This document shows positions 1-64,000 of a stretch of 64,000 nt of DNA, piece after piece (position 1 is the first letter of the stretch; every line of letters begins with the position of its first letter). A model generated the notes under the pieces. The model was not told where the DNA came from, searched no databases, and saw nothing but the letters and a program-made list of their open reading frames with translations. The position numbers and the translations under genes are program-made. Origin of the DNA: Rufibacter roseus (GTDB taxonomy: Bacteria; Bacteroidota; Bacteroidia; Cytophagales; Hymenobacteraceae). The DNA is taken from contig NZ_LRML01000003.1 in assembly GCF_001647285.1 (NCBI RefSeq), forward strand, positions 434,001 to 498,000, given 5' to 3'.

Positions 1-340
1 TATAGGCACCTTTCAGGAGTGGCTTTTTGTTACCGCCCTTACGGAAGTCTAATAATAGTTTTGCTGGAGCGTTACCTGTAGTAGCTTCAAATAAAAGTCC
101 TGAAGAACCTTTCAAAGCTACATCCAATGCTGAAGTATCAACATCTAAGGTATCTAAAGCTTTACGTATCAGAGTGTTTTTGTACACTTTATACTCAATG
201 CCTCTATCAAAGCAAAGTCTTCTGAATTTATTGATAGTAGCTACTGTCAACTCAGAAGCATCTGTGATATAAACGAAGGAGTTTTGAGCTAATTTCTCAC
301 TCAGGTCACGTACAATGATTTCTTTCTCTTCCCGTGTCAT
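1..340 (-). CDS. rplJ: 50S ribosomal protein L10, N-terminal part (gene runs off the window)
   Basis: Reading the minus strand from the ATG at 338-340 gives a protein beginning MTREEKEIIVRDLSEKL, followed by an N-terminal RNA-binding region with the L10 pattern FVYITDASELTVATINKFRR. L10 is the base of the ribosomal stalk and binds 23S rRNA and L7/L12. The gene follows rplA by 12 bp in the conserved secE-nusG-rplK-rplA-rplJ order. L10 with L12 commonly autoregulates this operon, but no leader structure was identified here. The C-terminal end lies outside the window. Confidence 0.95.
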   Translation of the reverse strand, partial: MTREEKEIIVRDLSEKLAQNSFVYITDASELTVATINKFRRLCFDRGIEYKVYKNTLIRKALDTLDVDTSALDVALKGSSGLLFEATTGNAPAKLLLDFRKGGNKKPLLKGAY

Positions 341-352
341 CTATTAGTCTCG

Positions 353-1042
353 TTAAATTGAGTTTTTATCTACTGCCACACCAGGACTCATTGTGCTTGA
401 CAATGTGACGCTCTTAATATAAGTTCCTTTTGCAGAAGAAGGCTTCAAGCGGTTAAGAGTGGCAATCACTTCAGCCGCATTTTCAGCTAACTTGTCAGGA
501 CCGAAAGATACTTTTCCGATGCTAGTGTGAATGATACCAGTTTTATCAACTTTAAAGTCGATTTTACCCGCTTTCACTTCCTTCACTGCCTTGGCTACAT
601 CTGTAGTTACAGTACCTGCCTTAGGGTTTGGCATCAGGTTACGTGGACCTAAAATACGTCCCAGTCTACCTACTTTAGCCATTACCGCTGGCATTGTGAT
701 GATTACATCAATGTCAGTCCAGCCTTTTTCAATCTTCTGGATGTATTCGTCTAATCCTACATAGTCAGCGCCAGCAGCTTTTGCTTCTTCTTCTTTGTCA
801 GGAGTACAAAGTACTAATACACGAACATCTTTACCTGTTCCGTGGGGAAGGGTAACTACCCCTCTTACCATTTGATCAGCCTTACGCGGGTCAACACCCA
901 AGCGTACGTCAATGTCAACTGATGCATCAAACTTAGTGAAGGTGATTTCTTTCACCACACCTGCTGCATCTAACAAAGAGTACTCTTTTTTGGGATCGTA
1001 CTTCGCTAAGACTGCTTTTCTGTTTTTAGAAATTCTAGCCAT
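353..1042 (-). CDS. rplA: 50S ribosomal protein L1
   Basis: This 229-residue protein is the usual length of bacterial L1. It carries the family signature around residues 115-140 ([20 protein letters not shown], followed by [10 protein letters not shown]). L1 binds 23S rRNA at the mobile L1 stalk that handles E-site tRNA release, and in many bacteria represses its own mRNA. It lies 11 bp after rplK and 12 bp before rplJ, consistent with one ribosomal operon. Confidence 0.98.
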
Positions 1043-1053
1043 TTGCTTTTTAA

Positions 1054-1497
1054 TTACTCACTCCAAGGAGCAGTTCCTTTAACTGTGATACCCATGCTAC
1101 GAGCGGTACCTGCTACCAATCTCATGGCTGACTCAACTTTGAAAGCGTTTAAGTCAGGCATCTTGATTTCTGCGATTTCACGAATCTGATCCCAAGTAAC
1201 TGAACCTACTTTGTTACGGTTCGGCTCTTTAGAACCATTTTTGATTTTCGCAGCATCCATCAACAACACCGGAGCCGGAGGAGTCTTAATTACAAAGTCA
1301 AATGACTTATCAGTGTAAATTGTAATCAAAACTGGGCATACTTGGCCGGCTTTATCCTGGGTTCTAGCATTGAATTGCTTACAGAACTCCATGATGTTCA
1401 AGCCTTTTGATCCAAGTGCAGGTCCTATCGGCGGTGCTGGATTAGCGGCGCCTCCCTTTACCTGAAGCTTCAGATAACCTTTTATTTCTTTTGCCAT
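1054..1497 (-). CDS. rplK: 50S ribosomal protein L11
   Basis: This 147-residue protein starts [20 protein letters not shown], with the conserved proline-rich [10 protein letters not shown] segment of the N-terminal thiostrepton-binding domain. The C-terminal RNA-binding domain ends KGTAPWSE. L11 forms the GTPase-associated centre on 23S rRNA. It sits between nusG (12 bp upstream) and rplA (11 bp downstream), the standard order. Confidence 0.98.
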
Positions 1498-1509
1498 TAT
1501 TAATTATTA

Positions 1510-2067
1510 CTACTGTTCTTTTTCTACCTGCATGTAGTTCAGCTCTACCGGAGTATTCCGTCCGAAGATCTTCACCATTACATTTAATTTCCGACGCTCT
1601 TCAAATACTTCCTCTACAGTTCCAGAGAATCCATTGAAAGGCCCGTCCATCACTTTTACTGTCTCACCTACTATGAATGGCGTTTCCAGTGTTTCAACCT
1701 CTTCGGCAGTTTCATCTACTTTACCGAGGATCCTGTTCACCTCGCTCATTCTCAATGGAACAGGCTTGGTTGAGGTATTTCCAGAACCAGCTCCTAAAAA
1801 ACCGATTACTCCTGGAGTACTGGTAATCAAGTGCTCCACTTCACCATTTGAGATATCAGCAAACACCAACACGTAGCCCGGAAAAAAGCTGCGTTCTCTC
1901 ACGCGTTTTTTTCCGTTGCGCATTTCATATACTTTTTCTGACGGTATTAGCACCTGCGGCACCATTTCCGTAAGATTATGACGAGCTACTTCGTTTTCTA
2001 GATAAGATTTCGCTTTCTTCTCCTGACCCGAAACAGCCCGCACTACATACCATTTTAAGTCTGCCAT
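1510..2067 (-). CDS. nusG: Transcription termination/antitermination factor NusG
   Basis: This 185-residue protein has an N-terminal NGN domain (KWYVVRAVSGQEKKA near the start, FFPGYVLV near residue 62) and a C-terminal KOW motif (GETVKVMDGPFNGFSGTVEE, about residues 133-152). NusG binds RNA polymerase, improves processivity and couples it to Rho or to the ribosome. It follows secE by 15 bp in the conserved secE-nusG pair. Confidence 0.97.
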   Translation of the reverse strand: MADLKWYVVRAVSGQEKKAKSYLENEVARHNLTEMVPQVLIPSEKVYEMRNGKKRVRERSFFPGYVLVFADISNGEVEHLITSTPGVIGFLGAGSGNTSTKPVPLRMSEVNRILGKVDETAEEVETLETPFIVGETVKVMDGPFNGFSGTVEEVFEERRKLNVMVKIFGRNTPVELNYMQVEKEQ

Positions 2068-2082
2068 GTCAGCCGCTGTTTT

Positions 2083-2274
2083 TTAGAACTGGTTGTAAAA
2101 CCAAGTCAAGCCATTGTCGTAAACGTAGTCCATAGCACCCACAACTACAGCAAATACTACTGAGCCTACCAACACAAGAATTGAGCTCTTTTGAAGCTCA
2201 GGATACGTTGGCCAGGAGACCTTGTAGCGCATCTCCTCTACTGTATTGTTGAAAAATTTACTCAGCTTTTCCAT
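2083..2274 (-). CDS. secE: Preprotein translocase subunit SecE
   Basis: From the ATG at 2272-2274 the product is 63 residues, MEKLSKFFNNTVEEMRYKVS, then WPTYPELQKSS and one C-terminal membrane helix (about residues 34-52, ILVLVGSVVFAVVVGAMDY). This is the short SecE form common outside gammaproteobacteria. SecE clamps SecY in the SecYEG channel. An upstream in-frame ATG would extend the protein, but that extension would run through the tRNA-Trp gene, so the shorter start was chosen. Confidence 0.95.
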   Translation of the reverse strand: MEKLSKFFNNTVEEMRYKVSWPTYPELQKSSILVLVGSVVFAVVVGAMDYVYDNGLTWFYNQF

Positions 2275-2297
2275 TCTGATGCTAATTACTTCGTTTG

Positions 2298-2370
2298 CAC
2301 GGGAGGTAGGACTCGAACCTACAACCAATGGTTTTGGAGACCACTACTCTACCAATTGAGCTACTCCCGT
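2298..2370 (-). tRNA. tRNA-Trp (anticodon CCA)
   Basis: The minus strand folds as a standard cloverleaf: acceptor ACGGGAG/CTCCCGT, D arm with AGCTCAATTGGTAGAG, anticodon loop CTCCAAA giving CCA, and T arm GTAGGTTCGAGTCCTAC. The 3' CCA is not encoded. A tRNA-Trp between tuf and secE is a common bacterial arrangement. Confidence 0.96.
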
Positions 2371-2420
2371 AAAAAAATGCACGCCATTGTTGAAATGGAG
2401 TGCAAATGTATTAACTCTTT

Positions 2421-2463
2421 TTAAAAAAAACAAATCCGCCCCACTACTTAAGCAGGGCGGATT
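2421..2463 (-). terminator. Rho-independent terminator after tuf
   Basis: On the minus strand, directly after the tuf stop codon, AATCCGCCC pairs with GGGCGGATT around a 13-nt loop and is followed by a run of T residues (2421-2430 region). It would separate tuf from tRNA-Trp/secE. Confidence 0.85.
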
Positions 2464-2476
2464 CATATTTTTTTAA

Positions 2477-3664
2477 TTAGTCAAGGATTTCAGTTACCTG
2501 ACCGGCACCTACAGTTCTACCACCCTCACGGATAGCGAAACGTAGACCTTTCTCCATCGCTACTTTGTTGATCAACTCAACAGTGATAGTGATGTTATCA
2601 CCAGGCATAACCATTTCAACTCCTTCTGGTAAAGAAATAACACCAGTTACGTCAGTAGTTCTTAAGTAGAACTGTGGACGGTAGTTGTTGAAGAATGGAG
2701 TGTGACGTCCACCTTCTTCTTTAGAAAGAACGTAAACCTCAGCTTTGAACTTCATGTGAGGAGTTACTGAACCTGGCTTACAGATAACCATACCACGACG
2801 GATATCAGTTTTCTCAATACCACGTAACAATAGACCTACGTTGTCACCAGCTTCACCTCTGTCAAGAATCTTACGGAACATCTCAACACCAGTTACTGTA
2901 GACTTAAGGCCTTCAGCACCCATACCTAAGATGTCAACTTGCTCACCAGAGTTGATGATACCACGCTCGATACGGCCAGTAGCTACTGTACCACGACCAG
3001 TGATTGAGAATACGTCCTCAACTGGCATCAAGAATGGAAGGTCAGTTAAACGAGCTGGAATTGGAATGTAGTTATCAACTGCATCCATCAATTCTTCAAT
3101 GGTTTTCACCCATTTCTCATCGCCATTCAAGCCACCAAGAGCTGAACCTTGGATAACTGGAATGTTATCGCCGTCGAAATCATAGAAAGAAAGAAGCTCT
3201 CTGATTTCCATTTCAACAAGCTCTAACAATTCTGGATCGTCTACCATGTCCACTTTGTTCATGAACACAACAAGGGCAGGAACACCTACCTGACGAGCCA
3301 AAAGGATGTGCTCACGTGTTTGTGGCATTGGACCATCTGTAGCAGCAACCACTAAGATAGCACCGTCCATCTGAGCAGCACCAGTAACCATGTTCTTCAC
3401 GTAGTCAGCGTGACCAGGGCAGTCAACGTGAGCATAGTGACGGTTCTCAGTAGCGTACTCAACGTGAGAAGTGTTGATTGTAATACCACGCTCTTTCTCC
3501 TCAGGAGCGTTATCGATAGAAGAGAAATCTCTTTTAGCGGCTAGACCTTTGTTCGCTAAAACCTGAGTAATAGCAGCAGTCAAGGTTGTTTTGCCGTGGT
3601 CAACGTGACCGATAGTACCGATGTTTACGTGCGGTTTGGAGCGATCAAAATTTTCTTTAGCCAT
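2477..3664 (-). CDS. tuf: Translation elongation factor EF-Tu
   Basis: This 395-residue GTPase delivers aminoacyl-tRNA to the ribosome. Visible motifs are the P-loop GHVDHGKT (residues 19-26), switch [10 protein letters not shown], the guanine-specificity NKVD, and the domain II/III sequences [12 protein letters not shown] and [15 protein letters not shown] at the C-terminus. Length and sequence are typical of the phylum. It is preceded by tRNA-Thr, tRNA-Gly and tRNA-Tyr on the same strand and followed by a strong terminator. Confidence 0.99.
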
Positions 3665-3724
3665 TTTAGAAATTTATTTAGTTCTGTGTTGAAAAGAGTG
3701 TTAACTTATTTTGAAAACTCTTTG

Positions 3725-3796
3725 AGCCAACGATGGGAATTGAACCCACGACCCCTTCCTTACCAAGGAAGTACTCTACCCCTGAGCTACGTCGGC
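3725..3796 (-). tRNA. tRNA-Thr (anticodon GGT)
   Basis: The minus strand gives acceptor GCCGACG/CGTTGGC (with G-T pairing), anticodon stem CTTCC/GGAAG enclosing loop TTGGTAA, and T arm CGTGGGTTCAATTCCCATG. The anticodon is GGT. It lies 60 bp upstream of tuf. Confidence 0.95.
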
Positions 3797-3804
3797 AAAA
3801 TGAA

Positions 3805-3828
3805 ATGATGCAGCTCGCGCTGCATCAT
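3805..3828. other. Perfect 10-bp hairpin between tRNA-Gly and tRNA-Thr
   Basis: ATGATGCAGC and GCTGCATCAT flank a 4-nt loop (TCGC). It occupies the spacer between two co-oriented tRNAs. It lacks a long T tract on the minus strand, so an RNA-processing or attenuation stem is as likely as a terminator. Confidence 0.6.
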
Positions 3829-3838
3829 CCTTTTTAAG

Positions 3839-3911
3839 AGCGGGAGACGAGGTTCGAACCCGCGACCTACAGCTTGGAAGGCTGTCGCTCTACCAACTGA
3901 GCTACTCCCGC
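3839..3911 (-). tRNA. tRNA-Gly (anticodon TCC)
   Basis: The minus strand gives acceptor GCGGGAG/CTCCCGC, anticodon stem ACAGC/GCTGT enclosing CTTCCAA (anticodon TCC), and T arm GCGGGTTCGAACCTCGT. The cloverleaf is complete and the CCA end is not encoded. Confidence 0.96.
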
Positions 3912-3986
3912 TTGTTTACTTTGAAAACCAAGAACCTTTTATTGAGCAATCTGTAACCTTACCCTGATTCTTAGCTGTTGTTGGTG

Positions 3987-4069
3987 TGGGGAGAGAAGGA
4001 TTCGAACCTTCGAAAGCTTACGCTAACGGAGTTACAGTCCGTCCCATTTGGCCACTCTGGAATCTCCCC
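3987..4069 (-). tRNA. tRNA-Tyr (anticodon GTA)
   Basis: This is a class II tRNA of about 83 nt with acceptor GGGGAGA/TCTCCCC, anticodon stem ACGGA/TCCGT enclosing CTGTAAC (anticodon GTA), a long variable arm (TAGCGTAAGCTTTCG region) and T arm AAGGTTCGAATCCTT. It is the first gene of the tRNA-tuf cluster on this strand. Confidence 0.95.
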
Positions 4070-4183
4070 ATTCTTCTTTCAAAGAACCCCTTAAACGTTT
4101 TCCGTTACCGTTTTCGTTCTTAGGAGCTGCAAAATTAATGGCTTTTTCTTCCGTGTCAAATATTTCTTCAAAAATATTTTCCT

Positions 4184-6715
4184 TCACTGGTTTTGTCCCG
4201 CCACCCATTCTTGCAGTTGTTCGTCTTGTTCTAAGACATTTTGTAAGGCTTGTTTTCTTTCTTCGGTCTCGGCCATGTAGGTAAGCATCTGAAAGCCTGC
4301 TTGTTTAACTACGGGCATATTTTCTTGCTGCACAATTTTCACCAGAGCTTGCCAACCTCGCTCCTGCCCGTCTATGTCTTTTTTCAATAGAAATGCTCCC
4401 AAACTTTGTATAAAATAATAGAGGTCTGCTCCTCTTAATCGGCGGGCGTTTGCTAAATACCAATCATATACTTCGTTTTCCTGTGCGTCTGTCAGGCTTG
4501 CCGCCAGGGCATTTACTACATCTGCGTTTTTGTATGTCATGTAAGGTTTTATAGCCTGTACATCTTTACCAGATTTATTCCATGCAAAAATGGAAGCAGC
4601 TACCACCTGGTAAGAACTGTCACGCAGTCCTTTCCTGATTACCTCTTCCGGCAGCCCTGTTAAAGTACTTAAAGCATACATAGCCGTAGACCTAACGGTG
4701 CTGTTGGGATCTTGCACTGACATGGTTTCTACCCGCTGTTGCATTTGGGGCTGCTGCCAAAGTTCTAACCCTATTAATAACTCTAATGCGGTTGCTCTTA
4801 TCTTCCAGAACGGATCTTGCATTGCCTGCTGCACTACTTGCGCTACCAGTGGCCCATTCTGTTCACGTAAATATTCCAGGGCTTCTGACTTTGCTGCGTA
4901 GCTTTTACCGTTCAAGAACTGAGCTGCCCATTCTTCCAGTGTTTTTTGATGATTAAAGTTGGCCAGCAAATTCTGCTCTGGATCTAGTACAACTGCCTGC
5001 GGAGCTGCGGCTGCTGCTATGTTGAAAGTGTGATTTGCCTTTGTTATTTCTACTTCCTTCTGCTGCCACTCTCCATTTTCTAAAAAAGATATTGTAAGCG
5101 GGAAAGCATAAACTGGGCTAAGGGTGGTATCCTGCACCTGTGAAACGCTGATCATCAAACTGCCTCCTGAAAACGAGTGCGTCACGTCTAGTACGGGGTG
5201 CCCCGGCTGTAGAAACCATTGGTCAAAAAAAGGCTTCAGGTCTTTACCCGTTACTTCTTCAAAAGACATACGTAGCTCATCTACTTCCACCGCCGTGTAC
5301 TTATGTTGGGTGAGGTAATGGTTCAGTGACAGAAAGAAGGCTTCGTCTCCTACTAGCTTGCGGAGCATGTGCAGCACCCTCCCACCTTTTGCGTAGGAGT
5401 GACTGTCAAACATATCTTCTTTGTCTAAGTAACGGTACCTGATAAGAGGCTCTTGTTTTGTTCTAGCTTCATTCAAATACTGCTGCAGTGCTTCCTGGTG
5501 TACCAGCGCGGCCTCATCAGCACCGTATTTATGTTCCGCCCACAGGTATTCCGAATAATCAGCGAAAGATTCATTCAGAGGTAAGTTTGACCAAGATTCA
5601 GTTGTCACCAAGTCTCCGAACCACTGGTGAAATAGCTCATGGGCTATAATATGGTCCCAGTTCTTGTCTAACAGCTGACGGCGGTCTTGGTGCAGGCTTT
5701 CCATGAACGTAGAAGCGGTAGTGTTTTCCATGGCTCCTGACACAAAATTCCTTACCACCACCTGCGCGTATTTCTCCCAAGGGAACGGCACGCCCAGCTT
5801 CTGCGAGAAAAACTCCATCATTTCCGGGGTGCGCCCAAAAGTAGCCTTTGCCGTAGCAGCATATTCTGGCTCTACCCAATAGCTCACCTCAATATTCCGC
5901 CACTTGTCTTTGACTACGGCATACTCTCCAATAGCCATCATGGCCAAATAAGGAGCGTGTGACTTGGTCATGCGCCAGTGGTCTGTTCTAAAGCCGTTTT
6001 TCTGTTTTTGGCTCGAAACCAGCACTCCGTTAGAAAGGGTCTTGAAACGGTCTTCCACCGTGATATAAAAATCCTGCGTCATGCGCTCATTGGGACGATC
6101 AATGGTAGGAAACCAGGCAGAACTGGCCTCTGTTTCGCCCTGAGTCCAGATTTGTTGCGGCATGTCTTCTTCCGTTCCCAATGGATTGATAAAATAAAGC
6201 CCCTTATCGGCTACAATGGCATCGCTGCCTTTTACCTTCAGCTCGTTGGGTTTAGCCGTATAAGAAATGAACACGCGCAAGGTGTCTTTGCGGGTATAGC
6301 TTTTGCCCAACTGCAGCACCAACTGCTCTTGGTCATACTTGTAGGGCAGAGGACTTTCTGTTTTTCCGTTCAACAGAGTCACTTTATGAATTTCAAACCC
6401 TTTGGCATCTAACACTACACTGTCCTGCGGATAGAAATAGGGCTTTAGCGTAAGCGTAGCTTCGCCAAGCAGGTGCTGCTTCGCCCAGTCGAATTTTATG
6501 TTGAGTTTGGTATGCAGCAAATCCATCACTCTTTCTGCCGCCGGCCTATAAGGCCCATGACTGGTGAGTGGCCGTTGCGGCTCGGCTACAGTATCTGCCT
6601 CTACAACAACAGGTTCTACTGAAGCCACCGGGCCAGAAGGCTGTTTTACCGCACAACTGGCAATTAGGCCCCAACCGGCAAAAACCAAGAAGGCGCGGGA
6701 AAGGATGTGATTCAT
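4184..6715 (-). CDS. M1-family zinc aminopeptidase, lipoprotein
   Basis: From the ATG at 6713-6715 this is an 843-residue exported peptidase that trims N-terminal residues from peptides. The start gives a signal peptide ending in the lipobox IASC; a start 48 bp upstream is possible but would bury that signal. Motifs: exopeptidase GAMEN (near residue 327), zinc site HELFHQW (near residue 359) and the downstream NESFADYSEY glutamate 18 residues later. The C-terminal third looks like helical HEAT-type repeats. It stands alone between the tRNA cluster and a divergently oriented biotin protein. The substrate is not predictable. Confidence 0.93.
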   Translation of the reverse strand: MNHILSRAFLVFAGWGLIASCAVKQPSGPVASVEPVVVEADTVAEPQRPLTSHGPYRPAAERVMDLLHTKLNIKFDWAKQHLLGEATLTLKPYFYPQDSVVLDAKGFEIHKVTLLNGKTESPLPYKYDQEQLVLQLGKSYTRKDTLRVFISYTAKPNELKVKGSDAIVADKGLYFINPLGTEEDMPQQIWTQGETEASSAWFPTIDRPNERMTQDFYITVEDRFKTLSNGVLVSSQKQKNGFRTDHWRMTKSHAPYLAMMAIGEYAVVKDKWRNIEVSYWVEPEYAATAKATFGRTPEMMEFFSQKLGVPFPWEKYAQVVVRNFVSGAMENTTASTFMESLHQDRRQLLDKNWDHIIAHELFHQWFGDLVTTESWSNLPLNESFADYSEYLWAEHKYGADEAALVHQEALQQYLNEARTKQEPLIRYRYLDKEDMFDSHSYAKGGRVLHMLRKLVGDEAFFLSLNHYLTQHKYTAVEVDELRMSFEEVTGKDLKPFFDQWFLQPGHPVLDVTHSFSGGSLMISVSQVQDTTLSPVYAFPLTISFLENGEWQQKEVEITKANHTFNIAAAAAPQAVVLDPEQNLLANFNHQKTLEEWAAQFLNGKSYAAKSEALEYLREQNGPLVAQVVQQAMQDPFWKIRATALELLIGLELWQQPQMQQRVETMSVQDPNSTVRSTAMYALSTLTGLPEEVIRKGLRDSSYQVVAASIFAWNKSGKDVQAIKPYMTYKNADVVNALAASLTDAQENEVYDWYLANARRLRGADLYYFIQSLGAFLLKKDIDGQERGWQALVKIVQQENMPVVKQAGFQMLTYMAETEERKQALQNVLEQDEQLQEWVAGQNQ

Positions 6716-6798
6716 GCTAGGATTTATTAACTTTGAAAACTCAAGTTGTGAATTTACTTTCATAATTTCCGTACTCTATATCTTAAACGCTGCAGGAT

Positions 6799-7296
6799 AT
6801 GCTACAGGTAAAATCAGATACGCAAACGTGGCAAGTAGTTTTTGAGAAGAATCAAATCCTTCTGAACGACTCTCCTTTTACTTGGGATATCCTTCCGCTT
6901 AGCCCTATGTCCTTCCATATTATTAAAGACAGCAAATCTTATACAGCTGAACTGGTAGGTACTGAGCTGGACACTAAAACTTTTAAAATCAAAATTAATG
7001 GCCACGTGCATACCCTGCAGGTAAAAGACCGCATGGATTTACTGCTGGAGAGCTTGGGCATGGGTGAGGCGTTGGCTCAGAAGATAAATGATATAAAGGC
7101 TCCTATGCCAGGTCTGATTTTGGACATTAAGGTGGAGGTTGGCCAGGAGGTAAAGAAGGGCGACCCTATTCTTATTCTGGAAGCCATGAAGATGGAGAAC
7201 ATCATTAAATCTCCGGGCGACGGCGTAGTCACCAACATTAAGGTGAAGCTGAGGCAGAACGTAGAGAAAAACCAGGTACTGATTGTTTTTAATTAG
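6799..7296 (+). CDS. Biotin/lipoyl-carrier protein (acyl-CoA carboxylase biotin carrier type)
   Basis: This 165-residue protein ends in a biotinyl domain with the biotinylation motif EAMKMEN (acceptor Lys131) and the downstream GVV turn. The N-terminal ~85 residues are a short beta-rich region, and the linker KINDIKAPMPGLI leads into the biotin domain. Such single-domain carriers serve acetyl- or propionyl-CoA carboxylases or decarboxylases. No carboxylase subunit is adjacent, so the partner enzyme must lie elsewhere. A P1 palindrome followed by T residues ends the gene. Confidence 0.88.
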   Translation: MLQVKSDTQTWQVVFEKNQILLNDSPFTWDILPLSPMSFHIIKDSKSYTAELVGTELDTKTFKIKINGHVHTLQVKDRMDLLLESLGMGEALAQKINDIKAPMPGLILDIKVEVGQEVKKGDPILILEAMKMENIIKSPGDGVVTNIKVKLRQNVEKNQVLIVFN

Positions 7297-7302
7297 CACG
7301 AT

Positions 7303-7344
7303 GCCGTTTTAGGGCTGTTTTCTGAAAAACAGAGCTAAAACGGC
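7303..7344 (+). terminator. P1 palindrome serving as a terminator after the biotin carrier gene
   Basis: GCCGTTTTAGGGCTGTTTT and AAAACAGAGCTAAAACGGC flank a CTGA-type loop and are followed by TTTTTT. P1 denotes the dispersed palindrome whose ideal arms are GTTTTAGGGCTGTTTT / AAAACAGCCCTAAAAC; this copy has extra outer base pairs (GCC/GGC) that complete a classic terminator. Confidence 0.85.
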
Positions 7345-7383
7345 TTTTTTATGAAACAAACCTACTACTATATATAAGTGAGC

Positions 7384-8091
7384 ATGCAATACAAAAGAAT
7401 TCTATTGAAGCTGAGCGGTGAGTCCCTGATGGGGGAGCAACAGTATGGCATTGATACCAACATGCTGGTGCAGTACGCCGAAGAAATAAAATCTGCCGTT
7501 GACCTTGGCGCGCAAGTGGCCGTGGTGATTGGAGGCGGAAATATTTTCAGGGGCGTACAGGCCGAATCTGTTGGGTTGGACCGCGTGCAGGGAGACTATA
7601 TGGGAATGCTCGCTACAGTTATAAACAGCATGGCTCTGCAAAGTGCGCTGGAGAAAGTTGGTTTGTTTACCCGCTTACTTTCAGGCATTAACATTCAACA
7701 GGTGTGTGAGCCGTACATCCGCCGCCGGGCACTTCGCCACTTAGAGAAAGGCCGCGTGGTAATCTTCGGAGCCGGTATTGGCAGCCCCTACTTCACTACT
7801 GACTCAGCCGCTTCATTAAGAGCCATTGAAATTGAAGCTGACGTGGTGTTGAAAGGCACCAGAGTAGATGGCATTTATACCGCCGACCCAGAGAAAGACA
7901 GCTCCGCCACCAAGTACACAGACATCACGTTTGAGGAAGTTTTTGAGAAAGGCCTGAACGTAATGGACATGACCGCGTTTACCCTGTGCAAAGAAAACAA
8001 TCTGCCAATAGTAGTGTTTGACATTAACAAGCGCGGCAACCTGGCCAAATTGATAAAAGGCGATAAGGTGGGCACCTTGGTAACCATGTAA
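7384..8091 (+). CDS. pyrH: Uridylate kinase (UMP kinase)
   Basis: This hexameric amino-acid-kinase-fold enzyme phosphorylates UMP to UDP. The start [19 protein letters not shown] contains the family's phosphate-binding KLSGE motif; IGGGNIFRG and [13 protein letters not shown] are further signatures. From ATG 7384 it is 235 residues, the usual size; a GTG at 7378 would add two residues. It is followed by frr, the widespread pyrH-frr pairing. Confidence 0.96.
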
Positions 8092-8245
8092 GTTTACCAG
8101 AACTTAGTTACTTCCTGCTGCTGCTTTATAACTGGGGCAGCGCAAAAAAGTAGATTTTACAGAATAAAATCAGAAATTAGCACCGCCTTTTGGCTAACGC
8201 TGCGGCGGAATACTTTTTAGTCATCTTTCTAAAGAAGAAAACCCA

Positions 8246-8809
8246 ATGACCGAAGAAATTAATTTTTACTTGAGCGAAGCCGAAGAGTCTATGCAGAAAT
8301 CGGTGCAGCACACTAGCGTAGAGCTAACTAAAATCAGAGCCGGCAAAGCTTCACCAGCCATGGTAGAAGGCCTTAAAGTAGATTATTACGGCACCCCTAC
8401 CCCAGTTTCACAGGTAGCCAACGTATCTGCCCCAGATGCACGCACTCTTATGATTAAGCCTTGGGAGAAAAACATGATCTCTGAGATTGGCAAAGCCATT
8501 AAAAACAGTGATCTGGGCCTGAACCCTATGCAAGAAGCAGATGGAATTCGTTTGAACATTCCGGCCCTTACTGAGGAGCGCCGCCGCGAACTGGTGAAAC
8601 AAGCTAAAAACGAAACTGAGAACGGTAAAATCAGAGTGCGTAACATCCGAAAAGATGTGAATGATGCTCTGAGAAAGCTGCAGAAAGAAGGCACTTCTGA
8701 AGATGCGGTGAAAGACGCCGAAGGCAAAGTTCAGAAACTCACCGATGCCTATATTGTAAAGCTAGATGAGCTGCTCAGCAAAAAAGAAGCAGAAATCATG
8801 ACTATTTAA
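8246..8809 (+). CDS. frr: Ribosome recycling factor
   Basis: This 187-residue protein (family about 185) releases ribosomes from mRNA after termination together with EF-G. It has the conserved segments RAGKASPAMVEGLKVDYYG and the C-terminal half LNIPALTEERRRELVKQAK, followed by a long helical NIRKDVNDALRKLQKEG. It lies 154 bp after pyrH and is closed by a strong shared terminator. Confidence 0.97.
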   Translation: MTEEINFYLSEAEESMQKSVQHTSVELTKIRAGKASPAMVEGLKVDYYGTPTPVSQVANVSAPDARTLMIKPWEKNMISEIGKAIKNSDLGLNPMQEADGIRLNIPALTEERRRELVKQAKNETENGKIRVRNIRKDVNDALRKLQKEGTSEDAVKDAEGKVQKLTDAYIVKLDELLSKKEAEIMTI

Positions 8810-8846
8810 AAGAAGCGTTTTCAGCCTTTTTTTCAAAAATCAGCTC

Positions 8847-8895
8847 ATAAACAGAAAGCCCTGCTTTACTATCTAAAGCAGGGCTTTCTGTTTAT
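8847..8895. terminator. Bidirectional terminator between frr and a STAS-like gene
   Basis: A perfect 22-bp inverted repeat (core CAGAAAGCCCTGC / GCAGGGCTTTCTG) with a 5-nt loop (CTATC) separates two convergent genes. A/T-rich flanks on each side suit termination in both directions. Confidence 0.85.
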
Positions 8896-8911
8896 ATACG
8901 TTAACAATCTA

Positions 8912-9313
8912 CTATTTAGCTTTCAGCAGCCAGTTTTCAGCATCTGCCACACTATCAAATACTTCTATGCCGCGCATATCATGCGTAAAGCGTAAAGACT
9001 TATCGGCGGAAAGGCGGCTAAACGCGCTTGGCGAGTACACCCACGCAAAATAATCCATTCCGGCTTGACGCATTCTCGGAAGCCAGTCTACTCCTACCCA
9101 CTCGGCGGCGCTAGACCAAATACCCTCTACATTAGTATTGTCATTTAGCACCTTGCGGCACTCTCTCTCAGACAACTCGTCCAAAATACGCTCACACCCC
9201 TCCTGCACAGACTGCTTTGTCTGATAACCTGTCCAGTCTGCATAAATGCAATCAATAGTTTCAACATAAGTAATGGTGATGTGGGTATCTTGGTATAAAA
9301 TCGTTTTACTCAT
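8912..9313 (-). CDS. STAS/SpoIIAA-like small protein, function unknown
   Basis: This 133-residue cytoplasmic protein has no signal peptide or membrane segment. Its alternating beta/alpha layout (ITITYVETIDCIYADWTGY, then ILDELSERECRKVLNDNTN, later FDSVADAENWLLKA) resembles the STAS/SpoIIAA-like proteins that recur as single-domain genes in this phylum. The terminal pattern (F..V..A..WL) is typical of that group. It stands alone on the minus strand. No specific role can be assigned. Confidence 0.6.
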   Translation of the reverse strand: MSKTILYQDTHITITYVETIDCIYADWTGYQTKQSVQEGCERILDELSERECRKVLNDNTNVEGIWSSAAEWVGVDWLPRMRQAGMDYFAWVYSPSAFSRLSADKSLRFTHDMRGIEVFDSVADAENWLLKAK

Positions 9314-9547
9314 TCTTTCTTTATTTCCTTCCCCTTATAGCAGAAGTATAGGCAAATTACGGCACCATTTTGAGCATAACAAGTATTTATCTGCACTTTT
9401 TAAATACTTTTAACAGCTTAACCTATTAAATACGAAGATAAAGGAGTAAAGTTTTTTTCATTCAACCTCCTAAAGTAAGAGTTCACCAAAACCACAGCGG
9501 GAGCATTAGCAGAATATAATACTAGACCAACACCTTTCTGCAAAAAA
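9314..9547. other. Intergenic region without a detectable gene
   Basis: An A/T-rich spacer upstream of the STAS-like gene and downstream of the nadD terminator. No RNA gene, repeat or recognisable promoter was found by eye. Confidence 0.6.
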
Positions 9548-9593
9548 GGCGTGTTTTAGGCTTAGTTTTCAAAAACTAAGCCTAAAACACGCC
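9548..9593 (-). terminator. Perfect P1 palindrome, terminator after nadD
   Basis: This is the cleanest P1 copy: 22-bp perfect arms (core GTGTTTTAGGCTTAGTTTT) around a 2-nt loop. On the minus strand it is followed by TTTTTT, fitting a terminator of the gmk-nadD unit. Confidence 0.85.
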
Positions 9594-9629
9594 AGTAAAA
9601 AATGCTTAGACGCCGCCTCAGCTACACTA

Positions 9630-10208
9630 TTATAAATATAGCTTCTTTGCCTGTATATACTCTGCCACGGGCTCAGGCAAGAGGTAGCGGGTAGACTTTT
9701 CTTCTTTCAGAAGCCCCCTAATAAACGTAGCCGAAATGTCTAACAATGGCGCTGACACCACTTGTATCTTGGGGTGATTTTTTAGCCCTTCTGGTACTGG
9801 TGCGCTCCCCGGACGAGGGTACACCAACACTTCATGGTACTGCAGAATCTGCTCATAATTCTTCCATTTATGGAAGGTGGCCAGATTATCCTCGCCCATT
9901 ATAAGCGAAAACTGATAGCTGGGGTACTGCTCCTGCAAATAGGTAAGCGTGTCTATAGTATAACTAGGCTTAGGCATCCGGAACTCTATGTCGGTCTCAC
10001 CCAAATCTGGATTATCGGCAATAGCCAGGCGCACCATGTGCAGGCGGTCATACTCGTGCAGCAGGCTATTGCTGGGCTTGAACGGGTTCTGCGGACTCAC
10101 TACCAGCCATACTGTATCTACGTTGGCATTGGTGGCCATGTAATTGGCCAGAATCAGGTGCCCTATATGTATAGGATTAAAGGAGCCGAACAGCAACCCT
10201 ACCCGCAT
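9630..10208 (-). CDS. nadD: Nicotinate-nucleotide adenylyltransferase
   Basis: This 192-residue enzyme makes deamido-NAD from nicotinate mononucleotide and ATP in NAD biosynthesis. The nucleotidyltransferase signature GSFNPIHIGHL is at residues 8-18 (HxGH) and the C-terminal ISATFIRGLLKE matches the second motif (ISST.IR). It begins 2 bp after the gmk stop, so the two are almost certainly co-transcribed. Confidence 0.95.
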   Translation of the reverse strand: MRVGLLFGSFNPIHIGHLILANYMATNANVDTVWLVVSPQNPFKPSNSLLHEYDRLHMVRLAIADNPDLGETDIEFRMPKPSYTIDTLTYLQEQYPSYQFSLIMGEDNLATFHKWKNYEQILQYHEVLVYPRPGSAPVPEGLKNHPKIQVVSAPLLDISATFIRGLLKEEKSTRYLLPEPVAEYIQAKKLYL

Positions 10209-10210
10209 GG

Positions 10211-10795
10211 CTACGCTATAGTATCTTCTTGGGAAATAAAGTCGCGCACCAGTTTCTCGGCTTTGGCGAATGCATCCTCCAGGTTCTCGTTCACAATTAC
10301 TTCGTCAAACTTATCTTCAAAGCTCAGCTCAAACTTAGCTTTGAAGATACGGCTGGAAATGCTGGATGCAGAATCGGTATTACGGGCCACCAGGCGCTTT
10401 GATAGTTCTTCAATAGAAGGAGGCTTTACAAACACAGCCAAGGCACGATCTTTGTAAAAATTTTTCACGCTCAAGCCGCCTTTTACATCTACATCTAGAA
10501 TGGCGTGCTTGCCGGATGCCCAGATACGCTCTATTTCAGATTTTAGAGTTCCGTAAAAAGCGCCCTCATACACCTCTTCCCATTCCACAAACTCATCGTT
10601 GTCTATTTTCTCGCGAAACTCGTCTGGGGTGATGAAGTAATAATCTTTCCCGTTTACCTCGGTGCGGCCACGGCGGTCGCGGGTGCAGGCAGAGATAGAG
10701 AAACTTAATTCAGGGAGTATACTTACTAAATGGCGTACAATTGTAGTCTTGCCGGCTCCGGAGGGAGCCGAAAAAATAATAATTTTACCTTGCAT
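10211..10795 (-). CDS. gmk: Guanylate kinase
   Basis: This 194-residue enzyme phosphorylates GMP to GDP. The P-loop SAPSGAGKT is at residues 9-17; the GMP-binding region includes TRDRRGRTEVNGKDYYF, and DVDVKGGLSVK follows. It lies between the anti-sigma gene (24 bp upstream) and nadD (2 bp downstream), suggesting one transcript headed by the sigma factor gene. Confidence 0.96.
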   Translation of the reverse strand: MQGKIIIFSAPSGAGKTTIVRHLVSILPELSFSISACTRDRRGRTEVNGKDYYFITPDEFREKIDNDEFVEWEEVYEGAFYGTLKSEIERIWASGKHAILDVDVKGGLSVKNFYKDRALAVFVKPPSIEELSKRLVARNTDSASSISSRIFKAKFELSFEDKFDEVIVNENLEDAFAKAEKLVRDFISQEDTIA

Positions 10796-10819
10796 CCTGC
10801 GTAGGGAAGCTTAGCCGGA

Positions 10820-11107
10820 CTAAGCTGTTTGGTGGATCTTTGATTTGATGGTTTCTACCAAATTGGTAGGGGCACCAGGCCGCGGGAGAGACGCGTTTAG
10901 GAATTTCACGAACAGTTGCTGTTGGTCTATGCTTTCAAAGCAAGGAGAGCATTCATCAGCCTGCTCAGCCAGAAAGGCCTCTTCTTCTTGTGTGGCTTTG
11001 CCTTTTAGCCACTTTTCAAAGGTATCAACTACCTTTTCACAATCTGGTTCGTGGCTTTCTTCAGAAGAGACACCTCCCATTAATTCGTCTGTAACTTTTG
11101 TTGCCAT
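10820..11107 (-). CDS. Putative zinc-type anti-sigma factor
   Basis: This 95-residue soluble protein has His19-x3-Cys23 and Cys53-x2-Cys56, which can form a zinc site like that of ZAS anti-sigma factors. It follows the ECF sigma gene by 11 bp, the normal position for the cognate regulator. There is no membrane segment, so a soluble redox- or stress-sensing regulator is more likely than a membrane sensor. Function is inferred from cysteine spacing and context. Confidence 0.75.
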   Translation of the reverse strand: MATKVTDELMGGVSSEESHEPDCEKVVDTFEKWLKGKATQEEEAFLAEQADECSPCFESIDQQQLFVKFLNASLPRPGAPTNLVETIKSKIHQTA

Positions 11108-11118
11108 TTTATTTCTAA

Positions 11119-11715
11119 TTAGCTATTGTATCCCATTGACTTAGCATATTTCTCTAACTTCTCCTTCAGGAAGTGCCGCGCCCGGTGCAATCGGCTCCGT
11201 ACCGTACCAATAGGAATGTCCAAGATTTTGGCCATCTCTTCATAGGTAAAACCCTCTAAATCGCAGAGGATAATCACGGTTCGGAAGTCAACCGGCAAAG
11301 AGTTCAACGCTCCGGCCACTTCATCTCCAATCAGGTCCTGCACGCTCTCCATGCGCAGGTCGGTGGTGCCGCCAGAGCTGTCTCCCTCAGCATCCACGTC
11401 TTCAGAATTATAGTAACCCTCTACCTCAGAGTAGTCTACTTTGGCAGGTTGTTTACTTTTTTTCCGGAAGTCGTTTATGAACGAGTTCTTTAGGATGCGG
11501 AACAGCCACGCCTTGGCATTAGTTCCGGGTTCGAAATAATCAAAGAAACGATATGCCTTTAAGTAGGTCTCCTGTACCAGGTCATTGGCATCATCTTCAT
11601 CTAGGGTAAGTCTGAAGGCGAAGTTGTAGAGAGGCGAAATAACAGGCATCAGCTCCGCCTCAAAGCGGGCATCTTTTTCCTCTTTACTCATTGAATTGGC
11701 TCTCTGTTCGCTCAT
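11119..11715 (-). CDS. ECF-type RNA polymerase sigma factor
   Basis: From the ATG at 11713-11715 the product is 198 residues. Region 2 includes LYNFAFRLTLDEDDANDLVQ and AWLFRILKNSFINDFRK; region 4 is GFTYEEMAKILDIPIGTVRS followed by RLHRARHFLKEKL. An acidic linker of about 45 residues separates the two. It heads a unit with a cysteine-type anti-sigma gene and gmk-nadD. An upstream ATG at 11766 would add an unsupported tail. Confidence 0.93.
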   Translation of the reverse strand: MSEQRANSMSKEEKDARFEAELMPVISPLYNFAFRLTLDEDDANDLVQETYLKAYRFFDYFEPGTNAKAWLFRILKNSFINDFRKKSKQPAKVDYSEVEGYYNSEDVDAEGDSSGGTTDLRMESVQDLIGDEVAGALNSLPVDFRTVIILCDLEGFTYEEMAKILDIPIGTVRSRLHRARHFLKEKLEKYAKSMGYNS

Positions 11716-11936
11716 TTGACTTAATTTAGTACTTTTACAGCTATTAATAAAGGTACCTATACGCAAATATAGAAATTAAATATACATAGGTACATACGAA
11801 TATTCAGGCAGATGTTTACGTTTAATAGCCGCAAGGTAAAATAGTTTATTTTTTACTATCATCTATTTTAGCTGTAACTTGCTGTTTTAAACTTATTTCC
11901 GCAATTTAGAATACAATAATTCCTCCGCCATAGTTT

Positions 11937-12740
11937 ATGCAGAAAGTTAGTGCTGTTTTGATTACGTTGAATGCAGGGGATAGACTGGAGGCAACTTTAA
12001 ATGCGCTTACTTGGTGCAATGAAATTGTAGTGGTTGATTCTGGCAGTACAGACAATACCATTGAAATTTGCGAACGCTTTAATTGCCGCATTTATCACAG
12101 AGATTTTGACCGGTACGGAAACCAGAAAAGATTCGCCGTTGAGTTAGCCAAAAACGACTGGGTACTTTCCGTTGACTCAGATGAGGTGGTGTCAGAAAAG
12201 TTGAAGAACGAAATTCAGCATGTTCTCCAGCAGAAAAAAGTGTCTCACGCTGGCTACTACGTAAGCATCCCGCTTATTTTCTTTGGTACCCGCATTAACT
12301 CTGAGGCCTCAAAAAAGTTCTTGCGCTTTTTCAATAAGCAATTTGGCAACTTTGATGATGCACTGGTACATGAAAAAGTACACCTTCATGGCACTATAGG
12401 AAAACTGAAAGGAGAAATGGTCCATTACAGCTACCGCGACATGGAAATGTTCTTCACTAAGTTTAACAAATACACCACGTTGGCGGCTGAGAACCTACGT
12501 CTGAAAAAGGCTTCTGTCGGTTTTGCCCATGTTATTTTAAAATGCCCCGCCACCTTCTTCAAAGTGTATTTTCTGAAAGGCTGTTTCTTGAATGGCATCC
12601 CAGGATTTCTGTGGGCATTCCTGTCTTCTATTTATCCGGTGATCAAATATGCCAAACTATGGGAGTTGAATCGGCAGCAACCACAAGTGGTAATTAAACC
12701 AATTCGGCAAGAAGTTTTGCTCGAAGAAAAGGAAGCGTGA
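11937..12740 (+). CDS. Glycosyltransferase family 2, WaaE/KdtX-like
   Basis: This 267-residue GT-A enzyme starts VSAVLITLNAGDRLEATLNA and carries VVVDSGSTDNT and the metal/nucleotide-binding DSDE (near residue 82). The pattern, including HRDFDRYGNQKRFAVE, matches LPS core glucosyltransferases of the WaaE/KdtX type, which add hexose to inner-core heptose in proteobacteria; the acceptor here is unknown. C-terminal hydrophobic stretches suggest membrane association. It heads a run of envelope glycosyltransferases. Confidence 0.88.
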   Translation: MQKVSAVLITLNAGDRLEATLNALTWCNEIVVVDSGSTDNTIEICERFNCRIYHRDFDRYGNQKRFAVELAKNDWVLSVDSDEVVSEKLKNEIQHVLQQKKVSHAGYYVSIPLIFFGTRINSEASKKFLRFFNKQFGNFDDALVHEKVHLHGTIGKLKGEMVHYSYRDMEMFFTKFNKYTTLAAENLRLKKASVGFAHVILKCPATFFKVYFLKGCFLNGIPGFLWAFLSSIYPVIKYAKLWELNRQQPQVVIKPIRQEVLLEEKEA

Positions 12741-12844
12741 TCCTCCTTAAAAAAAGGAGATTTACATTTGCCAGCTAAGTTCAGGCTCTACACCTTTTGG
12801 TTAATTCACCCTAAGTTCCTGCAGTTCAACCCACCCATTGAAAC

Positions 12845-13762
12845 ATGACCTCTTCTTTACCTGCTCCCCCTCTTGTATCTGTGGTTATGTGCATTTACAA
12901 TGGTGAACGTTTTCTAAAAGATCAAATAGATTCTATTCTGCAGCAGACCTACACCAATATTGAGCTGGTATGTGTAGATGATCAGTCAACTGACCGCAGT
13001 GTAGCAATTATTCAGGAGTATCAAAGACAAGACTCAAGGGTAAAGCTTTTTGAGAACGAACGCAATTTAGGCTTCAACAAAAACTTTGAACGAGGGTTTT
13101 CACTGTGTACAGGAGAGTTTATTGCCATCAGCGATCAAGATGATGTTTGGCATTCTCACAAAATAGAAGATTTAATCTTTTACATAGGGAATAGTCTGCT
13201 TGTCTACAGCAATTCTGAGTTGATTGATGAGGATGGCAAAAAACTTCATCAAAATCTGGAATCAAGTATAAAGCATGTGCATGACCCTTCTTACAAGGGT
13301 TTCTTGGAATATAATTTTGTCACCGGCCATACGTGTCTATTTAAAAGAGAGCTACTCCAGTATATTACTCCCATTCCTAAGAATGTACTTTATTATGATT
13401 GGTGGATTGGCTTTACTGCTGCATATGTTGGAAAGGTTTTTTATTTAGATAAAATACTTACCCAGTACAGGTTACATTCTAACTCAGTAATCCAGAAATT
13501 AAAGAGTTCACATACAGACAAAGAAACCGAAAAGGGAAAAAGATACGCCCAAGCACTCTCCTTTGCTGAGGCTGACTTTGTGAAACCTAAAGACAAAAAA
13601 GAAATACTTAACTTTTTAAGAATAAAGCTGAATGCATCTAAAGATCTATTTAGCTCTACAAACTGCTATGTGCATCTCTTAAAAAACCACCGGCAGTATT
13701 ATCCTTGGTACAAGAAAAGCTTTATTAGTAAACTTAATTTTATTAGAAGGCAATGTAAGTAA
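12845..13762 (+). CDS. Glycosyltransferase family 2
   Basis: This 305-residue GT-A protein begins with VSVVMCIYNGERFLKDQIDS, followed by CVDDQSTDRS and DQDDVWHSHK, the classic family 2 donor-binding motifs. The layout resembles rhamnosyl- or glucosyltransferases of O-antigen and exopolysaccharide clusters. Base composition falls toward the 3' end (13400-13760 is A/T-rich), as often seen in polysaccharide genes. The sugar specificity is not predictable. Confidence 0.87.
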   Translation: MTSSLPAPPLVSVVMCIYNGERFLKDQIDSILQQTYTNIELVCVDDQSTDRSVAIIQEYQRQDSRVKLFENERNLGFNKNFERGFSLCTGEFIAISDQDDVWHSHKIEDLIFYIGNSLLVYSNSELIDEDGKKLHQNLESSIKHVHDPSYKGFLEYNFVTGHTCLFKRELLQYITPIPKNVLYYDWWIGFTAAYVGKVFYLDKILTQYRLHSNSVIQKLKSSHTDKETEKGKRYAQALSFAEADFVKPKDKKEILNFLRIKLNASKDLFSSTNCYVHLLKNHRQYYPWYKKSFISKLNFIRRQCK

Positions 13763-13880
13763 ATCTATCTCAAGCTAACGTGCCAACAACCTTACACCTG
13801 TACCCTACCAAACATTTTGAAAGGCCTCTACTTTGAACAGCTAAGTAGGTCTGATAATAAAATCAATCATATAAGTACTA

Positions 13881-14711
13881 ATGCCTGCCAAACATCTTAA
13901 AACCTCACTTATCATATCTACTTATAATTGGCCAAACGCTCTTGAAGTTTGCCTTAAGAGCGTATTGAACCAAGAGAGGTTGCCGGACGAAGTGATTGTA
14001 GCAGATGATGGATCCAAAACGGAGACCCTTCAGCTTATTGAAAAGTATAAAAAGGATTTTCCTGTTCCTTTAAAACATGTGTGGCACGAAGACAATGGTT
14101 TTCGACTATCAACCATTCGTAACAAAGCTATTCTGGTAGCGGAATTCGAATACATAATTCAAATAGATGGAGACTTGATTCTTCACCCTTCCTTCATAAA
14201 GGACCACCTTCGATTAGCCACCCCACAAAGATTTGTTTCTGGCAGCAGGCTTTTGTTGCCCCCTGCTTATTCAGAAAAGATATTAGGTCAGAGAACAATA
14301 CCTCCGTATTTAGATCTGTTAATGAACGGGAGCAGCCGCTTAAATGCCATCAGAGTCCCTACCCTTACCAAGTTACTGGCCCCTCATTACAAAAAGAGAA
14401 ATAAGTTTTACGTTAAAGGGTGCAACATGGCATTCTGGCGGAAAGACCTTCTGGAAGTCAATGGCTATAATGAAAATATTACAGGATGGGGCAAGGAAGA
14501 CAGTGAACTTGCAGTTAGGCTTATCAATAATGGAGTAAAGCGCCTATTCATTAAATTTGGGGGAATCTGTTATCATCTCTATCACAGAGAAGCTTCCAAA
14601 GCTAGGCATGATTTGAACGAAAACATTTTACAAAGCACTATTGACTCTGGTATCACAAGGTGTGACAAGGGCATAGACCAATATGAGGTTGAAAGTATAA
14701 CCGTCCTTTAG
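13881..14711 (+). CDS. Glycosyltransferase family 2 with galactosyltransferase-type C-terminus
   Basis: This 276-residue protein has SLIISTYNWPNALEVCLKSV and VADDGSKTETLQ at the N-terminus, the metal site QIDGDLI, and a C-terminal GWGKEDSELAVRLINNG. That last motif (GW..ED.E) is typical of the Glyco_transf_7C domain of chondroitin-polymerase-like and GalNAc/Gal transferases. It is the third consecutive plus-strand transferase. Confidence 0.88.
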   Translation: MPAKHLKTSLIISTYNWPNALEVCLKSVLNQERLPDEVIVADDGSKTETLQLIEKYKKDFPVPLKHVWHEDNGFRLSTIRNKAILVAEFEYIIQIDGDLILHPSFIKDHLRLATPQRFVSGSRLLLPPAYSEKILGQRTIPPYLDLLMNGSSRLNAIRVPTLTKLLAPHYKKRNKFYVKGCNMAFWRKDLLEVNGYNENITGWGKEDSELAVRLINNGVKRLFIKFGGICYHLYHREASKARHDLNENILQSTIDSGITRCDKGIDQYEVESITVL

Positions 14712-14824
14712 GCCTCCTTCAACCAAGACAATATCAACCCAAGAGCTAAATAACTCTTATTGTAAATTAGAAGACCAGATTTCAAATTCTATTTGAGCTG
14801 GAATTGAGGTTTACTTTTAAGATA

Positions 14825-15703
14825 TTATTTAACTCTAGTGTAATTCTTATACTCAAATGGTCTGTAGCCAATTACGTCTTCCACCCACTGCAGCACCTTT
14901 CTCCTAAAGCTAGTCTTCTTCTGTAAGTCTACTGGATCAAACGAAAACTTCCAGTTACTCCTTGCCACTCTTGGCTGAAAAACAGCAGGATGAGAACCAG
15001 TAAAATGCATCAACCTGTCGGCATTGCCATAATCAAACTCATCTGACTCAGGCATTTCTTTTTCTATCCACTCATCAGATTGATAGTGTTTATAGAAATT
15101 TCTGATTTTACTGTTCAACCCCTTAGGTGGCTTTACCCAGCCATAGTGGTGTATGTAAACATCAATAAGTTTGGCGTTGATCTTGCGGTCATTTATTCTA
15201 AAACCCTGAGCGTCTTTGTAGGAATGAACTCCTGGCAAATGTTTTAGTACCCTAATTTCACGTCTGTACCACCTTCTTGACACTGCGTAGTAATCATAAG
15301 AGCCATAAAAGTGCCTGTACTTAAATAAAAGTCCTTCTATCTGGGGGTCTTTTAAACACTCCTCCATCTCCTTTTTAATAGTATCTAAGTACTGCTCGTG
15401 CACACATTCATCTCCCTGAATGTAGAAAGCCCAGTCTACGTCGTCTGAAATGGCGGCATAGGCTTTGTCTGTTTCAAGCGCAAATACCTGTCCGCCTTCA
15501 CGCAAAGAATCATCCCAAACAGTTTCAATGATCTTGATTTTTGGAGAATCTATAGACTGAAGCAGTTCCAGAGTAGTGTCTTCTGAATTACCGTGGGCAA
15601 CAATAAACTCATCGCAAAGGGGCAAAATGGAGGTGATAGCCTCTACAATGGGATAATCGTTTTTTACCGCATTTCTGATAAAGGTAAAACCGGCAACTTT
15701 CAT
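14825..15703 (-). CDS. Glycosyltransferase family 2-like protein
   Basis: This 292-residue protein begins MKVAGFTFIRNAVKNDYPIV, with HGNSEDTTLEL and QGDECVHEQY in the places of the nucleotide-binding and DxD motifs of GT-A enzymes. The QGDE form of the DxD motif is characteristic of a subgroup of family 2. It is convergent with the preceding transferase. Acceptor and sugar are unknown; a role in envelope polysaccharide or glycolipid is inferred from context. Confidence 0.78.
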   Translation of the reverse strand: MKVAGFTFIRNAVKNDYPIVEAITSILPLCDEFIVAHGNSEDTTLELLQSIDSPKIKIIETVWDDSLREGGQVFALETDKAYAAISDDVDWAFYIQGDECVHEQYLDTIKKEMEECLKDPQIEGLLFKYRHFYGSYDYYAVSRRWYRREIRVLKHLPGVHSYKDAQGFRINDRKINAKLIDVYIHHYGWVKPPKGLNSKIRNFYKHYQSDEWIEKEMPESDEFDYGNADRLMHFTGSHPAVFQPRVARSNWKFSFDPVDLQKKTSFRRKVLQWVEDVIGYRPFEYKNYTRVK

Positions 15704-15836
15704 GCGCTATGAGATCTGATTAAATTCCTATAAAAATGAAAGATAAAGGTACTGCTTTCTTTTCTCCTGACAAGTTACGCACCATCCAGAAAGACATCTT
15801 CAAATTGTGAAAAGCACCAATATTTTCAGGTCTTGT

Positions 15837-15874
15837 GCTTTAGGGCTGTTTTTCAAAAACTATCCCTTAAACAG
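15837..15874. repeat. P1 palindrome, imperfect copy
   Basis: GCTTTAGGGCTGTTTTTC followed by AAAAACTATCCCTTAAAC. The left arm is near consensus and the right arm is diverged. It lies between a glycosyltransferase start and the acyltransferase stop. Confidence 0.55.
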
Positions 15875-15929
15875 GAAGCTTAGTGAGCCTAAGAACTGCA
15901 CTAATTTAACCTACAGTTTTGTCAGGTAC

Positions 15930-16823
15930 TTACTGTGGCCGCTGGTGCTTCCAGCGCTTATGAGACCAAAGGTAATCTGCAGGATTCTGCTCAATCCACA
16001 CCTCTAGTTTTCGGGCAAAGGCCTCGGTAAGCGGAAAGTGGTCAATATTCTCACCGTCCACAGGCGGCGGAAGCAGTTCCTGAAACTCCACTTCATAATA
16101 GCCACGGCCTACGTGCCGCATACCGGCAAAGAAAGTAGGATAGCCAAAAGAGGTTCTCATTTTCTCTGCCCCTACATAAAAGGGAGTATCCTGGTGAAGA
16201 AAGTTAGTCCAGAACTGGATAAGCTTGAAGGGCGGTACTTGGTCAGACAGCAACGTGAGAATACGGGTTTGTCCACGGTGGCGCAGCATGTGCCGCAGCG
16301 TTTCTTTCATGGGTACCAACGTAATGCCAAACCGGCTACGGAGGTGGTACATGAAAGCTTCAAAAAACGGGCTAGCCAATGGCTTGTATACTCCGTCTAT
16401 TGGGTACGGGAACATGGCATTCCCCGCCGCTGACATAAATTCCCAGTTACCTAAATGAGCTCCCAAAGCCATTACGGGCTTTCCCTGTTCTAGATAGCTG
16501 TCTATGGTTTCACGGTTTTTCAGGGTTACCCGCTTCGCCAATTCTTCCGGTGTAAGCGAAACCAACTTCAAGGTTTCCACAATAATATCTGCCAGATTCC
16601 GGAAGAATTGTTTTTCTATGGCCCGGCGTTCAGATATAGTTTTGCCTGGAAAGGCACGCTCTAAATTCTGGCGCACTACCTTTTTTCGGTACCCCACCAC
16701 CCTATATACCACCAGGTACAGGAAATCTGAGAAAACGTAAAGTACCGGAAACGGAAGTAATGAAATACCTTTCAGCAACCACCATAACGGCAGTTGAATT
16801 GGCCGCAGGTTAGGCCTTGACAT
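15930..16823 (-). CDS. Lysophospholipid acyltransferase family protein (LpxL/HtrB-like lipid A acyltransferase)
   Basis: This 297-residue protein has an N-terminal membrane segment (LLKGISLLPFPVLYVFSDFL) and the acyltransferase active site H-x4-E in LGAHLGNWEF. The family adds secondary acyl chains to lipid A; in Bacteroidota such single genes act in lipid A or related lipid acylation. It ends near the glycosyltransferase group, consistent with an envelope role. The exact lipid acceptor is not known. Confidence 0.88.
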   Translation of the reverse strand: MSRPNLRPIQLPLWWLLKGISLLPFPVLYVFSDFLYLVVYRVVGYRKKVVRQNLERAFPGKTISERRAIEKQFFRNLADIIVETLKLVSLTPEELAKRVTLKNRETIDSYLEQGKPVMALGAHLGNWEFMSAAGNAMFPYPIDGVYKPLASPFFEAFMYHLRSRFGITLVPMKETLRHMLRHRGQTRILTLLSDQVPPFKLIQFWTNFLHQDTPFYVGAEKMRTSFGYPTFFAGMRHVGRGYYEVEFQELLPPPVDGENIDHFPLTEAFARKLEVWIEQNPADYLWSHKRWKHQRPQ

Positions 16824-17084
16824 ATGGTGATGAGGTGGCTTTTTGATGTCTTTTGAAAATATAGGCCAAAAACGCTGTTATGCCTCAGGCCCCTGTGAAG
16901 ATCTAGCCCCTAATTTACTCATTTCCCTCTTTTCAACCATGCATGCGGAGTAATTACCTTTTTTAAGCAAGCCACTACTCATAGGTTATCAAAAGATTTG
17001 AAAGAAGATAAGTTTTAACAGATACCCTAATTGTCGCCCCTTTTCCCTCAGTAGAAATATAATCAACACCGCTCTACCCTTACA
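16824..17084. other. Intergenic region without a detectable gene
   Basis: About 260 bp between the acyltransferase start and the ahcY terminator. No ORF, RNA or repeat was identified by eye. Confidence 0.55.
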
Positions 17085-17123
17085 AAAAAACGCCCGGCCT
17101 CTTTATAGAAGCCGGGCGTTTTT
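17085..17123 (-). terminator. Terminator after ahcY
   Basis: AAAAACGCCCGGC and GCCGGGCGTTTTT pair around a 13-nt loop, with T-rich flanks on the minus strand, 38 bp past the ahcY stop. Confidence 0.88.
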
Positions 17124-17160
17124 ATATTCATTCCCAGAAAACAGGCCGGAAACAGAAATA

Positions 17161-18468
17161 TTAGTAACGGTAGTATTCTGGTTTGAATGGGCCTTCCACC
17201 TCTACGCCAATGTAGGCAGCCTGCTCTGGAGAAAGCTCTTCCAATTCCACCCCAATTTTAGACAAGTGCAGACGTGCTACTTTCTCATCCAGGTGCTTAG
17301 GCAGAGTGTATACTTTGTTCTCGTAAGCCTCAGCATTCGTCCAAAGTTCAATCTGAGCCAAGGTCTGGTTAGAGAATGAGTTAGACATCACGAAAGACGG
17401 GTGGCCAGTGGCGCAACCTAAGTTCACCAATCTACCTTCGGCCAGAACGATGATGTCTTTGCCATCAATGGTGTACAGGTCAACCTGTGGCTTAACAGTA
17501 TCTTTCGTGTGGCCGTAGTTTTCGTTCAGCCAAGCCATGTCAATCTCATTGTCGAAGTGACCGATGTTGCAGACAATAGCTTTGTCTTTCATGGCTTTGA
17601 AGTGCTCAGCCCGGATTATGTTAAAGTTACCAGTAGCGGTTACCACAATATCAGCCTCCGGAATAGCGTTCTCCATTCTCTTAACGGCAAAGCCGTCCAT
17701 AGCAGCTTGCAGGGCGCAGATTGGGTCAATCTCCGTTACAATAACACGGGCACCGGCACCACGCAATGAAGCGGCAGAACCTTTTCCTACGTCACCATAG
17801 CCCGCCACAACAGCTACTTTACCAGCCATCATCACATCAGTGGCACGGCGGATAGCATCTACCAATGACTCTTTACAGCCGTATTTGTTGTCGAATTTAG
17901 ATTTGGTTACCGAGTCGTTCACGTTGATAGCCGGCATTAACAAGGTGCCATTTTTCATACGCTCGTACAGACGGTGCACACCCGTGGTAGTCTCTTCAGA
18001 CAGACCTTTGATGCCAGCGGCTAACTCAGGGTATTTATCAAACACCATGTTGGTCAGGTCACCACCGTCGTCCAGAATCATGTTCAATGGCTTGCGGTCT
18101 TCTCCGAAAAACAAAGTCTGCTCAATGCACCAGTCAAACTCCTCGGCGGTCATACCTTTCCAGGCATATACCGGAATACCGGCGGCGGCAATGGCAGCTG
18201 CGGCGTGGTCTTGGGTAGAGAAGATGTTGCAGGAAGACCAGGTTACCTCGGCACCAAGCGCTACCAATGTTTCAATCAAAACGGCAGTCTGGATAGTCAT
18301 GTGCAAGCAACCGGCAATACGGGCTCCCGCCAAAGGCTGGCTGGCACCGTACTCTTCCCGAATGGCCATCAAGCCCGGCATTTCGGCCTCAGCCAATTTA
18401 ATCTCTTTTCTTCCCCAATCGGCAAGGGAAATATCTTTTACTTTGTACTTCAAATACGTTTCTACCAT
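17161..18468 (-). CDS. ahcY: Adenosylhomocysteinase (S-adenosylhomocysteine hydrolase)
   Basis: This 435-residue NAD-dependent enzyme splits S-adenosylhomocysteine into adenosine and homocysteine, relieving product inhibition of methyltransferases. Visible motifs are the N-terminal [20 protein letters not shown], the NAD-binding [10 protein letters not shown] (near residue 222), and the C-terminal segment ending [10 protein letters not shown], as expected for the family. A good phylum-type promoter lies 27-57 bp upstream of the start. Confidence 0.98.
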
Positions 18469-18494
18469 TGTAGTTCAGCTTTTTATAGTAACCG

Positions 18495-18525
18495 CAAAGG
18501 TACGGAATAAGTTTATCATCATCAA
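18495..18525 (-). promoter_or_regulatory. Bacteroidota-type promoter of ahcY
   Basis: On the minus strand TTG (18523-18525) is followed after 20 nt by TACCTTTG (18495-18502), matching the -33/-7 consensus TTG-N19/20-TAnnTTTG. It sits about 27 bp upstream of the ahcY ATG. Confidence 0.7.
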
Positions 18526-18542
18526 CGGACTAGCTGATGTAC

Positions 18543-18578
18543 GTTATAGGCTTATTTTCTGAAAAACAGCCCCAAAAC
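18543..18578. repeat. P1 palindrome
   Basis: GTTATAGGCTTATTTTCT followed by GAAAAACAGCCCCAAAAC. It lies upstream of ahcY rather than at a gene end, so it is not a terminator of either neighbour. Confidence 0.7.
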
Positions 18579-18650
18579 GAGGCTTATTTTTGGTTGTTGG
18601 TTAGCAAAGTCGGTTTTACATTTACTTTGGAAAAAGGAGGCTAGATGCAG

Positions 18651-18697
18651 TAATTCCTAATTCCTAATTCCTAATTCCTAATTCCTAATTCCTAATT
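18651..18697. repeat. 7-bp tandem repeat (TAATTCC, 6.7 copies) directly before a start codon
   Basis: Six perfect TAATTCC units plus TAATT, ending 7 bp before the ATG at 18705. The same unit (5.7 copies) precedes the ATG at 37921. Confidence 0.95.
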
Positions 18698-18704
18698 AAA
18701 ATAA

Positions 18705-19880
18705 ATGCTCAGCCCAGCGGAACGCGATTTCATTGCCCAGCACCTTTCTTCCGACACCGCCCAGCTGGTACTGCAAGGCAAAAAGTGGCCTGAGCTGGAT
18801 GTTCCTAAACTGGCGCAGCAAATACGGGCGAGGCAAAAAGCTAAAGGAAAACTTCCCCTGTGGGCGTCAAACCTAAACCTTGTTTTTCCGGCTAACCTGT
18901 CTGTGGAGCAAAGTTCCTCTGACATCACCGCCGCTTATAAAGCTAAGATAGTGCAGGGCCAGATACTGGCAGACTTGACTGGTGGTTTTGGGGTCGACTC
19001 TTTCTATTTTGCCCAAAGGTTTGACAAAGTGTTTTACGTGGAACATCAGGCTGAACTGGCGCAAACTGTCGCCTATAACTATGAGCAGCTAGAAGTAAAG
19101 AATATTGAGGTACACTCAACTAAGGCAGAAGATTTTCTGCAGGGCTTGACTGATCCCGTAGATGTCATTTACCTGGACCCCGCCCGCCGTGGGCAGAGCC
19201 AAGAGCGTGTGCACCTGCTGCAAGATTGCGAACCAGATGTATTGAACTTGCTGCCGCTGTTGCTTCAGAAAAGTAAGAAGGTGCTGCTTAAAACCGCTCC
19301 TATGCTAGATGTAGATTTAGCTTTGCAAGACCTTAGTCAGGTAGGGCAGGTGTGGGTAGTGGCGGTACAGAACGAAGTAAAAGAAGTGCTGTACCTGCTA
19401 TCTTCTGAGGCTACAGACGCACCCACCATCACAGCCGTGAATCTGAGGCCAGATCAGCTGCCGCAGGAAATCAGCTTTACCAAAGCTCAGGAAGAAAAAG
19501 CCAATGCCACCTTTTCTGACCCGCAGCGCTTCCTGTACGAACCTAACACTGCCCTTCTGAAAGCGGGCGCTTATAAGTGGTTAAGCCAGGAATATGGGCT
19601 GCACAAGCTGCACCGCAACAGCCATCTGTATACCTCCACTGAGTTGTGCGAGGTATTTCCGGGCCGAATTTTCGAAATCACGGCAAAACCGAAAACCAGC
19701 GCCAAAGAATTACAGAAGCTCCTGCCACTCAAAAAAGCGAATATTACCGCCCGTAATTATCCATTATCGGTTGCGCAATTGCGCGATAAACTGAAGCTGA
19801 AGGAAGGCGGCTCTGACTATCTTTTTGCCACTACTGATATGCACAACAAGCCAATACTTCTGCTTTGCCAGAAAGTGTGA
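18705..19880 (+). CDS. Class I SAM-dependent methyltransferase, THUMP-like family
   Basis: This 391-residue protein has a Rossmann methyltransferase core (LADLTGGFGVDSFYFAQ for SAM binding, DVIYLDPARRG for the DPAR catalytic-type motif) and a C-terminal THUMP-like domain ending in a KPILLLCQK strand. The DPARR motif resembles RNA base methyltransferases, but the target is unknown. The start codon follows a TAATTCC tandem repeat by 7 bp, so translation may depend on repeat number. It is divergent from ahcY. Confidence 0.85.
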   Translation: MLSPAERDFIAQHLSSDTAQLVLQGKKWPELDVPKLAQQIRARQKAKGKLPLWASNLNLVFPANLSVEQSSSDITAAYKAKIVQGQILADLTGGFGVDSFYFAQRFDKVFYVEHQAELAQTVAYNYEQLEVKNIEVHSTKAEDFLQGLTDPVDVIYLDPARRGQSQERVHLLQDCEPDVLNLLPLLLQKSKKVLLKTAPMLDVDLALQDLSQVGQVWVVAVQNEVKEVLYLLSSEATDAPTITAVNLRPDQLPQEISFTKAQEEKANATFSDPQRFLYEPNTALLKAGAYKWLSQEYGLHKLHRNSHLYTSTELCEVFPGRIFEITAKPKTSAKELQKLLPLKKANITARNYPLSVAQLRDKLKLKEGGSDYLFATTDMHNKPILLLCQKV

Positions 19881-19892
19881 TAGGTGGAATAC

Positions 19893-19931
19893 CTGTTTTA
19901 GGCTTATTTTCAGGAAAACAGCCCCAAGACA
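19893..19931. repeat. P1 palindrome after the methyltransferase gene
   Basis: CTGTTTTAGGCTTATTTTC followed by AGGAAAACAGCCCCAAGACA, 13 bp past the stop codon. No long T run follows, so termination is uncertain. Confidence 0.7.
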
Positions 19932-20063
19932 ACAAACTTTTGCTATCTCCTTTTAATCCATCCCCTTCCTCCAGATTACCATAAACCCCTCCGTTTCAGG
20001 CTCGTACTAAATAAAGAAAAGCGGCCAACACGGCCTATGTTGCACCTTAAATGTAGAGAGACG

Positions 20064-20327
20064 ATGGAAAATCAGAATAAAAACCAGGAGCAGTACGGGT
20101 TCAGCAGTAACCCAGAGAAATCATTTGAAGCTGGCAAAAAAGGAGGAACGCCCGCTACTGAAGTAACAAACCAAGCCTCCGGCGGAACAGGTGGTAGCAG
20201 AAACAACGATAAAAGCTCCGGCTTAGGTGACACCTTCTCCAGAGCAGAACCTAACAAACCAGAACACGGACATAGCGAGTTAGATCGACCAATTTCTGAT
20301 AAAGAACGCGGCGGCCGCAATGCTTAA
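20064..20327 (+). CDS. Small hydrophilic KGG-motif protein
   Basis: From ATG 20064 the product is 87 residues, rich in Gly, Asn, Glu and Lys, with no hydrophobic segment. It contains FEAGKKGGTPATEV, like the KGG repeats of general stress proteins (GsiB/YciG type), and is predicted to be disordered. An upstream ATG at 20037 would add nine residues that do not fit the family. It is closed by a strong bidirectional terminator. The stress role is inferred only from the motif. Confidence 0.7.
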   Translation: MENQNKNQEQYGFSSNPEKSFEAGKKGGTPATEVTNQASGGTGGSRNNDKSSGLGDTFSRAEPNKPEHGHSELDRPISDKERGGRNA

Positions 20328-20332
20328 TGCCT

Positions 20333-20394
20333 ATACCCTTCACAACAAGAGAGCCTGCCCAACTTTGGGCAGGCTCTCTTGTTGTGAAGGGTAT
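20333..20394. terminator. Long perfect bidirectional terminator
   Basis: A 28-bp perfect inverted repeat (core GAGAGCCTGCCC / GGGCAGGCTCTC) with a 6-nt loop (AACTTT) between two convergent genes. Confidence 0.88.
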
Positions 20395-20409
20395 TACTAC
20401 TTTTCTAAA

Positions 20410-21048
20410 TTAGTATTTCGGATTGGCCTTACTCACCCATTTGTTGTCCCTCAGACTAAAGCGCCGAGGTAAAAGGGCATCTGCACCGGCATAGGCAACT
20501 CCCACCCTAGGGCCAGCAACAATGCTTTCTTCCGGAATCTGTAGTTGGTGGTCTTCTAACCAAATATGAGGTCCGGCAAGAGGTAGCCCTGTGTGTGCAG
20601 TGTTAATACCCAATGCCTGGGTTAAGAGCCCAGGACCTGCGGTTAGCCGTGGTTCAACTTTGGTGAGGCTGCGCCTGAGCTTCATTTCTTCAACGCCCTC
20701 GGCAGGTTCAAGGGCTCTAATCAAAACCGCATCGGCGGCTCCTTCTACATTGGTCACTACATTGAATAGCGAGTAAATTCCGTAAATCAGATATACGTAC
20801 GCTACACCCGGTGGGCCAAACATGACTTCGGTGCGCTTGGTACGGCGGCCCTGGCTTGAGTGGCTGGCCGCATCGTTGTGGCCAGAATATGCCTCCGTTT
20901 CCACAATCATGCCCCCTGCCACCACTCCGCTTATGTTACTAAAAAGGTATTTTCCCAGAAGCTCCAGCGCAATAGTCTCAACATGGGGCCTTGCATAAAA
21001 CTCCTGAGGAATGGGCTGAAAGTGCGGGGGCTGATGATGTTGAAGCAT
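20410..21048 (-). CDS. DNA-3-methyladenine glycosylase (AAG/MPG family)
   Basis: This 212-residue base-excision repair enzyme removes alkylated purines from DNA. Motifs are FYARPHVETIALELLGKYL, the catalytic VETEAYSG with the conserved Glu, and GVAYVYLIYGIYSLFNVVT, typical of the mammalian-type MPG fold. It starts 5 bp after the stop of a small lipoprotein gene on the same strand. Confidence 0.95.
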   Translation of the reverse strand: MLQHHQPPHFQPIPQEFYARPHVETIALELLGKYLFSNISGVVAGGMIVETEAYSGHNDAASHSSQGRRTKRTEVMFGPPGVAYVYLIYGIYSLFNVVTNVEGAADAVLIRALEPAEGVEEMKLRRSLTKVEPRLTAGPGLLTQALGINTAHTGLPLAGPHIWLEDHQLQIPEESIVAGPRVGVAYAGADALLPRRFSLRDNKWVSKANPKY

Positions 21049-21053
21049 TCCCG

Positions 21054-21509
21054 TTACTTCCGGATATATACCTCTGTGGGGCCATCGGCTGCCACGTTAC
21101 TTAAGATAAGGGTATTATCCCCGCAAAACCAGAACTGGTAAGCCAACGGTGAAAGGCCTTCGTCTTGCAGAACATACTTTTGCCTTTCTCTCTGTTTCTG
21201 CCCGTTCAAAGTTTGCTCAAACTCGTTATTGTCGTAAAAGATCAATCCTCGGGGCGTACCGATCTGCTCACCAGTCAAAAACTCATCGGGCTGGTCAGCC
21301 ATCATACGGTTCGGCTTTACACCCGCCAACTCCCACTCGCCTTTCAGCTGTTTCTGGGCACTGACAGAATCAATGGGAGTAAAATCACAGGGGGCAGCTA
21401 CAACCGTATTATTCATGACACTGTCGTTGCCTTGGTTGTTTTCAGACGGAGTTTGGCAGGCGGAAAACGCCAGAACCAGCATTAAGCTTGAAAGTAATTT
21501 TGTTTTCAT
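21054..21509 (-). CDS. Putative lipoprotein, lipocalin-like
   Basis: From the ATG at 21507-21509 the product is 151 residues, beginning MKTKLLSSLMLVLAFSAC, a signal peptide with lipobox ending in Cys. The mature part is beta-rich (KGEWELAGV, GLIFYDNNEFEQTLNG, NTLILSNV), resembling small lipocalin-type or META-like domains, but no family is certain. It is adjacent to the glycosylase gene. A start 27 bp upstream would mask the signal peptide. Confidence 0.7.
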   Translation of the reverse strand: MKTKLLSSLMLVLAFSACQTPSENNQGNDSVMNNTVVAAPCDFTPIDSVSAQKQLKGEWELAGVKPNRMMADQPDEFLTGEQIGTPRGLIFYDNNEFEQTLNGQKQRERQKYVLQDEGLSPLAYQFWFCGDNTLILSNVAADGPTEVYIRK

Positions 21510-21536
21510 AGTTGGTAGAGTAGTAAGGTAATACAT

Positions 21537-21570
21537 TTTAGGGCTGGTTTTGTTAAACCAGCCCCAAAAC
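21537..21570. repeat. P1 palindrome, near-perfect
   Basis: TTTTAGGGCTGGTTT and AAACCAGCCCCAAAA around TGTT. It lies in the short space between two co-oriented minus-strand genes. Confidence 0.75.
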
Positions 21571-21621
21571 AGCTAACTACTTTTCAAAAAAGCAGGTAAA
21601 TTAGATAGAGTGATGACGCTG

Positions 21622-22281
21622 CTATTTCTTACGTGCCAGCGGTTTTTGAATATTGAAGTACACTTGGGTATAGTTAAGCTTATTTGGCGATTTTACTGGT
21701 ATCAGGTGGTACTTATTCTCTACCAGTTGGGGAGCCGACGCCTGGCGCAAGCCCACCATAGTCAAGAACATGTATTCATCACGGGGGGCAACCAACACCA
21801 CGGCACTCTCCGGCGATTGACCAGTACCACTCGCTTTTATGGCTCCGGCAATGCCTTCTACTTTTGCCAGCCATTTGTCACTTTCCGCTTTGTTGCGCAT
21901 CTCACCATAAGCCATCACCATCAGGTACATCACATCCAGGTTGAAGGGATCAGTCTGCAGAATTTTTTTCCCGGTGGTGATAATTTCAGGAAACCGCTCA
22001 TAGAGCAGCATCTGGTTTAGGGCGTCAGCTTTATCATTGCCTTTGTAAGGATTATAGCCCGGCTGAAAAACCCAGCCATAATAGAGGTGCTTGTAGTCTT
22101 CTGAAGTAAGGCTGACATCATTTGCATGATACCGCTTAAGCAGGCTAGGATAATAATAGGCAGACTTAGAGGAGGCCACTGCCGTTTTAATAGCATCAAA
22201 GTTGATCTGTGATATTGTCTGGGCCTGCCCGTGAATCAGAAAAGCCAAGCAAAAGGTACTTAAAAGCAGAAATCGTTTCAT
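21622..22281 (-). CDS. DUF4919 domain protein, exported
   Basis: This 219-residue protein has a cleavable signal peptide (MKRFLLLSTFCLAFLIHGQA) and the DUF4919 pattern: INFDAIKTAV, SAYYYPSLLKRY, then YYGWVFQPGYNPYKG and a TPR-like helical region. The family is found across Bacteroidota and is of unknown function. The core has GTGQSPESAVVLVAPRDEY and ends with the HLIPVKSPN segment. Confidence 0.85.
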   Translation of the reverse strand: MKRFLLLSTFCLAFLIHGQAQTISQINFDAIKTAVASSKSAYYYPSLLKRYHANDVSLTSEDYKHLYYGWVFQPGYNPYKGNDKADALNQMLLYERFPEIITTGKKILQTDPFNLDVMYLMVMAYGEMRNKAESDKWLAKVEGIAGAIKASGTGQSPESAVVLVAPRDEYMFLTMVGLRQASAPQLVENKYHLIPVKSPNKLNYTQVYFNIQKPLARKK

Positions 22282-22589
22282 TTAAAATCAAGAGAAAAGT
22301 AAGACGGCAAGCCTAATACAAATACAATGCTAAAACTCTTTCGGCTCCGAAAAAGTTACGCACCTTCTGCCCATCCCTTTACCTTCCTACTTTCTGATTC
22401 TTGCCTGTTTTCGAGAAAACAGCCCTAAAACAGCCTCGTTTTTCTTCTTCCTTCAAGGTTCTAAAAAAGAAAATAGATTACTGTTTCCAACGGGTTAAAT
22501 TAATGCAGTCTGAAAAATTTAAACCGTCCGCTTCCACGGTTCACAGCTATTTGACTTTACAGGCTACACCAATCTGTTGACTTCCCGTC
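22282..22589. other. Intergenic region with a half P1 element
   Basis: The 308-bp space holds a shortened P1 copy (22403-22432) and otherwise no ORF or RNA recognised by eye. Confidence 0.55.
22403..22432. repeat. P1 palindrome, short copy
   Basis: CCTGTTTTCGAG followed by AAAACAGCCCTAAAACAG. The right arm is consensus; the left arm is truncated to CCTGTTTT. Confidence 0.65.
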
Positions 22590-24839
22590 TTACTGGTAGC
22601 TGTTCTTTATTTTCTGGTTGTATTTCCGGAACAGTTCGTTTGCTATATCTACTGAATTTCCTATTGGCTTGTCTGGATAGGTTTCATTGCTGTTCACCCA
22701 ATCCCATTCCCATGTCTTAATTTTTTCATCAAAAGCTCTCTGATTGATTTCCTGCCCCTTTTCCATCTGGGCGACAACATCAGTAAAGTACTGCTGCCAA
22801 CGCGGTTTATAAAATCCATTTAGCAACCCCGCCCACTGCCGGTTAGCATAATCCATAAGGTTGCTGTTCTTATCACCCCAAAGGGTAATGAGGTTGCGGG
22901 CGTTTCTCTCATAAAGCCTTTTCTCTGCCTCAGTGGTACCCCAACTTTTAGCCGAGTTAAGCCATCTGCCCAATAACAAGTCTTCTTGGGTAGCCAACAA
23001 TTTATCCATGTCTTCAATCAAGGTAATAAAATCAGTACTGTGCTGCCTGAATGCGGCTATATCTTTCTTTTTATACGCCTGCACAAACTGCTCCTGCACT
23101 TGAGTGGCATTATTACCTAAAACCTGCCGGGTTACATCTACCAGGTCATATTGAAAACCTTCGCTGTTTTTCAATTCTTCTGAGGCGGCTATCATTTTCT
23201 CCCATGCGGGTATTAAGGCTATGGGTTCATAGGCAAACCGAGTAATAACACGCTTGGTGTTCCTGTTAAAGGTTGGTCTTCCGGTAATAATAGACTCAGG
23301 CCCGCCGGAAGTAATACTGTCTGCATAGACGGTTCGCCTCAATATTTGCCAAGCTTGGTTAGCATGCTCATTTTCTTTTCCGTAGCGGCGTCTGGTGTAG
23401 CCACGGAGCCAGGTATCAAGATCAATGGAAGTAGTTCGCCAGGCATTCTCCATCATGAGGTCGTAGATCACCGAATTACTTTCTATACCTTCAGGGGTTA
23501 AGCCAATTCCTACCAAGTTACCTTTATCTGGATCTTGTAGGGTTTTAGAAGGCCAAGTGGCAATTCTGTCCATGAGGCCATACATACTAACGTTACCGCC
23601 AAAGTTGTGTAGCATGTTCCAGATCCAAGGCTTGACGTAGTACGATTTGGTGTTTTCCCACATTGGGCTGCGCTCGCTGTACAAATCCAGAATGACCATG
23701 TTCTCATGCGGAACCGCATTTAAAAGAGCTTGCACTTGGATAGGTTTCCAGAATTCAGGGGAGAAGTGGAACAGCCAGCCTTGCATAACCCATACCGCCT
23801 TGGGGTCTGCCGCCGCCATAGACTGGTACACTTTCTTACTGATGTTGCTTAGAAAAGTAGAATCGTTGGAGGGTGGGCGGTTTTCGTTGAAAGTGTCAGC
23901 CGAATAAAAATGATCAGTGCCAAATGTTTTGGTTTGCTCTTCAATGAATTTTCTGCCAATCTCCACAAACATCGGGTCGTCGGGGTCCAGCAGATATACA
24001 GGAGCCGCCATTTCGTCCCATTTTGTTTTTTTAAGTTTTTCCTCCGGAAACTTGTCTTTCAGCGCCGGCGGCACGTGCCAGGTGAAGGCGGGCAGGATGG
24101 GCGTCATGCCCAGCCCCCGCTCCCGCTCCAGGATCTGCTTCTGCAGGGCCTCGTGGCTCTCCATCCAGGACACGGGCAGCGGCCCTCCCCACGCGTCGAG
24201 GTTGCCCATCCAGAACCAGCTGAAGTAGGCCGGGCCGCTGAAGAAGCTCTCCAGGTCCTTGTCGGTGAGGCCCATGCCCTTGTACACCCGGCGGTGGATG
24301 GCGTTCTGCCCCGTCAGGGCCAGCGGCATGTTGATGCCGTTCATTGCCATCCAGTCTATCTCCCACTGCCAGCGCTCCCAGTCCCACCAGCTCATGGTGT
24401 AGTTGAAGGTGCAGTAGTTGAGGTAGTAGCGGTACTTGTAGGGGCTTACGTTCCTCACCTTCTGTGCCACCACCGGCATAGGGCTAGAAATATTGATGTT
24501 GCTGCCGTTCCAGGTGACGCTGCTGTGGGTGTAGTGCTTGAGGTAGTGGTTCAGGGCGCTGGCCACCGACACGCCGTTGTTCCCGCGCAGCACGACCTTG
24601 CCGCCCCTGCTCTCCACCTCGTACACGTCCTTGCCGTCTTCCTGCGGAATAAACTCTACCACGAAGGAAGACGCGTGCTGCGGCACAACCCGCTTGAGCA
24701 GGTCATACACGGGTTTTTTAGAAATTTTCTCCTGCAGCTCCAGGGCTTTATGGTCAACATGACTGGTGCTTTTCTGCACTGCGCAAGAGGAAACCAGCAA
24801 GGAGAAAAGCAACAGAAATAAAATTAAATGAAGTTTCAT
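22590..24839 (-). CDS. Alpha-N-acetylglucosaminidase (GH89), lipoprotein
   Basis: This 749-residue homologue of human NAGLU hydrolyses terminal alpha-GlcNAc, as in heparan-type glycans or mucin. The signal peptide ends at lipobox VSSC. Family motifs include YRYYLNYCTFNYTMSWWDWE, RWQWEIDWMAMNGINMPLAL, YSADTFNENRPP (near residue 319) and WVMQGWLF. Domains in order are a small N-terminal domain, a (beta/alpha)8 barrel and a helical C-terminal domain. The coding stretch 24058-24645 (about residues 65-260) is far richer in G+C than the rest of the gene. Tandem 20-bp repeats lie upstream. Confidence 0.93.
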   Translation of the reverse strand: MKLHLILFLLLFSLLVSSCAVQKSTSHVDHKALELQEKISKKPVYDLLKRVVPQHASSFVVEFIPQEDGKDVYEVESRGGKVVLRGNNGVSVASALNHYLKHYTHSSVTWNGSNINISSPMPVVAQKVRNVSPYKYRYYLNYCTFNYTMSWWDWERWQWEIDWMAMNGINMPLALTGQNAIHRRVYKGMGLTDKDLESFFSGPAYFSWFWMGNLDAWGGPLPVSWMESHEALQKQILERERGLGMTPILPAFTWHVPPALKDKFPEEKLKKTKWDEMAAPVYLLDPDDPMFVEIGRKFIEEQTKTFGTDHFYSADTFNENRPPSNDSTFLSNISKKVYQSMAAADPKAVWVMQGWLFHFSPEFWKPIQVQALLNAVPHENMVILDLYSERSPMWENTKSYYVKPWIWNMLHNFGGNVSMYGLMDRIATWPSKTLQDPDKGNLVGIGLTPEGIESNSVIYDLMMENAWRTTSIDLDTWLRGYTRRRYGKENEHANQAWQILRRTVYADSITSGGPESIITGRPTFNRNTKRVITRFAYEPIALIPAWEKMIAASEELKNSEGFQYDLVDVTRQVLGNNATQVQEQFVQAYKKKDIAAFRQHSTDFITLIEDMDKLLATQEDLLLGRWLNSAKSWGTTEAEKRLYERNARNLITLWGDKNSNLMDYANRQWAGLLNGFYKPRWQQYFTDVVAQMEKGQEINQRAFDEKIKTWEWDWVNSNETYPDKPIGNSVDIANELFRKYNQKIKNSYQ

Positions 24840-24886
24840 GATTGAATAAATGAATCAGAGCAAAAAATTCTTGCTACTCTATAAGG

Positions 24887-24927
24887 ATTTAATTTTCGTA
24901 TTTAACAATTTAATTTTCGTATTTAAC
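24887..24927. repeat. Tandem 20-bp direct repeat upstream of the GH89 gene
   Basis: ATTTAATTTTCGTATTTAAC occurs at 24887-24906 and again at 24908-24927, period 21 bp (two helical turns). It lies 48-88 bp upstream of the GH89 start, a position suited to an operator. Confidence 0.9.
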
Positions 24928-25371
24928 ATTAGAAGAACAGCTGCTTACAACCTGTCTGCTTAGCAATATCAACCAGAGACTCTATGCAATGCCTGCCCAG
25001 AATTTTCAGTTTACTTTCTCCCTCAGGGGCTGCACAATATAAGCTAAGCGTGCTCGTACCCACTAATATATTGATTTCTATTGTAAACACAGAGAACATA
25101 TCTTTTTATCGAAGCTTTACTTACTACCAATCACGCGTATTCCTATATTACCTGTAAGGTAATAGGTCAGAGTATGTTCTCTCCAAGCAGCTTTTGAGTG
25201 TCATAAATCAGGAGAGCATTCAAAACTTTGTAGCAAGATTTTTACAAAAAACACTTGCAACTCTAAACAAAAGGTACAACCTGTTTCAGCAATGTTTTCC
25301 GGAAATCAGGCTAAAAACGCATAGGCAAACCTTTTTTACCTGTCCCTATAGCACTCCTGCCAAACTTAGCG
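24928..25371. other. Long intergenic region upstream of the B12 locus
   Basis: About 440 bp between the divergent GH89 and TonB-receptor transcription units. It holds one diverged P1-like stretch (25277-25319) and no convincing gene. Confidence 0.5.
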
Positions 25372-25379
25372 TACCTTTG
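25372..25379 (+). promoter_or_regulatory. Predicted -7 element for the cobalamin-riboswitch transcript
   Basis: TACCTTTG matches the TAnnTTTG consensus. It lies just 5' of the first paired elements of the riboswitch; no clear TTG -33 element was found. Confidence 0.5.
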
Positions 25380-25382
25380 CGC

Positions 25383-25556
25383 CGCTAATGGTGACTGCCC
25401 CGGCCTTCTGCCGGTAACGTCTTAATAGGGAATCAGGTGAGAAACCTGAGCTGTTCCCGCAACTGTTATCTTCACAATATTCTGCCCACCACATGCCACT
25501 GTCTGCTTTGCCAGATGGGAAGGCCGGGCCGGAGAAGAGAGCCAGGAGACCTGCCA
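25383..25556 (+). ncRNA. Cobalamin (vitamin B12) riboswitch
   Basis: The sequence has the conserved blocks in order: GGTAAC then AATAGGGAATCAGGTGAGAA, CCTGAGCTGTTCCCGCAACTG, TGCCACTG, GGGAAGGC, and the B12 box GCCAGGAGACCTGCC at 25541-25555. Variable helices lie between them. Adenosylcobalamin-type riboswitches of this form lower expression of B12 transport genes when B12 is plentiful. It precedes the TonB-receptor gene by about 120 bp, in which a GC-rich stem (AGCCCCACC / GGGTTGGC region, 25603-25623) followed by T-rich sequence may act as the expression platform. Confidence 0.95.
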
Positions 25557-25676
25557 TTGCACCACTTAACCTGGAGGCTTTCGGGAAAAAAGCAGCAAGG
25601 ATGGTAGCCCCACCGTGGGTTGGCGTTTTCGTTTATTTCTTCCTTTGTAGTCTCCTCTGCTCTTTAAGCTGAGGAA

Positions 25677-27614
25677 ATGGTACACCGTCTGGTTTGTTTT
25701 GTAATAGCTTTTGTTGCCGCTGAGTTAGCAGGCGCTCCGGGTATTTGTGCCCAGTCGTTACTGTCAGACAGTGTGCAACTGACGGAGGTGACCATTGCCG
25801 CCCGAAGATATGAGCACTTTTCCGCAGGTACCCGCACCCTACAAGTTGATTCACTACTGCTGCAACGGCAGCCTGGCCTTACCCTGGCCGATGTATTACA
25901 GCAGCGCACGCCTCTGTACCTGCGCAGCTACGGCAACGGCATGACCGCCACCGTAGCATTCAGAGGAACCGCCTCCAGCCATACCGCCGTGCTCTGGAAC
26001 GGGTTCAACATTGCCTTGCCTACTTTGGGTATGTCAGACTTTGCGCTTCTCCCGCCACAGTTCTCTACCCAAGTAAGTTTGCAGCACGGCCCCAGTGGCG
26101 CCCTGCACGGCAGCGGAGCCGTGGGTGGAGCCGTTATTTTAGAAAACCCTGCTTCCTTTACTTATCGGCAACAAGTGCGGGTACAGCAGGAGGTTGGTAG
26201 CTTTGGCCATCACCGTACTGCCGCCAGCGGGAGCTACTCTAACAGGAGAATTTCCCTCTCCTCTTCGTTCAGCCGAACCAGTTCAGAAAATGATTTCCGG
26301 TTCCAGAACACAGCTGCCTTTGGCAAACCCTGGGAGCGGCAACAAAACGCCGCTTTCCGCCAGACAAGCTTTGCGCAGGACATTCATTATAAATTAAGCC
26401 CTGACCAGCAGGTGTCGGTGCGGGCTTGGTATGTGAACACGCACCGCCAGATTCAGCCTGCCATGGGCAGTGCCAACTCCAACGCCCGACAAGAAGACGA
26501 GAACCTACGCCTGATGGCTGAATGGGCTGGACGCGTGGCCGGTGGGCGCACCAGCGTTCGGGCAGCTTATTTCACCGACCGCCTCGACTATCAAGACAAC
26601 AGCATACTTTCGCTGTCAAAAGTCAATACGCTGCAAAGTCAAGTAGAACACGAGCGGAATCTGCTGCCTCACCTGCTTCTGCAAGTAGGAACGGAGGGCC
26701 AGTTGTTCAGAGCCGATGTAGGCGGATATGGAGGCGAAGTAGAGGAGTACCGCTTCTCTGGCTACGCATGGCTGCGCTATGACCCCACCACTAAACTTCA
26801 ACTAAGCCTAAATCTGCGGCAGGCGCTGGTGAACGGTTATAACCCGCCTATAACCCCAACGTTAGGCGCCAACTACTTGCTGTTGGAGGAGTCAAAAAGC
26901 AGCCTTACCGCAAAAGCAAACATCTCGCGCAGCTATAGAGTGCCTACCTTGAACGACCGTTTCTGGAGCCCCGGCGGAAACCCGAACCTACAACCTGAAA
27001 ACGGCTGGGGCTATGAAGCAAGTTTACTACACCAGTACAAAAACAAGAAAGTAACAGGCACTACAGAAGCAACAGTATATGCGCTGCAGGTACACGACTG
27101 GATTCAATGGCAGCCTGCCTCCGGAGGTTACTCTGAGCCGGTTAATCTTAGCAAGGTAAAGGGCCATGGAGCTGAAATTGACAGTAAATGGCAATGGCAA
27201 CCAGCTACCCAATGGACTCTACTTGGCGGTTTGGCTTACGCCTACACCATTTCAGAACAGAAACTGCCCAACGCTTGGGGCGAGCTACAAGAGCGGCAGC
27301 TGTTTTATGTACCAAAGCATAAGCTTGCCAGCTGGGTCGACTTCAGGTTCCGAGACTGGTTCTTGACCGCTGACGCCACCTTCACCGACCTCCGCTTTAC
27401 CGATAACGACAACAACAATTGGCTACCAGCCTATACCTTGGTTAACACTGGGCTCGGGAAAACGTTTGACCTTCGCCGCGTTCAGGTGCAAGTTATGGCG
27501 CAAGTGCAGAATGCAACGAACACAGTCTATCAGACCATGGCCTACCGTGCCATGCCACCCCGCAATTTCCGGCTTTCATTGGCGGTGCTGTGGAACAGAT
27601 TCAAATCTCAATAA
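25677..27614 (+). CDS. TonB-dependent receptor, cobalamin (BtuB-type) outer-membrane transporter
   Basis: This 645-residue protein has a signal peptide (ending near ICAQS), a plug domain (LTLADVLQQRTPLYLRSYGN, TVAFRGTASSHTAVLWNG, GSGAVGGAVIL) and a C-terminal beta-barrel with a terminal aromatic-rich strand (FRLSLAVLWNRF). It moves a scarce ligand across the outer membrane using TonB energy. The riboswitch directly upstream points to cobalamin or a related corrinoid. A BtuG-like lipoprotein gene follows by 36 bp. Confidence 0.92.
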   Translation: MVHRLVCFVIAFVAAELAGAPGICAQSLLSDSVQLTEVTIAARRYEHFSAGTRTLQVDSLLLQRQPGLTLADVLQQRTPLYLRSYGNGMTATVAFRGTASSHTAVLWNGFNIALPTLGMSDFALLPPQFSTQVSLQHGPSGALHGSGAVGGAVILENPASFTYRQQVRVQQEVGSFGHHRTAASGSYSNRRISLSSSFSRTSSENDFRFQNTAAFGKPWERQQNAAFRQTSFAQDIHYKLSPDQQVSVRAWYVNTHRQIQPAMGSANSNARQEDENLRLMAEWAGRVAGGRTSVRAAYFTDRLDYQDNSILSLSKVNTLQSQVEHERNLLPHLLLQVGTEGQLFRADVGGYGGEVEEYRFSGYAWLRYDPTTKLQLSLNLRQALVNGYNPPITPTLGANYLLLEESKSSLTAKANISRSYRVPTLNDRFWSPGGNPNLQPENGWGYEASLLHQYKNKKVTGTTEATVYALQVHDWIQWQPASGGYSEPVNLSKVKGHGAEIDSKWQWQPATQWTLLGGLAYAYTISEQKLPNAWGELQERQLFYVPKHKLASWVDFRFRDWFLTADATFTDLRFTDNDNNNWLPAYTLVNTGLGKTFDLRRVQVQVMAQVQNATNTVYQTMAYRAMPPRNFRLSLAVLWNRFKSQ

Positions 27615-27650
27615 CAACCATAATACATTTTACATTTTTTTATTCAGTCT

Positions 27651-28685
27651 ATGAAAACCACCCGTTTTAACCGCTATTTGCTGTACACCTTAGCCAGTGG
27701 CTCCCTTCTGTTCACCTCATGTAGTTCAGATGATGACAGTGGCCCTAAAGGAGCATATGAGCATGGCGTTTTTATTACCAACGAAGGTAGCTTTGGCACC
27801 CCTAATGGTGAAGTGAGCTACTATGACCCGAACACCAAAACGCTTGTACCTGAGCTATTCAAAGAAGTAAATGATCGCCCCTTAGGCGACGTGGTGCAGT
27901 CTATGACTATTGCCAATGACAAAGCTTACCTGGTAGCCAACAACAGCAACAAAGTGGAAGTAGTAAATGCCTACACTTTCGAAGAACTGGGTGTGATTGA
28001 AGACCTGCTTCTGCCCCGCTACATGGTAGCGTTGAACAGCCAAAAGGGCTATATTACCGAATGGGTAGATTATGGCGTTAACGGAAGAGTAGCCGTTGTG
28101 GACCTTAACTCAAACACGGTTCTTAAAACTATCGAGGTAGGTCAATTGCCAGAGCAACTGGTGCTGGTGAACAATAAATTGTACGTGGCAAACAGCAGCG
28201 GCAACACATTATCAGTTATTAACACAGCCACTGACCAGGTAGAAAGTACCATTGATGTTGGAGATAACCCTAACCAACTGGTGGTAGATGCCAGCAACAA
28301 TATTTGGGTGCTGCGCGGTGGCTACGGCACTAGCGGCGCATTAATCAAAATCAATCCCGCCAACCAAAACCAAACTGTTTTTGCTTTACCAGGTTCTACT
28401 CAAGCGCCAGGCTTATTGGCTATTAATGGTGCCAGAAACCAAGTATATTATAGCTTTAACAAATCAGTGTACAGAGTTTCTACCACCGCAACCACTTTAC
28501 CCACTGCACCTCTCTTCAACCGCACCGAATTATATGGTTTAGGAGTATCACCGCAGGAAGATTTAATTTATGCGGGAGTAGGCCCTTATGCCTCTAACGG
28601 CAGAGTAGTACGTTTCAAAACATCAGGTGAACGTATTGATTCCTTCCAGGTACGGATACTGCCAAACGGCTTCACGTTCAGATAA
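27651..28685 (+). CDS. BtuG-like surface beta-propeller lipoprotein (YncE/DUF5074 type)
   Basis: This 344-residue lipoprotein has lipobox FTSC followed by SSDDDSG, which fits the acidic lipoprotein export signal that places Bacteroidota lipoproteins on the cell surface. The rest is a repeated beta-propeller (blade motif seen in VEVVNAYTFEELGVI, VAVVDLNSNTVLKTIEVG, LSVINTATDQVESTIDVG). In Bacteroides, BtuG of this type binds B12 very tightly and sits on BtuB. Its position after a riboswitch-controlled BtuB-type gene supports the same job here. B12 binding itself is inferred. Confidence 0.85.
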   Translation: MKTTRFNRYLLYTLASGSLLFTSCSSDDDSGPKGAYEHGVFITNEGSFGTPNGEVSYYDPNTKTLVPELFKEVNDRPLGDVVQSMTIANDKAYLVANNSNKVEVVNAYTFEELGVIEDLLLPRYMVALNSQKGYITEWVDYGVNGRVAVVDLNSNTVLKTIEVGQLPEQLVLVNNKLYVANSSGNTLSVINTATDQVESTIDVGDNPNQLVVDASNNIWVLRGGYGTSGALIKINPANQNQTVFALPGSTQAPGLLAINGARNQVYYSFNKSVYRVSTTATTLPTAPLFNRTELYGLGVSPQEDLIYAGVGPYASNGRVVRFKTSGERIDSFQVRILPNGFTFR

Positions 28686-28726
28686 GCTGTTTTTGCCCTA
28701 GTTTTATAAGAACAGCCCTAAAACAG
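28684..28726. repeat. P1 palindrome whose right arm is part of a larger hairpin
   Basis: AAGCTGTTTTTGCCCTAG followed by AAGAACAGCCCTAAAACAG. The right half is also the outer left arm of the 30-bp inverted repeat at 28709-28772, so two alternative foldings are possible. Confidence 0.75.
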
Positions 28727-28772
28727 AAGAGGCCGCCCCTGTGGGCGGCCTCTTCTGTTTTAGGGCTGTTCT
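28709..28772. terminator. Bidirectional terminator built from a P1 arm
   Basis: A perfect 30-bp inverted repeat (inner core AGAGGCCGCCC / GGGCGGCCTCT, outer arms AGAACAGCCCTAAAACAG and its complement) with a 4-nt loop (CTGT) between convergent genes. Confidence 0.88.
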
Positions 28773-28775
28773 ACT

Positions 28776-29093
28776 TTAATTCGTTGTTTTTTGGGGAACA
28801 TTGGCGGCTCCACCTACGCCTGAACCCGCTCCTTCGCGGGCTTTTTTCTCCTGCCGGTCATAGATGTTTTCATAGGTAGAGTCATCAGACGGGTCGGCAG
28901 GCTGTTGCTGCATTTTGTCGTCGTTTCCGGTGGCGTTATGGTCAGTAGGGTCTTTGCTCTTGAACTCGCCCTCTTCTACATTCACGGCGCCTGCTTCTTC
29001 GCCTTTGCTGCAAGAGGAGGCACCCACTGCTAAGGCACCGCCCACCATCAGCGCGAAAGAAAGACGTTTAAAAGAAATAAATAGCTTTTCCAT
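28776..29093 (-). CDS. Small putative lipoprotein, function unknown
   Basis: From the ATG at 29091-29093 the product is 105 residues. The signal peptide MEKLFISFKRLSFALMVGGA leads to a lipobox ASSC. The mature part is short, acidic and Gln/Asp-rich (EGEFKSKDPTDHNATG, DDSTYENIYDRQEKKAREG), likely disordered. No family is recognised. It is convergent with the BtuG-like gene. Confidence 0.65.
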   Translation of the reverse strand: MEKLFISFKRLSFALMVGGALAVGASSCSKGEEAGAVNVEEGEFKSKDPTDHNATGNDDKMQQQPADPSDDSTYENIYDRQEKKAREGAGSGVGGAANVPQKTTN

Positions 29094-29289
29094 AGTTCTA
29101 GTTCGGTATTGGTTACTGGCGCAACAGGCTAGCCTGCTGCGCATAGCCTTAGTACGCGGGTAAAGGGCTAATAGTTAAGTCAACAGCCGCAGTTCTCCTT
29201 TTCAAATATTACGGTAGCACTATACGCAGAAGATTGCCCCTTCCCTAACCCACTGTTACCAGACACGTAAAGAGTAGTACTCTGGCCTA

Positions 29290-29445
29290 GAGTTTGTTTA
29301 AATTTTGGTTTTGCAGGCGAAAATTGGGAGCGGAAGGTTCTGGCGAAGCGTTTTTGGAGCAGCATAGCAACGCTATGGTGCGAGAAAAAGGCGAAGGCAG
29401 GTTCTTTCGATGCCAGTTTGCAGCGCAAAATACAAGTTTAAATAA
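29290..29445. repeat. Degenerate MITE-like element, copy 1
   Basis: About 155 bp, starting GAGTTTGTTTAAATTTTGG and ending near CAAAATACAAGTTTAAA. Internal blocks GCGAAGGCAGGTTCTT and GTTTGCAGC match the reverse complement of the copy at 30168-30328. Its right terminus has diverged and no target duplication is clear. Confidence 0.7.
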
Positions 29446-29505
29446 GATCTGAACCGGACCAAATACCAGTACATGTTTTACATACTAAGATAAGGAGACC
29501 AAACT

Positions 29506-30066
29506 ATGACAAAGGGAAAAGGCGACAATAGCCCAAAACAACATAGAGCCGAGCAAGACAGAAGCTGGCAAGATATACAAGACCAAAACGACCACCTGAA
29601 CAACAGCAACAGGCACAACAACAATCCTCCGTACGATGGGTCACCGGAAACCAAATCAAGCCCGAACACCTCAGGTAGCGGGCAGCAGAAGTCGCAAAAC
29701 GACAACAGCATGAGCACTGGTGCTGGCGTGAGCGGAAGACCGAACAATATCCACAACCACAACCCAGAAAAAGGCACTAACGCGCCTAATTTCACTGAGG
29801 GACCAGTACCCGGCGGCGCTGACAATACCCGCGGTGAAAATGTACCAAGATCCGAAGGTCACGGCGGCGGTGCCAAAAGAGCCATGCCGAACGATGGCCC
29901 TGACAGCCCACAAGGTTCAAACGCCAACTTAACCACCGCCACCCGTGGTGCTGACGGTTCTGACAAAGAAACCCGTAACAACCAATTCAACGCCAGCACC
30001 CAGAAAGCCCACAAAGGCGATGCTAGCTTGGCAGATGAACTGAAAGAAGCGAAAAAGAAGCAATAG
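29506..30066 (+). CDS. Hydrophilic low-complexity protein, function unknown
   Basis: This 186-residue protein is dominated by Asn, Gly, Lys, Ser, Pro and Asp, with no hydrophobic segment or signal peptide; it is predicted to be disordered. Recurring short patterns include KSSPNTSGSGQQ, SNANLTTATRGADGSDKET and a C-terminal KKAHKGDASLADELKEAKKK-like helix. Its composition resembles the KGG protein at 20064. It lies between two inverted MITE-like repeats and ends with its own terminator. A desiccation or stress role is possible but not shown. Confidence 0.6.
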   Translation: MTKGKGDNSPKQHRAEQDRSWQDIQDQNDHLNNSNRHNNNPPYDGSPETKSSPNTSGSGQQKSQNDNSMSTGAGVSGRPNNIHNHNPEKGTNAPNFTEGPVPGGADNTRGENVPRSEGHGGGAKRAMPNDGPDSPQGSNANLTTATRGADGSDKETRNNQFNASTQKAHKGDASLADELKEAKKKQ

Positions 30067-30098
30067 GTTCTTTTTTGTAGTTATCCAGAAGACGAGCA

Positions 30099-30152
30099 TT
30101 TTGGGCTTGTTTTCTTAAAAAGGCCCGAGAAACAGACTCGGGCCTTTTGCTT
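30099..30152 (+). terminator. Terminator with an overlapping P1 half-element
   Basis: AAAAGGCCCGAG and CTCGGGCCTTTT (30117-30148) around AAACAGA form a stem followed by T-rich sequence. The upstream TTTTGGGCTTGTTTTC is a P1 left arm. Confidence 0.82.
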
Positions 30153-30167
30153 TTTATTCTTTCTTTA

Positions 30168-30328
30168 GAGCCTGTTAAATTTTGGCTTTCATGCTGCAAA
30201 CGGCCATAGCAAGAACCTGCCTTCGCACTTTTATCGCCTTCGAAGCGCTGCTATGAGACTCAAAAACTGTTTTGGCAGAACCCTACTCTTGCCATTTTCG
30301 CTTATGAAACCAAAACTTAAACAGGCTC
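30168..30328. mobile_element. MITE-like element, copy 2 (161 bp, inverted ends, TTA duplication)
   Basis: The ends are inverted: GAGCCTGTTAAATTTTGG on the left and CCAAAACTTAAACAGGCTC on the right, about 25 imperfect bp each. TTA flanks both sides (30165-30167 and 30329-30331), a likely 3-bp target duplication. There is no transposase gene. The GAG ends and TNA-type duplication would fit an IS5/IS1031-like parent; this assignment is an inference. Confidence 0.75.
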
Positions 30329-30382
30329 TTAGGCAAGAAAGTAGCTTTACCGTATCTTCGCACCTCCAGAAATGTTACGCTT

Positions 30383-31006
30383 ATGCAGGAACAACAAAAT
30401 GTGATCACCCCAGAGGTAGTGGCCCAAGGCCTTACCTATGACGGCTACCAGGCATTGGTGCGCGAGGCAGTAGCCCAAGGCAAAACCACTGGTCTGGAAC
30501 AGTCTGATTTTCTGGCTCAGGTCACCAAAGATAATTTAGAGATAATGCAGCGCACCTACCAAACGCCGCTGCAGCAAGACCTGGTAGATTTGGTGCAAAC
30601 AGTGACGCGCCCGCAGCTATGGCTGGTGCTAACTGAGGGCTGGTGTGGTGATGCCGCAGTGCATGTACCCGTTTTGGCCGCCATTGCCGAGCAATCTCCG
30701 AACATTGAGCTGCGTACCATACTGCGTTCAGAACAGCCTGCCGTTATGGAGGCGTACCTGACCAACGGGGGCAAGAGCATTCCTAAACTCATTGCGTTGA
30801 ACGCTGAAACGCTGCAGCCACTGGGCTCTTGGGGGCCCAGGCCGCAGGTGCTGCAAGAGTATGTGCTAGAGCTGAAGCAGCAGAATTTACCCCTGCCTGA
30901 GTTCATCAAAAAAGCCTTGGGACACTCAGAAGAAAACAACGGACAGGCACTGCAAGAAGAGTTTCTGCACTTATTACCTCACTGGATTAGAGGCTGCATG
31001 GCGTAA
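30383..31006 (+). CDS. Thioredoxin-family protein with WCGDA active site
   Basis: This 207-residue cytoplasmic protein has a thioredoxin-like fold with WLVLTEGWCGDAAVHVPVLA at the active-site position and GGKSIPKLIALNAET (containing the cis-Pro-like IPK). The CxxC motif is reduced to C-G-D-A, so the resolving cysteine is missing. Such proteins are known as a thioredoxin subfamily in Firmicutes and Bacteroidota. It overlaps functionally with the next gene only by position (1-bp gap). Role unknown. Confidence 0.82.
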   Translation: MQEQQNVITPEVVAQGLTYDGYQALVREAVAQGKTTGLEQSDFLAQVTKDNLEIMQRTYQTPLQQDLVDLVQTVTRPQLWLVLTEGWCGDAAVHVPVLAAIAEQSPNIELRTILRSEQPAVMEAYLTNGGKSIPKLIALNAETLQPLGSWGPRPQVLQEYVLELKQQNLPLPEFIKKALGHSEENNGQALQEEFLHLLPHWIRGCMA

Positions 31007-31007
31007 C

Positions 31008-31298
31008 ATGGCAAAAACAGTAAAACGCCACCCCTTCCAGCGCGATTGGCGCCGCGACTTGATTATAGCTGGTTTGGTTAGCCTGGTGCTCGCCATGACG
31101 CTGCTGCTCTACACCTTCGGCCTGACCAGTGATTTTCTGCTACGGCTGCTCAATGCTTTCCTGATAATCTTTATCATGATTTCCGGCACCGTTTTTCTGA
31201 TTATTCCGTCGGTGAATTGGGCGTTCGGGCGGTTCTCTAAACAGAAGGCACCAGCCAAGCCAGCGCCTAAAAGAAATTTGCCTAAGAAACGCCCTTAA
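31008..31298 (+). CDS. Two-helix membrane protein, DUF2798-like
   Basis: This 96-residue protein has two predicted membrane helices (about residues 18-39 and 46-70) between basic tails. The stretch FGLTSDFLLRLLNAFLI followed by a hydrophobic helix resembles the DUF2798 family. It starts 1 bp after the thioredoxin-like gene's stop, so the two are probably translationally coupled. Function unknown. Confidence 0.7.
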   Translation: MAKTVKRHPFQRDWRRDLIIAGLVSLVLAMTLLLYTFGLTSDFLLRLLNAFLIIFIMISGTVFLIIPSVNWAFGRFSKQKAPAKPAPKRNLPKKRP

Positions 31299-31435
31299 AC
31301 TAATTCTGACAGGGCCACGTTTAAACAATGTAGCTACACGTTTTTTGCCGTCTACTTGCAAGCCTCCAATATTCTGTATTCATTTGCCAGAGGTCTTATC
31401 AAGCCAGTATTTTCCAGAATTTAGATTCGCCTCTT

Positions 31436-32002
31436 ATGGAACAACACCTGCACATTAAAAATATGGTTTGCCCCCGCTGCATTGCCACGGTTACTGAGGT
31501 CTTATCGCAACAGGGGCTAGAGGTAAAAGAGGTAAAGCTGGGCGAGGCACATGTACAAGGACAATCCATAGACGCCGAGCAGCTAAACAACGCCTTACAG
31601 GCACATGGTTTTGAGTTGCTGAAAGACAAAGACGAGCAACTAACCGACCAGATAAAGACTGCCCTTCTGGAGTACCAGCACCACCTGGAGGAAGAATACC
31701 AACCCATCACCACCTCGGTGTATCTTTCTGAGAAGTTACATGGCTCTTACCAGCACCTGAGCAAAGTGTTCTCGCAGCACACCGGCACCACCATAGAGAA
31801 ATACCTGATTCGGCTGAAGATTGAGCGCGTGAAGGAACTGCTCTCTTATGGTGAACTTACCCTCAGCGAAATTGCGCACAAGCTCCAGTACAGCAGCGTA
31901 CAACACCTTTCAAACCAGTTCAAGAAAGTGACCGGCGTTTCGGTAACCGACTTCAAAAAAGACCCACACGTAGAACGTCAGCCGCTGGACAACCTCACTT
32001 AG
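31436..32002 (+). CDS. AraC-family regulator with N-terminal HMA metal-binding domain
   Basis: This 188-residue protein joins a heavy-metal-associated-like domain (HIKNMVCPRCIATVTEVLSQ, Cys12 and Cys15) to a C-terminal AraC DNA-binding domain (YLSEKLHGSYQHLSKVFSQH, TLSEIAHKLQYSSVQHLSNQ). The layout suggests a one-component metal sensor. It stands first in a run of copper and cation genes, all in the same orientation, and is probably their regulator. Metal identity and operator are not shown by the sequence. Confidence 0.85.
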   Translation: MEQHLHIKNMVCPRCIATVTEVLSQQGLEVKEVKLGEAHVQGQSIDAEQLNNALQAHGFELLKDKDEQLTDQIKTALLEYQHHLEEEYQPITTSVYLSEKLHGSYQHLSKVFSQHTGTTIEKYLIRLKIERVKELLSYGELTLSEIAHKLQYSSVQHLSNQFKKVTGVSVTDFKKDPHVERQPLDNLT

Positions 32003-32176
32003 CCGCGAATTTTATACATCTGAACACATAATTTTATAACAACAGCAGAAGGAGCAGCCCGTAAAAACAATGGTATCTTACCCCTGTTGGTTCTTTTCTT
32101 TGCTACAAGCAAAGTAAATAGCGAGCAGCGAAGTAGGGTGTGAACACAAATTATGTTTCACTTTAAACCATTACTT

Positions 32177-32512
32177 ATGCACAATTCACAAAATAACCGA
32201 GCTGTCATTGACGCCCTTATTAATTGTTACTTATCCTGCGAACATTGCGCCTCTGCCTGTTTAGAGGAAGACAATGTAAAAATGATGGCCGCCTGCATTA
32301 AGCTTGACCGCGACTGCGCCGATATCTGTAAACTTACCGCCACCTTTTTAGCCAGAGGCTCTGAGCATGGAAAGCACCTGCTGCAAGAATGCATTGAACT
32401 TTGCCAAAAGTGCGGTGACGAATGTGCCAAACATGAGGCAGATCACTGCAAGCAGTGCGCCGAAGCCTGCTACCGTTGCGTAGAAGCTTGCCGCTCATTA
32501 GCAACTGCTTAA
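32177..32512 (+). CDS. Four-helix-bundle copper-storage protein (Csp/DUF326 family), copy 1
   Basis: From ATG 32177 the product is 111 residues with 16 cysteines, mostly in CxxxC pairs along four helices (CYLSCEHCASAC, CIELCQKCGDEC, CKQCAEACYRC). Csp proteins store many Cu(I) ions inside the bundle through these cysteines. No signal peptide is present, as in the cytosolic Csp3 type. A second copy lies at 33820. A strong terminator follows. Confidence 0.88.
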   Translation: MHNSQNNRAVIDALINCYLSCEHCASACLEEDNVKMMAACIKLDRDCADICKLTATFLARGSEHGKHLLQECIELCQKCGDECAKHEADHCKQCAEACYRCVEACRSLATA

Positions 32513-32526
32513 TATTATATATTCTA

Positions 32527-32570
32527 TAAAAGGGAAGGCAGCCGGTTCACACCGGCTGCCTTCCCTTTTA
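32527..32570 (+). terminator. Terminator after Csp copy 1
   Basis: A perfect 20-bp inverted repeat (core GGAAGGCAGCCGGT / ACCGGCTGCCTTCC) with loop TCAC and a T-rich right end. Confidence 0.85.
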
Positions 32571-32578
32571 TGTGCTGC

Positions 32579-32605
32579 TTCTGAAAAAAGAGGGCTAAAA
32601 CAGAC
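32579..32605. repeat. P1 half-element
   Basis: CTTCTGAAAAAAGAGGGCTAAAACAG resembles a P1 loop and right arm; the left arm is missing. Confidence 0.5.
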
Positions 32606-32772
32606 TTTACTTAAAGCTCTCTATGACTTACATTACAATTTCAGCAAACTTTATACAAATCTTACTTTAAGGTATAAATTGCTACCCGTCACAAAAGCTT
32701 TCTTTGCGAAAGTAACCCAAACTCAGTCTCAGTTTCGCGTACAAAAAGGAAGTTGTTCATTAAAGTTCTTTT

Positions 32773-33711
32773 ATGGGACACGGTCATTCACATTCGCACG
32801 GACATGCACACGGAGCACACGCCCACGGAATTCCGGCGTCTGGCAATGTGAGCAAAGCCTTTCTGCTAGGCATTGTCCTGAACATTGTGTTTGTGGTGGT
32901 GGAAGCTGCCGCCGGGTGGTGGTACAACTCACTGGCTCTTCTTACCGATGCCGGCCATAACTTCACCGATGTCATCAGTCTGGTGCTGGCGTTTATGGCT
33001 CTCAAACTGTCGCAGCGCAAACCCACCTCCCGCTTTACCTATGGCTATGGAAAGACTACCACGCTGGTTTCTTTACTCAACGCCGTGTTGTTGTTACTCG
33101 CCGTGGGAGCCATTGGTTGGGAAGCCATTGAACGTTTAGGCACCGCTCCTAGCCTCAACGGTACCGCCATCTCCGTGGTAGCCATCATTGGCATTGTCAT
33201 TAACGCAGGTACTGCCCTGCTCTTCTTCAAGGATAAAGAACATGACATTAACGTGAAAGGCGCGTACCTGCACATGGTCGCCGATGCGCTGGTGAGTTTA
33301 GGAGTAGTGATAGCGGGTGTGGTCATGTACTACACCAATTGGTACTGGATTGATGCCGTTATGAGCCTTATCATCATGGTAGTGATTGTCTGGAGCACTT
33401 GGGGCTTATTGGTAGAGTCACTTCGGCTAACCTTAGATGCCGTTCCGCAGGGCACGGATTTACCGGCCATCAGAAAGTTTCTGGAAGACGTGCCGGGCGT
33501 GGCTCAGGTACATGACCTGCACATCTGGGCCATGAGTACCACTGAAACCTCCCTTACCGCCCATCTGGTAGTGGAAGATTCTTATGAAGATGCCCAACTG
33601 GTGGAAATGAGGGAAGAACTGAGTCACCACTTTGGTATTCAGCACGTCACCCTGCAAGTAGAACGCGGTGCCGATGGCCATGCCTGTGAACAGGCCGGAG
33701 TGTACCATTAA
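32773..33711 (+). CDS. Cation diffusion facilitator (CzcD/ZitB-like metal efflux transporter)
   Basis: This 312-residue inner-membrane protein has six predicted helices and exports divalent cations such as Zn2+, Co2+ or Cd2+ by proton exchange. The His-rich N-terminus (GHGHSHSHGHAHGAHAHG) and the transport-site residues LTDAGHNFTDV (helix 2) and HMVADALVSLGV (helix 5) fit the CDF family. The C-terminal cytoplasmic domain contains VHDLHIWAMS. It sits between two Csp genes and upstream of a broken czcO-like gene. Confidence 0.94.
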   Translation: MGHGHSHSHGHAHGAHAHGIPASGNVSKAFLLGIVLNIVFVVVEAAAGWWYNSLALLTDAGHNFTDVISLVLAFMALKLSQRKPTSRFTYGYGKTTTLVSLLNAVLLLLAVGAIGWEAIERLGTAPSLNGTAISVVAIIGIVINAGTALLFFKDKEHDINVKGAYLHMVADALVSLGVVIAGVVMYYTNWYWIDAVMSLIIMVVIVWSTWGLLVESLRLTLDAVPQGTDLPAIRKFLEDVPGVAQVHDLHIWAMSTTETSLTAHLVVEDSYEDAQLVEMREELSHHFGIQHVTLQVERGADGHACEQAGVYH

Positions 33712-33743
33712 GATGATTTCAGCACTAGGTTTCTTCCCTCATT

Positions 33744-33766
33744 TCCCAAAAACAGCCTTAAAACGC
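33744..33766. repeat. P1 half-element
   Basis: CCCAAAAACAGCCTTAAAACGC resembles a P1 right arm between the CDF and Csp copy 2 genes; the left half is not recognisable. Confidence 0.4.
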
Positions 33767-33819
33767 TATACCCAAATGCATGGGCCGCGTATAGAATAGT
33801 TCACCAAAACTTCAAGCCT

Positions 33820-34200
33820 ATGCGTACCGAATATAAACCGGCCATTGATGCGTTGCTGGCCTGTATTGCAGCCTGCGACCACTGTGCCACCGCCTGTTTG
33901 CAAGAAGAAGAAGTGAAAAAAATGGCGCGCTGCATTCACTTGGATTTAGATTGCGCCGATTATTGCCGGCTAACGGCTTCGTTTCTGTCTAAAGGTTCAG
34001 AGCATGCTAGGCTGGTGCTGCGCCAGTGCGTGGAGATCTGCGAGGCCTGCGCCATAGAATGTGAGCGCCACGCGCACGACCACTGCCAGGCCTGCGCCGA
34101 AGCCTGCCGCAAGTGCATTGAAGCCTGCCAAGACTTATTTCCGAAATCAGATCCCGTGGCCGAGCTTCTTTCTGCCGCCAACAATTCTGATATAGCTTAA
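33820..34200 (+). CDS. Four-helix-bundle copper-storage protein (Csp/DUF326 family), copy 2
   Basis: This 126-residue protein has the same cysteine framework as copy 1 (16 Cys before the tail: CIAACDHCATAC, CVEICEACAIEC, CQACAEACRKC). It differs by a longer C-terminal tail (FPKSDPVAELLSAANNSDIA). It lies after the CDF gene and is followed by a P1 element and a terminator. Two Csp paralogues in one island suggest a high copper-buffering capacity. Confidence 0.88.
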   Translation: MRTEYKPAIDALLACIAACDHCATACLQEEEVKKMARCIHLDLDCADYCRLTASFLSKGSEHARLVLRQCVEICEACAIECERHAHDHCQACAEACRKCIEACQDLFPKSDPVAELLSAANNSDIA

Positions 34201-34202
34201 CC

Positions 34203-34244
34203 AGTTTAGCCTTATTTTCTGTAAAACAGGGCCAAAATAAGAAC
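34203..34244. repeat. P1 palindrome after Csp copy 2
   Basis: AGTTTAGCCTTATTTTCTG followed by TAAAACAGGGCCAAAATAAG, directly before the terminator stem at 34242. Confidence 0.65.
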
Positions 34245-34286
34245 TAGCTCCCCCACCTGCTCAGCCTGATGGGGGAGCTAGTTTTT
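34242..34286 (+). terminator. Terminator after Csp copy 2
   Basis: AACTAGCTCCCCCA and TGGGGGAGCTAGTT pair around a 14-nt loop and are followed by TTTTTG. Confidence 0.88.
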
Positions 34287-34353
34287 TGTGCCCTCCCTGA
34301 AAATCATACACGTCTTCTACAAAATTCTGTAACGGCTCCGTCTGACCGCCCTC

Positions 34354-34361
34354 TACTTTTG
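34354..34361 (+). promoter_or_regulatory. Predicted -7 element upstream of the broken czcO-like gene
   Basis: TACTTTTG matches TAnnTTTG and lies 46 bp before the TTG start. No clear -33 TTG was found. Confidence 0.4.
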
Positions 34362-34407
34362 CGTATCCTATTTAGTTATAGCAAACACCGGAAAACAGAG
34401 CCCAGCA

Positions 34408-35460
34408 TTGGAAACAGATAAACAGAATTTGTATGATGTGGTAGTGATTGGCGCTGGTCAGGCTGGCTTAGCCATGGGGTATTACCTGCACCTGCAGCGG
34501 AAAAATTTTCTCATGCTGGATGGTGCCAGCCAAGTGGGGCAATCATGGCGGGACCGGTATGATTCTTTACGGCTGTTCACCCCAGCCGAGTACTGCAACT
34601 TACCTGGTTGGCCGCTCCTAATGCCTAAAGGTCACTATCCTACCAAAGACCAAATTGCTGATTACCTGCAACAGTACGCCCAGCAGTTTCAGTTGCCAAT
34701 ACAGCTAGAGCAACGGGTAACTTCTTTTTACAAAGCCGAGGGTGCCTTTTATATAGCAACCTCCACCCACACTTTTCGAGCCAAACAAGTAGTAATAGCC
34801 GCGGGGCCTTTTCAGAAACCATACATTCCCAACTTTGTCACCACACCTGCTGACCATGTGGTGCAGCTGCATAGTGCATACTACCGTAATCCGGGGCAGC
34901 TTCCGGCGGGTAAAGTACTAGTGGTAGGGGCCGGTAATTCTGGGGCTCAGATAGCTGTGGAACTGGCTAAAACACATGAAGTGCACCTTTCGGTCAGGAA
35001 GAAGCCGCGCTTCTCCAGCTTAAGAATGCTGGGCAAAAGCGTGTTCTGGTGGGCCACTAAAACTGGCGCCATCTACGCCTCCCCCACTTCCCGCACCGGA
35101 CGAAAAGTAATGAAGAAAACCGACATCGTTTACGGGAAAGAACTGCAGCAACTCCTCAAGAAAGGGCAAGTGCCGCTGCGGCCAGAAATCAGCGGGTTTG
35201 CGGGCGCCACAGTGCAGTTTTAAGGCGGCAGCCAAACGCAGTTCAGCAGTATTGTTTGGGCCACCGGCTTCACGCCAGATTACAGTTGGCTGCAAATTCC
35301 TGGTGCCCTATCTGCAGACGGAAATCCAGTACACCAGAACGGCATCAGTCCGGTAAATGGCTTGTTTTACTTAGGCCTCTCATGGCAAAGGAGCCGCAGT
35401 TCAGCCTTGTTGTTAGGCGCCGGAAGAGATGCTCAATATATAGCGCAGCGCCTTGAATAA
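34408..35460 (+). pseudogene. CzcO-like FAD/NAD(P)-dependent oxidoreductase interrupted by an in-frame stop
   Basis: The reading frame begins at TTG 34408 with METDKQNLYDVVVIGAGQAG, a FAD-binding Rossmann motif, and has a second GxGxxG (VLVVGAGNSGAQIAVEL). It stops at TAA 35221-35223 after GFAGATVQF. The same frame then continues for 78 codons to TAA 35458-35460 with clear family sequence: SSIVWATGFTPDYSWLQIPG, then NGLFYLGLSWQRSRSSALLL and GAGRDAQYIAQRLE. Full length is therefore about 350 residues with a single nonsense codon and no frameshift. CzcO-type flavoproteins are named for their association with CzcD, present 700 bp upstream. Loss of function is inferred; a sequencing error cannot be excluded. 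Confidence 0.9.
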
Positions 35461-35513
35461 AATTATGTAAAAGCGATATATAAAGCTGTAACGCCCTCGG
35501 CTCTTGCCCTACG

Positions 35514-35521
35514 TACCTTTG
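35514..35521 (+). promoter_or_regulatory. Predicted -7 element of copA
   Basis: TACCTTTG matches TAnnTTTG, 36 bp before the copA ATG. The -33 region lacks a perfect TTG. Confidence 0.5.
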
Positions 35522-35557
35522 TAATAGAAATTGAAATCAAACTCCAACACCAATCAT

Positions 35558-37795
35558 ATGGCAACCTTAACAAAAGATAAACCAGCCATAAAAAACACTT
35601 TTCCGGTAGAGGGCATGACCTGTGCAGGCTGCGCTGTGAGTGTAGAAAGTATGCTGCAGTCACAGACCGGCGTACAAAGCGCCGCCGTGAATTTCGCTAA
35701 CAAAACCGTGCTGGTAGAATACGCCCCAGGCACTGATCTATATAAACTGCAGCAGGCCCTGCAAAGCGTGGGCTATGACATTCTGCTTAAAAAAGAAGAA
35801 GCCACCCAAGAGGCGCAGGAAGCCAGAGAACAAGAAGCCTATGCACAAATAAAGACGAAAACTCTTTGGGCATGGCTGCTTTCTTTGCCCGTCTCAATCA
35901 TAGGCATGTTTTTCCACGATTGGCAAAGGGGACAGTGGGCTATGCTGGTACTTACTTTGGCTGTAGTCTTCTGGTTTGGCCGAAACTTCTATGTAAACGC
36001 CTTTAAGCAAGCCCGCCACGGCAAAGCCAACATGGACACGCTCGTGGCATTGAGCACTGGCATAGCTTTTCTGTTCAGCGCCTTCAACACAATCTATCCT
36101 GAATTTTTTCTGAGCAGAGGCTTAGAGCCGCATGTGTATTATGAAGCTTCAGCCTTGATAATCGCTTTTATTTTATTGGGTAAACTTCTGGAAGAAAGGG
36201 CAAAATCCCGCACCAGTGGCGCCATAAAAAAGTTGATGGGCTTGCAGCCAAAATCTGTGAAAGCGCTTCGGAACGGGCAGGAAATGGAACTGCCTATTGA
36301 AGAAGTGCTGGTAGATGACATCCTGCTTATTAGGCCCGGGGAAAAAATTCCGGTAGACGGACGCGTGGTCACGGGCTCTTCTTTCTTGGATGAGAGCATG
36401 ATCAGCGGCGAGCCGATTCCGGTGGAGAAAAAGGCAGGAGATCAGGTTTTTACCGGTACCATTAACCAGAAAGGGAGCTTGCAGATTGCAGCGGAGAAAG
36501 TAGGTTCTGAAACGCTGCTGGCCCAGATTATCAAAATGGTGCAAGAAGCGCAGGGCTCTAAAGCCCCCGTGCAGAAACTCACTGATAAAGTGGCCGGAAT
36601 CTTCGTGCCGGTGGTGATAGTGATTTCTTTGGTCAGTTTCGCGACCTGGTACTTTGTGGGAGGTGAAAACAACTTCTCTCATGCCTTGATGGCTATGATT
36701 ACGGTGCTGATTATTGCCTGCCCTTGTGCCCTGGGCCTGGCTACGCCTACCGCTATTATGGTGGGTGTGGGACGCGGAGCCGAGAACTGTATACTGATAA
36801 AAGACGCGGAAAGCTTAGAGACGGCGCATAAACTCACCGCTGTGGTGCTGGACAAAACCGGCACCATTACCAAAGGCAAACCTGAGGTAACCGAGCTGCA
36901 ATGGAACCTGCCGCCAGAAGAGAAAGGATCTGTAGAAGCTGTTTTGCTGGCCATGGAAAACCAAAGTGAGCACCCACTGGCCGAAGCCGTGTCCATGCAC
37001 CTGACCAAATTGGGCGTGAAGGCCGCTCAACTGGAGCAGTTTGAAAGTATTACCGGCCGCGGTGTGCAGGCGCAGTACAAAGGCCACTCCTTTTGGTTGG
37101 GTAACGAGAAGCTGATGCAGGAGAACAACCTCCGTTTTTCGGCTGATTTCGAAAAAACAGGGCAAAAACTGAAAGCTCAAGCCAAAACCGTAGTATATGC
37201 AGGAACGCAGGGGCAGGTGGTGGCGCTCATTGCCATAGCCGATGCCATCAAAGAATCATCAGCGCAAGCCATCAAAGACCTACAGCAGTTAGGCCTGAAC
37301 GTGTATATGCTCACCGGCGACAATGCCCAAACCGCCGCTGCCGTTGCGCAGCAAGTAGGCCTGCAGCACTACAAGGCTGAGGTAATGCCTCAAGACAAAG
37401 CTGATTTCATTCAGGAGCTGCAGCGCCAGGGGCAAGTAGTAGGTATGGTGGGCGACGGAATCAATGACTCTCAGGCTCTGGCTCTGGCTGATGTAGGAAT
37501 TGCCATGGGCCGAGGCACCGACATTGCCATGGACGTAGCCAAAATCACGCTCATGCATTCAGACTTGAAAGCCATTGCCAAGGCAATAAAACTGAGTAAA
37601 GCCACCGTGCGCACCATTCACCAGAACCTGTTCTGGGCCTTTATTTACAACGTGATTGGCATACCCGTAGCCGCCGGACTGCTCTACCCTATTTGGGGCT
37701 TTTTGTTAGACCCAATGTTTGCCGGTGCCGCCATGGCTTTAAGTTCCGTTTCAGTAGTCACCAACAGTTTACGGCTACGTTCGTTAAAATTGTAA
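35558..37795 (+). CDS. copA: Copper-translocating P1B-type ATPase
   Basis: From ATG 35558 this 745-residue inner-membrane pump exports Cu(I). Domains in order: one HMA domain ([17 protein letters not shown]), membrane helices, actuator domain, CPC metal-site helix ([15 protein letters not shown]), phosphorylation motif DKTGTITKG, the N-domain HP motif in SEHPLAEAV, and hinge [20 protein letters not shown]. The TTG 27 bp upstream is a less likely start. A P1-like sequence lies within the N-domain coding region (37134-37170). It is followed by a tandem-repeat leader and a CopZ-like gene. Confidence 0.95.
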
Positions 37796-37806
37796 GAATT
37801 GTTGGT

Positions 37807-37834
37807 TGATGATTGTTTATTGATGATTGTTTAT
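37807..37834. repeat. Tandem 14-bp direct repeat between copA and the chaperone gene
   Basis: TGATGATTGTTTAT occurs twice in a row at 37807-37820 and 37821-37834. It lies 43 bp upstream of the TAATTCC array. Confidence 0.85.
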
Positions 37835-37877
37835 TGTTTCTTTTCTGAAAGATGAAACAAAAACGGCCAAGAAAATC

Positions 37878-37917
37878 TAATTCCTAATTCCTAATTCCTA
37901 ATTCCTAATTCCTAATT
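37878..37917. repeat. 7-bp tandem repeat (TAATTCC, 5.7 copies) directly before a start codon
   Basis: Five TAATTCC units plus TAATT, ending 3 bp before the ATG at 37921. It is the same unit as at 18651-18697, 19 kb away, with a different copy number. Confidence 0.95.
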
Positions 37918-37920
37918 ATA

Positions 37921-38133
37921 ATGAGCACACTTAAATTTAAAACTAATATCAAATGCGGCGGCTGCATCAGCGCGGTTACCCCGACCCTAGACAATACTTC
38001 TGGCATTGAAAAATGGGGTGTAGACACTGCTAATCCAGATAAAATACTGACAGTAGAGGGTGATATCTCTGAAGAAAAGGTAGTAGAGGCCGTGAACAAA
38101 GCGGGCTATAACGCTACTCCGGTGAAAGAGTAA
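37921..38133 (+). CDS. Heavy-metal-associated (HMA) copper chaperone, CopZ-like
   Basis: This 70-residue single HMA domain has the metal motif IKCGGCISAV (Cys12 and Cys15) and ends in the typical NKAGYNATPV. It would carry Cu(I) to CopA, encoded just upstream in the same orientation. The metal loop CGGC is a variant of the usual MxCxxC. A TAATTCC repeat array occupies the ribosome-binding region, so expression could change with repeat number. A terminator follows. Confidence 0.88.
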   Translation: MSTLKFKTNIKCGGCISAVTPTLDNTSGIEKWGVDTANPDKILTVEGDISEEKVVEAVNKAGYNATPVKE

Positions 38134-38154
38134 TATGTCATCAACTGTAAATTT

Positions 38155-38189
38155 AAAAAAGGCTATCTGTACTTCGGGTAGCCTTTTTT
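38155..38189 (+). terminator. Terminator after the CopZ-like gene
   Basis: AAAAAAGGCTA and TAGCCTTTTTT pair around a 13-nt loop, 22 bp past the stop codon. Confidence 0.85.
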
Positions 38190-38206
38190 GTTCCCTATCT
38201 TGTGCT

Positions 38207-38240
38207 TTCAAGCTACTTTTAGAAAAACAGTCCAGAAAAG
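38207..38240. repeat. P1 palindrome, diverged copy
   Basis: TTTCAAGCTACTTTTAG followed by AAAAACAGTCCAGAAAAG, just past the terminator. Confidence 0.45.
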
Positions 38241-38325
38241 CATTTGGTAAATACTATCCTTTACCTTCGGGCTAAATCAATAAAACAACCGCAGACCGCG
38301 TTCTCTTTAAAAATCACCCTACGGC

Positions 38326-38853
38326 ATGGCGAAGTATTTACTGTTCGGCTTTATTTTCTTTATCGCTTTTACTTGCCACAGTCAAACCACAGATACTGCT
38401 TCAAACACTCTACCCACTTACCGCTACTTACTTCTGTCTAAAGCCGGTACAGTTAAGCGGTACAGAATTCAGATTGGCGAAACGATTACCTACCAATTAA
38501 AAGGTTCTAAAAGATGGCAGTCTGACCTTATTACTGACATAAGGGGAACATCTTTCTTTATACAGCACCTGGAAATTCCGCTGGCTAGGGTAGAAAGAGT
38601 TCAGCTCCAAAACCACACGGGTGGGCGTAAACTAGCTGCCTGGACTAAAGGGTTACTACAGGGAGCCGGAGGATTGTTTGTCTTAATTGGAGGGATTAAT
38701 TTTTTCTATTATTCTGAAGACCGGAGCGACGGCCTCCAAACCATGGGAGCTGCCGCCGCCACTTATGCCCTGGGCAGCGGCATTGGCAGGTTCAGGAAAG
38801 GCAACTACAAAATAGGTGACACCTGGATGTTGAAAGTCATGGAGATGTATTAA
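38326..38853 (+). CDS. Exported or membrane protein of unknown function
   Basis: This 175-residue protein starts with a signal-like helix (MAKYLLFGFIFFIAFTCHSQ). A beta-rich central part follows (RYLLLSKAGTVKRYRIQIG, GETITYQLKG, LARVERVQLQN), then a hydrophobic glycine-rich segment near residues 108-125 (LLQGAGGLFVLIGGINFFYY). No family is recognised. The first half might be a small envelope-associated sensor or stabilising domain, but that is speculation. Confidence 0.6.
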   Translation: MAKYLLFGFIFFIAFTCHSQTTDTASNTLPTYRYLLLSKAGTVKRYRIQIGETITYQLKGSKRWQSDLITDIRGTSFFIQHLEIPLARVERVQLQNHTGGRKLAAWTKGLLQGAGGLFVLIGGINFFYYSEDRSDGLQTMGAAAATYALGSGIGRFRKGNYKIGDTWMLKVMEMY

Positions 38854-38858
38854 GTTTT

Positions 38859-38897
38859 CTGCTTTTGGCCTACTTCCTGAAAAACAAGCCTAAACAG
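38859..38897. repeat. P1 palindrome between convergent genes
   Basis: CTGCTTTTGGCCTACTTCC followed by TGAAAAACAAGCCTAAACAG. It lies between the stop of 38326-38853 and the stop of the calcium-type ATPase, a natural terminator site. Confidence 0.7.
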
Positions 38898-38922
38898 GAG
38901 TTATCATTTTATCTTTCAGCTA

Positions 38923-41568
38923 TTATCCTTTCTGGTTCCCACTCGCCCAAGGCATCAGCTTCCAGAGCTCCATCAGCACCACCGCACCCAAGGCAAACCC
39001 AGCGGCAATTTTCCACTCCTCAAATCCGAAATCAGCGGGAATGGAGAAAATATCCCTGATGCCCGGCAACACCGTGAGGCCATAAAGTCCGAAGCAGAGC
39101 AGCACCGCCCCCAGCACGTATTTGTTTTGAAAGAAGCCAGCGCCAAAAGAGGTTTGCGTGTTAGAGCGGGCTGGGAAGGTTTGCAGAGTCCGGGCCAGAA
39201 TCAAGGTAGTGAAAGCCATGGCCACGCTCATCTCCGGCGACTGCTGTAGCCCCAGCCATTGCGAGTATATCACGGCTGCGCCAATTATCAGTCCCCGCAT
39301 CATCACGCTCCGTAAAGTGCCGCCGGCAAAAATTCCTTCGTTGATGTCTCGTGGTTTGCGGCGCATCACGTTGGGTTCAGCTTTTTCCATACCTAGGGCA
39401 ATAGCGGGCAAAGAGTCGTTGAGCAGGTTGATAAACAGCAGCTGGATGGGCGTGAACGGATTAACCCAATTAAAGGCTAGCGCAAAAAGAATGGCGATGA
39501 TGGCTCCTAGATTTCCGGCAAAAAGGTAGGCAATGGCTTTCTTGATGTTGTCAAAAACCGTGCGACCCACAGACACTGCACTCACAATGGAGACGAAGTT
39601 GTCGTCGGTGAGAATCATGGCGGAGGCGTCTTTGGCTACGTCGGTGCCGCTGCCCATGGCCACGCCAATGTCTGCTTGCTTTAGGGCGGGGGCATCATTC
39701 ACGCCGTCGCCGGTCATGGCCGTGATTTTGCCTTTCTTCTGCCAAGCCCGCACAATCCTAATTTTATTTTCTGGCGAGACGCGGGCGTACACGGCAATAT
39801 CCTCCAGCTGTCGGTCCAGCTCCTCATCTGACATAGCGTCCAATTCCTGACCAGTTACGGCAATGTCGTTTTCATCCATCAAACCTATTTCACGGCCAAT
39901 TGCTTGTGCGGTGGTTTTGTGGTCGCCGGTAATCATGACGGTTCTGATGCCCGCTTTCTTTGAATCTTCAATAGACGCGTACACGGCCTCGCGCGGAGGG
40001 TCAATCATTGCCATCAGTCCCACCAGCACCAAATCGTTTTCATCTTCAAAAGTGACAGTAGACTTTGAGATAGGTTTATAGGCAAAAGCCAGCACCCTAA
40101 GGGCTCGGTCAGAAAAGCCTTCGTTCTGCTCATGCAGCTGCTCCTGCAACTCAGGCGTCAGGGGCTGTTCCTTGCCGTCTATGAAAATCCGGTTGCAGCG
40201 CGAGAACACTACGTCTGGCCCACCCTTGGTGAGCAGCAACTTCTGACCGTCAATGGTATGCACGGTAGACATGAGCTTCCGCTCCGAGTCAAAGGGCAGC
40301 TCGGCTTCACGTCTGAATTCCTGTTTTAGCTGGCCGTAAGGTTGGTTCTTTTGGTTGCTGAACGCGATGAGGGCAATTTCTGTGGGGTCACCCACTTCGG
40401 TACCGTCTTCATTTATTTGGGCATCGGTACAGAGCACGGCTATTTGCATGAGGCGGCGCTCCTCTTCTGACCACTGCGAGGGGTCATCGGGCAGTTCTTC
40501 AGCGGTTTTATTTGGCACGAAGTAATCTACCACGGTCATTTTGTTTTGGGTGAGCGTACCGGTTTTGTCGGTGCAGATGACGCTGGTAGAGCCCAACGTC
40601 TCTACTGCCGGAAGTTTACGGATGATGGCATTGCGCCGCGCCATTTTATTCGTACCCACGGCCAACACAATGGTGACAATAGAAGAAAGAGCCTCCGGAA
40701 TAGCGGCCACGGCCACGGCCACGGCAAACATAAATGCTTTGAGCAAGGCGCTGGTCATGTCTGTCGTGTCTTCGCCAAACCAAACACGTCCCGCTTCTAC
40801 GCCAAAAATGAGAATACACAGCGCCAGAATAACCCAGCCCAGCTTTTTGCTGAAGTCGGCGAGTTTTCGTTGGAGGGGAGTTTGTTTGGCCTCGGCAGAG
40901 GCGAGCAAGCCGGCAATTTTACCTATCTCGGTTTTTTCGGCAGTAGCGGTTACAATAAATGAACCTCTGCCATATACCACTAGCGCTCCGCTGTACACCA
41001 TGTTTTTTCGATCGCCCAAGGGAGCATCTTCCGCAATTGTGTCAATGTGTTTCTCCACGGCTTCCGATTCGCCGGTCAGCATGCCTTCATCTACTCGCAG
41101 AGAACCCCTTTCTATCAGTCTACCGTCAGCCGAAACATAATCTCCCGCCTCCAGCACCACCACATCGCCTTTCACCAATTCTCGGGCAGCAATGGAATGC
41201 GTCACGCCGTCTCGCAGCACTTTGGCCGTGGGCGCCGACATCTGCCGAAGCGCATCCAAAGCACCCTCTGCTTTTTTGGTCTGCACCACACTTACAATGG
41301 CATTGAGCACCAGCACGGCAAAGATGATGACGGCTTCTATCACCTCGCCCAAGACCAACTGCACCGCCGCCGCCAGCAGCAGCACAATGACCATGGGGTC
41401 TTTGAACGTCTCCAGAATGAGCTTCCAGACCGAGTCTTTCTCCGCCTCTTTCAGTTCATTGTAGCCTTCAGCTTCTAGCCGCTGTTTCGCCTCTGCTTCT
41501 GAGAGACCTTTCGGAGAGGTGCTGAATTCCTGAAAAATTTCTTCTATCGGCCGCTGGTAAAATTCCAT
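38923..41568 (-). CDS. Calcium-type P2 cation-transporting ATPase
   Basis: This 881-residue P-type ATPase resembles SERCA/PMCA and PacL pumps for Ca2+ export. Motifs: N-terminal GLSEAEAKQRLEAEGYNEL, actuator DEGMLTGESEAVEK, phosphorylation CTDKTGTLTQNKM, hinge TGDGVNDAPALKQADIGVAMG-type sequence, and ten predicted helices. Helix 4 contains VAAIPEALSSIVTI, the Ca2+-type PEAL form of the PEGL motif. A possible alternative is another divalent cation or Na+. Confidence 0.92.
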   Translation of the reverse strand: MEFYQRPIEEIFQEFSTSPKGLSEAEAKQRLEAEGYNELKEAEKDSVWKLILETFKDPMVIVLLLAAAVQLVLGEVIEAVIIFAVLVLNAIVSVVQTKKAEGALDALRQMSAPTAKVLRDGVTHSIAARELVKGDVVVLEAGDYVSADGRLIERGSLRVDEGMLTGESEAVEKHIDTIAEDAPLGDRKNMVYSGALVVYGRGSFIVTATAEKTEIGKIAGLLASAEAKQTPLQRKLADFSKKLGWVILALCILIFGVEAGRVWFGEDTTDMTSALLKAFMFAVAVAVAAIPEALSSIVTIVLAVGTNKMARRNAIIRKLPAVETLGSTSVICTDKTGTLTQNKMTVVDYFVPNKTAEELPDDPSQWSEEERRLMQIAVLCTDAQINEDGTEVGDPTEIALIAFSNQKNQPYGQLKQEFRREAELPFDSERKLMSTVHTIDGQKLLLTKGGPDVVFSRCNRIFIDGKEQPLTPELQEQLHEQNEGFSDRALRVLAFAYKPISKSTVTFEDENDLVLVGLMAMIDPPREAVYASIEDSKKAGIRTVMITGDHKTTAQAIGREIGLMDENDIAVTGQELDAMSDEELDRQLEDIAVYARVSPENKIRIVRAWQKKGKITAMTGDGVNDAPALKQADIGVAMGSGTDVAKDASAMILTDDNFVSIVSAVSVGRTVFDNIKKAIAYLFAGNLGAIIAILFALAFNWVNPFTPIQLLFINLLNDSLPAIALGMEKAEPNVMRRKPRDINEGIFAGGTLRSVMMRGLIIGAAVIYSQWLGLQQSPEMSVAMAFTTLILARTLQTFPARSNTQTSFGAGFFQNKYVLGAVLLCFGLYGLTVLPGIRDIFSIPADFGFEEWKIAAGFALGAVVLMELWKLMPWASGNQKG

Positions 41569-41699
41569 GTACTTCTGTTTGGCTTATGGTCTGTTAATTA
41601 GCGCCTCCCTCTTCTTCCCTTCCGCTGATGCTACAAAATGATAGTGTTTCTTCTTACGGATATAAACCGATGGTAAAGTAATTGGTTAAGAAAACGGTG

Positions 41700-41738
41700 C
41701 TGTTTTTACGCCGGTTTCGAAAAAATAGCTTTAAAACA
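41700..41738. repeat. P1 palindrome after the YciI gene
   Basis: CTGTTTTTACGCCGGTTTC followed by GAAAAAATAGCTTTAAAACAG, ending 4 bp before the stop of the YciI gene (minus strand), at a terminator position. Confidence 0.65.
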
Positions 41739-41742
41739 GCGG

Positions 41743-42030
41743 TTACTCCAATAACCCTTTCATGCCGTCTTCGGCTCTGGAGGTAACAAATTCCACCACC
41801 CGGCACTCCACTAAATCTTGGTATACGAATGGGTCATTTTGCATGAGTTCCTCTATTTCCGCCCTGCTAGTAGCTTTGCAGATAATCAGTCCGCCGTCAC
41901 GTGGAACCTTTCGGCCGGAGGCCAGGAAATGACCGGTGGTGTAATGCTTTTCTACAAAGGCCATGTGCTCGGCCATGAACGGTTCAATTTCAGAGAAAGG
42001 CGCTTTATAGGTGAGTTCAATCAGGAACAT
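41743..42030 (-). CDS. YciI-family protein
   Basis: This 95-residue protein has the ferredoxin-like YciI fold: FLIELTYKAP at the start, AEHMAFVEKHYTTGHFLASG with the conserved His and SG, and GGLIICKATSRAEIEELMQN. The family is widespread and mostly of unknown function; some members act as dehydrochlorinase-like or oxidative decay enzymes. A P1 element lies on either side of the gene. Confidence 0.85.
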   Translation of the reverse strand: MFLIELTYKAPFSEIEPFMAEHMAFVEKHYTTGHFLASGRKVPRDGGLIICKATSRAEIEELMQNDPFVYQDLVECRVVEFVTSRAEDGMKGLLE

Positions 42031-42069
42031 AGCGGTAGATGTTGTGCCTTGTAAAACTACAGGTTCTGT

Positions 42070-42109
42070 GCGTTTTCGAACTATTTTTCAAAAAACAACC
42101 CTAAAACAG
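42070..42109. repeat. P1 palindrome upstream of the YciI gene
   Basis: GTGCGTTTTCGAACTATTTT followed by CAAAAAACAACCCTAAAACAG. It also lies just past the stop of the DUF748 gene on the minus strand. Confidence 0.65.
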
Positions 42110-42130
42110 AAATTCTTTGTTTTGAAAGCC

Positions 42131-43177
42131 TTATACATTGTTTTCAATGCCCTTCGCGAAAGCATCAATGAAAGCATGTTTCAGCACGTTGATAAAAGTT
42201 TTCCAGCCGTTGGTTTTCGGGTTGTTGATGTCGCCGGTAATGGGAATTCTGGTGGCAATCTGGTCGCGGGGCTGGTTTTCGGCGGCCTCGGTGAATATAC
42301 CAATTACTGCTTCTTTCACGGCACTTAATACGCCACCCTCCTTCACGTCTTTCTTCACATCAAGCACTTTCACTTCCTCAAAGAAAGGTTTTATGTAGCC
42401 GTCTAGTTTCCCGTTTGTTAGCTTTAGCTCGCTGTACATGTCCAGCTTACCGCGCTCCACATCAAACTTGGCATAGGCTTTTATGAAGTTATTGATGCTG
42501 GTGAGATTGACTCCCGTGAGTTGAAAATTAGAGTCAAAATCTGGGATTTTCTTGAGTGCGTCTACCTGCATCTCGCCTTTGAGCGCGCCGCCGCCAATAG
42601 ACTTACCAGTGACTGTTACTTTGGAAGGTAACTTATCACCTACTTCTTCTACGTTTGCCAAGTTCAACGCCACCAGTTCCATGTCATGAATGGGCAATTT
42701 CACATCTGGGGAAACGGTAAAATCAAGAAACGTCAGTTTGCCGCTGTGCACGGTGAAGCGGTTAATGGTAATCGGCATGAGGTCTTTGACAACATCTGTC
42801 CAATGGTTCAAGGTAGGGTCTTCAGAATTAGAGGAGCCGGCCAGTATGTTCATTTCAGGACTAGACATGATTACTTCGCCCACCAATCTTCCTTTAAACA
42901 AAGCTTTCCACTCAATAGATAAGTCAGTTACTGGTATGTTCAGGAAAGGGTACTTTTCGTTTCCTTTCTCTTCACGCAGCACAAGTCCCTCTATCTGATA
43001 AGCTCCACGAATAAGCGCAATGTCAACATCTTCCACATAGCCGGTGTAACCCGGAAGTTCCTCCAGGGTTTTGTTCACGTAACTCTTGACAACGTAAGGC
43101 AGCGCAATTCTGAAAGCCAGCAGCAGTACCACCACGGCTAGCGTTATTTTAATGGGTCTGGTGAGACGAATGGTCAT
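42131..43177 (-). CDS. DUF748/AsmA-like membrane-anchored protein
   Basis: From the ATG at 43175-43177 the product is 348 residues, with an N-terminal membrane helix (ITLAVVVLLLAFRIALPYVV) followed by a long beta-rich periplasmic region (GAYQIEGLVLREEKG, GRLVGEVIMSSPEMNILAG, DMELVALNLANVEEV). The pattern matches DUF748, related to AsmA/TamB-like lipid-handling proteins. A role in envelope lipid transport or biogenesis is inferred from the family. The ATG at 43225 would put the helix further from the N-terminus. Confidence 0.85.
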   Translation of the reverse strand: MTIRLTRPIKITLAVVVLLLAFRIALPYVVKSYVNKTLEELPGYTGYVEDVDIALIRGAYQIEGLVLREEKGNEKYPFLNIPVTDLSIEWKALFKGRLVGEVIMSSPEMNILAGSSNSEDPTLNHWTDVVKDLMPITINRFTVHSGKLTFLDFTVSPDVKLPIHDMELVALNLANVEEVGDKLPSKVTVTGKSIGGGALKGEMQVDALKKIPDFDSNFQLTGVNLTSINNFIKAYAKFDVERGKLDMYSELKLTNGKLDGYIKPFFEEVKVLDVKKDVKEGGVLSAVKEAVIGIFTEAAENQPRDQIATRIPITGDINNPKTNGWKTFINVLKHAFIDAFAKGIENNV

Positions 43178-43287
43178 ATCAACTCGGTTTAGTTTAACCT
43201 TAGCGCTTGTCTGATACGAAAGCACCTTTACTACAGTTGAATATCGTTATTCGTTGTTGGTTATTTGTTATTCGATGCTTTCCTACC

Positions 43288-43363
43288 TGGCGCAAGCGTC
43301 CGCTTGTGTCCGCATGCATTTCTGTTCTGCTATGCGTGCGGACACAAGCGGACGCTTGCGCCA
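43288..43363. repeat. P2 inverted repeat, copy A (76 bp)
   Basis: Arms TGGCGCAAGCGTCCGCTTGT... and ...ACAAGCGGACGCTTGCGCCA pair over 32 bp with one mismatch and a 12-nt loop. P2 names this element; related copies are at 45830-45905 and 52338-52410. It lies in the space between divergent genes. Confidence 0.93.
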
Positions 43364-43441
43364 TTATTTAGACGCTGCTCCAGCAGACATAAAAATCGAA
43401 CTCAAACAAAAAGCCAGCTGTTTCGATTTCAGCAACCAGCT

Positions 43442-43481
43442 TTCGTTTTTGACCTGTTTTCAGAAAAACAGCTCCAAAACA
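43442..43481. repeat. P1 palindrome upstream of the radical SAM gene
   Basis: TTCGTTTTTGACCTGTTTTC followed by AGAAAAACAGCTCCAAAAC. No gene end lies next to it, so it is not a terminator of a neighbouring gene. Confidence 0.7.
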
Positions 43482-43531
43482 ACGTTACCTGACTCGCGAC
43501 TCAGAACTCGCGACTCGAGACTCTTTTATAG

Positions 43532-43539
43532 TATCTTTG
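43532..43539 (+). promoter_or_regulatory. Predicted -7 element of the radical SAM gene
   Basis: TATCTTTG matches TAnnTTTG and lies 16 bp before the TTG start, implying a very short leader. The region before it contains repeats of ACTCGCGACTC (43490-43522). Confidence 0.5.
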
Positions 43540-43555
43540 CTTAAAATTTAAATCC

Positions 43556-45763
43556 TTGGCTACCGCTCCTAAAATTCTGCTCATTACGCCGCCGCTCACG
43601 CAGCTCAACACGCCCTACCCCGCCACGGCCTACATCAAAGGCTTTTTGCGCGGACGCGGGTTTGACGTAACGCAGGCAGATTTTGGGCTGGAGCTGGTAC
43701 TGCGGCTGTTCTCACGTAAAGGACTGCAGCAGGTGTTTCAGACAATTCTGGACGGAGCGTATGATTTGTCAGACAACAGCCAGCGTATGCTGCGCTTGCG
43801 CAAGTCTTATCTGGACACCATTGAGCCGGTTATCAAGTTCTTGCAGGGCCGCGACAGCACCTTGGCGCACCCAATTGCCATGGGTGCCTATTTACCCGAG
43901 GCCAGTCGCTTTCTGCAGTTGGCAGATTTGGAAGAAGCTTTCGGGACGATGGGCATTTCAGACAAAGCCCGTCACCTGGCTACGCTTTACTTAGAAGATT
44001 TAGCCGATTTAATAAAAGAGACCGTTTGCCCGCATTTCGGTTTTAGCCGCTACGCCGATAAACTGGCCATGAGCGCCACTTCGTTTGACCCGCTGGAGGA
44101 AGAACTGCAAACGAAGCCAAATCTGGTAGACCAAATGCTACTGGATATTCTGGACGAACGTCTGCAGGAGGCCCAACCCGATGTAGTTGGTTTCTCCGTT
44201 CCGTTTCCGGGTAACCTGTACGGTGCGCTGCGGCTGGCGCAGTTCATCAAGCAGAAGTACCCGCACATTAAAACGCTCATGGGCGGCGGCTACCCCAATA
44301 CTGAATTAAGAACCCTACGCGAGCCGCGCATTTTCAAGTACATTGACTACATCACCTTAGATGATGGTGAGGGTCCGTGGTTAAAGCTACTGGAGCATTT
44401 TCAGGGGCAGCGTCACGTGGAACAGCTGCAGCGCACGTTCCTTTTCCTAAATGGAGAAGTACAATACATCAACGGCTCCGCCGATGCTGATATTCCGCAC
44501 ACTGAGGTGGGCACTCCAGACTACAGCGACTTGAAGATACACGAGTACCTGAGCGTGGTGGAGGTGCTGAACCCCATGCACCGCCTCTGGAGCGACGGCC
44601 GCTGGAACAAACTCACCGTAGCCCACGGCTGCTACTGGAAACGCTGCTCTTTCTGTGACATCACTTTAGATTACATATCCCGCTACGAAGCCGCTCCCGC
44701 CACTTTGCTGGTAGACCGTATTGAGCAGATTATTGCTCAAACGGGACAGACAGGTTTCCATTTTGTAGATGAAGCCGCTCCACCCTTGGCGTTGCGTGAT
44801 TTGGCCATTGAACTGCTGCGCCGGGGCGTGAAGATTACGTGGTGGGGAAACATCCGTTTCGAAAAAACCTTCTCCGCTGATTTGTGCCGCCTGCTGGCTG
44901 CCAGTGGTTGTATTGCCGTATCGGGTGGATTGGAAGTGGCCTCTGATAGGCTGCTGGCGAAGATGGAGAAAGGCGTGAGCATTGCCCAGGTGGCACGGGT
45001 GACACGCGACTTCACGGCTGCCGGCATCATGGTGCACGCGTATTTAATGTACGGTTTCCCTACCCAGACCGCGCAAGAAACCATAGACTCTCTGGAGGTA
45101 GTGCGGCAGCTGTTCGAGCAAAACGTGATTCAGAGTGGCTACTGGCACCGCTTCTCAATGACCGCCCACAGTCCCGTTGGCAAGAACCCAGAAAAATATG
45201 GCGTTGTAAAAGTGGGTCCCGAGCCTGGTCTCTTTGCCGACAATGATTTGTGGCACGACGACCCTAAAGGCGCTGACCATGAACTTTACGGCGCTGGCCT
45301 AGCGAAAGCACTGTACAACTACATGCACGGCATAGGACTAGAGGAACCGCTTTCGTTCTGGTTTGAATTTAAGGTTCCGCGCGTGTCGCTACCTAAAAAT
45401 ATGATAGCCCAGGCGGTAGAAGCCATTGGCAAACCAGATTCTGAGAAGCAGAACCTGCGCGTGCTGTGGCTGGGAAATGCGCCTGAAATAGAAGTAGTGA
45501 CCAAAACCAAAAAAGGTCGTACCTTCCAGAATGCCCTTCTCACGTTTGTGGAGAAAACCGAAGAATACGAAATCCGCACCTCGCCCGAGGTGGGCCAATG
45601 GCTGCACACTTGGCTTACCAGATTGTCAGAAGATTTAGGTACCAAGTTCCTGCTCAAGGATATGGCCACAGATTATCCAGAAGGACAGATGTTTACTTTT
45701 CAGGAGTTCCTGATTACAGATACTTGGCTGGAGCTGCGTGAGCGGGGACTGTTGATCGTCTAA
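43556..45763 (+). CDS. B12-binding-domain radical SAM protein
   Basis: This 735-residue enzyme starts at TTG 43556. An N-terminal cobalamin-binding-like domain (PDVVGFSVPFPGNLYGALRL and LMGGGYPNTE near residues 205-250) is followed by a radical SAM core with the cluster motif HGCYWKRCSFCDI (Cys359, Cys364, Cys367, spacing C-x4-C-x2-C). Downstream core strands follow (FVDEAAPPLAL, WWGNIRFEKTFS, GGLEVASDRLLAKMEKGVS). B12-dependent radical SAM enzymes often methylate unactivated carbons or make tetrapyrrole or natural-product precursors. No biosynthetic neighbours were found, so the substrate is unknown. Confidence 0.88.
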   Translation: MATAPKILLITPPLTQLNTPYPATAYIKGFLRGRGFDVTQADFGLELVLRLFSRKGLQQVFQTILDGAYDLSDNSQRMLRLRKSYLDTIEPVIKFLQGRDSTLAHPIAMGAYLPEASRFLQLADLEEAFGTMGISDKARHLATLYLEDLADLIKETVCPHFGFSRYADKLAMSATSFDPLEEELQTKPNLVDQMLLDILDERLQEAQPDVVGFSVPFPGNLYGALRLAQFIKQKYPHIKTLMGGGYPNTELRTLREPRIFKYIDYITLDDGEGPWLKLLEHFQGQRHVEQLQRTFLFLNGEVQYINGSADADIPHTEVGTPDYSDLKIHEYLSVVEVLNPMHRLWSDGRWNKLTVAHGCYWKRCSFCDITLDYISRYEAAPATLLVDRIEQIIAQTGQTGFHFVDEAAPPLALRDLAIELLRRGVKITWWGNIRFEKTFSADLCRLLAASGCIAVSGGLEVASDRLLAKMEKGVSIAQVARVTRDFTAAGIMVHAYLMYGFPTQTAQETIDSLEVVRQLFEQNVIQSGYWHRFSMTAHSPVGKNPEKYGVVKVGPEPGLFADNDLWHDDPKGADHELYGAGLAKALYNYMHGIGLEEPLSFWFEFKVPRVSLPKNMIAQAVEAIGKPDSEKQNLRVLWLGNAPEIEVVTKTKKGRTFQNALLTFVEKTEEYEIRTSPEVGQWLHTWLTRLSEDLGTKFLLKDMATDYPEGQMFTFQEFLITDTWLELRERGLLIV

Positions 45764-45765
45764 TT

Positions 45766-45804
45766 CTGTTTTTGACTTGTTTTCAGCAAAGTAAGCCGGA
45801 AACG
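45766..45804. repeat. P1 palindrome after the radical SAM gene
   Basis: CTGTTTTTGACTTGTTTTC followed by AGCAAAGTAAGCCGGAAACG, 3 bp past the stop codon; arms are diverged. Confidence 0.55.
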
Positions 45805-45829
45805 ACTTTTCTATTTAACATGGCTAACA

Positions 45830-45905
45830 TGGCGCAAGCGTCCGCTTGTGTCCTCATGCATTCCTGTGTTGCTATGCGTGCGGACACAAGCAGGCGCTTG
45901 TGCCA
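45830..45905. repeat. P2 inverted repeat, copy B (76 bp)
   Basis: TGGCGCAAGCGTCCGCTTGT on the left and ACAAGCAGGCGCTTGTGCCA on the right. The right arm has three changes against copy A; the loop region (TCATGCATTCCTG...) is clearly related to that of copy A. Confidence 0.93.
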
Positions 45906-46115
45906 TAAAAGGTCATGTAACTTCTGCCTAGAAACACTCAAAAGATAAAAAAATTATATTCAATAAAATAGATATTCAACAATAGGGGAAACTAAAGGAG
46001 TGGCTGTCATAACTTTAGACTTTTTAAATTAATTTCAGATGTGGTGCAACCAATTGGCACTCCCTAGAATCTGTATACTAAATCCAATCTTACATTCAAG
46101 ATTAAACCTTCATTT

Positions 46116-47519
46116 ATGAAAAAGCTTTTCTCCTTTTTATTTCTTTTTATCCTTACGCTTTCCTTCACTAGTTCCGCTCAATATTCTAGATGGCAACCTA
46201 TCACCTCCCCTCCGGTTACGGCTCAAGCCTTTGCTATCGGTAAGACCAACAATTATTTCTTCATGGCCAGTTATACCGAAGGCCTGTACCGCAGCACTAA
46301 CCAAGGAGCAAGCTGGCAGAGAATCAATTTCGACCCACAAGAACACAGGTTTTATGCGGTAGAAGTTCGGTCAGACGGAGTGGTTTTTGCGGGAGGCATA
46401 GGAGTTGTTTTCAAGTCTACTGACCACGGCGCCAACTGGACCAAACACTCTATTGGCGCCAACTCTGCGGTTACGCATATTGCGTTCCGCAGCAACGGGC
46501 ATGTACTTATTGGCACCCAGAATTTGATGCCAGATGCTTTGTCTTTACCACTTAAAGATGCTGGGGCTGGGGTTTTTCAGTCAACCGACAACGGTACTAC
46601 CTGGAGCACTCTCAACACTGGCATAGAAAATACCAGCAAAGCGGTGGGTGCCTTGGTGGAAGGTCCTGGTAACCACTTATACTTAGCGCTCCATGGCCAA
46701 GATGACGCAGAAACCGGCGGCGTGTACGTTTGGAAGAGTGGGGAAAATGCCTGGCAGAAAAAACCTTTTGTATTCAGTTTTCCTACCTATACCAACACCA
46801 TTGTGCCTACCGGCATTTTTGACATGGCTCTTGATGGCTTTGGAGGGCTTTACGTTACTGTTGAGGGGGTATCCGCTTTTTCTACCGGTGGAGCAAGAGT
46901 TTATATACAGGCCTTTCTTAAAACTACAGACGCCGGAACTACTTGGCAAGCCACTCACATTGTAGAAAACCCTACTACATATAACGTTGAGCCAGTACCT
47001 GAATCATTGTTTTTGGCGGGAACATCAAGTGCGTGGTCTGCCACCGTTTTAGCACATAAAAACAGTAATTTGGAGCAGGTTAGCGGATTGTACAACCTTA
47101 CCGAAACCAACACCTGGAATTATAACCCTGAAGCGAACCTGATCAGCTATTTCCCGATGCTCTTCGCGGAAGACTCCGAAGGCAATGTGTATGCGTTGGA
47201 AGCCAACAATGCCAAGCTGTACAAAACCTCTACCCTTACCTCCACGCCCGATGAGGTTACATTTACCACATCTAACGTTTTCCCCAACCCGGCTACAGAC
47301 CAAATGACAGCTGCATTTGAGCTTTCTAAGGCAGCAGACGTGCAGGTAACGGTTCTGGACATGGTAGGAAGGACTGTACGTGAAGTGGTCAAGGAGAAAT
47401 TACCGCAGGGCACGCACCAGTTTTCCTGGCATACTGATTCCGCTCCGGCTGGAACGTATTTGGTTAAGTTTTTGGTAGATGGCAAGGCGAAGGTGCACAA
47501 AGTAGCGGTGGTGAGATAA
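46116..47519 (+). CDS. Secreted T9SS cargo protein with BNR-type repeats
   Basis: This 467-residue exported protein has a signal peptide (MKKLFSFLFLFILTLSFTSS). BNR/Asp-box-like repeats (GLYRSTNQGASWQRI, VVFKSTDHGANWTKH, GVFQSTDNGTTWSTL) suggest a beta-propeller like sialidases or Vps10-type proteins. The C-terminal ~80 residues (VFPNPATDQMTAAFELSKA to GTYLVKFLVDGKAKVHKVAV) are a type A sorting domain for the type IX secretion system. It is therefore probably surface-attached or secreted. Catalytic residues of sialidases were not identified, so an adhesive or binding role is as likely. Confidence 0.9.
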   Translation: MKKLFSFLFLFILTLSFTSSAQYSRWQPITSPPVTAQAFAIGKTNNYFFMASYTEGLYRSTNQGASWQRINFDPQEHRFYAVEVRSDGVVFAGGIGVVFKSTDHGANWTKHSIGANSAVTHIAFRSNGHVLIGTQNLMPDALSLPLKDAGAGVFQSTDNGTTWSTLNTGIENTSKAVGALVEGPGNHLYLALHGQDDAETGGVYVWKSGENAWQKKPFVFSFPTYTNTIVPTGIFDMALDGFGGLYVTVEGVSAFSTGGARVYIQAFLKTTDAGTTWQATHIVENPTTYNVEPVPESLFLAGTSSAWSATVLAHKNSNLEQVSGLYNLTETNTWNYNPEANLISYFPMLFAEDSEGNVYALEANNAKLYKTSTLTSTPDEVTFTTSNVFPNPATDQMTAAFELSKAADVQVTVLDMVGRTVREVVKEKLPQGTHQFSWHTDSAPAGTYLVKFLVDGKAKVHKVAVVR

Positions 47520-47568
47520 AAGCTTAACCAAAACTGACTATCTGCTTTCACCTTTTGGCTGAAGCATC

Positions 47569-47620
47569 AAGTGGTCCTGTTTTTGGGGTGTTTTCACGAA
47601 ACACAAAACAGGACCACTTA
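47569..47620. terminator. Bidirectional hairpin carrying a P1-like centre
   Basis: AAGTGGTCCTGTTTT and AAAACAGGACCACTT are perfect outer arms, with an inner GTGTTTTCACGAAACAC. It separates the convergent T9SS and GNAT genes. Confidence 0.8.
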
Positions 47621-47622
47621 AT

Positions 47623-48147
47623 TTATTTACGCACTTCCCGCTGCATGTATAAATCGCGCTGCACGTCTTGACCCAAGATAAACTCCAGTTCCCCCACTTC
47701 TCTGAAATCAAACTTCTGGTAGAATTTGATAGCTCGATCATTGTTTTCCCAGACCGTGAGCCACACCACGTCATGGCCTTTTTCATAGGCTCGGGCTATG
47801 CTCATGTGCATGAGTTGGTGACCCAGTCCGTGGCCCGTCCAGGCATTCAGCAGGTACAGTCGGCTAATCTGGAAGGGGCTTTTACCCGTTATTTCTGGTG
47901 GGGCTGGCGCGCTGCTCCACTTCACGTAACCTACGGCCTCTCCCCCGGCTTCTGCAATCAAGAATTCGGTATTGGGGTCAGCTAACTCCGCGGCTTGTAT
48001 TTCGGGCGAATAAATGGTGGGGCGGAAGGCTTCCATGTCCTCGGGTTTATTATATCGCGCGAAAGCTTCCTCAAACGTGCGCCAGCCTAGGTCTGAGAGT
48101 AAGCGGGCATCTGAGGAGAGGGCGGGGCGAAAGGTGAAAGTGCTCAA
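47623..48147 (-). CDS. GNAT-family N-acetyltransferase
   Basis: This 174-residue acetyl-CoA-dependent acetyltransferase has a GNAT fold with FLIAEAGGEAVGYVKWSSAP in the core and the acetyl-CoA-binding segment ISRLYLLNAWTGHGLGHQLM (Q/RxxGxG/A-type loop), then DVVWLTVWENNDRAIKFYQK with the C-terminal strand. The substrate (small molecule or protein) cannot be deduced. Confidence 0.9.
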   Translation of the reverse strand: MSTFTFRPALSSDARLLSDLGWRTFEEAFARYNKPEDMEAFRPTIYSPEIQAAELADPNTEFLIAEAGGEAVGYVKWSSAPAPPEITGKSPFQISRLYLLNAWTGHGLGHQLMHMSIARAYEKGHDVVWLTVWENNDRAIKFYQKFDFREVGELEFILGQDVQRDLYMQREVRK

Positions 48148-48205
48148 ATTTTATTGGATCAAATTAGATGTAAAGATACTTGGTAGAGGCCTCTATTGAG
48201 AAACT

Positions 48206-48244
48206 TTGTTTTTAAGCTAGTTTCTGAAAAACAGGCTAAAAAAG
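48206..48244. repeat. P1 palindrome upstream of the GNAT gene
   Basis: TTGTTTTTAAGCTAGTTTC followed by TGAAAAACAGGCTAAAAAAG, in the space between the divergent GNAT and paoA genes. Confidence 0.65.
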
Positions 48245-48376
48245 AGTATTTGGTTCAAATCTAACGTGCTCTGTACGCTCACAACAGTACAAAGACTGCT
48301 TCACCCAATTTAAATTGATTCTCTCTCCTTATTTGGGTAATATGCTTTCCCAAACGAGACTATAATTTCCACACAT

Positions 48377-49030
48377 ATGGCCTTTGAAAAAGATTGCCCC
48401 CACGCTTTGCCAGAGAGCAGCGACCACAAACCGCCGCACGAAGCCCGAAGAATGTTTCTGAAGCAGTCGTCTATTCTGACGGCCTTTGCCTTAACCCCGG
48501 GCGTAGCCGTAAAAGCCGCAGACCTGAAGTTCGAGGAAAAAGTGGCTGCTGCTTTTGAACAAGTGAAAGTGACGCTGGAAATCAACGGAAAGAAACACAA
48601 GCTTTCACTTGAGCCCCGCACTACTTTACTGGACTTGCTACGGGAAAGACTACAACTAACCGGCACCAAAAAAGGCTGTGACTACGGCCAATGCGGCGCC
48701 TGCACCGTGCACGTAGACGGGCAGCGGGTAAACTCCTGCCTCACGCTGGCCGTGATGCAAGACGGCAAAAAAGTCACCACCATTGAGGGTTTAGCCGATG
48801 GCGATAACCTGCACCCCATGCAAGAAGCTTTCATTAAGCACGACGGGTTCCAGTGTGGCTATTGCACCCCTGGTCAGATTATGAGCGCAGTAGCCTGCAT
48901 AAGAGAGGGCCACGCTGATTCTGACGAGGAGATACGTGAATACATGAGCGGCAACATCTGCCGGTGCGGGGCTTACCCAAACATAGTGAACGCCATCAAG
49001 GAAGTTAAAAACGGAGGGCTGAAAGTATGA
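48377..49030 (+). CDS. paoA: Aldehyde oxidase iron-sulfur subunit PaoA, Tat-exported
   Basis: This 217-residue small subunit carries two [2Fe-2S] clusters that pass electrons from molybdenum to FAD. It has a twin-arginine motif EARRMFLKQSS (Arg24-Arg25), so the complex is folded before export. The plant-type cluster is CDYGQCGACTVHVDGQRVNSC-like near residues 99-119, and the second is CGYCTPGQ and CRCG. It is first in paoABC, overlapping paoB by 4 bp. Confidence 0.93.
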   Translation: MAFEKDCPHALPESSDHKPPHEARRMFLKQSSILTAFALTPGVAVKAADLKFEEKVAAAFEQVKVTLEINGKKHKLSLEPRTTLLDLLRERLQLTGTKKGCDYGQCGACTVHVDGQRVNSCLTLAVMQDGKKVTTIEGLADGDNLHPMQEAFIKHDGFQCGYCTPGQIMSAVACIREGHADSDEEIREYMSGNICRCGAYPNIVNAIKEVKNGGLKV

Positions 49031-50010
49031 ACCAGTTCCAATACGTTCGGCCTACCAAAAACAAGGCGGCCATTGACACAGTTACCAAAGACCCTAACGC
49101 CACATTCATAGCGGGCGGCACTAACCTACTGGACCTCATGAAACGTGGTGTAGTAATGCCAGAGAAGCTGGTAGATATCAACAAACTACCCCTCCGAAAG
49201 ATCGAGAAAGAAAGCGGTGCGGTTCGCATTGGGGCGCTGGCCCTGAATGGTGTGGTGGCTGAGGACAAGCTGGTGCTGGAAAAGCATCCGCTGCTGGCGC
49301 AAGCTTTAGACGCCGGGGCTTCGGCTCAGCTCCGGAACATGGCCACCGTGGGCGGAAACATGATGCAGCGCACCCGCTGCCCGTATTTTTATGACACTGC
49401 CCTGCCCTGCAATAAACGGGAGCCCGGCACCGGCTGCAGCGCTATAGAGGGGTACAACCGCATGCACGCCATCTTCGGGTTCAGCGATAAATGTATTGCC
49501 ACGCACCCGTCTGATATGGGTGTAGCGTTGGCCGCATTAGATGCTACCGTGTTAGTTTCTGGTCCCAAAGGCGACAGAAAAATTCCGTTTGTAGATTTTC
49601 ACCGTCTGCCCGGCGACACACCCCAAATTGAAACGAACCTGCAGAAAGGGGAGCTCATTGTGGCGGTAGATGTTCCGGAGAACAACTTCGCCAAACATGC
49701 ACATTACCTCAAGGTACGTGACCGCGCTTCCTATGCTTTTGCTTTGGTTTCCGTAGCGGCAGCGCTGGACATTGAGAACAACACCATTAAAGATGCTCGT
49801 TTGGCCATGGGTGGGGTGGCACATAAGCCTTGGCGGTTGACAGAGGCCGAGAAAGCGTTGGTGGGTAAACCAGTGTCAGAGCATACGTTCAGACAAGCAG
49901 CCGAAGTGGCCATGCGCGGAGCCAGAGCTTTTGAACACAACCAATATAAGCTTAAGCTGGCACCTAACTCTATTGTTCAAGCATTAAAAACTGCGGCCGG
50001 GCTCGCCTAA
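49027..50010 (+). CDS. paoB: Aldehyde oxidase FAD-binding subunit PaoB
   Basis: This 327-residue middle subunit binds FAD (FIAGGTNLLDLMKRGV, ATVGGNMMQRTRC). The insert RCPYFYDTALPCNKREPGTG with following Cys is the extra [4Fe-4S]-binding loop seen in E. coli PaoB. It overlaps paoA by 4 bp and is followed by paoC after 11 bp, so subunits are made together. It has no own signal and would be exported with PaoA. Confidence 0.93.
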   Translation: MNQFQYVRPTKNKAAIDTVTKDPNATFIAGGTNLLDLMKRGVVMPEKLVDINKLPLRKIEKESGAVRIGALALNGVVAEDKLVLEKHPLLAQALDAGASAQLRNMATVGGNMMQRTRCPYFYDTALPCNKREPGTGCSAIEGYNRMHAIFGFSDKCIATHPSDMGVALAALDATVLVSGPKGDRKIPFVDFHRLPGDTPQIETNLQKGELIVAVDVPENNFAKHAHYLKVRDRASYAFALVSVAAALDIENNTIKDARLAMGGVAHKPWRLTEAEKALVGKPVSEHTFRQAAEVAMRGARAFEHNQYKLKLAPNSIVQALKTAAGLA

Positions 50011-50021
50011 TTTCAAAAAAT

Positions 50022-52268
50022 ATGAAAGATTATTTCTTCCAAGATACCATAGGAAAGCCGATGGACAGAGTAGACGGTAGGGTCAAAGTAACCGGCGCGG
50101 CCAAATATTCCGCTGAGATTGAACTGCCTAATATGGCGCACGGCGTGTTGGTGGGTAGCACCATCGCCAAGGGCCGCATCAAAAACATAGACACCAAGGC
50201 TGCCGAACGGGCACCGGGTGTTTTAGCCGTCCTCCACTACCAGAATGCACCAAAAGTGCCGGGTTACGTGCAGGCGGCGCACCCTACCGAGCCTAAACCA
50301 ATTGGGCAACCGCACCGCGTTTTCTACGACGATAAAGTTTACTTCAACGACCAGCCTATAGCGCTGGTGTTAGCCGACACCTTGGAGCGCGCGCATTACG
50401 CCGCCAAGTTGGTAAAAGCCAGTTATGAAGAGGAAAAGCACACTACCAATTTCGCTAAGAATACAGACAAAGCTATTCTGCCTACCGCAGCCAAGCGGAA
50501 CCCGCGCCACGGACTAAACGACTACGTGCGTGGCAAAGAAGATGCCTATAAAAACGAGCCACTGAAGATTGAAAGCGAATATGTTATTCCGTCGGAGATG
50601 CACAACCCGATGGAATTGCAGGCTATTGTGGCGCACTGGGAGGCCGATGACAAACTCACCGTCTATGATAAAACTCAAGCGGTAATTGGCACCCAGAACG
50701 CCTTTGCCCGCGAATGGAAGATTCCGGTGGAGAACGTGAAAGTAATTGCAACATACGTAGGCGGTGCTTTCGGGAACGGGCTGCACACTTGGCCACACGA
50801 AACAGCCGCCATTATCGGCGCAAAAAAACTAGGGCGCCCCGTGAAGTTGATGCTCACCCGCGAGCAAATGTTCACCATGGTAGGTTACCGTCCGCACGCC
50901 TGGCAGAAAGTAGGCATGAGCGCCACCCCAGACGGAAAGATTACCGCCATCACACACGAGGCCATTGGGCAGACTTCTTCTTACGAGGAATTCACGGAGA
51001 GCACGCTGCAGCAGACGCGCATGATGTACACCAGCCCCAACGTGACCACCCGTTACCGTATTCTTCCACTAGACATTAGCACTCCTATCTGGATGCGAGG
51101 CCCCGGCGAAGCGACGGGTGCATTTGCTCTGGAGTCTGCACTAGATGAAATGGCACACGTGCTTAAGATTGACCCACTGGAGTTCCGCCTGAAAAACTAC
51201 ACCGAGCGTGACCCTGAAAAGAACCTGCCCTGGTCCACTAAATTTCTGAAAGAAGCCATGCTAATGGGCGCAGAAAAGATTGGCTGGAGCAACCGCCCGA
51301 TGCAGCCCGGCACCCTCCGCGACGGTGAGTGGCAAGTGGGCTACGGTATGGGCGTTGGAACCTTTGGCGCACACCGTGGCCGTGCTACCGTTAAAGCAAC
51401 TTTGTACCCAGACGGCAAGGTAGTCATGCAATGCGCCACCACTGATATTGGTCCCGGCACTGGTACCGCCATGGTACAAATTGCCGCCGACAACCTTGGT
51501 GTTGCTCCTGAGCAAATTACGTTTGAGCTGGGGAGTTCGCTGTTTCCGCCCTCGCCCAGCCAAGGAGGTTCGGCTACCGTGGCCAGCGTGGGCTCTGCAG
51601 TACGGGCAGCCAGTATCGCGCTGAAGCAGAAACTAGCCTCCATGGCCACCGGAAACGCTGATTCTGGCTTCAGAGGTGCCAAGTTTGAAGACCTCACATT
51701 CCAGAACGGACAGGTTTCCCTAAATAATTCTCCGGGCACCAAACTAACATATAGTGATATTCTGAAGCAGCAGGGCCTGCCGGAGCTAGAAGTAACCGAA
51801 GAGTCTAAGCCGGGCGAGGAGCGGCAGAAGTATTCACTCTATTCTTACTCGGTACATTTTGCCGAGGTGAAAGTGCATCCGCTCACGGGGCAGGCACGGG
51901 TAACCAAAATGGTGTCCTGCGCCGATGCCGGCAAAATTGTGAATATGAAAACCGCCGGAAACCAGATGATTGGCGGTGCGGTGGGTGGCATAGGCATGGC
52001 CCTGACCGAGGGCGCCGTCATGGACGTCCGTTTCGGGCGGTACGTGACCAAAGACTTCGCTGAGTACCACGTACCTGTTCACGCCGACACGCCTCCCGTA
52101 GATGTCATTTTTGTGGACAAGCCTGACTTTATCAGCACACCAATGGGTACCAAAGGCATAGGAGAAATTGCCACCATTGGTGTAGCCCCAGCCATTGCCA
52201 ATGCTATCTTCAACGCTACCGGCAAACGGGTAAGAGAACTTCCTATTACACCTGATAAGCTGATCTAA
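50022..52268 (+). CDS. paoC: Aldehyde oxidase molybdenum-cofactor subunit PaoC
   Basis: This 748-residue catalytic subunit oxidises aldehydes to acids at a molybdenum centre. The family signature is spread through NPMELQAIVAHWEADDKLTV, GGAFGNGLHTWPHETAAIIG and the C-terminal GTKGIGEIATIGVAPAIANA with the catalytic Glu of GIGE. The length matches PaoC. A strong palindromic terminator follows. No paoD-type chaperone or molybdenum cofactor synthesis gene is in this window, so assembly depends on genes elsewhere. Confidence 0.94.
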   Translation: MKDYFFQDTIGKPMDRVDGRVKVTGAAKYSAEIELPNMAHGVLVGSTIAKGRIKNIDTKAAERAPGVLAVLHYQNAPKVPGYVQAAHPTEPKPIGQPHRVFYDDKVYFNDQPIALVLADTLERAHYAAKLVKASYEEEKHTTNFAKNTDKAILPTAAKRNPRHGLNDYVRGKEDAYKNEPLKIESEYVIPSEMHNPMELQAIVAHWEADDKLTVYDKTQAVIGTQNAFAREWKIPVENVKVIATYVGGAFGNGLHTWPHETAAIIGAKKLGRPVKLMLTREQMFTMVGYRPHAWQKVGMSATPDGKITAITHEAIGQTSSYEEFTESTLQQTRMMYTSPNVTTRYRILPLDISTPIWMRGPGEATGAFALESALDEMAHVLKIDPLEFRLKNYTERDPEKNLPWSTKFLKEAMLMGAEKIGWSNRPMQPGTLRDGEWQVGYGMGVGTFGAHRGRATVKATLYPDGKVVMQCATTDIGPGTGTAMVQIAADNLGVAPEQITFELGSSLFPPSPSQGGSATVASVGSAVRAASIALKQKLASMATGNADSGFRGAKFEDLTFQNGQVSLNNSPGTKLTYSDILKQQGLPELEVTEESKPGEERQKYSLYSYSVHFAEVKVHPLTGQARVTKMVSCADAGKIVNMKTAGNQMIGGAVGGIGMALTEGAVMDVRFGRYVTKDFAEYHVPVHADTPPVDVIFVDKPDFISTPMGTKGIGEIATIGVAPAIANAIFNATGKRVRELPITPDKLI

Positions 52269-52277
52269 TAGTGACCT

Positions 52278-52319
52278 AAACAGAGAAGCCGCTCCAGTAC
52301 TGGAGCGGCTTCTCTGTTT
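52278..52319 (+). terminator. 42-bp perfect palindrome terminating paoABC
   Basis: AAACAGAGAAGCCGCTCCAG and its complement form a 21-bp perfect palindrome with no loop spacer, 9 bp past the paoC stop, then T-rich sequence. Confidence 0.88.
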
Positions 52320-52337
52320 GATATTTTTCTCCTTTTC

Positions 52338-52410
52338 TGGCGCAAGCGTCCGCTTGTGTCCAACTATACTAGATTAGGAATACCGCGGACACAAGCGGAC
52401 GCTTGCGCCA
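52338..52410. repeat. P2 inverted repeat, copy C (73 bp)
   Basis: Perfect 24-bp arms TGGCGCAAGCGTCCGCTTGT(GTCC) and (GGAC)ACAAGCGGACGCTTGCGCCA enclose a 25-nt loop whose sequence (AACTATACTAGATTAGG...) differs completely from copies A and B. Confidence 0.95.
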
Positions 52411-52418
52411 GTGATTGT

Positions 52419-52458
52419 CTGTTTTTGGCCTACTTTTGAAAAAACAGGCTAGAAACAG
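52419..52458. repeat. P1 palindrome directly after P2 copy C
   Basis: CTGTTTTTGGCCTACTTTTG followed by AAAAAACAGGCTAGAAACAG, between P2 copy C and the end of the minus-strand lipoprotein gene. Confidence 0.72.
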
Positions 52459-52469
52459 ACGCTGAAAGA

Positions 52470-53447
52470 CTAATATCGGTAGCCGGGGAAATACTTTATA
52501 TCCAACTCCATGTAGTCCTCGTCATGACCAGTTCCTGAAACAGTATCGCCGCCGTCATCCACAATACTCTTTACTTCAATAGTACCATAGATTAACCAAG
52601 AATCGCTGAATGGGTAGCGAACTTTGAAGGCATAGATATCGCCTACCTGTACATTAGTAGCACCAGGAGTAGCCGGACCATATTGCTCCATAGCCAAGGC
52701 AATCTGGTTGGGCTGGTACCAATTCTTTGCCGCATCGGGTACTTTCACAAAAAAAGCTTGACGGTTCCCTGCTACTTCCCCGGAAGAAAAGCCATGCTCA
52801 AAACGGTTGTCATACCAATCACGCAACGGCATTTTATTCGTCACCAAGGCCCAAGGCGAGGCAAATCTATCACTCACCAAGGTTTGCGGAGCTGCATTAT
52901 TAATTGCAAAGTCAAGAATAACTAGAGAGTTACTTTTATCTCCCCAATAGTTGTAGAGCTTGGAATTCTGATAAACCTGTGGAGCCCCTATGGTGAATTT
53001 TATTTCGGGCACTTTCCCGGTAGCGGGGTCTTTGTAGAGAACGCCTTTAGCATCTTCGCCTTCAAAAGTCAAAATCACTTCCTGCCCAGGTTCACCTTCA
53101 ACAATATATTCCAGCGCATATTCTGCTGTATGTATGCCACCAGAAACGTCAACACCTCCGTTGATGATTAAGGGAAACTCCCGCCCCCTGATGTTATCAT
53201 ACGCCCTGAAGTTTTGTATACCTTGGTTAGTAGTGTAGGTGAACAAGTACCTTAGCGTGTCGCCAGAGTATATTTTCAAATCACTGGTTCGGCTAGAAGG
53301 AATATAACCAGCATTAGAATATTTAGAGTAGAGGGCAACCGCTGAAAAAGAGGTAGAAGGCTCCGGTTGCAAATCATCATCGTTAGAGCAGGAGCCCATC
53401 AGAAAAGGGGCGGCTATGAGCCACAGGAGGTGTAATAACTTACGCAT
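52470..53447 (-). CDS. Putative surface lipoprotein, function unknown
   Basis: This 325-residue lipoprotein has the signal peptide MRKLLHLLWLIAAPFLMGSC and then SNDDDLQPEPS, an acidic motif fitting the lipoprotein export signal to the cell surface. The mature protein is beta-rich (TLRYLFTYTTNQGIQNFRAY, GEDAKGVLYKDPATGK, VYQNSKLYNYWGD) and looks immunoglobulin- or carbohydrate-binding-like, but no family is recognised. It is convergent with paoABC. Confidence 0.72.
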   Translation of the reverse strand: MRKLLHLLWLIAAPFLMGSCSNDDDLQPEPSTSFSAVALYSKYSNAGYIPSSRTSDLKIYSGDTLRYLFTYTTNQGIQNFRAYDNIRGREFPLIINGGVDVSGGIHTAEYALEYIVEGEPGQEVILTFEGEDAKGVLYKDPATGKVPEIKFTIGAPQVYQNSKLYNYWGDKSNSLVILDFAINNAAPQTLVSDRFASPWALVTNKMPLRDWYDNRFEHGFSSGEVAGNRQAFFVKVPDAAKNWYQPNQIALAMEQYGPATPGATNVQVGDIYAFKVRYPFSDSWLIYGTIEVKSIVDDGGDTVSGTGHDEDYMELDIKYFPGYRY

Positions 53448-53586
53448 GGGTTTAGGTATAAAGAATAGGAGCTCTTGTTCATCAGTGTCACCTTTCTACT
53501 CTATCCCGCTGCTCTTCCAGATGAACTAAAACTTCTTTTACAAAGACCAAGCCAAAGCTATTCTCCCCTATTCAACTCCCATAAAA

Positions 53587-53640
53587 AAGCCCGCTGATTT
53601 AAGCTTGTTTTTCAGAAAACATGCCTAAAACAGCGGGCTT
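53587..53640 (-). terminator. Terminator of uvrB with a P1 palindrome nested inside
   Basis: AAGCCCGCTG and CAGCGGGCTT are outer arms (53587-53596, 53631-53640); between them sits TTAAGCTTGTTTTTC and AGAAAACATGCCTAAAA, a P1 element. On the minus strand it is followed by TTTTTT. Confidence 0.85.
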
Positions 53641-53658
53641 ATATAAATGACAGGATTA

Positions 53659-55692
53659 TTAGTCCCGTTTGTTCTTCAACATTTTACGCAGTTCCGCTAG
53701 TTCATCACGATACTTGGCAGCTTGCAGGAAGTCTAGCTCCTTGGCGGCGGCCTCCATTTGCTTCTCGGTTTTCTTGATGACTTTCTCCAGCTCGTCGCGC
53801 TTCATGTACTGCACCACCGGGTCAGCGGCAATGGCCAAAGCATTCTCATCCGGGCCGGCGTAAGCCTTTGGTTCCCGCTTATTTGAGTCTGCCACTGAGG
53901 TTTGACCCATGATGGCTTCTTTAGATTTGTACACGGTGCGTGGCGTGATTCCATGCTCGAGGTTGTATTCCATTTGAGTAGCCCTGCGGCGGTTAGTCTC
54001 GTCGATAGCCCGTTGCATGGAACCCGTGATGCGGTCAGCGTACATGAGTACTTTTCCGTTCTCGTTCCGGGCCGCGCGGCCAATGGTCTGAATCAACGAG
54101 CGCTGGTCACGCAGGAAGCCCTCCTTATCGGTATCTAGAATGGCTACCAAACTCACCTCTGGTAAGTCAAGTCCCTCACGGAGCAGGTTTACCCCAATGA
54201 GCACATCAATATCTCCCAGGCGAAGTTCCCGTAGAATCTCCACCCGCTCCAGAGATTTCACTTCTGAGTGAATGTACTTCACCTTGATATTTAGGCGCTC
54301 CATGTACTTACTCAACTCCTCTGCCATTCGCTTGGTGAGCGTGGTCACCAAAACACGGTCCCCGGCTTTGATTCGGTTGTCCACCTCGTCCAGCAAGTCG
54401 TCAATCTGGTTCTGGCTTGGCCTAATTTCAATCTCCGGATCAAGCAAACCAGTTGGCCGGATAATCTGCTCTACAATCACGCCCTCAGATTTCTGAATCT
54501 CATAGTCTCCGGGTGTAGCGCTCACGAAGATGACCTGGTGCATGAGGCTTTCAAATTCATTGAACGTAAGCGGGCGGTTGTCCATAGCCGCCGGCAAACG
54601 GAAGCCATATTCCACCAGTGCCGTTTTGCGGGAGCGGTCACCGCCCCACATGGCCCGCACCTGCGGCAACGTGGCGTGGCTCTCATCTATCACCATCAGG
54701 AAGTCATCTGGGAAATAGTCGAGCAAACAGAACGGCCGGGATCCCGGCTGCCGACGGTCAAAGTAGCGGGAGTAATTTTCAATACCTGAGCAGTAGCCCA
54801 GTTCCCGAATCATCTCCAAGTCAAACTCGGTGCGCTCTTTTATGCGCTTGGCTTCATTGTCACGCCCCTCTTTCAGGAAGTACTCGTGCTGGGCCACCAT
54901 GTCAAACTGAATCTCGTTGATGGCTTGGTTCAAGGTGTCCTTGCCTGTCACGAAGAGGTTGGCTGGGTACAGCGTAATTCCTTCTTCATCGGCTATTTTT
55001 TTGCCAGATTGCGGGTCAATGCGCTGGATAGATTCAATTTCATCGCCCCAGAAGTAAATGCGGTAAGCAAAGTCAGCATAGGCCGGAAAAATGTCCACAG
55101 TATCGCCTTTCACCCTGAAGGTTCCACGTGTGAACTCTACTTCGGTGCGGCTATACAAGATAGACACAAACTGGTAAAGCAGATTATTCCGGCTTACCCG
55201 CATGCCAGGCGCCAACGGAATCACGTTCTTCCCGAACTCCTCGGGGTTACCGATACCGTAGATACAGCTTACCGATGCTACTACAATCACATCACGTCTT
55301 CCAGATAGCAAAGCAGAGGTACAGTGTAGCCGGAGCTTTTCAATCTCTTCGTTGATAGCCAAGTCTTTCTCAATGAACACATCAGAAGAAGCAATGTACG
55401 CTTCGGGTTGGTAGTAGTCGTAGTAGGAGATAAAATACTCTACTGCGTTGTCGGGGAAAAATTGTTTGAATTCGCCGTAAAGCTGGGCGGCCAGCGTTTT
55501 ATTGTGGCAAAGTACCAGCGTAGGCTTCTGCACTTGCTGCACCACGTTGGCCACTGTAAAGGTTTTACCGGTACCGGTGGCTCCCAGTAGTACTTGGGCG
55601 TGCTCTCCGTTGTTCACACCCTCAACAAGTTGGGCAATGGCGCGGGGCTGATCGCCAGTAGGTTTGAATTCTGAGGTTAGTCTAAACTTCAT
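53659..55692 (-). CDS. uvrB: Excinuclease ABC subunit B
   Basis: This 677-residue helicase-like protein verifies DNA damage in nucleotide excision repair. Walker A is GATGTGKT (residues 37-44); the damage-binding hairpin [12 protein letters not shown] is near residue 90, [14 protein letters not shown] follows, and [20 protein letters not shown] is motif VI region. The C-terminal UVR domain ends with [17 protein letters not shown], which interacts with UvrC. It stands alone on the minus strand with its own terminator. Confidence 0.98.
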
Positions 55693-55771
55693 GCGCGAAG
55701 ATTTACAATCAAAGGTAACGTATTATAACATCTGCTGGCGCAATAGAGTTTAGCATTTGCTAAAGAAAGTA

Positions 55772-55811
55772 GCGTTTTTGGGCTGTTTTTCTGTAAATAA
55801 ACGAAAAACGC
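55772..55811. repeat. P1 palindrome upstream of uvrB
   Basis: GCGTTTTTGGGCTGTTTTTC followed by TGTAAATAAACGAAAAACGC, just before the hairpin at 55807. Confidence 0.6.
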
Positions 55812-55831
55812 CGCTTTTAATAAGCGGCGTT
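55807..55831 (-). terminator. Hairpin ending the small gene at 55995-56213
   Basis: AACGCCGCTT and AAGCGGCGTT around TTAAT; on the minus strand it is followed by a T-rich stretch and lies downstream of the small gene. Confidence 0.7.
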
Positions 55832-55994
55832 CAACTATTATATAAGGCTCTCGCCTTTAAAAAACTTTCACTTATAAGCTTACCCAGCCATCGCTTTCAG
55901 CCTGTATAGAAATCGCGCGTACTGTAGGCAAGAGAAGTAAGGGTGATGAAATAGAATAGGCACCAAATTACAACTAGGGTTCATTGGCAACGAA

Positions 55995-56213
55995 CTATGG
56001 CATGTAAACCATTTGGTTTCTTAAAGTCTCTACTGCAAAAGGTTTCTGCTCATGCGCCTTTATAGAGAGTATTACCTGCCCTCTATCTTTCTCCGTAAGA
56101 ACCATTTTAATTTCTTCCTTCATCCAAAGAGAAGCACCTCCTACATAAAGCGGAACGGAAAATAGCAACACCCAAGTTCTTAGCACCTTGGGGATAGTGT
56201 AAGTTTTATGCAT
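55995..56213 (-). CDS. Small protein with one hydrophobic segment, uncertain
   Basis: This 72-residue reading frame has a hydrophobic stretch (VLRTWVLLFSVPLYVGGASLWM, about residues 10-31, given here as TWVLLFSVPLYVGGASLW) and a charged C-terminal half with VILSIKAHEQ. No family is recognised. A terminator-like hairpin downstream and an A/T-rich leader upstream favour a real gene, but with no homologue recognised it could be spurious. Confidence 0.45.
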   Translation of the reverse strand: MHKTYTIPKVLRTWVLLFSVPLYVGGASLWMKEEIKMVLTEKDRGQVILSIKAHEQKPFAVETLRNQMVYMP

Positions 56214-56434
56214 TATAATTTCTTTTTGTAGAAAAAATCTGCGAAAGAATCAGCTAGAATTGGTTCTAACCGGTTGCTAAGGATTGAATTTGATGGGCTG
56301 GCTAAATATCGTTATAAGGTAAATATTTAGAATCAAATTTAAAATAAAAAGCAAAAAGACTTTTTAAATATTTTATACAACCTCACAAAACTGAAGATAG
56401 GCTGAATTGACAACGTCTAATGTACAAATATATT

Positions 56435-58018
56435 TTATTTATATATACGCCATTTGCTACCTATACTAAGTCCAAACTGAAAAGCATTGGGTTGACTTTC
56501 GCTTTCTTTCAGGAAAGGGGTAAGGGCATAGGTTACCTCTGGCGCCACCATAACACTAACTTTATCATTAAGCTCGTACCCTAACCCTACTGAAGTAACT
56601 GAAAAACACTGCCATGACCTGAAGGGAGAGTTTTCATTTCCAAACTCATAGTGCACTGTCTCCAGCTGATTATTTTGGGGCGTAATGCTGTTTTTCAGCA
56701 ATAGATTCAAGTTAACTCCGCCAGAGGCATAGGCAAAGAACTTGCTCAAGTCATGCCTGTACCCAATCCGGACTGGCAACCCTACTTGCTGGTATCGGTA
56801 CTGGGTGGTGTAGGTATCTGATTTAGAAACAGAAACAACATTGCCTGTTTGGTATTGAGCAACATTATTAAATATTGGTTCTGCTCTGAGCACTGCCAAC
56901 CGGTTTGACATTTGGTCAGTACTGGTGCTGTTTATAACATAGGAATGAGTGGTGGTGGCCACATTTTCAGCGTATAGAAGGCCACTTTCAACATGCCACT
57001 TATCATTGATGCTGTAGCTTGCACCCAATCTGGCGCTGTAAGAATATGACGGACTATAGCTCTGGTTAAACTCACGCATTGCCTTTTGGTACTCTTGGTA
57101 TACCTGAGGTTGGGCAGCAGACAGTTCAGTAAAGGAAGCCGGCGCCATACTTCCTTCATTTAGTTTTATGGGGGAATAAGCATATTGGGGAGCATACGCA
57201 AGCGAAAGGCTCCACTTAGAGACCTCAGCGACGGCAGGGCTTATTTCTTTTCTCTCTGCGGCTGTTTGGGCTAACAATTGATCAGGGCTGCTTTTCCGTA
57301 AGAGCAATGTACCCGGTTTTTCTTCTGCCGCAGAGTCTGCTTTTGTAACAACTCCACCTGAAAGTCCATTTAATGCCGTAACGCTACTTGCTGTAGCAGG
57401 ATTTACTGGTGCTGCTACAGCCAATTCTGCTTCTAAGCCAGTAGATGATTTTGAGCCTGAGTTAGAATTTGAATCTATTTTTACCTGGGCTATTACTTCC
57501 TCTGTGGGTTCAAAGCCTGGCGCCGTTTCCTTCACTTGGCTACTACTTCCTTTCTTAACTTGGTCAACAGTGGCAATTGCTTTTTCCCCCCTCAGCACTT
57601 CTCTAGTGTTTTTAGCCTGTTTTTCAGAAAACGGACCTGAAACAGACGCTAATCCTTCGTCTACATAATCTGAAGAAACGCCACCGTTCGCCACAGATTT
57701 CTTTACTCTTTGATTTAGTTCCAGCTTATTGCTTTGCTCTTTAGATAAAGCTACTGTGCCTTCAGACACTAGGTCTAATCCATCATTACTGTTCCACAAG
57801 AAAGCCCCTGCAGATACCAGGAGCAACAAAATAGCCGCAGCGGCAGCCCTATACCAGAACACTTGGCCCCGGTACTTTTTCAGCTCCTGGTTTTCCAGCT
57901 CCCGATTCAGGTTTTCCCAAATCTTGCTAGAGGGTGTACTCTCCGCTCCTTCAAAGCCCTCTCTGAAAATATCTTCCAAAGAAGGATCGTGCTTTTCCTC
58001 AGCCGATAACTTTTTCAT
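56435..58018 (-). CDS. Single-pass membrane protein with C-terminal outer-membrane-type beta-barrel domain
   Basis: This 527-residue protein begins with a cytoplasmic acidic region containing LEDIFREGFEGAESTPSSKI and a membrane helix (about residues 55-76, AAAAAILLLLVSAGAFLW). A long low-complexity linker (about residues 77-290) follows, then a beta-barrel-like domain (SLAYAPQYAYSPIKL, YSARLGASYSINDKWHVES, FQFGLSIGSKWRIYK). It starts 20 bp inside the sigma factor gene, so it may be its membrane anti-sigma or sensor partner. A P1 repeat is encoded in frame within the linker (57608-57647). Confidence 0.75.
   Translation of the reverse strand: MKKLSAEEKHDPSLEDIFREGFEGAESTPSSKIWENLNRELENQELKKYRGQVFWYRAAAAAILLLLVSAGAFLWNSNDGLDLVSEGTVALSKEQSNKLELNQRVKKSVANGGVSSDYVDEGLASVSGPFSEKQAKNTREVLRGEKAIATVDQVKKGSSSQVKETAPGFEPTEEVIAQVKIDSNSNSGSKSSTGLEAELAVAAPVNPATASSVTALNGLSGGVVTKADSAAEEKPGTLLLRKSSPDQLLAQTAAERKEISPAVAEVSKWSLSLAYAPQYAYSPIKLNEGSMAPASFTELSAAQPQVYQEYQKAMREFNQSYSPSYSYSARLGASYSINDKWHVESGLLYAENVATTTHSYVINSTSTDQMSNRLAVLRAEPIFNNVAQYQTGNVVSVSKSDTYTTQYRYQQVGLPVRIGYRHDLSKFFAYASGGVNLNLLLKNSITPQNNQLETVHYEFGNENSPFRSWQCFSVTSVGLGYELNDKVSVMVAPEVTYALTPFLKESESQPNAFQFGLSIGSKWRIYK
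57608..57647. repeat. P1 palindrome inside a coding region
   Basis: TGTTTTTAGCCTGTTTTTC followed by AGAAAACGGACCTGAAACAG lies in frame in the linker of the 56435-58018 gene and encodes VSGPFSEKQAKN. Confidence 0.8.
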
Positions 58019-58574
58019 GATATTTACCTTTTAACCGCACCACCGCTTGCCGTAAGCTGGCTCTGGCACGGGAGTATTGTGACTTAGAAGTACTTTCTGT
58101 GATGTCTAACATCTCTCCAATCTCTTTGTGGGAATATCCTTCAATGGCATATAAATTGAACACCGCCTGATACCTTGGCGGTAATTCCCTCACCAACTGC
58201 AATAGCTCTTCATAGCCATACTTACTGTCTAAGCTCTCTTGCTCTGAGGCTTCGTCCCACTCATCTTCTTGGGCCGTGACAGAAAGATGTCCGTTGCTGC
58301 GCTGGTGCTTCAGGGCTGTGTTGATGACAATTCTTTTAATCCAGAATTCTATGGGGCACTCTCCTTTAAAATTTTTAATATACATGAAAACCTTCAGGAA
58401 AGCATCTTGCAGAATGTCTTCCGCCTCAAAATCGGTGCGGGCATACCGTTTACTCACCGCCAACATTTTACCGGCATACCGCTGGTAAAGCTGGTGCTGA
58501 GCTTCTCTTTTTCCGGCTACAGCCCCTTTTATCAGGTCTGCTTCGGATGACTTTTGTGGCGAGAGAATTTTCAA
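57999..58574 (-). CDS. ECF-type RNA polymerase sigma factor
   Basis: This 191-residue sigma factor has region 2 with LYQRYAGKMLAVSKRYART, EAEDILQDAFLKVFMYIKNF and FWIKRIVINTALKH, and region 4 with LPPRYQAVFNLYAIEGYSHK and GEMLDITESTSKSQYSRARA. It overlaps the 3' membrane/beta-barrel gene by 20 bp (stop and start interleaved), which points to translational coupling and a sigma/regulator pair. Confidence 0.92.
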   Translation of the reverse strand: MKILSPQKSSEADLIKGAVAGKREAQHQLYQRYAGKMLAVSKRYARTDFEAEDILQDAFLKVFMYIKNFKGECPIEFWIKRIVINTALKHQRSNGHLSVTAQEDEWDEASEQESLDSKYGYEELLQLVRELPPRYQAVFNLYAIEGYSHKEIGEMLDITESTSKSQYSRARASLRQAVVRLKGKYHEKVIG

Positions 58575-58730
58575 CGGATGTAAAATATCGTCATCTAACA
58601 GTAAGAGCCCTCGGCAACGGCAAAGGTTGCATGACTAAATCTTTGCCTGCATTTTTTTTGCAAAAGAACTTCAACGCTTAAAGGTATAGACAAACTAACT
58701 TCACCTCTCCCCCTATACAATAGATACAAA

Positions 58731-58762
58731 AAAAGCTGCATTGCTCTAACAATGCAGCTTTC
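58731..58762 (-). terminator. Terminator after aroE
   Basis: AAAGCTGCATTG and CAATGCAGCTTT pair around a 6-nt loop and are followed on the minus strand by TTTTTTT. It separates aroE from the sigma factor gene downstream. Confidence 0.85.
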
Positions 58763-58778
58763 ATGACATTAGACTGTG

Positions 58779-58826
58779 AACTCTGTTTTAGGCTTACTTT
58801 TCAAAAAATAAGCCTAAAACAGAGTT
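58779..58826. repeat. P1 palindrome overlapping the aroE stop codon
   Basis: AACTCTGTTTTAGGCTTAC and ATAAGCCTAAAACAGAGTT are near-perfect arms (one mismatch) and include the last bases of the aroE stop codon (58825-58827). Confidence 0.85.
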
Positions 58827-59562
58827 ATTTATTCCATATCTGCCAAGCTACCTCGGCTTGCAGGCAAAGCATTTCATACCCATTTATAGTCTTTGCCCCC
58901 TGTTCTTTCCCCTTCTGCATAAACAATGTCTCAGCAGGGTTGTATACCAAATCATACAGGTAATGGTGCGACGAAAGCAAATGATACGGAATATTAGGTG
59001 CTTCCTCTACCTTAGGGTAAGTACCTACCGGCGATGCATTGACAATTAACGAAACAGAAGACATAAGGCTTTGCGTCAGCTCCTGGTACGTAAGTATGCC
59101 TTCCCTTTTTTCTCTGGAAACTACCTTGTAAGCAATATTGAGGTATTCTAAAGCAGCCATTACAGCTTTGGCTGCTCCCCCAGTACCCAATACCAACGCC
59201 TGTGATTGTGAGTAGCAAGGATAAAAGTTCTGGAGCGACTGCATGAAACCTTGGTAATCTGAATTGTGACCTACTAGCTTGCCATCAACAAACTTGATCA
59301 CATTCACAGCCCCAATACGAGCAGCGGCCGGCTCTAATTCATCTAAAAACGGAATGATTGTTTCTTTATAAGGAATGGTAACATTTAACCCTCTTAGGTT
59401 AAGATTATTCTTTAACAACTGAGGAAACTCCTGAATACTGTCTAATTCAAAAAGCAGGTACTTGCTGTCTACTATGCCTTCAGCTCTAAACTTATCTGTG
59501 AAGTACTTTTGAGAAAATGAATGACTAAGTCTATACCCCACAAGTCCATAAACATTTTCCAT
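58825..59562 (-). CDS. aroE: Shikimate dehydrogenase
   Basis: This 245-residue enzyme reduces 3-dehydroshikimate to shikimate with NADPH in aromatic amino acid synthesis. Motifs: GLVGYRLSHSFSQKYF at the substrate site, LNVTIPYKETIIPFLDE with the catalytic Lys, HNSDYQGFMQSL, and the NADP-binding GTGGAAKAVMAALEYL. It is slightly shorter than average (about 270). It ends a minus-strand run that begins with a tyrosine phosphatase. Confidence 0.95.
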   Translation of the reverse strand: MENVYGLVGYRLSHSFSQKYFTDKFRAEGIVDSKYLLFELDSIQEFPQLLKNNLNLRGLNVTIPYKETIIPFLDELEPAAARIGAVNVIKFVDGKLVGHNSDYQGFMQSLQNFYPCYSQSQALVLGTGGAAKAVMAALEYLNIAYKVVSREKREGILTYQELTQSLMSSVSLIVNASPVGTYPKVEEAPNIPYHLLSSHHYLYDLVYNPAETLFMQKGKEQGAKTINGYEMLCLQAEVAWQIWNK

Positions 59563-59594
59563 AGCAACTTCAGAGAAACAAAAGGTTTTATGAA

Positions 59595-60539
59595 TTAAGC
59601 TTCAGAAGTATTGTCTGAAGTAAAATAATCTAAAATATAAACTAGGGCAAACCCTACAACAGCTAAACCAACTCCGAACATTATGTACGGCTCTTGACCA
59701 GTGATCTCAAAATAATTCTGGGGCAGCACATTGCTCTGCACCAAAGGTTTCACCACTCCGTGCCGGTCTGTGTAGGTTTCAAGGGTTTCCTTCCATGGCC
59801 AGACCTTGTTTAAAGACCCTATCATAAAACCTGTCAATAATGCAACAGATACATTATAGTAATTCTTCAGCGCCCAGTTTAGCACATGCGAGAAGAGCAA
59901 CAGCCCCGTAACACAGCCCGCGGCAAAGGTTAGCACTACAGCAATCTTCAGTTCTTTTACCGCATTAAGTATAAATTCATACTTAGCAAGTAACACCAAC
60001 AAAAAGCTTCCGGAAACACCAGGCAAGATCATGGCGCAAATGGCAATGGCCCCGCAAAGAAAAATAAACCAATAGGTTTCTGGTGACTGGGTAGGTGTGG
60101 CTACCGTCACCAGATAGGCAACCACCGCCCCTATTACGCCGGCCAGTATGACTGGAAGAGACCAATTAGTAATCTGTTTACTTACCACCACCGCCGAGGC
60201 CACAATAAGTCCAAAGAAAAAGGCCCAAAGCAACTCTGGGTAATTCTCCAACAAGAACAGAATAACATTAGACAGCGAGGCAACAGAAAAAAGAATGCCT
60301 GCCACCAACACCACCAGAAAGCTGCCGTTGATGTGCTGCCAAAAGCCTTTTAAATTAAACTTGCTAAGTAATTTCAAAGCTTCCCCGTTCACTGAACGAA
60401 TAGCCCCCAATAGCTCTTCATAAATGCCTGTGATAAAAGCAATGGTGCCACCAGATACACCAGGCACCACGTCTGCCGCCCCCATGGCCATTCCTTTTAA
60501 AAACAGCAGAAGATATTCCCTGAAAGTTCTTTTTTGCAT
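59595..60539 (-). CDS. DUF368 membrane protein
   Basis: This 314-residue protein has about eight predicted helices and the DUF368 signature GAADVVPGVSGGTIAFITGI at residues 20-39, with the second DUF368 repeat ICAMILPGVSGSFLLVLLAK. The family is proposed to move undecaprenyl phosphate across the membrane in some bacteria (PopT-type) and is common in Bacteroidota. It lies 32 bp upstream of aroE and 90 bp after the phosphosulfolactate synthase-like gene. Confidence 0.93.
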   Translation of the reverse strand: MQKRTFREYLLLFLKGMAMGAADVVPGVSGGTIAFITGIYEELLGAIRSVNGEALKLLSKFNLKGFWQHINGSFLVVLVAGILFSVASLSNVILFLLENYPELLWAFFFGLIVASAVVVSKQITNWSLPVILAGVIGAVVAYLVTVATPTQSPETYWFIFLCGAIAICAMILPGVSGSFLLVLLAKYEFILNAVKELKIAVVLTFAAGCVTGLLLFSHVLNWALKNYYNVSVALLTGFMIGSLNKVWPWKETLETYTDRHGVVKPLVQSNVLPQNYFEITGQEPYIMFGVGLAVVGFALVYILDYFTSDNTSEA

Positions 60540-60579
60540 GTACCTGAGGTGTTAGCCTTAAATTTCTTTAATAAAAAGT

Positions 60580-60613
60580 AATTGCCCAAAGGAACTAGTC
60601 CTGTGGGCAATTA
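60580..60613 (-). terminator. Possible terminator or attenuator between comA-like gene and DUF368 gene
   Basis: TAATTGCCCA and TGGGCAATTA (10 bp) with a 14-nt loop; on the minus strand it is followed by TTTTTATT. It lies inside a co-oriented series, so partial read-through is possible. Confidence 0.65.
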
Positions 60614-60629
60614 TATGTAAGAGGAAAAT

Positions 60630-61412
60630 TTACTTCAAAAGATTTGTTTGCTCCTTATCCAAAAAGTCAGAGAAGGTATCGCCCCTTAAGCCTAGGCGGA
60701 TAGTTTCCAGCGGTATAATTTCATTAGGTGCTATATTCCCAAGATTCACGTTGGCACCAAGTAATTTGATAAAGAAAACCTGTTGCCCTTTTTGAGGAGC
60801 TTCCCAAATAATCTTTTCAAACGGAATTTTGGTCAAAATCTCATCTACCAGACCGCTTCTCACTTCTCCGGTTGATCTGAACAACCCTACATTTCCGCCT
60901 TCCCGTGCTTCACCAATTACTTTCCAAGCGCCGGCATCTAACTCTGCCTGCATAAGGCTGATCCATTTGTACGGCGGAATAATTTTTTCAGCGTCTTTTG
61001 ACCCAACCTCAGACAGCACCGTTACCTGATCAGACAATGCCCGAATGAATTCACACTTACGATCATGGTTGATTTCAATGGAACCGTCAGACACTTCAGC
61101 GTACTTTAACTGGTACTTATCAAGTAGCCGCCGGTAGTCTTCAAACATATCACGCACAATAAAGGCCTCAAACAAGGTACCTCCAAAGTAAACCGGAATA
61201 CCAGCTGCCTCATATATGGATAGTTTTTTATCAAGGTTTGGCGTTACGAACGAGGTTGCCCAGCCAAGTTTAACGATATCAACGTATTCTCCGGCTACCT
61301 CCACAAAATTCTCGGTTTCTCTTAGGCTTAGGCCTTTGTCCATGGCCATAGTGAAACCGCTTTCTCTTGGTTTGGAAGTGCGCTCTGGCAACTGGGAAAG
61401 TTCGTAATTCAT
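60630..61412 (-). CDS. Phosphosulfolactate synthase-like protein
   Basis: This 260-residue TIM-barrel protein resembles ComA, which joins phosphoenolpyruvate and sulfite to make phosphosulfolactate. Segments include RESGFTMAMDKGLSLRETEN, VDIVKLGWATSFVTPNLDKK, PVYFGGTLFEAFIVRDMFED and VIGEAREGGNVGLFRSTGEV. In Bacteroidota, sulfonate precursors could feed sulfonolipid synthesis (an inference). It is next to a TPR gene (9 bp gap) and the DUF368 gene. Confidence 0.85.
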   Translation of the reverse strand: MNYELSQLPERTSKPRESGFTMAMDKGLSLRETENFVEVAGEYVDIVKLGWATSFVTPNLDKKLSIYEAAGIPVYFGGTLFEAFIVRDMFEDYRRLLDKYQLKYAEVSDGSIEINHDRKCEFIRALSDQVTVLSEVGSKDAEKIIPPYKWISLMQAELDAGAWKVIGEAREGGNVGLFRSTGEVRSGLVDEILTKIPFEKIIWEAPQKGQQVFFIKLLGANVNLGNIAPNEIIPLETIRLGLRGDTFSDFLDKEQTNLLK

Positions 61413-61421
61413 GTATTGGGG

Positions 61422-62822
61422 CTATTTACGGTACTGGTCTATCAAGCGGGCCAATGCTCGCTGTGACTCCAGCTCAGGAAAGAATTCAAATAGAAGCTTA
61501 TGCTTATCGAAATTCAAAATTAAAGCATTTTCTAAATAATTGTATGCCTGCTTGTATTTTCCTGCCGCCAGACTATACGCACAAAGCCTATAATGTAATT
61601 CAGACTCATCGGGTTGCAGCTCTACTGCATTCATCAGCAAGTCTATAGCTCCCTCATAGTTACCCTGCTCATATAAGATAATTGACCAGTTCAACCATAT
61701 ATCTTTATTCTCTGGCGCTATAATACTAGCCTGCTCGTATGCTTCTACACTAGAAATAATATTACCCAATTGATACTCCGCCGCGGCTAAAGCCAACCAA
61801 TAATCCGAGTTGTCTGAAAAAAAGGAGATCGCTTTTCGGTAATAATGCACAGCCTCCAGCCACTTGCCCTGCAGGTCTAGAATAATACCTATTCCAAACC
61901 ATGCCTCGTCCATTTCGGGAGCTAGGTCTATGGCTTTTTGGTAATACCTATGCGCCAAGTCCCACTGAGACAATTTTTCATAGCACTCCCCAATGTTGCA
62001 GAGAATATCAGCATTAGGTTCATCTAAGGCAGCAGCAGCCTGAAAAGCTTCAATTGCCTTAGAGAACTCTCCCAAGTACACAAAGTTATTGGCTAAGTTT
62101 ACATGAGCGGCGGCAAAATCTGGTTTAATCAAAGTTGCGTATTCGTACGCCCCAACAGCTTGCTCGTAGTTGCCTAAGCGGCTTTGAGATAGACCTAAAG
62201 TGAACCACGCCATTGACGAATACGGGTCTGCGTCCACGAATTCCTGAAAGAAGGATACTACTCCTTCGCCATCACCGGTTATTTCTAAACAATATAACAG
62301 CTCCTGCAAAGCAAGTTCATTCTGAATGTTCAGCCGAAGACTTTTTTTATAGTACTTCATGGCGGCTTTGAACTTGCCCCAACTTTGGTAAGACAATCCT
62401 ATGTTGAAATAGATATCATCTTTTACTTCTGACTGTTCTAATGCCAGCTTGAAACAATTAATGGCTAAGGCGAAATCTCCTTTTTGGTTAAAGATGATTC
62501 CTTTGGTCAGGTTTACATCTTCATTGTCAGGTTCTAACTGAGCAACTTCCTCCACCAGAACCAGTGCTTCATCAAACGCCCCTAGCATGGCCAGCACTTG
62601 TGCCTTATCTATCAATAGTTGCGTAGAAAAAGGGTACTGCGCTATACCAGCATTACAGGCCACTAAAGCTTGACTGTAATTAAAGCTATTGGCATAATAG
62701 TCTATGATCGTCTCAAAGTCTGAGAGATCAAAAAAGAAGGTTGTATTTGTTTCCAGCATCTGTTCAAACCTGTTCACCAGGTCCATGTCTTCGCCGGAAA
62801 GCTCATCAAAATTATCGTCCAT
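61422..62822 (-). CDS. Tetratricopeptide-repeat protein
   Basis: This 466-residue soluble protein consists of about twelve TPR units; examples are AWFTLGLSQSRLGNYEQAVG, AAHVNLANNFVYLGEFSKAI, DILCNIGECYEKLSQWDLAH and AWFGIGIILDLQGKWLEAVH. An acidic N-terminus (DDNFDELSGEDMDL) precedes them. TPRs hold protein partners; the partner is unknown. It lies 9 bp upstream of the ComA-like gene on the same strand, so the two are probably co-transcribed. Confidence 0.93.
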   Translation of the reverse strand: MDDNFDELSGEDMDLVNRFEQMLETNTTFFFDLSDFETIIDYYANSFNYSQALVACNAGIAQYPFSTQLLIDKAQVLAMLGAFDEALVLVEEVAQLEPDNEDVNLTKGIIFNQKGDFALAINCFKLALEQSEVKDDIYFNIGLSYQSWGKFKAAMKYYKKSLRLNIQNELALQELLYCLEITGDGEGVVSFFQEFVDADPYSSMAWFTLGLSQSRLGNYEQAVGAYEYATLIKPDFAAAHVNLANNFVYLGEFSKAIEAFQAAAALDEPNADILCNIGECYEKLSQWDLAHRYYQKAIDLAPEMDEAWFGIGIILDLQGKWLEAVHYYRKAISFFSDNSDYWLALAAAEYQLGNIISSVEAYEQASIIAPENKDIWLNWSIILYEQGNYEGAIDLLMNAVELQPDESELHYRLCAYSLAAGKYKQAYNYLENALILNFDKHKLLFEFFPELESQRALARLIDQYRK

Positions 62823-62899
62823 CTACAGTTAAATCTCTTCATGGCGCTTTTTACTGCGCCTCCATTCTTCTTACCACCAACTACAATAACTGATCTAGC

Positions 62900-63868
62900 T
62901 TACATCTGTGCAGAAAGGCTTTGACAAGACCATTCAATGGTTTCGTGCAACGGCCTGAACTCCATTCCAGTGGCTTCTCTCACTTTTAAGTTGGTATAAA
63001 AATGTCTTTCTTGGGCGATGCGTGCTGTTTCTTTTGTAATCAAAGGCCTTTTACCAGTTACTCTTCCTCTTACAGCTTCAGCTCGCCATAGAATTTCCGT
63101 CATCCAATTAGGTACTTTTAGTTTGGGAGACTTTTTCCCCCAAACATTCGCCACTTCTTCAAAAAAGTTTTGGTACGTTTCATGATGCCCATTTATTATA
63201 AAACGTTCACCAAAGTGGTTCCCCTTCATCAGCAATGCTATTCCTTCCACTACGTCTCGTACATCTACAAAATTAGAATAACCATGAACGTAAAAAAGTC
63301 TCTCATCAGCCACATATTTAAATAGCTGTGTACTGCTTCTGTTCCAGTCACCGGGGCCAAGCACAATAGAAGGATTCACAATCACTGCTTTTAATCCTTC
63401 CGCAACCCCTCTCCACACTTCCATTTCAGCAAAGTGCTTTGAAATAGCATAAGAAGATTTTTCTGCAACAGATTCCCACTTGGATGATTCATCAATCACC
63501 TCCTGCCCTTTCTTCCTACTGATGGCCGCAATTGAACTTATATGACACAGCTTCACCTCAGGATGCATTAAGCAAGCATTTACTATGTTCTCAGTACCCT
63601 CTACATTAATTTGTTGCAGCAGGTTTACATCCTGCGGTGCATAAGAGACAAAACCTGCGCAATGATATACTTCATCCACTTGGCTTACTATATCTCGTAG
63701 CAATACTGAATCTAAGATATCTCCTTCTACCCATTTCAAGAGAGGGTGCCTAACAGAAGAAGGTGTTTTTCTTAGCAATCCAACCACTTCAAACCCTTGC
63801 TGCAACAACCTCTGTAACAGAAAATGGCCTATAAGGCCACTACCACCGGTCAATAAAACTTTTTTCAA
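62900..63868 (-). CDS. NAD(P)-dependent epimerase/dehydratase-type protein
   Basis: This 322-residue short-chain-dehydrogenase-fold protein has an N-terminal nucleotide-binding GGSGLIGHFLLQRLLQ (residues 8-23) and the catalytic YAISKHFAE (YxxxK). The C-terminal half includes FVDVRDVVEGIALLMKG. It resembles the DFR/epimerase group acting on sterol-, flavonoid- or nucleotide-sugar-like substrates; specificity is unknown. It is 9 bp from the end of the upstream tyrosine phosphatase gene. Confidence 0.88.
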   Translation of the reverse strand: MKKVLLTGGSGLIGHFLLQRLLQQGFEVVGLLRKTPSSVRHPLLKWVEGDILDSVLLRDIVSQVDEVYHCAGFVSYAPQDVNLLQQINVEGTENIVNACLMHPEVKLCHISSIAAISRKKGQEVIDESSKWESVAEKSSYAISKHFAEMEVWRGVAEGLKAVIVNPSIVLGPGDWNRSSTQLFKYVADERLFYVHGYSNFVDVRDVVEGIALLMKGNHFGERFIINGHHETYQNFFEEVANVWGKKSPKLKVPNWMTEILWRAEAVRGRVTGKRPLITKETARIAQERHFYTNLKVREATGMEFRPLHETIEWSCQSLSAQM

Positions 63869-63877
63869 ACTAAAGAA

Positions 63878-64000
63878 TCAAAGCGTAGGATTAAGAAGAG
63901 GTAACTGTAAAGCCTGGTTTAGGAGAGGTTCAGCCAATGTACGCTCTAAAGCTCTGGTGTGTCTCATGGAATGTGTATCTGTACCTAAAAACTCTACTGC
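63878..64000 (-). CDS. C-terminal end of a PHP-type tyrosine-protein phosphatase (runs off the window)
   Basis: The minus strand encodes 40 residues before the stop at 63878-63880, including FLGTDTHSMRHTRALERTLA and PLLNPTL. This matches the C-terminus of CpsB/YwqE-type protein tyrosine phosphatases, which control exopolysaccharide kinases. The start and most of the protein are outside the window. Confidence 0.75.
   Translation of the reverse strand, partial: AVEFLGTDTHSMRHTRALERTLAEPLLNQALQLPLLNPTL

Follow-up and report, generated by a model that had tools for sequence, protein, structure and literature searches.

The window analysed here is a 64,000-nt stretch of the Rufibacter roseus genome (G000), along which a palindromic repeat, P1, recurs between genes and sometimes inside them. 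The copies are as follows, with the strand where one was assigned and with members of the mechanical scan list marked as such.

7306..7341: P1 (scan); gap between genes 6799-7296 (+) and 7384-8091 (+); consensus 30/32, pairing 14/16
8817..8852 (+): degenerate P1, by eye; 3' of ribosome recycling factor gene 8246-8809; overlaps hairpin 8847-8895
9553..9588: P1, perfect palindrome (scan); same gap has P1 in 11 of 15 genomes
15837..15872: P1 (scan); flanking gene pair adjacent in G000 only
16839..16873: P1-like but weak, with a 3-nt centre (scan)
17118..17153 (-): degenerate P1; 3' of S-adenosylhomocysteine hydrolase gene 17161-18468; overlaps terminator hairpin 17086-17123
18543..18578: P1 (scan); divergent gap between 17161-18468 (-) and 18705-19880 (+)
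19895..19930: P1 (scan); 14 nt 3' of gene 18705-19880
21535..21570: P1 (scan); in G000 only, among 14 genomes with the same gene pair
22396..22431: P1 (scan)
28689..28724: P1 (scan); 3 nt 3' of gene 27651-28685; overlaps perfect 30-bp-arm hairpin 28709-28772
30098..30132: P1 (scan); 3' arm also the 5' arm of terminator stem 30118-30148; T-/A-tracts intact
34203..34238: P1 (scan)
37134..37169: P1 inside P-type ATPase gene 35558-37795 (scan); P1 at these codons in G013 and G007
38859..38897: degenerate P1; after gene 38923-41568 (-); outside the scan list
41702..41737: P1 (scan); 5 nt after gene 41743-42030 (-)
42072..42107: P1 (scan); at the apparent same place G013 has two P1 around 3.1 kb and G007 has one
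43445..43480: P1 (scan); divergent gap, 75 nt upstream of start 43556
45768..45803: P1 (scan); 4 nt after gene 43556-45763
48209..48243: P1, centre 3 nt (scan)
52421..52456: P1 (scan); adjoins inverted pair 52339-52409 of a different element, P2
53596..53631: P1 at the tip of terminator-like outer stem 53587-53640 (scan)
55774..55809: P1 (scan)
57608..57643: P1 within ORF 56435-58018 (-), encoding a protein with an outer-membrane-barrel domain (scan)
58785..58820: P1 (scan)

Eleven of the 12 copies located in a preliminary description of this DNA are in the scan list; the other, 38859-38897, is weaker, gave a half-arm match and can be seen in the G000 row of an alignment. Several positions are shared across the genus. 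The gap after the ribosome recycling factor gene holds a scan-positive P1 in 11 of 15 genomes, G000 not among them, and inspection by eye shows an element like the degenerate P1 of 17118..17153 at the same place in 15 of the 16 genomes, all but G012. Downstream of the stop of gene 27651-28685, P1 is scan-positive at 3-5 nt in 12 of 15 genomes and degenerate, by eye, in the other three.

The repeat is real. A single mechanical scan of the window found 22 copies, whereas 10 shuffles together gave 1, the enrichment over shuffled sequence that had been anticipated, and half-arm matches at up to three mismatches numbered 35 (chance mean 4.3, largest chance value 12). In G000 there are 240 copies per 864 kb scanned, and 353 half-sites at one mismatch. 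P1 is a 36-bp dyad of the form GTTTT-n7-TTTT-n4-AAAA-n7-AAAAC, that is, an inverted pair of 16-bp half-sites separated by 4 bp and carrying four T/A tracts, which lie about 11 bp apart within each arm. Both arms are conserved to an equal degree. Of 174 good copies, 166 have a centre of 4 nt, within the few nucleotides already described. Half-sites do not stand alone: 54 of 55 near-perfect ones are inside palindromes. Control patterns in which the T-tracts were kept and the middle permuted also match, 5 times within genes and 127 times elsewhere, which would be expected if P1 has its core in the tracts.

P1 lies mostly in permissive DNA, at gene ends and in convergent gaps. Using a home-made gene caller, we found it in 207 of the 489 G000 gaps that are at least about 40 nt long, so that its placement in 'most intergenic spaces' was too strong a statement. 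Presence falls from convergent (50/73) through tandem (139/337) to divergent gaps (18/79, with 20 copies), and within tandem gaps P1 lies a median 45 nt after the stop. Both placements first reported, at gene ends and upstream of starts, were seen, the latter at 18543 and 43445 in divergent gaps. Only 16 of 226 copies in G000 are in genes, although genes cover about 85% of two 400-kb stretches of this genome. Across 32 stretches of the G012 chromosome there are about nine P1 per 20 kb (mean 9.0), with no visible trend between origin and terminus. Regular spacing was considered and found no support: in G000 P1 is no more evenly spaced than a gene-based control, and in G012 it is uneven over a contiguous 200 kb (CV 1.47, one 30-kb gap). 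Any depletion of P1 in acquired DNA is weak; stretches of G012 with low GC have 1 and 5 P1 per 20 kb, and one stretch of normal GC also has 5.

The gene-end bias, together with the copies that abut terminator hairpins or make up their tip, would fit a terminator that is specific to the lineage and active in both directions, or an RNA hairpin at 3' ends. A separate terminator was also recognised less often, by a home-made finder, at gene ends with P1 (43 of 208) than at those without (63 of 239). We nevertheless consider this reading quite improbable. P1 does not appear to be a terminator, because there is no clear G.U excess, there is no U-tract and copies occur inside genes, one of which is murD-like and belongs to a row of 13 genes on the same strand. 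On the sense strand, G.U and A.C pairs number 174 and 162 in 193 oriented copies, with a lean towards G.U in the tandem copies alone (138 against 111 A.C), and downstream of 143 tandem copies the T fraction is 0.24-0.38 from the fourth position on. Furthermore, P1 is alike in both orientations, it occurs in divergent gaps, and in 24 of the 43 gene ends that have both P1 and a separate terminator it is the terminator that comes first. Intrinsic terminators combine a stem with a U-tract and conserve RNA pairing; P1 has no U-tract and shows little covariation.

The same conclusion emerges from covariation, which also bears on the earlier claim that base pairing is kept between arms. Copies were picked by their constant positions only, and pairing in the variable columns was compared with that of swapped arms. 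In G000 the excess is modest (52.3% against 46.3%, z 6.0; column 6, z 7.2), but it is not clear in G005, G012 or G013 (z 0.5, 0.3 and 1.9), nor is it at two orthologous P1 sites (z 0.3 and 1.0). As the arms vary almost independently, the apparent compensation mostly reflects a symmetric consensus; the absence of compensatory substitutions, named beforehand as a result that would count against the family, is thus largely what we observed. Outer stems scoring at least 8 surround 7% of 229 copies, against 0.2% with swapped flanks. Long outer stems of this kind suggest insertion of P1 into terminator loops, a reading that we considered.

Genes carry 16 copies in the 864 kb, where 40 column-permuted patterns gave a mean of 0.05. 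No indel was found at P1 in the P-type ATPase gene (35558-37795) among 15 aligned proteins of the genus. In a Chorismate_bind gene a relaxed scan places P1 at the same codons, to within 1 nt of register, in 15 of 16 species, and seven outgroup proteins have the linker with no P1-length gap. In these two genes, then, P1 adds no residues to the protein, and in the coding cases examined it appears, from the alignments, to evolve by point mutation and not by insertion. Of 21 P1 in G013, 18 are matched by one at the colinear position in G007 (read from the alignment; two others aligned to a paralogous copy). Between these two genomes at least two of the 21-22 copies are in one genome only, with indel-like length differences of at least 50 nt.

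P1 had been described as a REP-like family, and as far as placement is concerned this holds, since the gene-end bias resembles that of REPs in the portion of PMC3733652 available to us. The mechanism does not follow. A REP/REPIN or MITE-like palindrome moved by a Y1/RAYT enzyme in repeated insertion waves in each species would account for the few presence/absence differences between G013 and G007, and G000 does have six Y1_Tnp matches. All six are on other contigs, a result that answers the suggested whole-genome search and bears out the statement that no RAYT transposase is nearby, as the window has no Y1_Tnp match. Y1_Tnp genes also occur in genera without P1, whereas in G007, which carries 20 P1 in 40 kb, nothing matched Y1_Tnp at E 0.001. 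Among ten RAYT-like loci of the genus, P1 lies no more than 500 nt from the Y1 match at six, in a setting where P1 is common generally, but at none is it within 500 nt on both sides (L108 falls short by 19 nt, and the other-side copy at L076 is degenerate). No GTAG-type tag (GTAG/GTGG or CGTC) was found within 15 nt of P1, only a symmetric CT/AG. At L076 it is P2, a different inverted element, that flanks the RAYT-like gene on both sides; P1 lies between the halves of a P2 inverted pair at 3 of the 10 P2 places listed, two of which adjoin a RAYT-like gene, and P2 fits the REP/RAYT role here better than P1.

P1 shares with REP/REPIN-RAYT systems, as partly described in PMC3733652 and PMC6006769, short palindromes that number in the hundreds and sit where convergent or tandem genes end, with some in genes; it differs in that it lacks a GTAG/CGTC tag, a demonstrated RAYT link and, in the coding cases examined, insertion. 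P1 is unlikely to be a REP, because the coding copies examined show no insertion, and we regard REP/RAYT movement as an improbable main account. The palindromic elements of Rickettsia, in the same part of PMC3733652, are likewise retained in protein-coding genes, but they interrupt those genes and add residues, whereas P1 adds none in the cases examined.

P1 marks a single genus. Compared with other genera, it was confined to Rufibacter, so its presumed lineage specificity was confirmed. Within the genus it is homogenised to the dialect of each species, while many positions are common between species, and at least three clear dialects exist among 16 genomes. Matches to the G005 form, GTTTAGSGGCTGTTTT (1 mismatch), number 2,136 in G005 itself, against 2-448 in the 15 other genomes. 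For the G012 form, GTTTTSGGGCTCATTT, the figures are 1,978 in G012 and 6-43 in each of the others. When four half-site models, each trained elsewhere in its own genome, were tested on a shared 40-kb region, the own-genome model fitted its own half-sites best of the four in 24/32, 31/36, 37/42 and 25/30 cases. A change of dialect can affect only one arm of a shared site, which argues against repeated insertion and also against gene conversion of whole elements, as such sites keep their own background. In G015 one segment (C1:455180-455371) carries the dialect of another species. A per-column conservation test on genome pairs yielded 1-6 sites per pair, too few to rely on.

Dialect-like changes also seem to extend into the codons of MurD. 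G012 has a scan-positive P1 there in its own dialect, and reads E-M-S-P-K-T where G000 has E-I-C-P-K-I. In G005, ATTAG at two sites, both degenerate and under the scan threshold, gives Arg in place of the L, I, F or V found in the 15 others, and Ser is encoded by AGC where the five other Ser-bearing species use TCN.

We tentatively favour, at a little below an even chance, the view that P1 is a recognition signal in double-stranded DNA, that molecular drive has spread it, and that it is probably uptake-like. P1 would be read genome-wide in double-stranded DNA by a putative symmetric (dimeric) DNA-binding machine of Rufibacter whose specificity may shift from species to species. Sites would follow this reader by base substitution, with DNA in the current dialect being favoured. 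The most likely motor would be drive of the uptake-sequence type: if kin DNA with good sites were preferentially taken up or recombined, sites would accumulate wherever coding and promoter constraint permits, and no single site need be useful. Double-strand reading is consistent with equally conserved, nearly independent arms, with the lack of a clear G.U excess and with the pairing of almost all half-sites. The modest covariation in G000 and the excess of outer stems are not predicted by a pure double-strand signal. The comEC and dprA families were found in G000, but this says little, because ComEC is also present in 10 and DprA in 11 of 14 control genomes.

In copy number, dialects, point mutation in coding cases and under-representation in coding DNA, P1 resembles an uptake sequence. 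HIP1 of cyanobacteria, a short octamer-based palindromic word, is likewise very abundant and characteristic of its lineage; no function is known for it, and it differs from P1, which is 36 bp long and has dialects. The closest parallels are the DUS dialects of Neisseriaceae and the USS of Pasteurellaceae, given in the portions of PMC3630211 and PMC7811141 available to us as 9-12-bp motifs that are not obligate inverted pairs. According to the same portions, these too have thousands of copies, dialects, point mutation in place of insertion and a use of permissive intergenic DNA, DUS forming inverted pairs near terminators and USS having AT tracts. They differ in that a short motif stands as a single copy, whereas P1 is a longer, obligately symmetric dyad, mostly intergenic and in Bacteroidota.

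The main rival to such an uptake-like signal, doubtful in our estimation, is that P1 is the site of a symmetric nucleoid or topology protein, or of a gyrase-type enzyme, acting where supercoils meet, at the ends of genes. In a chromosome-organising role of this kind, dialects would track changes of the putative protein and each site would be kept by ordinary selection. The rise in P1 presence from divergent through tandem to convergent gaps, the dyad with its T/A tracts about 11 bp apart in each arm and the chromosome-wide density in G012 are all compatible with it. Against it, some 2,000 interchangeable sites (an extrapolated figure) would each need selection to hold the dialect, even in codons. 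A driven or self-marking signal apart from uptake, such as a Chi-like sequence, a self motif of a defence system or a substrate for P1-P1 recombination, appears very improbable. Dialect turnover would suit it, as would the 3.1-kb segment between two P1 in G013, since at the corresponding place G007 has one P1, and its outer flanks are similar to the two outer ones in G013. This is a single case of recombination, however, and its two P1 differ from each other.

Literature searches listed no report of the P1 repeat. Dispersed palindromes at gene ends should be tested for covariation and insertion before being filed as REPs or terminators. Within the Bacteroidota, Riemerella columbina and R. anatipestifer reportedly prefer their own DNA, and the part of PMC7965970 available to us offers candidate k-mers and no established signal. 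It is possible, though somewhat short of an even chance, that Rufibacter has a symmetric 36-bp uptake or self-recognition signal, spread by drive, with species dialects that reach into essential-gene codons and a putative symmetric receptor. An uptake or self-recognition system of such a kind is not yet established in Bacteroidota, and P1, if it is an uptake signal, would be a testable one in that phylum. If P1 organises the chromosome instead, its density and its speed of evolution would be unusual for such a site. The 16 genomes, with their dialects, form a comparative set for finding the reader protein, and the same set may allow us to ask whether molecular drive alone can force substitutions on essential genes.

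The preliminary description had expected the dispersed 36-bp palindrome P1 to be enriched over shuffled sequence, and this was borne out, as the window contains 22 copies and the same scan of ten shuffled windows together returned one. In two 400-kb stretches plus the window of G000 (the genome containing the window), 240 copies matched at least 13 of the 14 constant arm positions, versus 1 in the shuffle, and extrapolation would place the whole-genome total near 1,400. The constant part of P1 is GTTTT-n7-TTTT-n4-AAAA-n7-AAAAC, with arm middles that lean toward NRRSYTR. A single exact form had 44 matching stretches in a species-level genome collection, every one from Rufibacter records. With one mismatch, the half-site (one arm of the palindrome) occurs 8 to 1,069 times in each of 15 other members of the genus. 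Across 43 genomes outside the genus its count is 0 to 11, and that of a backward-read control 0 to 9. The palindrome scan outside Rufibacter covered one genus, that of G017, in which 100 kb held one match and no comparable family was seen. One perfect copy was also observed in a 39-kb viral contig.

Among the gaps of G000 that measure about 40 nt or more, P1 is found in 50 of 73 between convergent genes, 139 of 337 between tandem genes and 18 of 79 between divergent genes; where the genes are in tandem, it lies a median of 45 nt from the upstream stop. Called genes contain 16 of the 226 copies with a 4-nt centre, whereas 40 column-permuted patterns give a mean of 0.05. These context figures were drawn from 17% of G000, with gene and terminator calls made by home-made scripts and a simple gene caller. 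Along the chromosome of G012, another member of the genus, 32 stretches carry a mean of 9.0 copies per 20 kb (range 1 to 14).

P1 is not mainly a hairpin. Among 193 oriented copies, non-Watson-Crick pairs comprise 174 G.T/T.G and 162 A.C/C.A (138 vs 111 in tandem gaps, 36 vs 51 in convergent gaps), and both arms of tandem copies fit the consensus to a similar degree (13.0 and 12.8 of 16). In a covariation test, 3' arms were swapped among copies and the pairing of variable columns was compared. For the 240 copies of G000, pairing fell from 52.3% to 46.3% (z 6.0), mainly through column 6 (z 7.2) and more weakly through 7 and 9. No clear pairing excess was seen in the genus members G005 (99 copies, z 0.5), G012 (100, z 0.3) and G013 (49, z 1.9), or when species were compared at two orthologous sites (z 0.3 for 14 sequences, 1.0 for 15). 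The suggestion that pairing between arms is kept is thus not confirmed, the excess being modest in G000 and not clear elsewhere; because swapping arms hardly lowers pairing, the arms act mostly as two half-sites obeying one consensus. A minority of the G000 copies, 7% of 229 (0.2% with swapped flanks), have outer stems scoring 8 or more and look like terminator tips. Against the proposed terminator role, oriented copies have no downstream T-run, and G.T and A.C pairs are near parity. Close to terminators, P1 often lies between the stop and the stem, but the terminator precedes P1 in 24 of 43 gene ends that have both.

The half-site consensus is GTTTAGGGGCTGTTTT in G005, GTTTTCGGGCTCATTT in G012 and GTTTTTGGCCTGTTTT in G013, with a similar spelling in the genus member G007. 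In whole genomes, at one mismatch, the G005 form occurs 2,136 times in G005 vs 2-448 in 15 others, and the G012 form 1,978 times in G012 vs 6-43 in 15 others. Four models of these species-specific dialects were trained on sequence from outside a shared region and tested on half-sites inside it; the own-genome model fitted best in 24/32 (G005), 31/36 (G012), 37/42 (G013) and 25/30 (G000), and the G013 model fitted 31/40 in G007, which was not in training. Density also differs, with 5 copies in 40 kb of the genus member G015 vs 21 in G013, and such differences may reflect a maintaining activity that has weakened in certain lineages. At G015:C1:455180-455371, a perfect G012-dialect half-site pair stands with a third half-site 140 bp off, though the G015 dialect differs; transfer is possible.

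Inheritance of sites was compared in 15 relatives around window 7161-47161 (84-87% identity to G000 in the gene compared; for G012, 77% over a longer stretch). Past the stop of gene 27651-28685, the scan placed P1 beginning 3-5 nt downstream in 12 of 15 genomes, and degenerate copies are visible in the remaining three. By our reading, 18 of the 21 G013 copies in 40 kb are matched at a colinear place in G007, these being the most similar pair of those compared in like orientation. The G000 copy at window 21535 is present in one of 14 genomes. At the apparent place of window 42072, 3.1 kb lies between two P1 copies in G013 (29716-32919 of the 40-kb region); G007 has a single copy (29387) apparently at the same place, its left flank resembling that left of the first G013 copy and its right flank that right of the second. 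This one case may be P1-P1 recombination or coincidence.

Copies inside three coding genes were also compared. In a P-type ATPase gene (window 35558-37795), the P1 region is gap-free in an alignment of 15 genus proteins, and G013 and G007 carry P1 at the same codons as G000. In a Chorismate_bind gene (G000:C12:247569-248792), a relaxed scan of 16 species found P1 at the same codons in 15, its register shifting by no more than 1 nt; the 3' arm of the G005 copy is spelled in the G005 dialect, and the linker recurs in seven outgroup proteins with no gap of P1 length. Two sites in a murD-like gene were compared across 16 genomes. In G012 a copy that passes the scan carries AAATGAGCCCGAAAAC, the dialect of that genome. 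In G005, one site reads GATTAGAGCC and encodes Arg at a position that is Leu, Ile, Phe or Val in the other 15 genomes; the second reads GATTAGCGCC, in which Ser is AGC, against TCN in the five other species that have Ser. The first arms match the G005 dialect, yet both sites are degenerate and under the scan threshold. These cases show that substitution in place can both create P1 and shift it, and that a single arm may change while the remaining site retains its background. They speak against transposition, and against whole-element copying, as the sole process. Separately, P1 occurs twice within the ComEC-family gene G000:C12:358446-360587 itself, at 358754 and 360328.

Six Y1_Tnp matches were found in G000, five of them labelled RAYT-like by size and weak score; a search of G007 at E 0.001 gave none. 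Of ten fetched RAYT-like loci of the genus, six have P1 no more than 500 nt from the Y1 match; none has it at that distance on each side, though two come close. Another inverted element, P2, consists of inverted pairs of GGCGCAAGCGTCCGCTTGTG (17 matches in 864 kb, allowing up to 3 mismatches), placed as follows.

Places of P2 in the window and at the fetched locus L076
Window 43289-43362: P2
Window 45831-45904: P2
Window 52339-52409: P2
L076 899-1078: P2, on one side of the RAYT-like gene L076 1252-1809
L076 1879-2065: P2, on the other side of the same gene

P2 looks like a REPIN-type element and, since it lies on both sides of the L076 gene, is a better REPIN candidate than P1. The earlier view of P1 as a REP-like family is weakened by substitution in place in coding copies and by the occurrence of RAYT-like genes in other genera without P1; P1 does lie within the P2 pair at 3 of 10 P2 places shown, and some connection with P2 or RAYTs may exist. 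Other elements of the window include short arrays of the 7-bp unit ATTCCTA directly upstream of start codons (18653-18694 and 37880-37914), with near-identical matches in several Rufibacter genomes; a cobalamin riboswitch (25372-25572) upstream of the gene at 25677 for a TonB-dependent receptor; and, where two genes converge (20333-20394), a perfect inverted repeat of 29 bp that encloses a 4-nt loop and is unrelated to P1.

We consider it very probable that P1 is a recognition signal in double-stranded DNA that for the most part evolves in place, a core common to two readings. The favoured one, though tentative, is that P1 serves uptake or self-recognition and is spread by molecular drive; a chromosome-organising site is the less likely of the two. 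Uptake sequences, in the relevant passages of PMC7811141, change through point mutation and are under-represented where DNA is new or constrained, and those of PMC3630211 describe dialects and inverted pairs near terminators. P1 resembles uptake sequences in its abundance and dialects, in changing by substitution in place and in keeping to permissive DNA; its strict dyad sets it apart from the signals in these passages. G000 encodes ComEC and DprA families, as do most control genomes. The strict dyad suggests that the reader would be symmetric.
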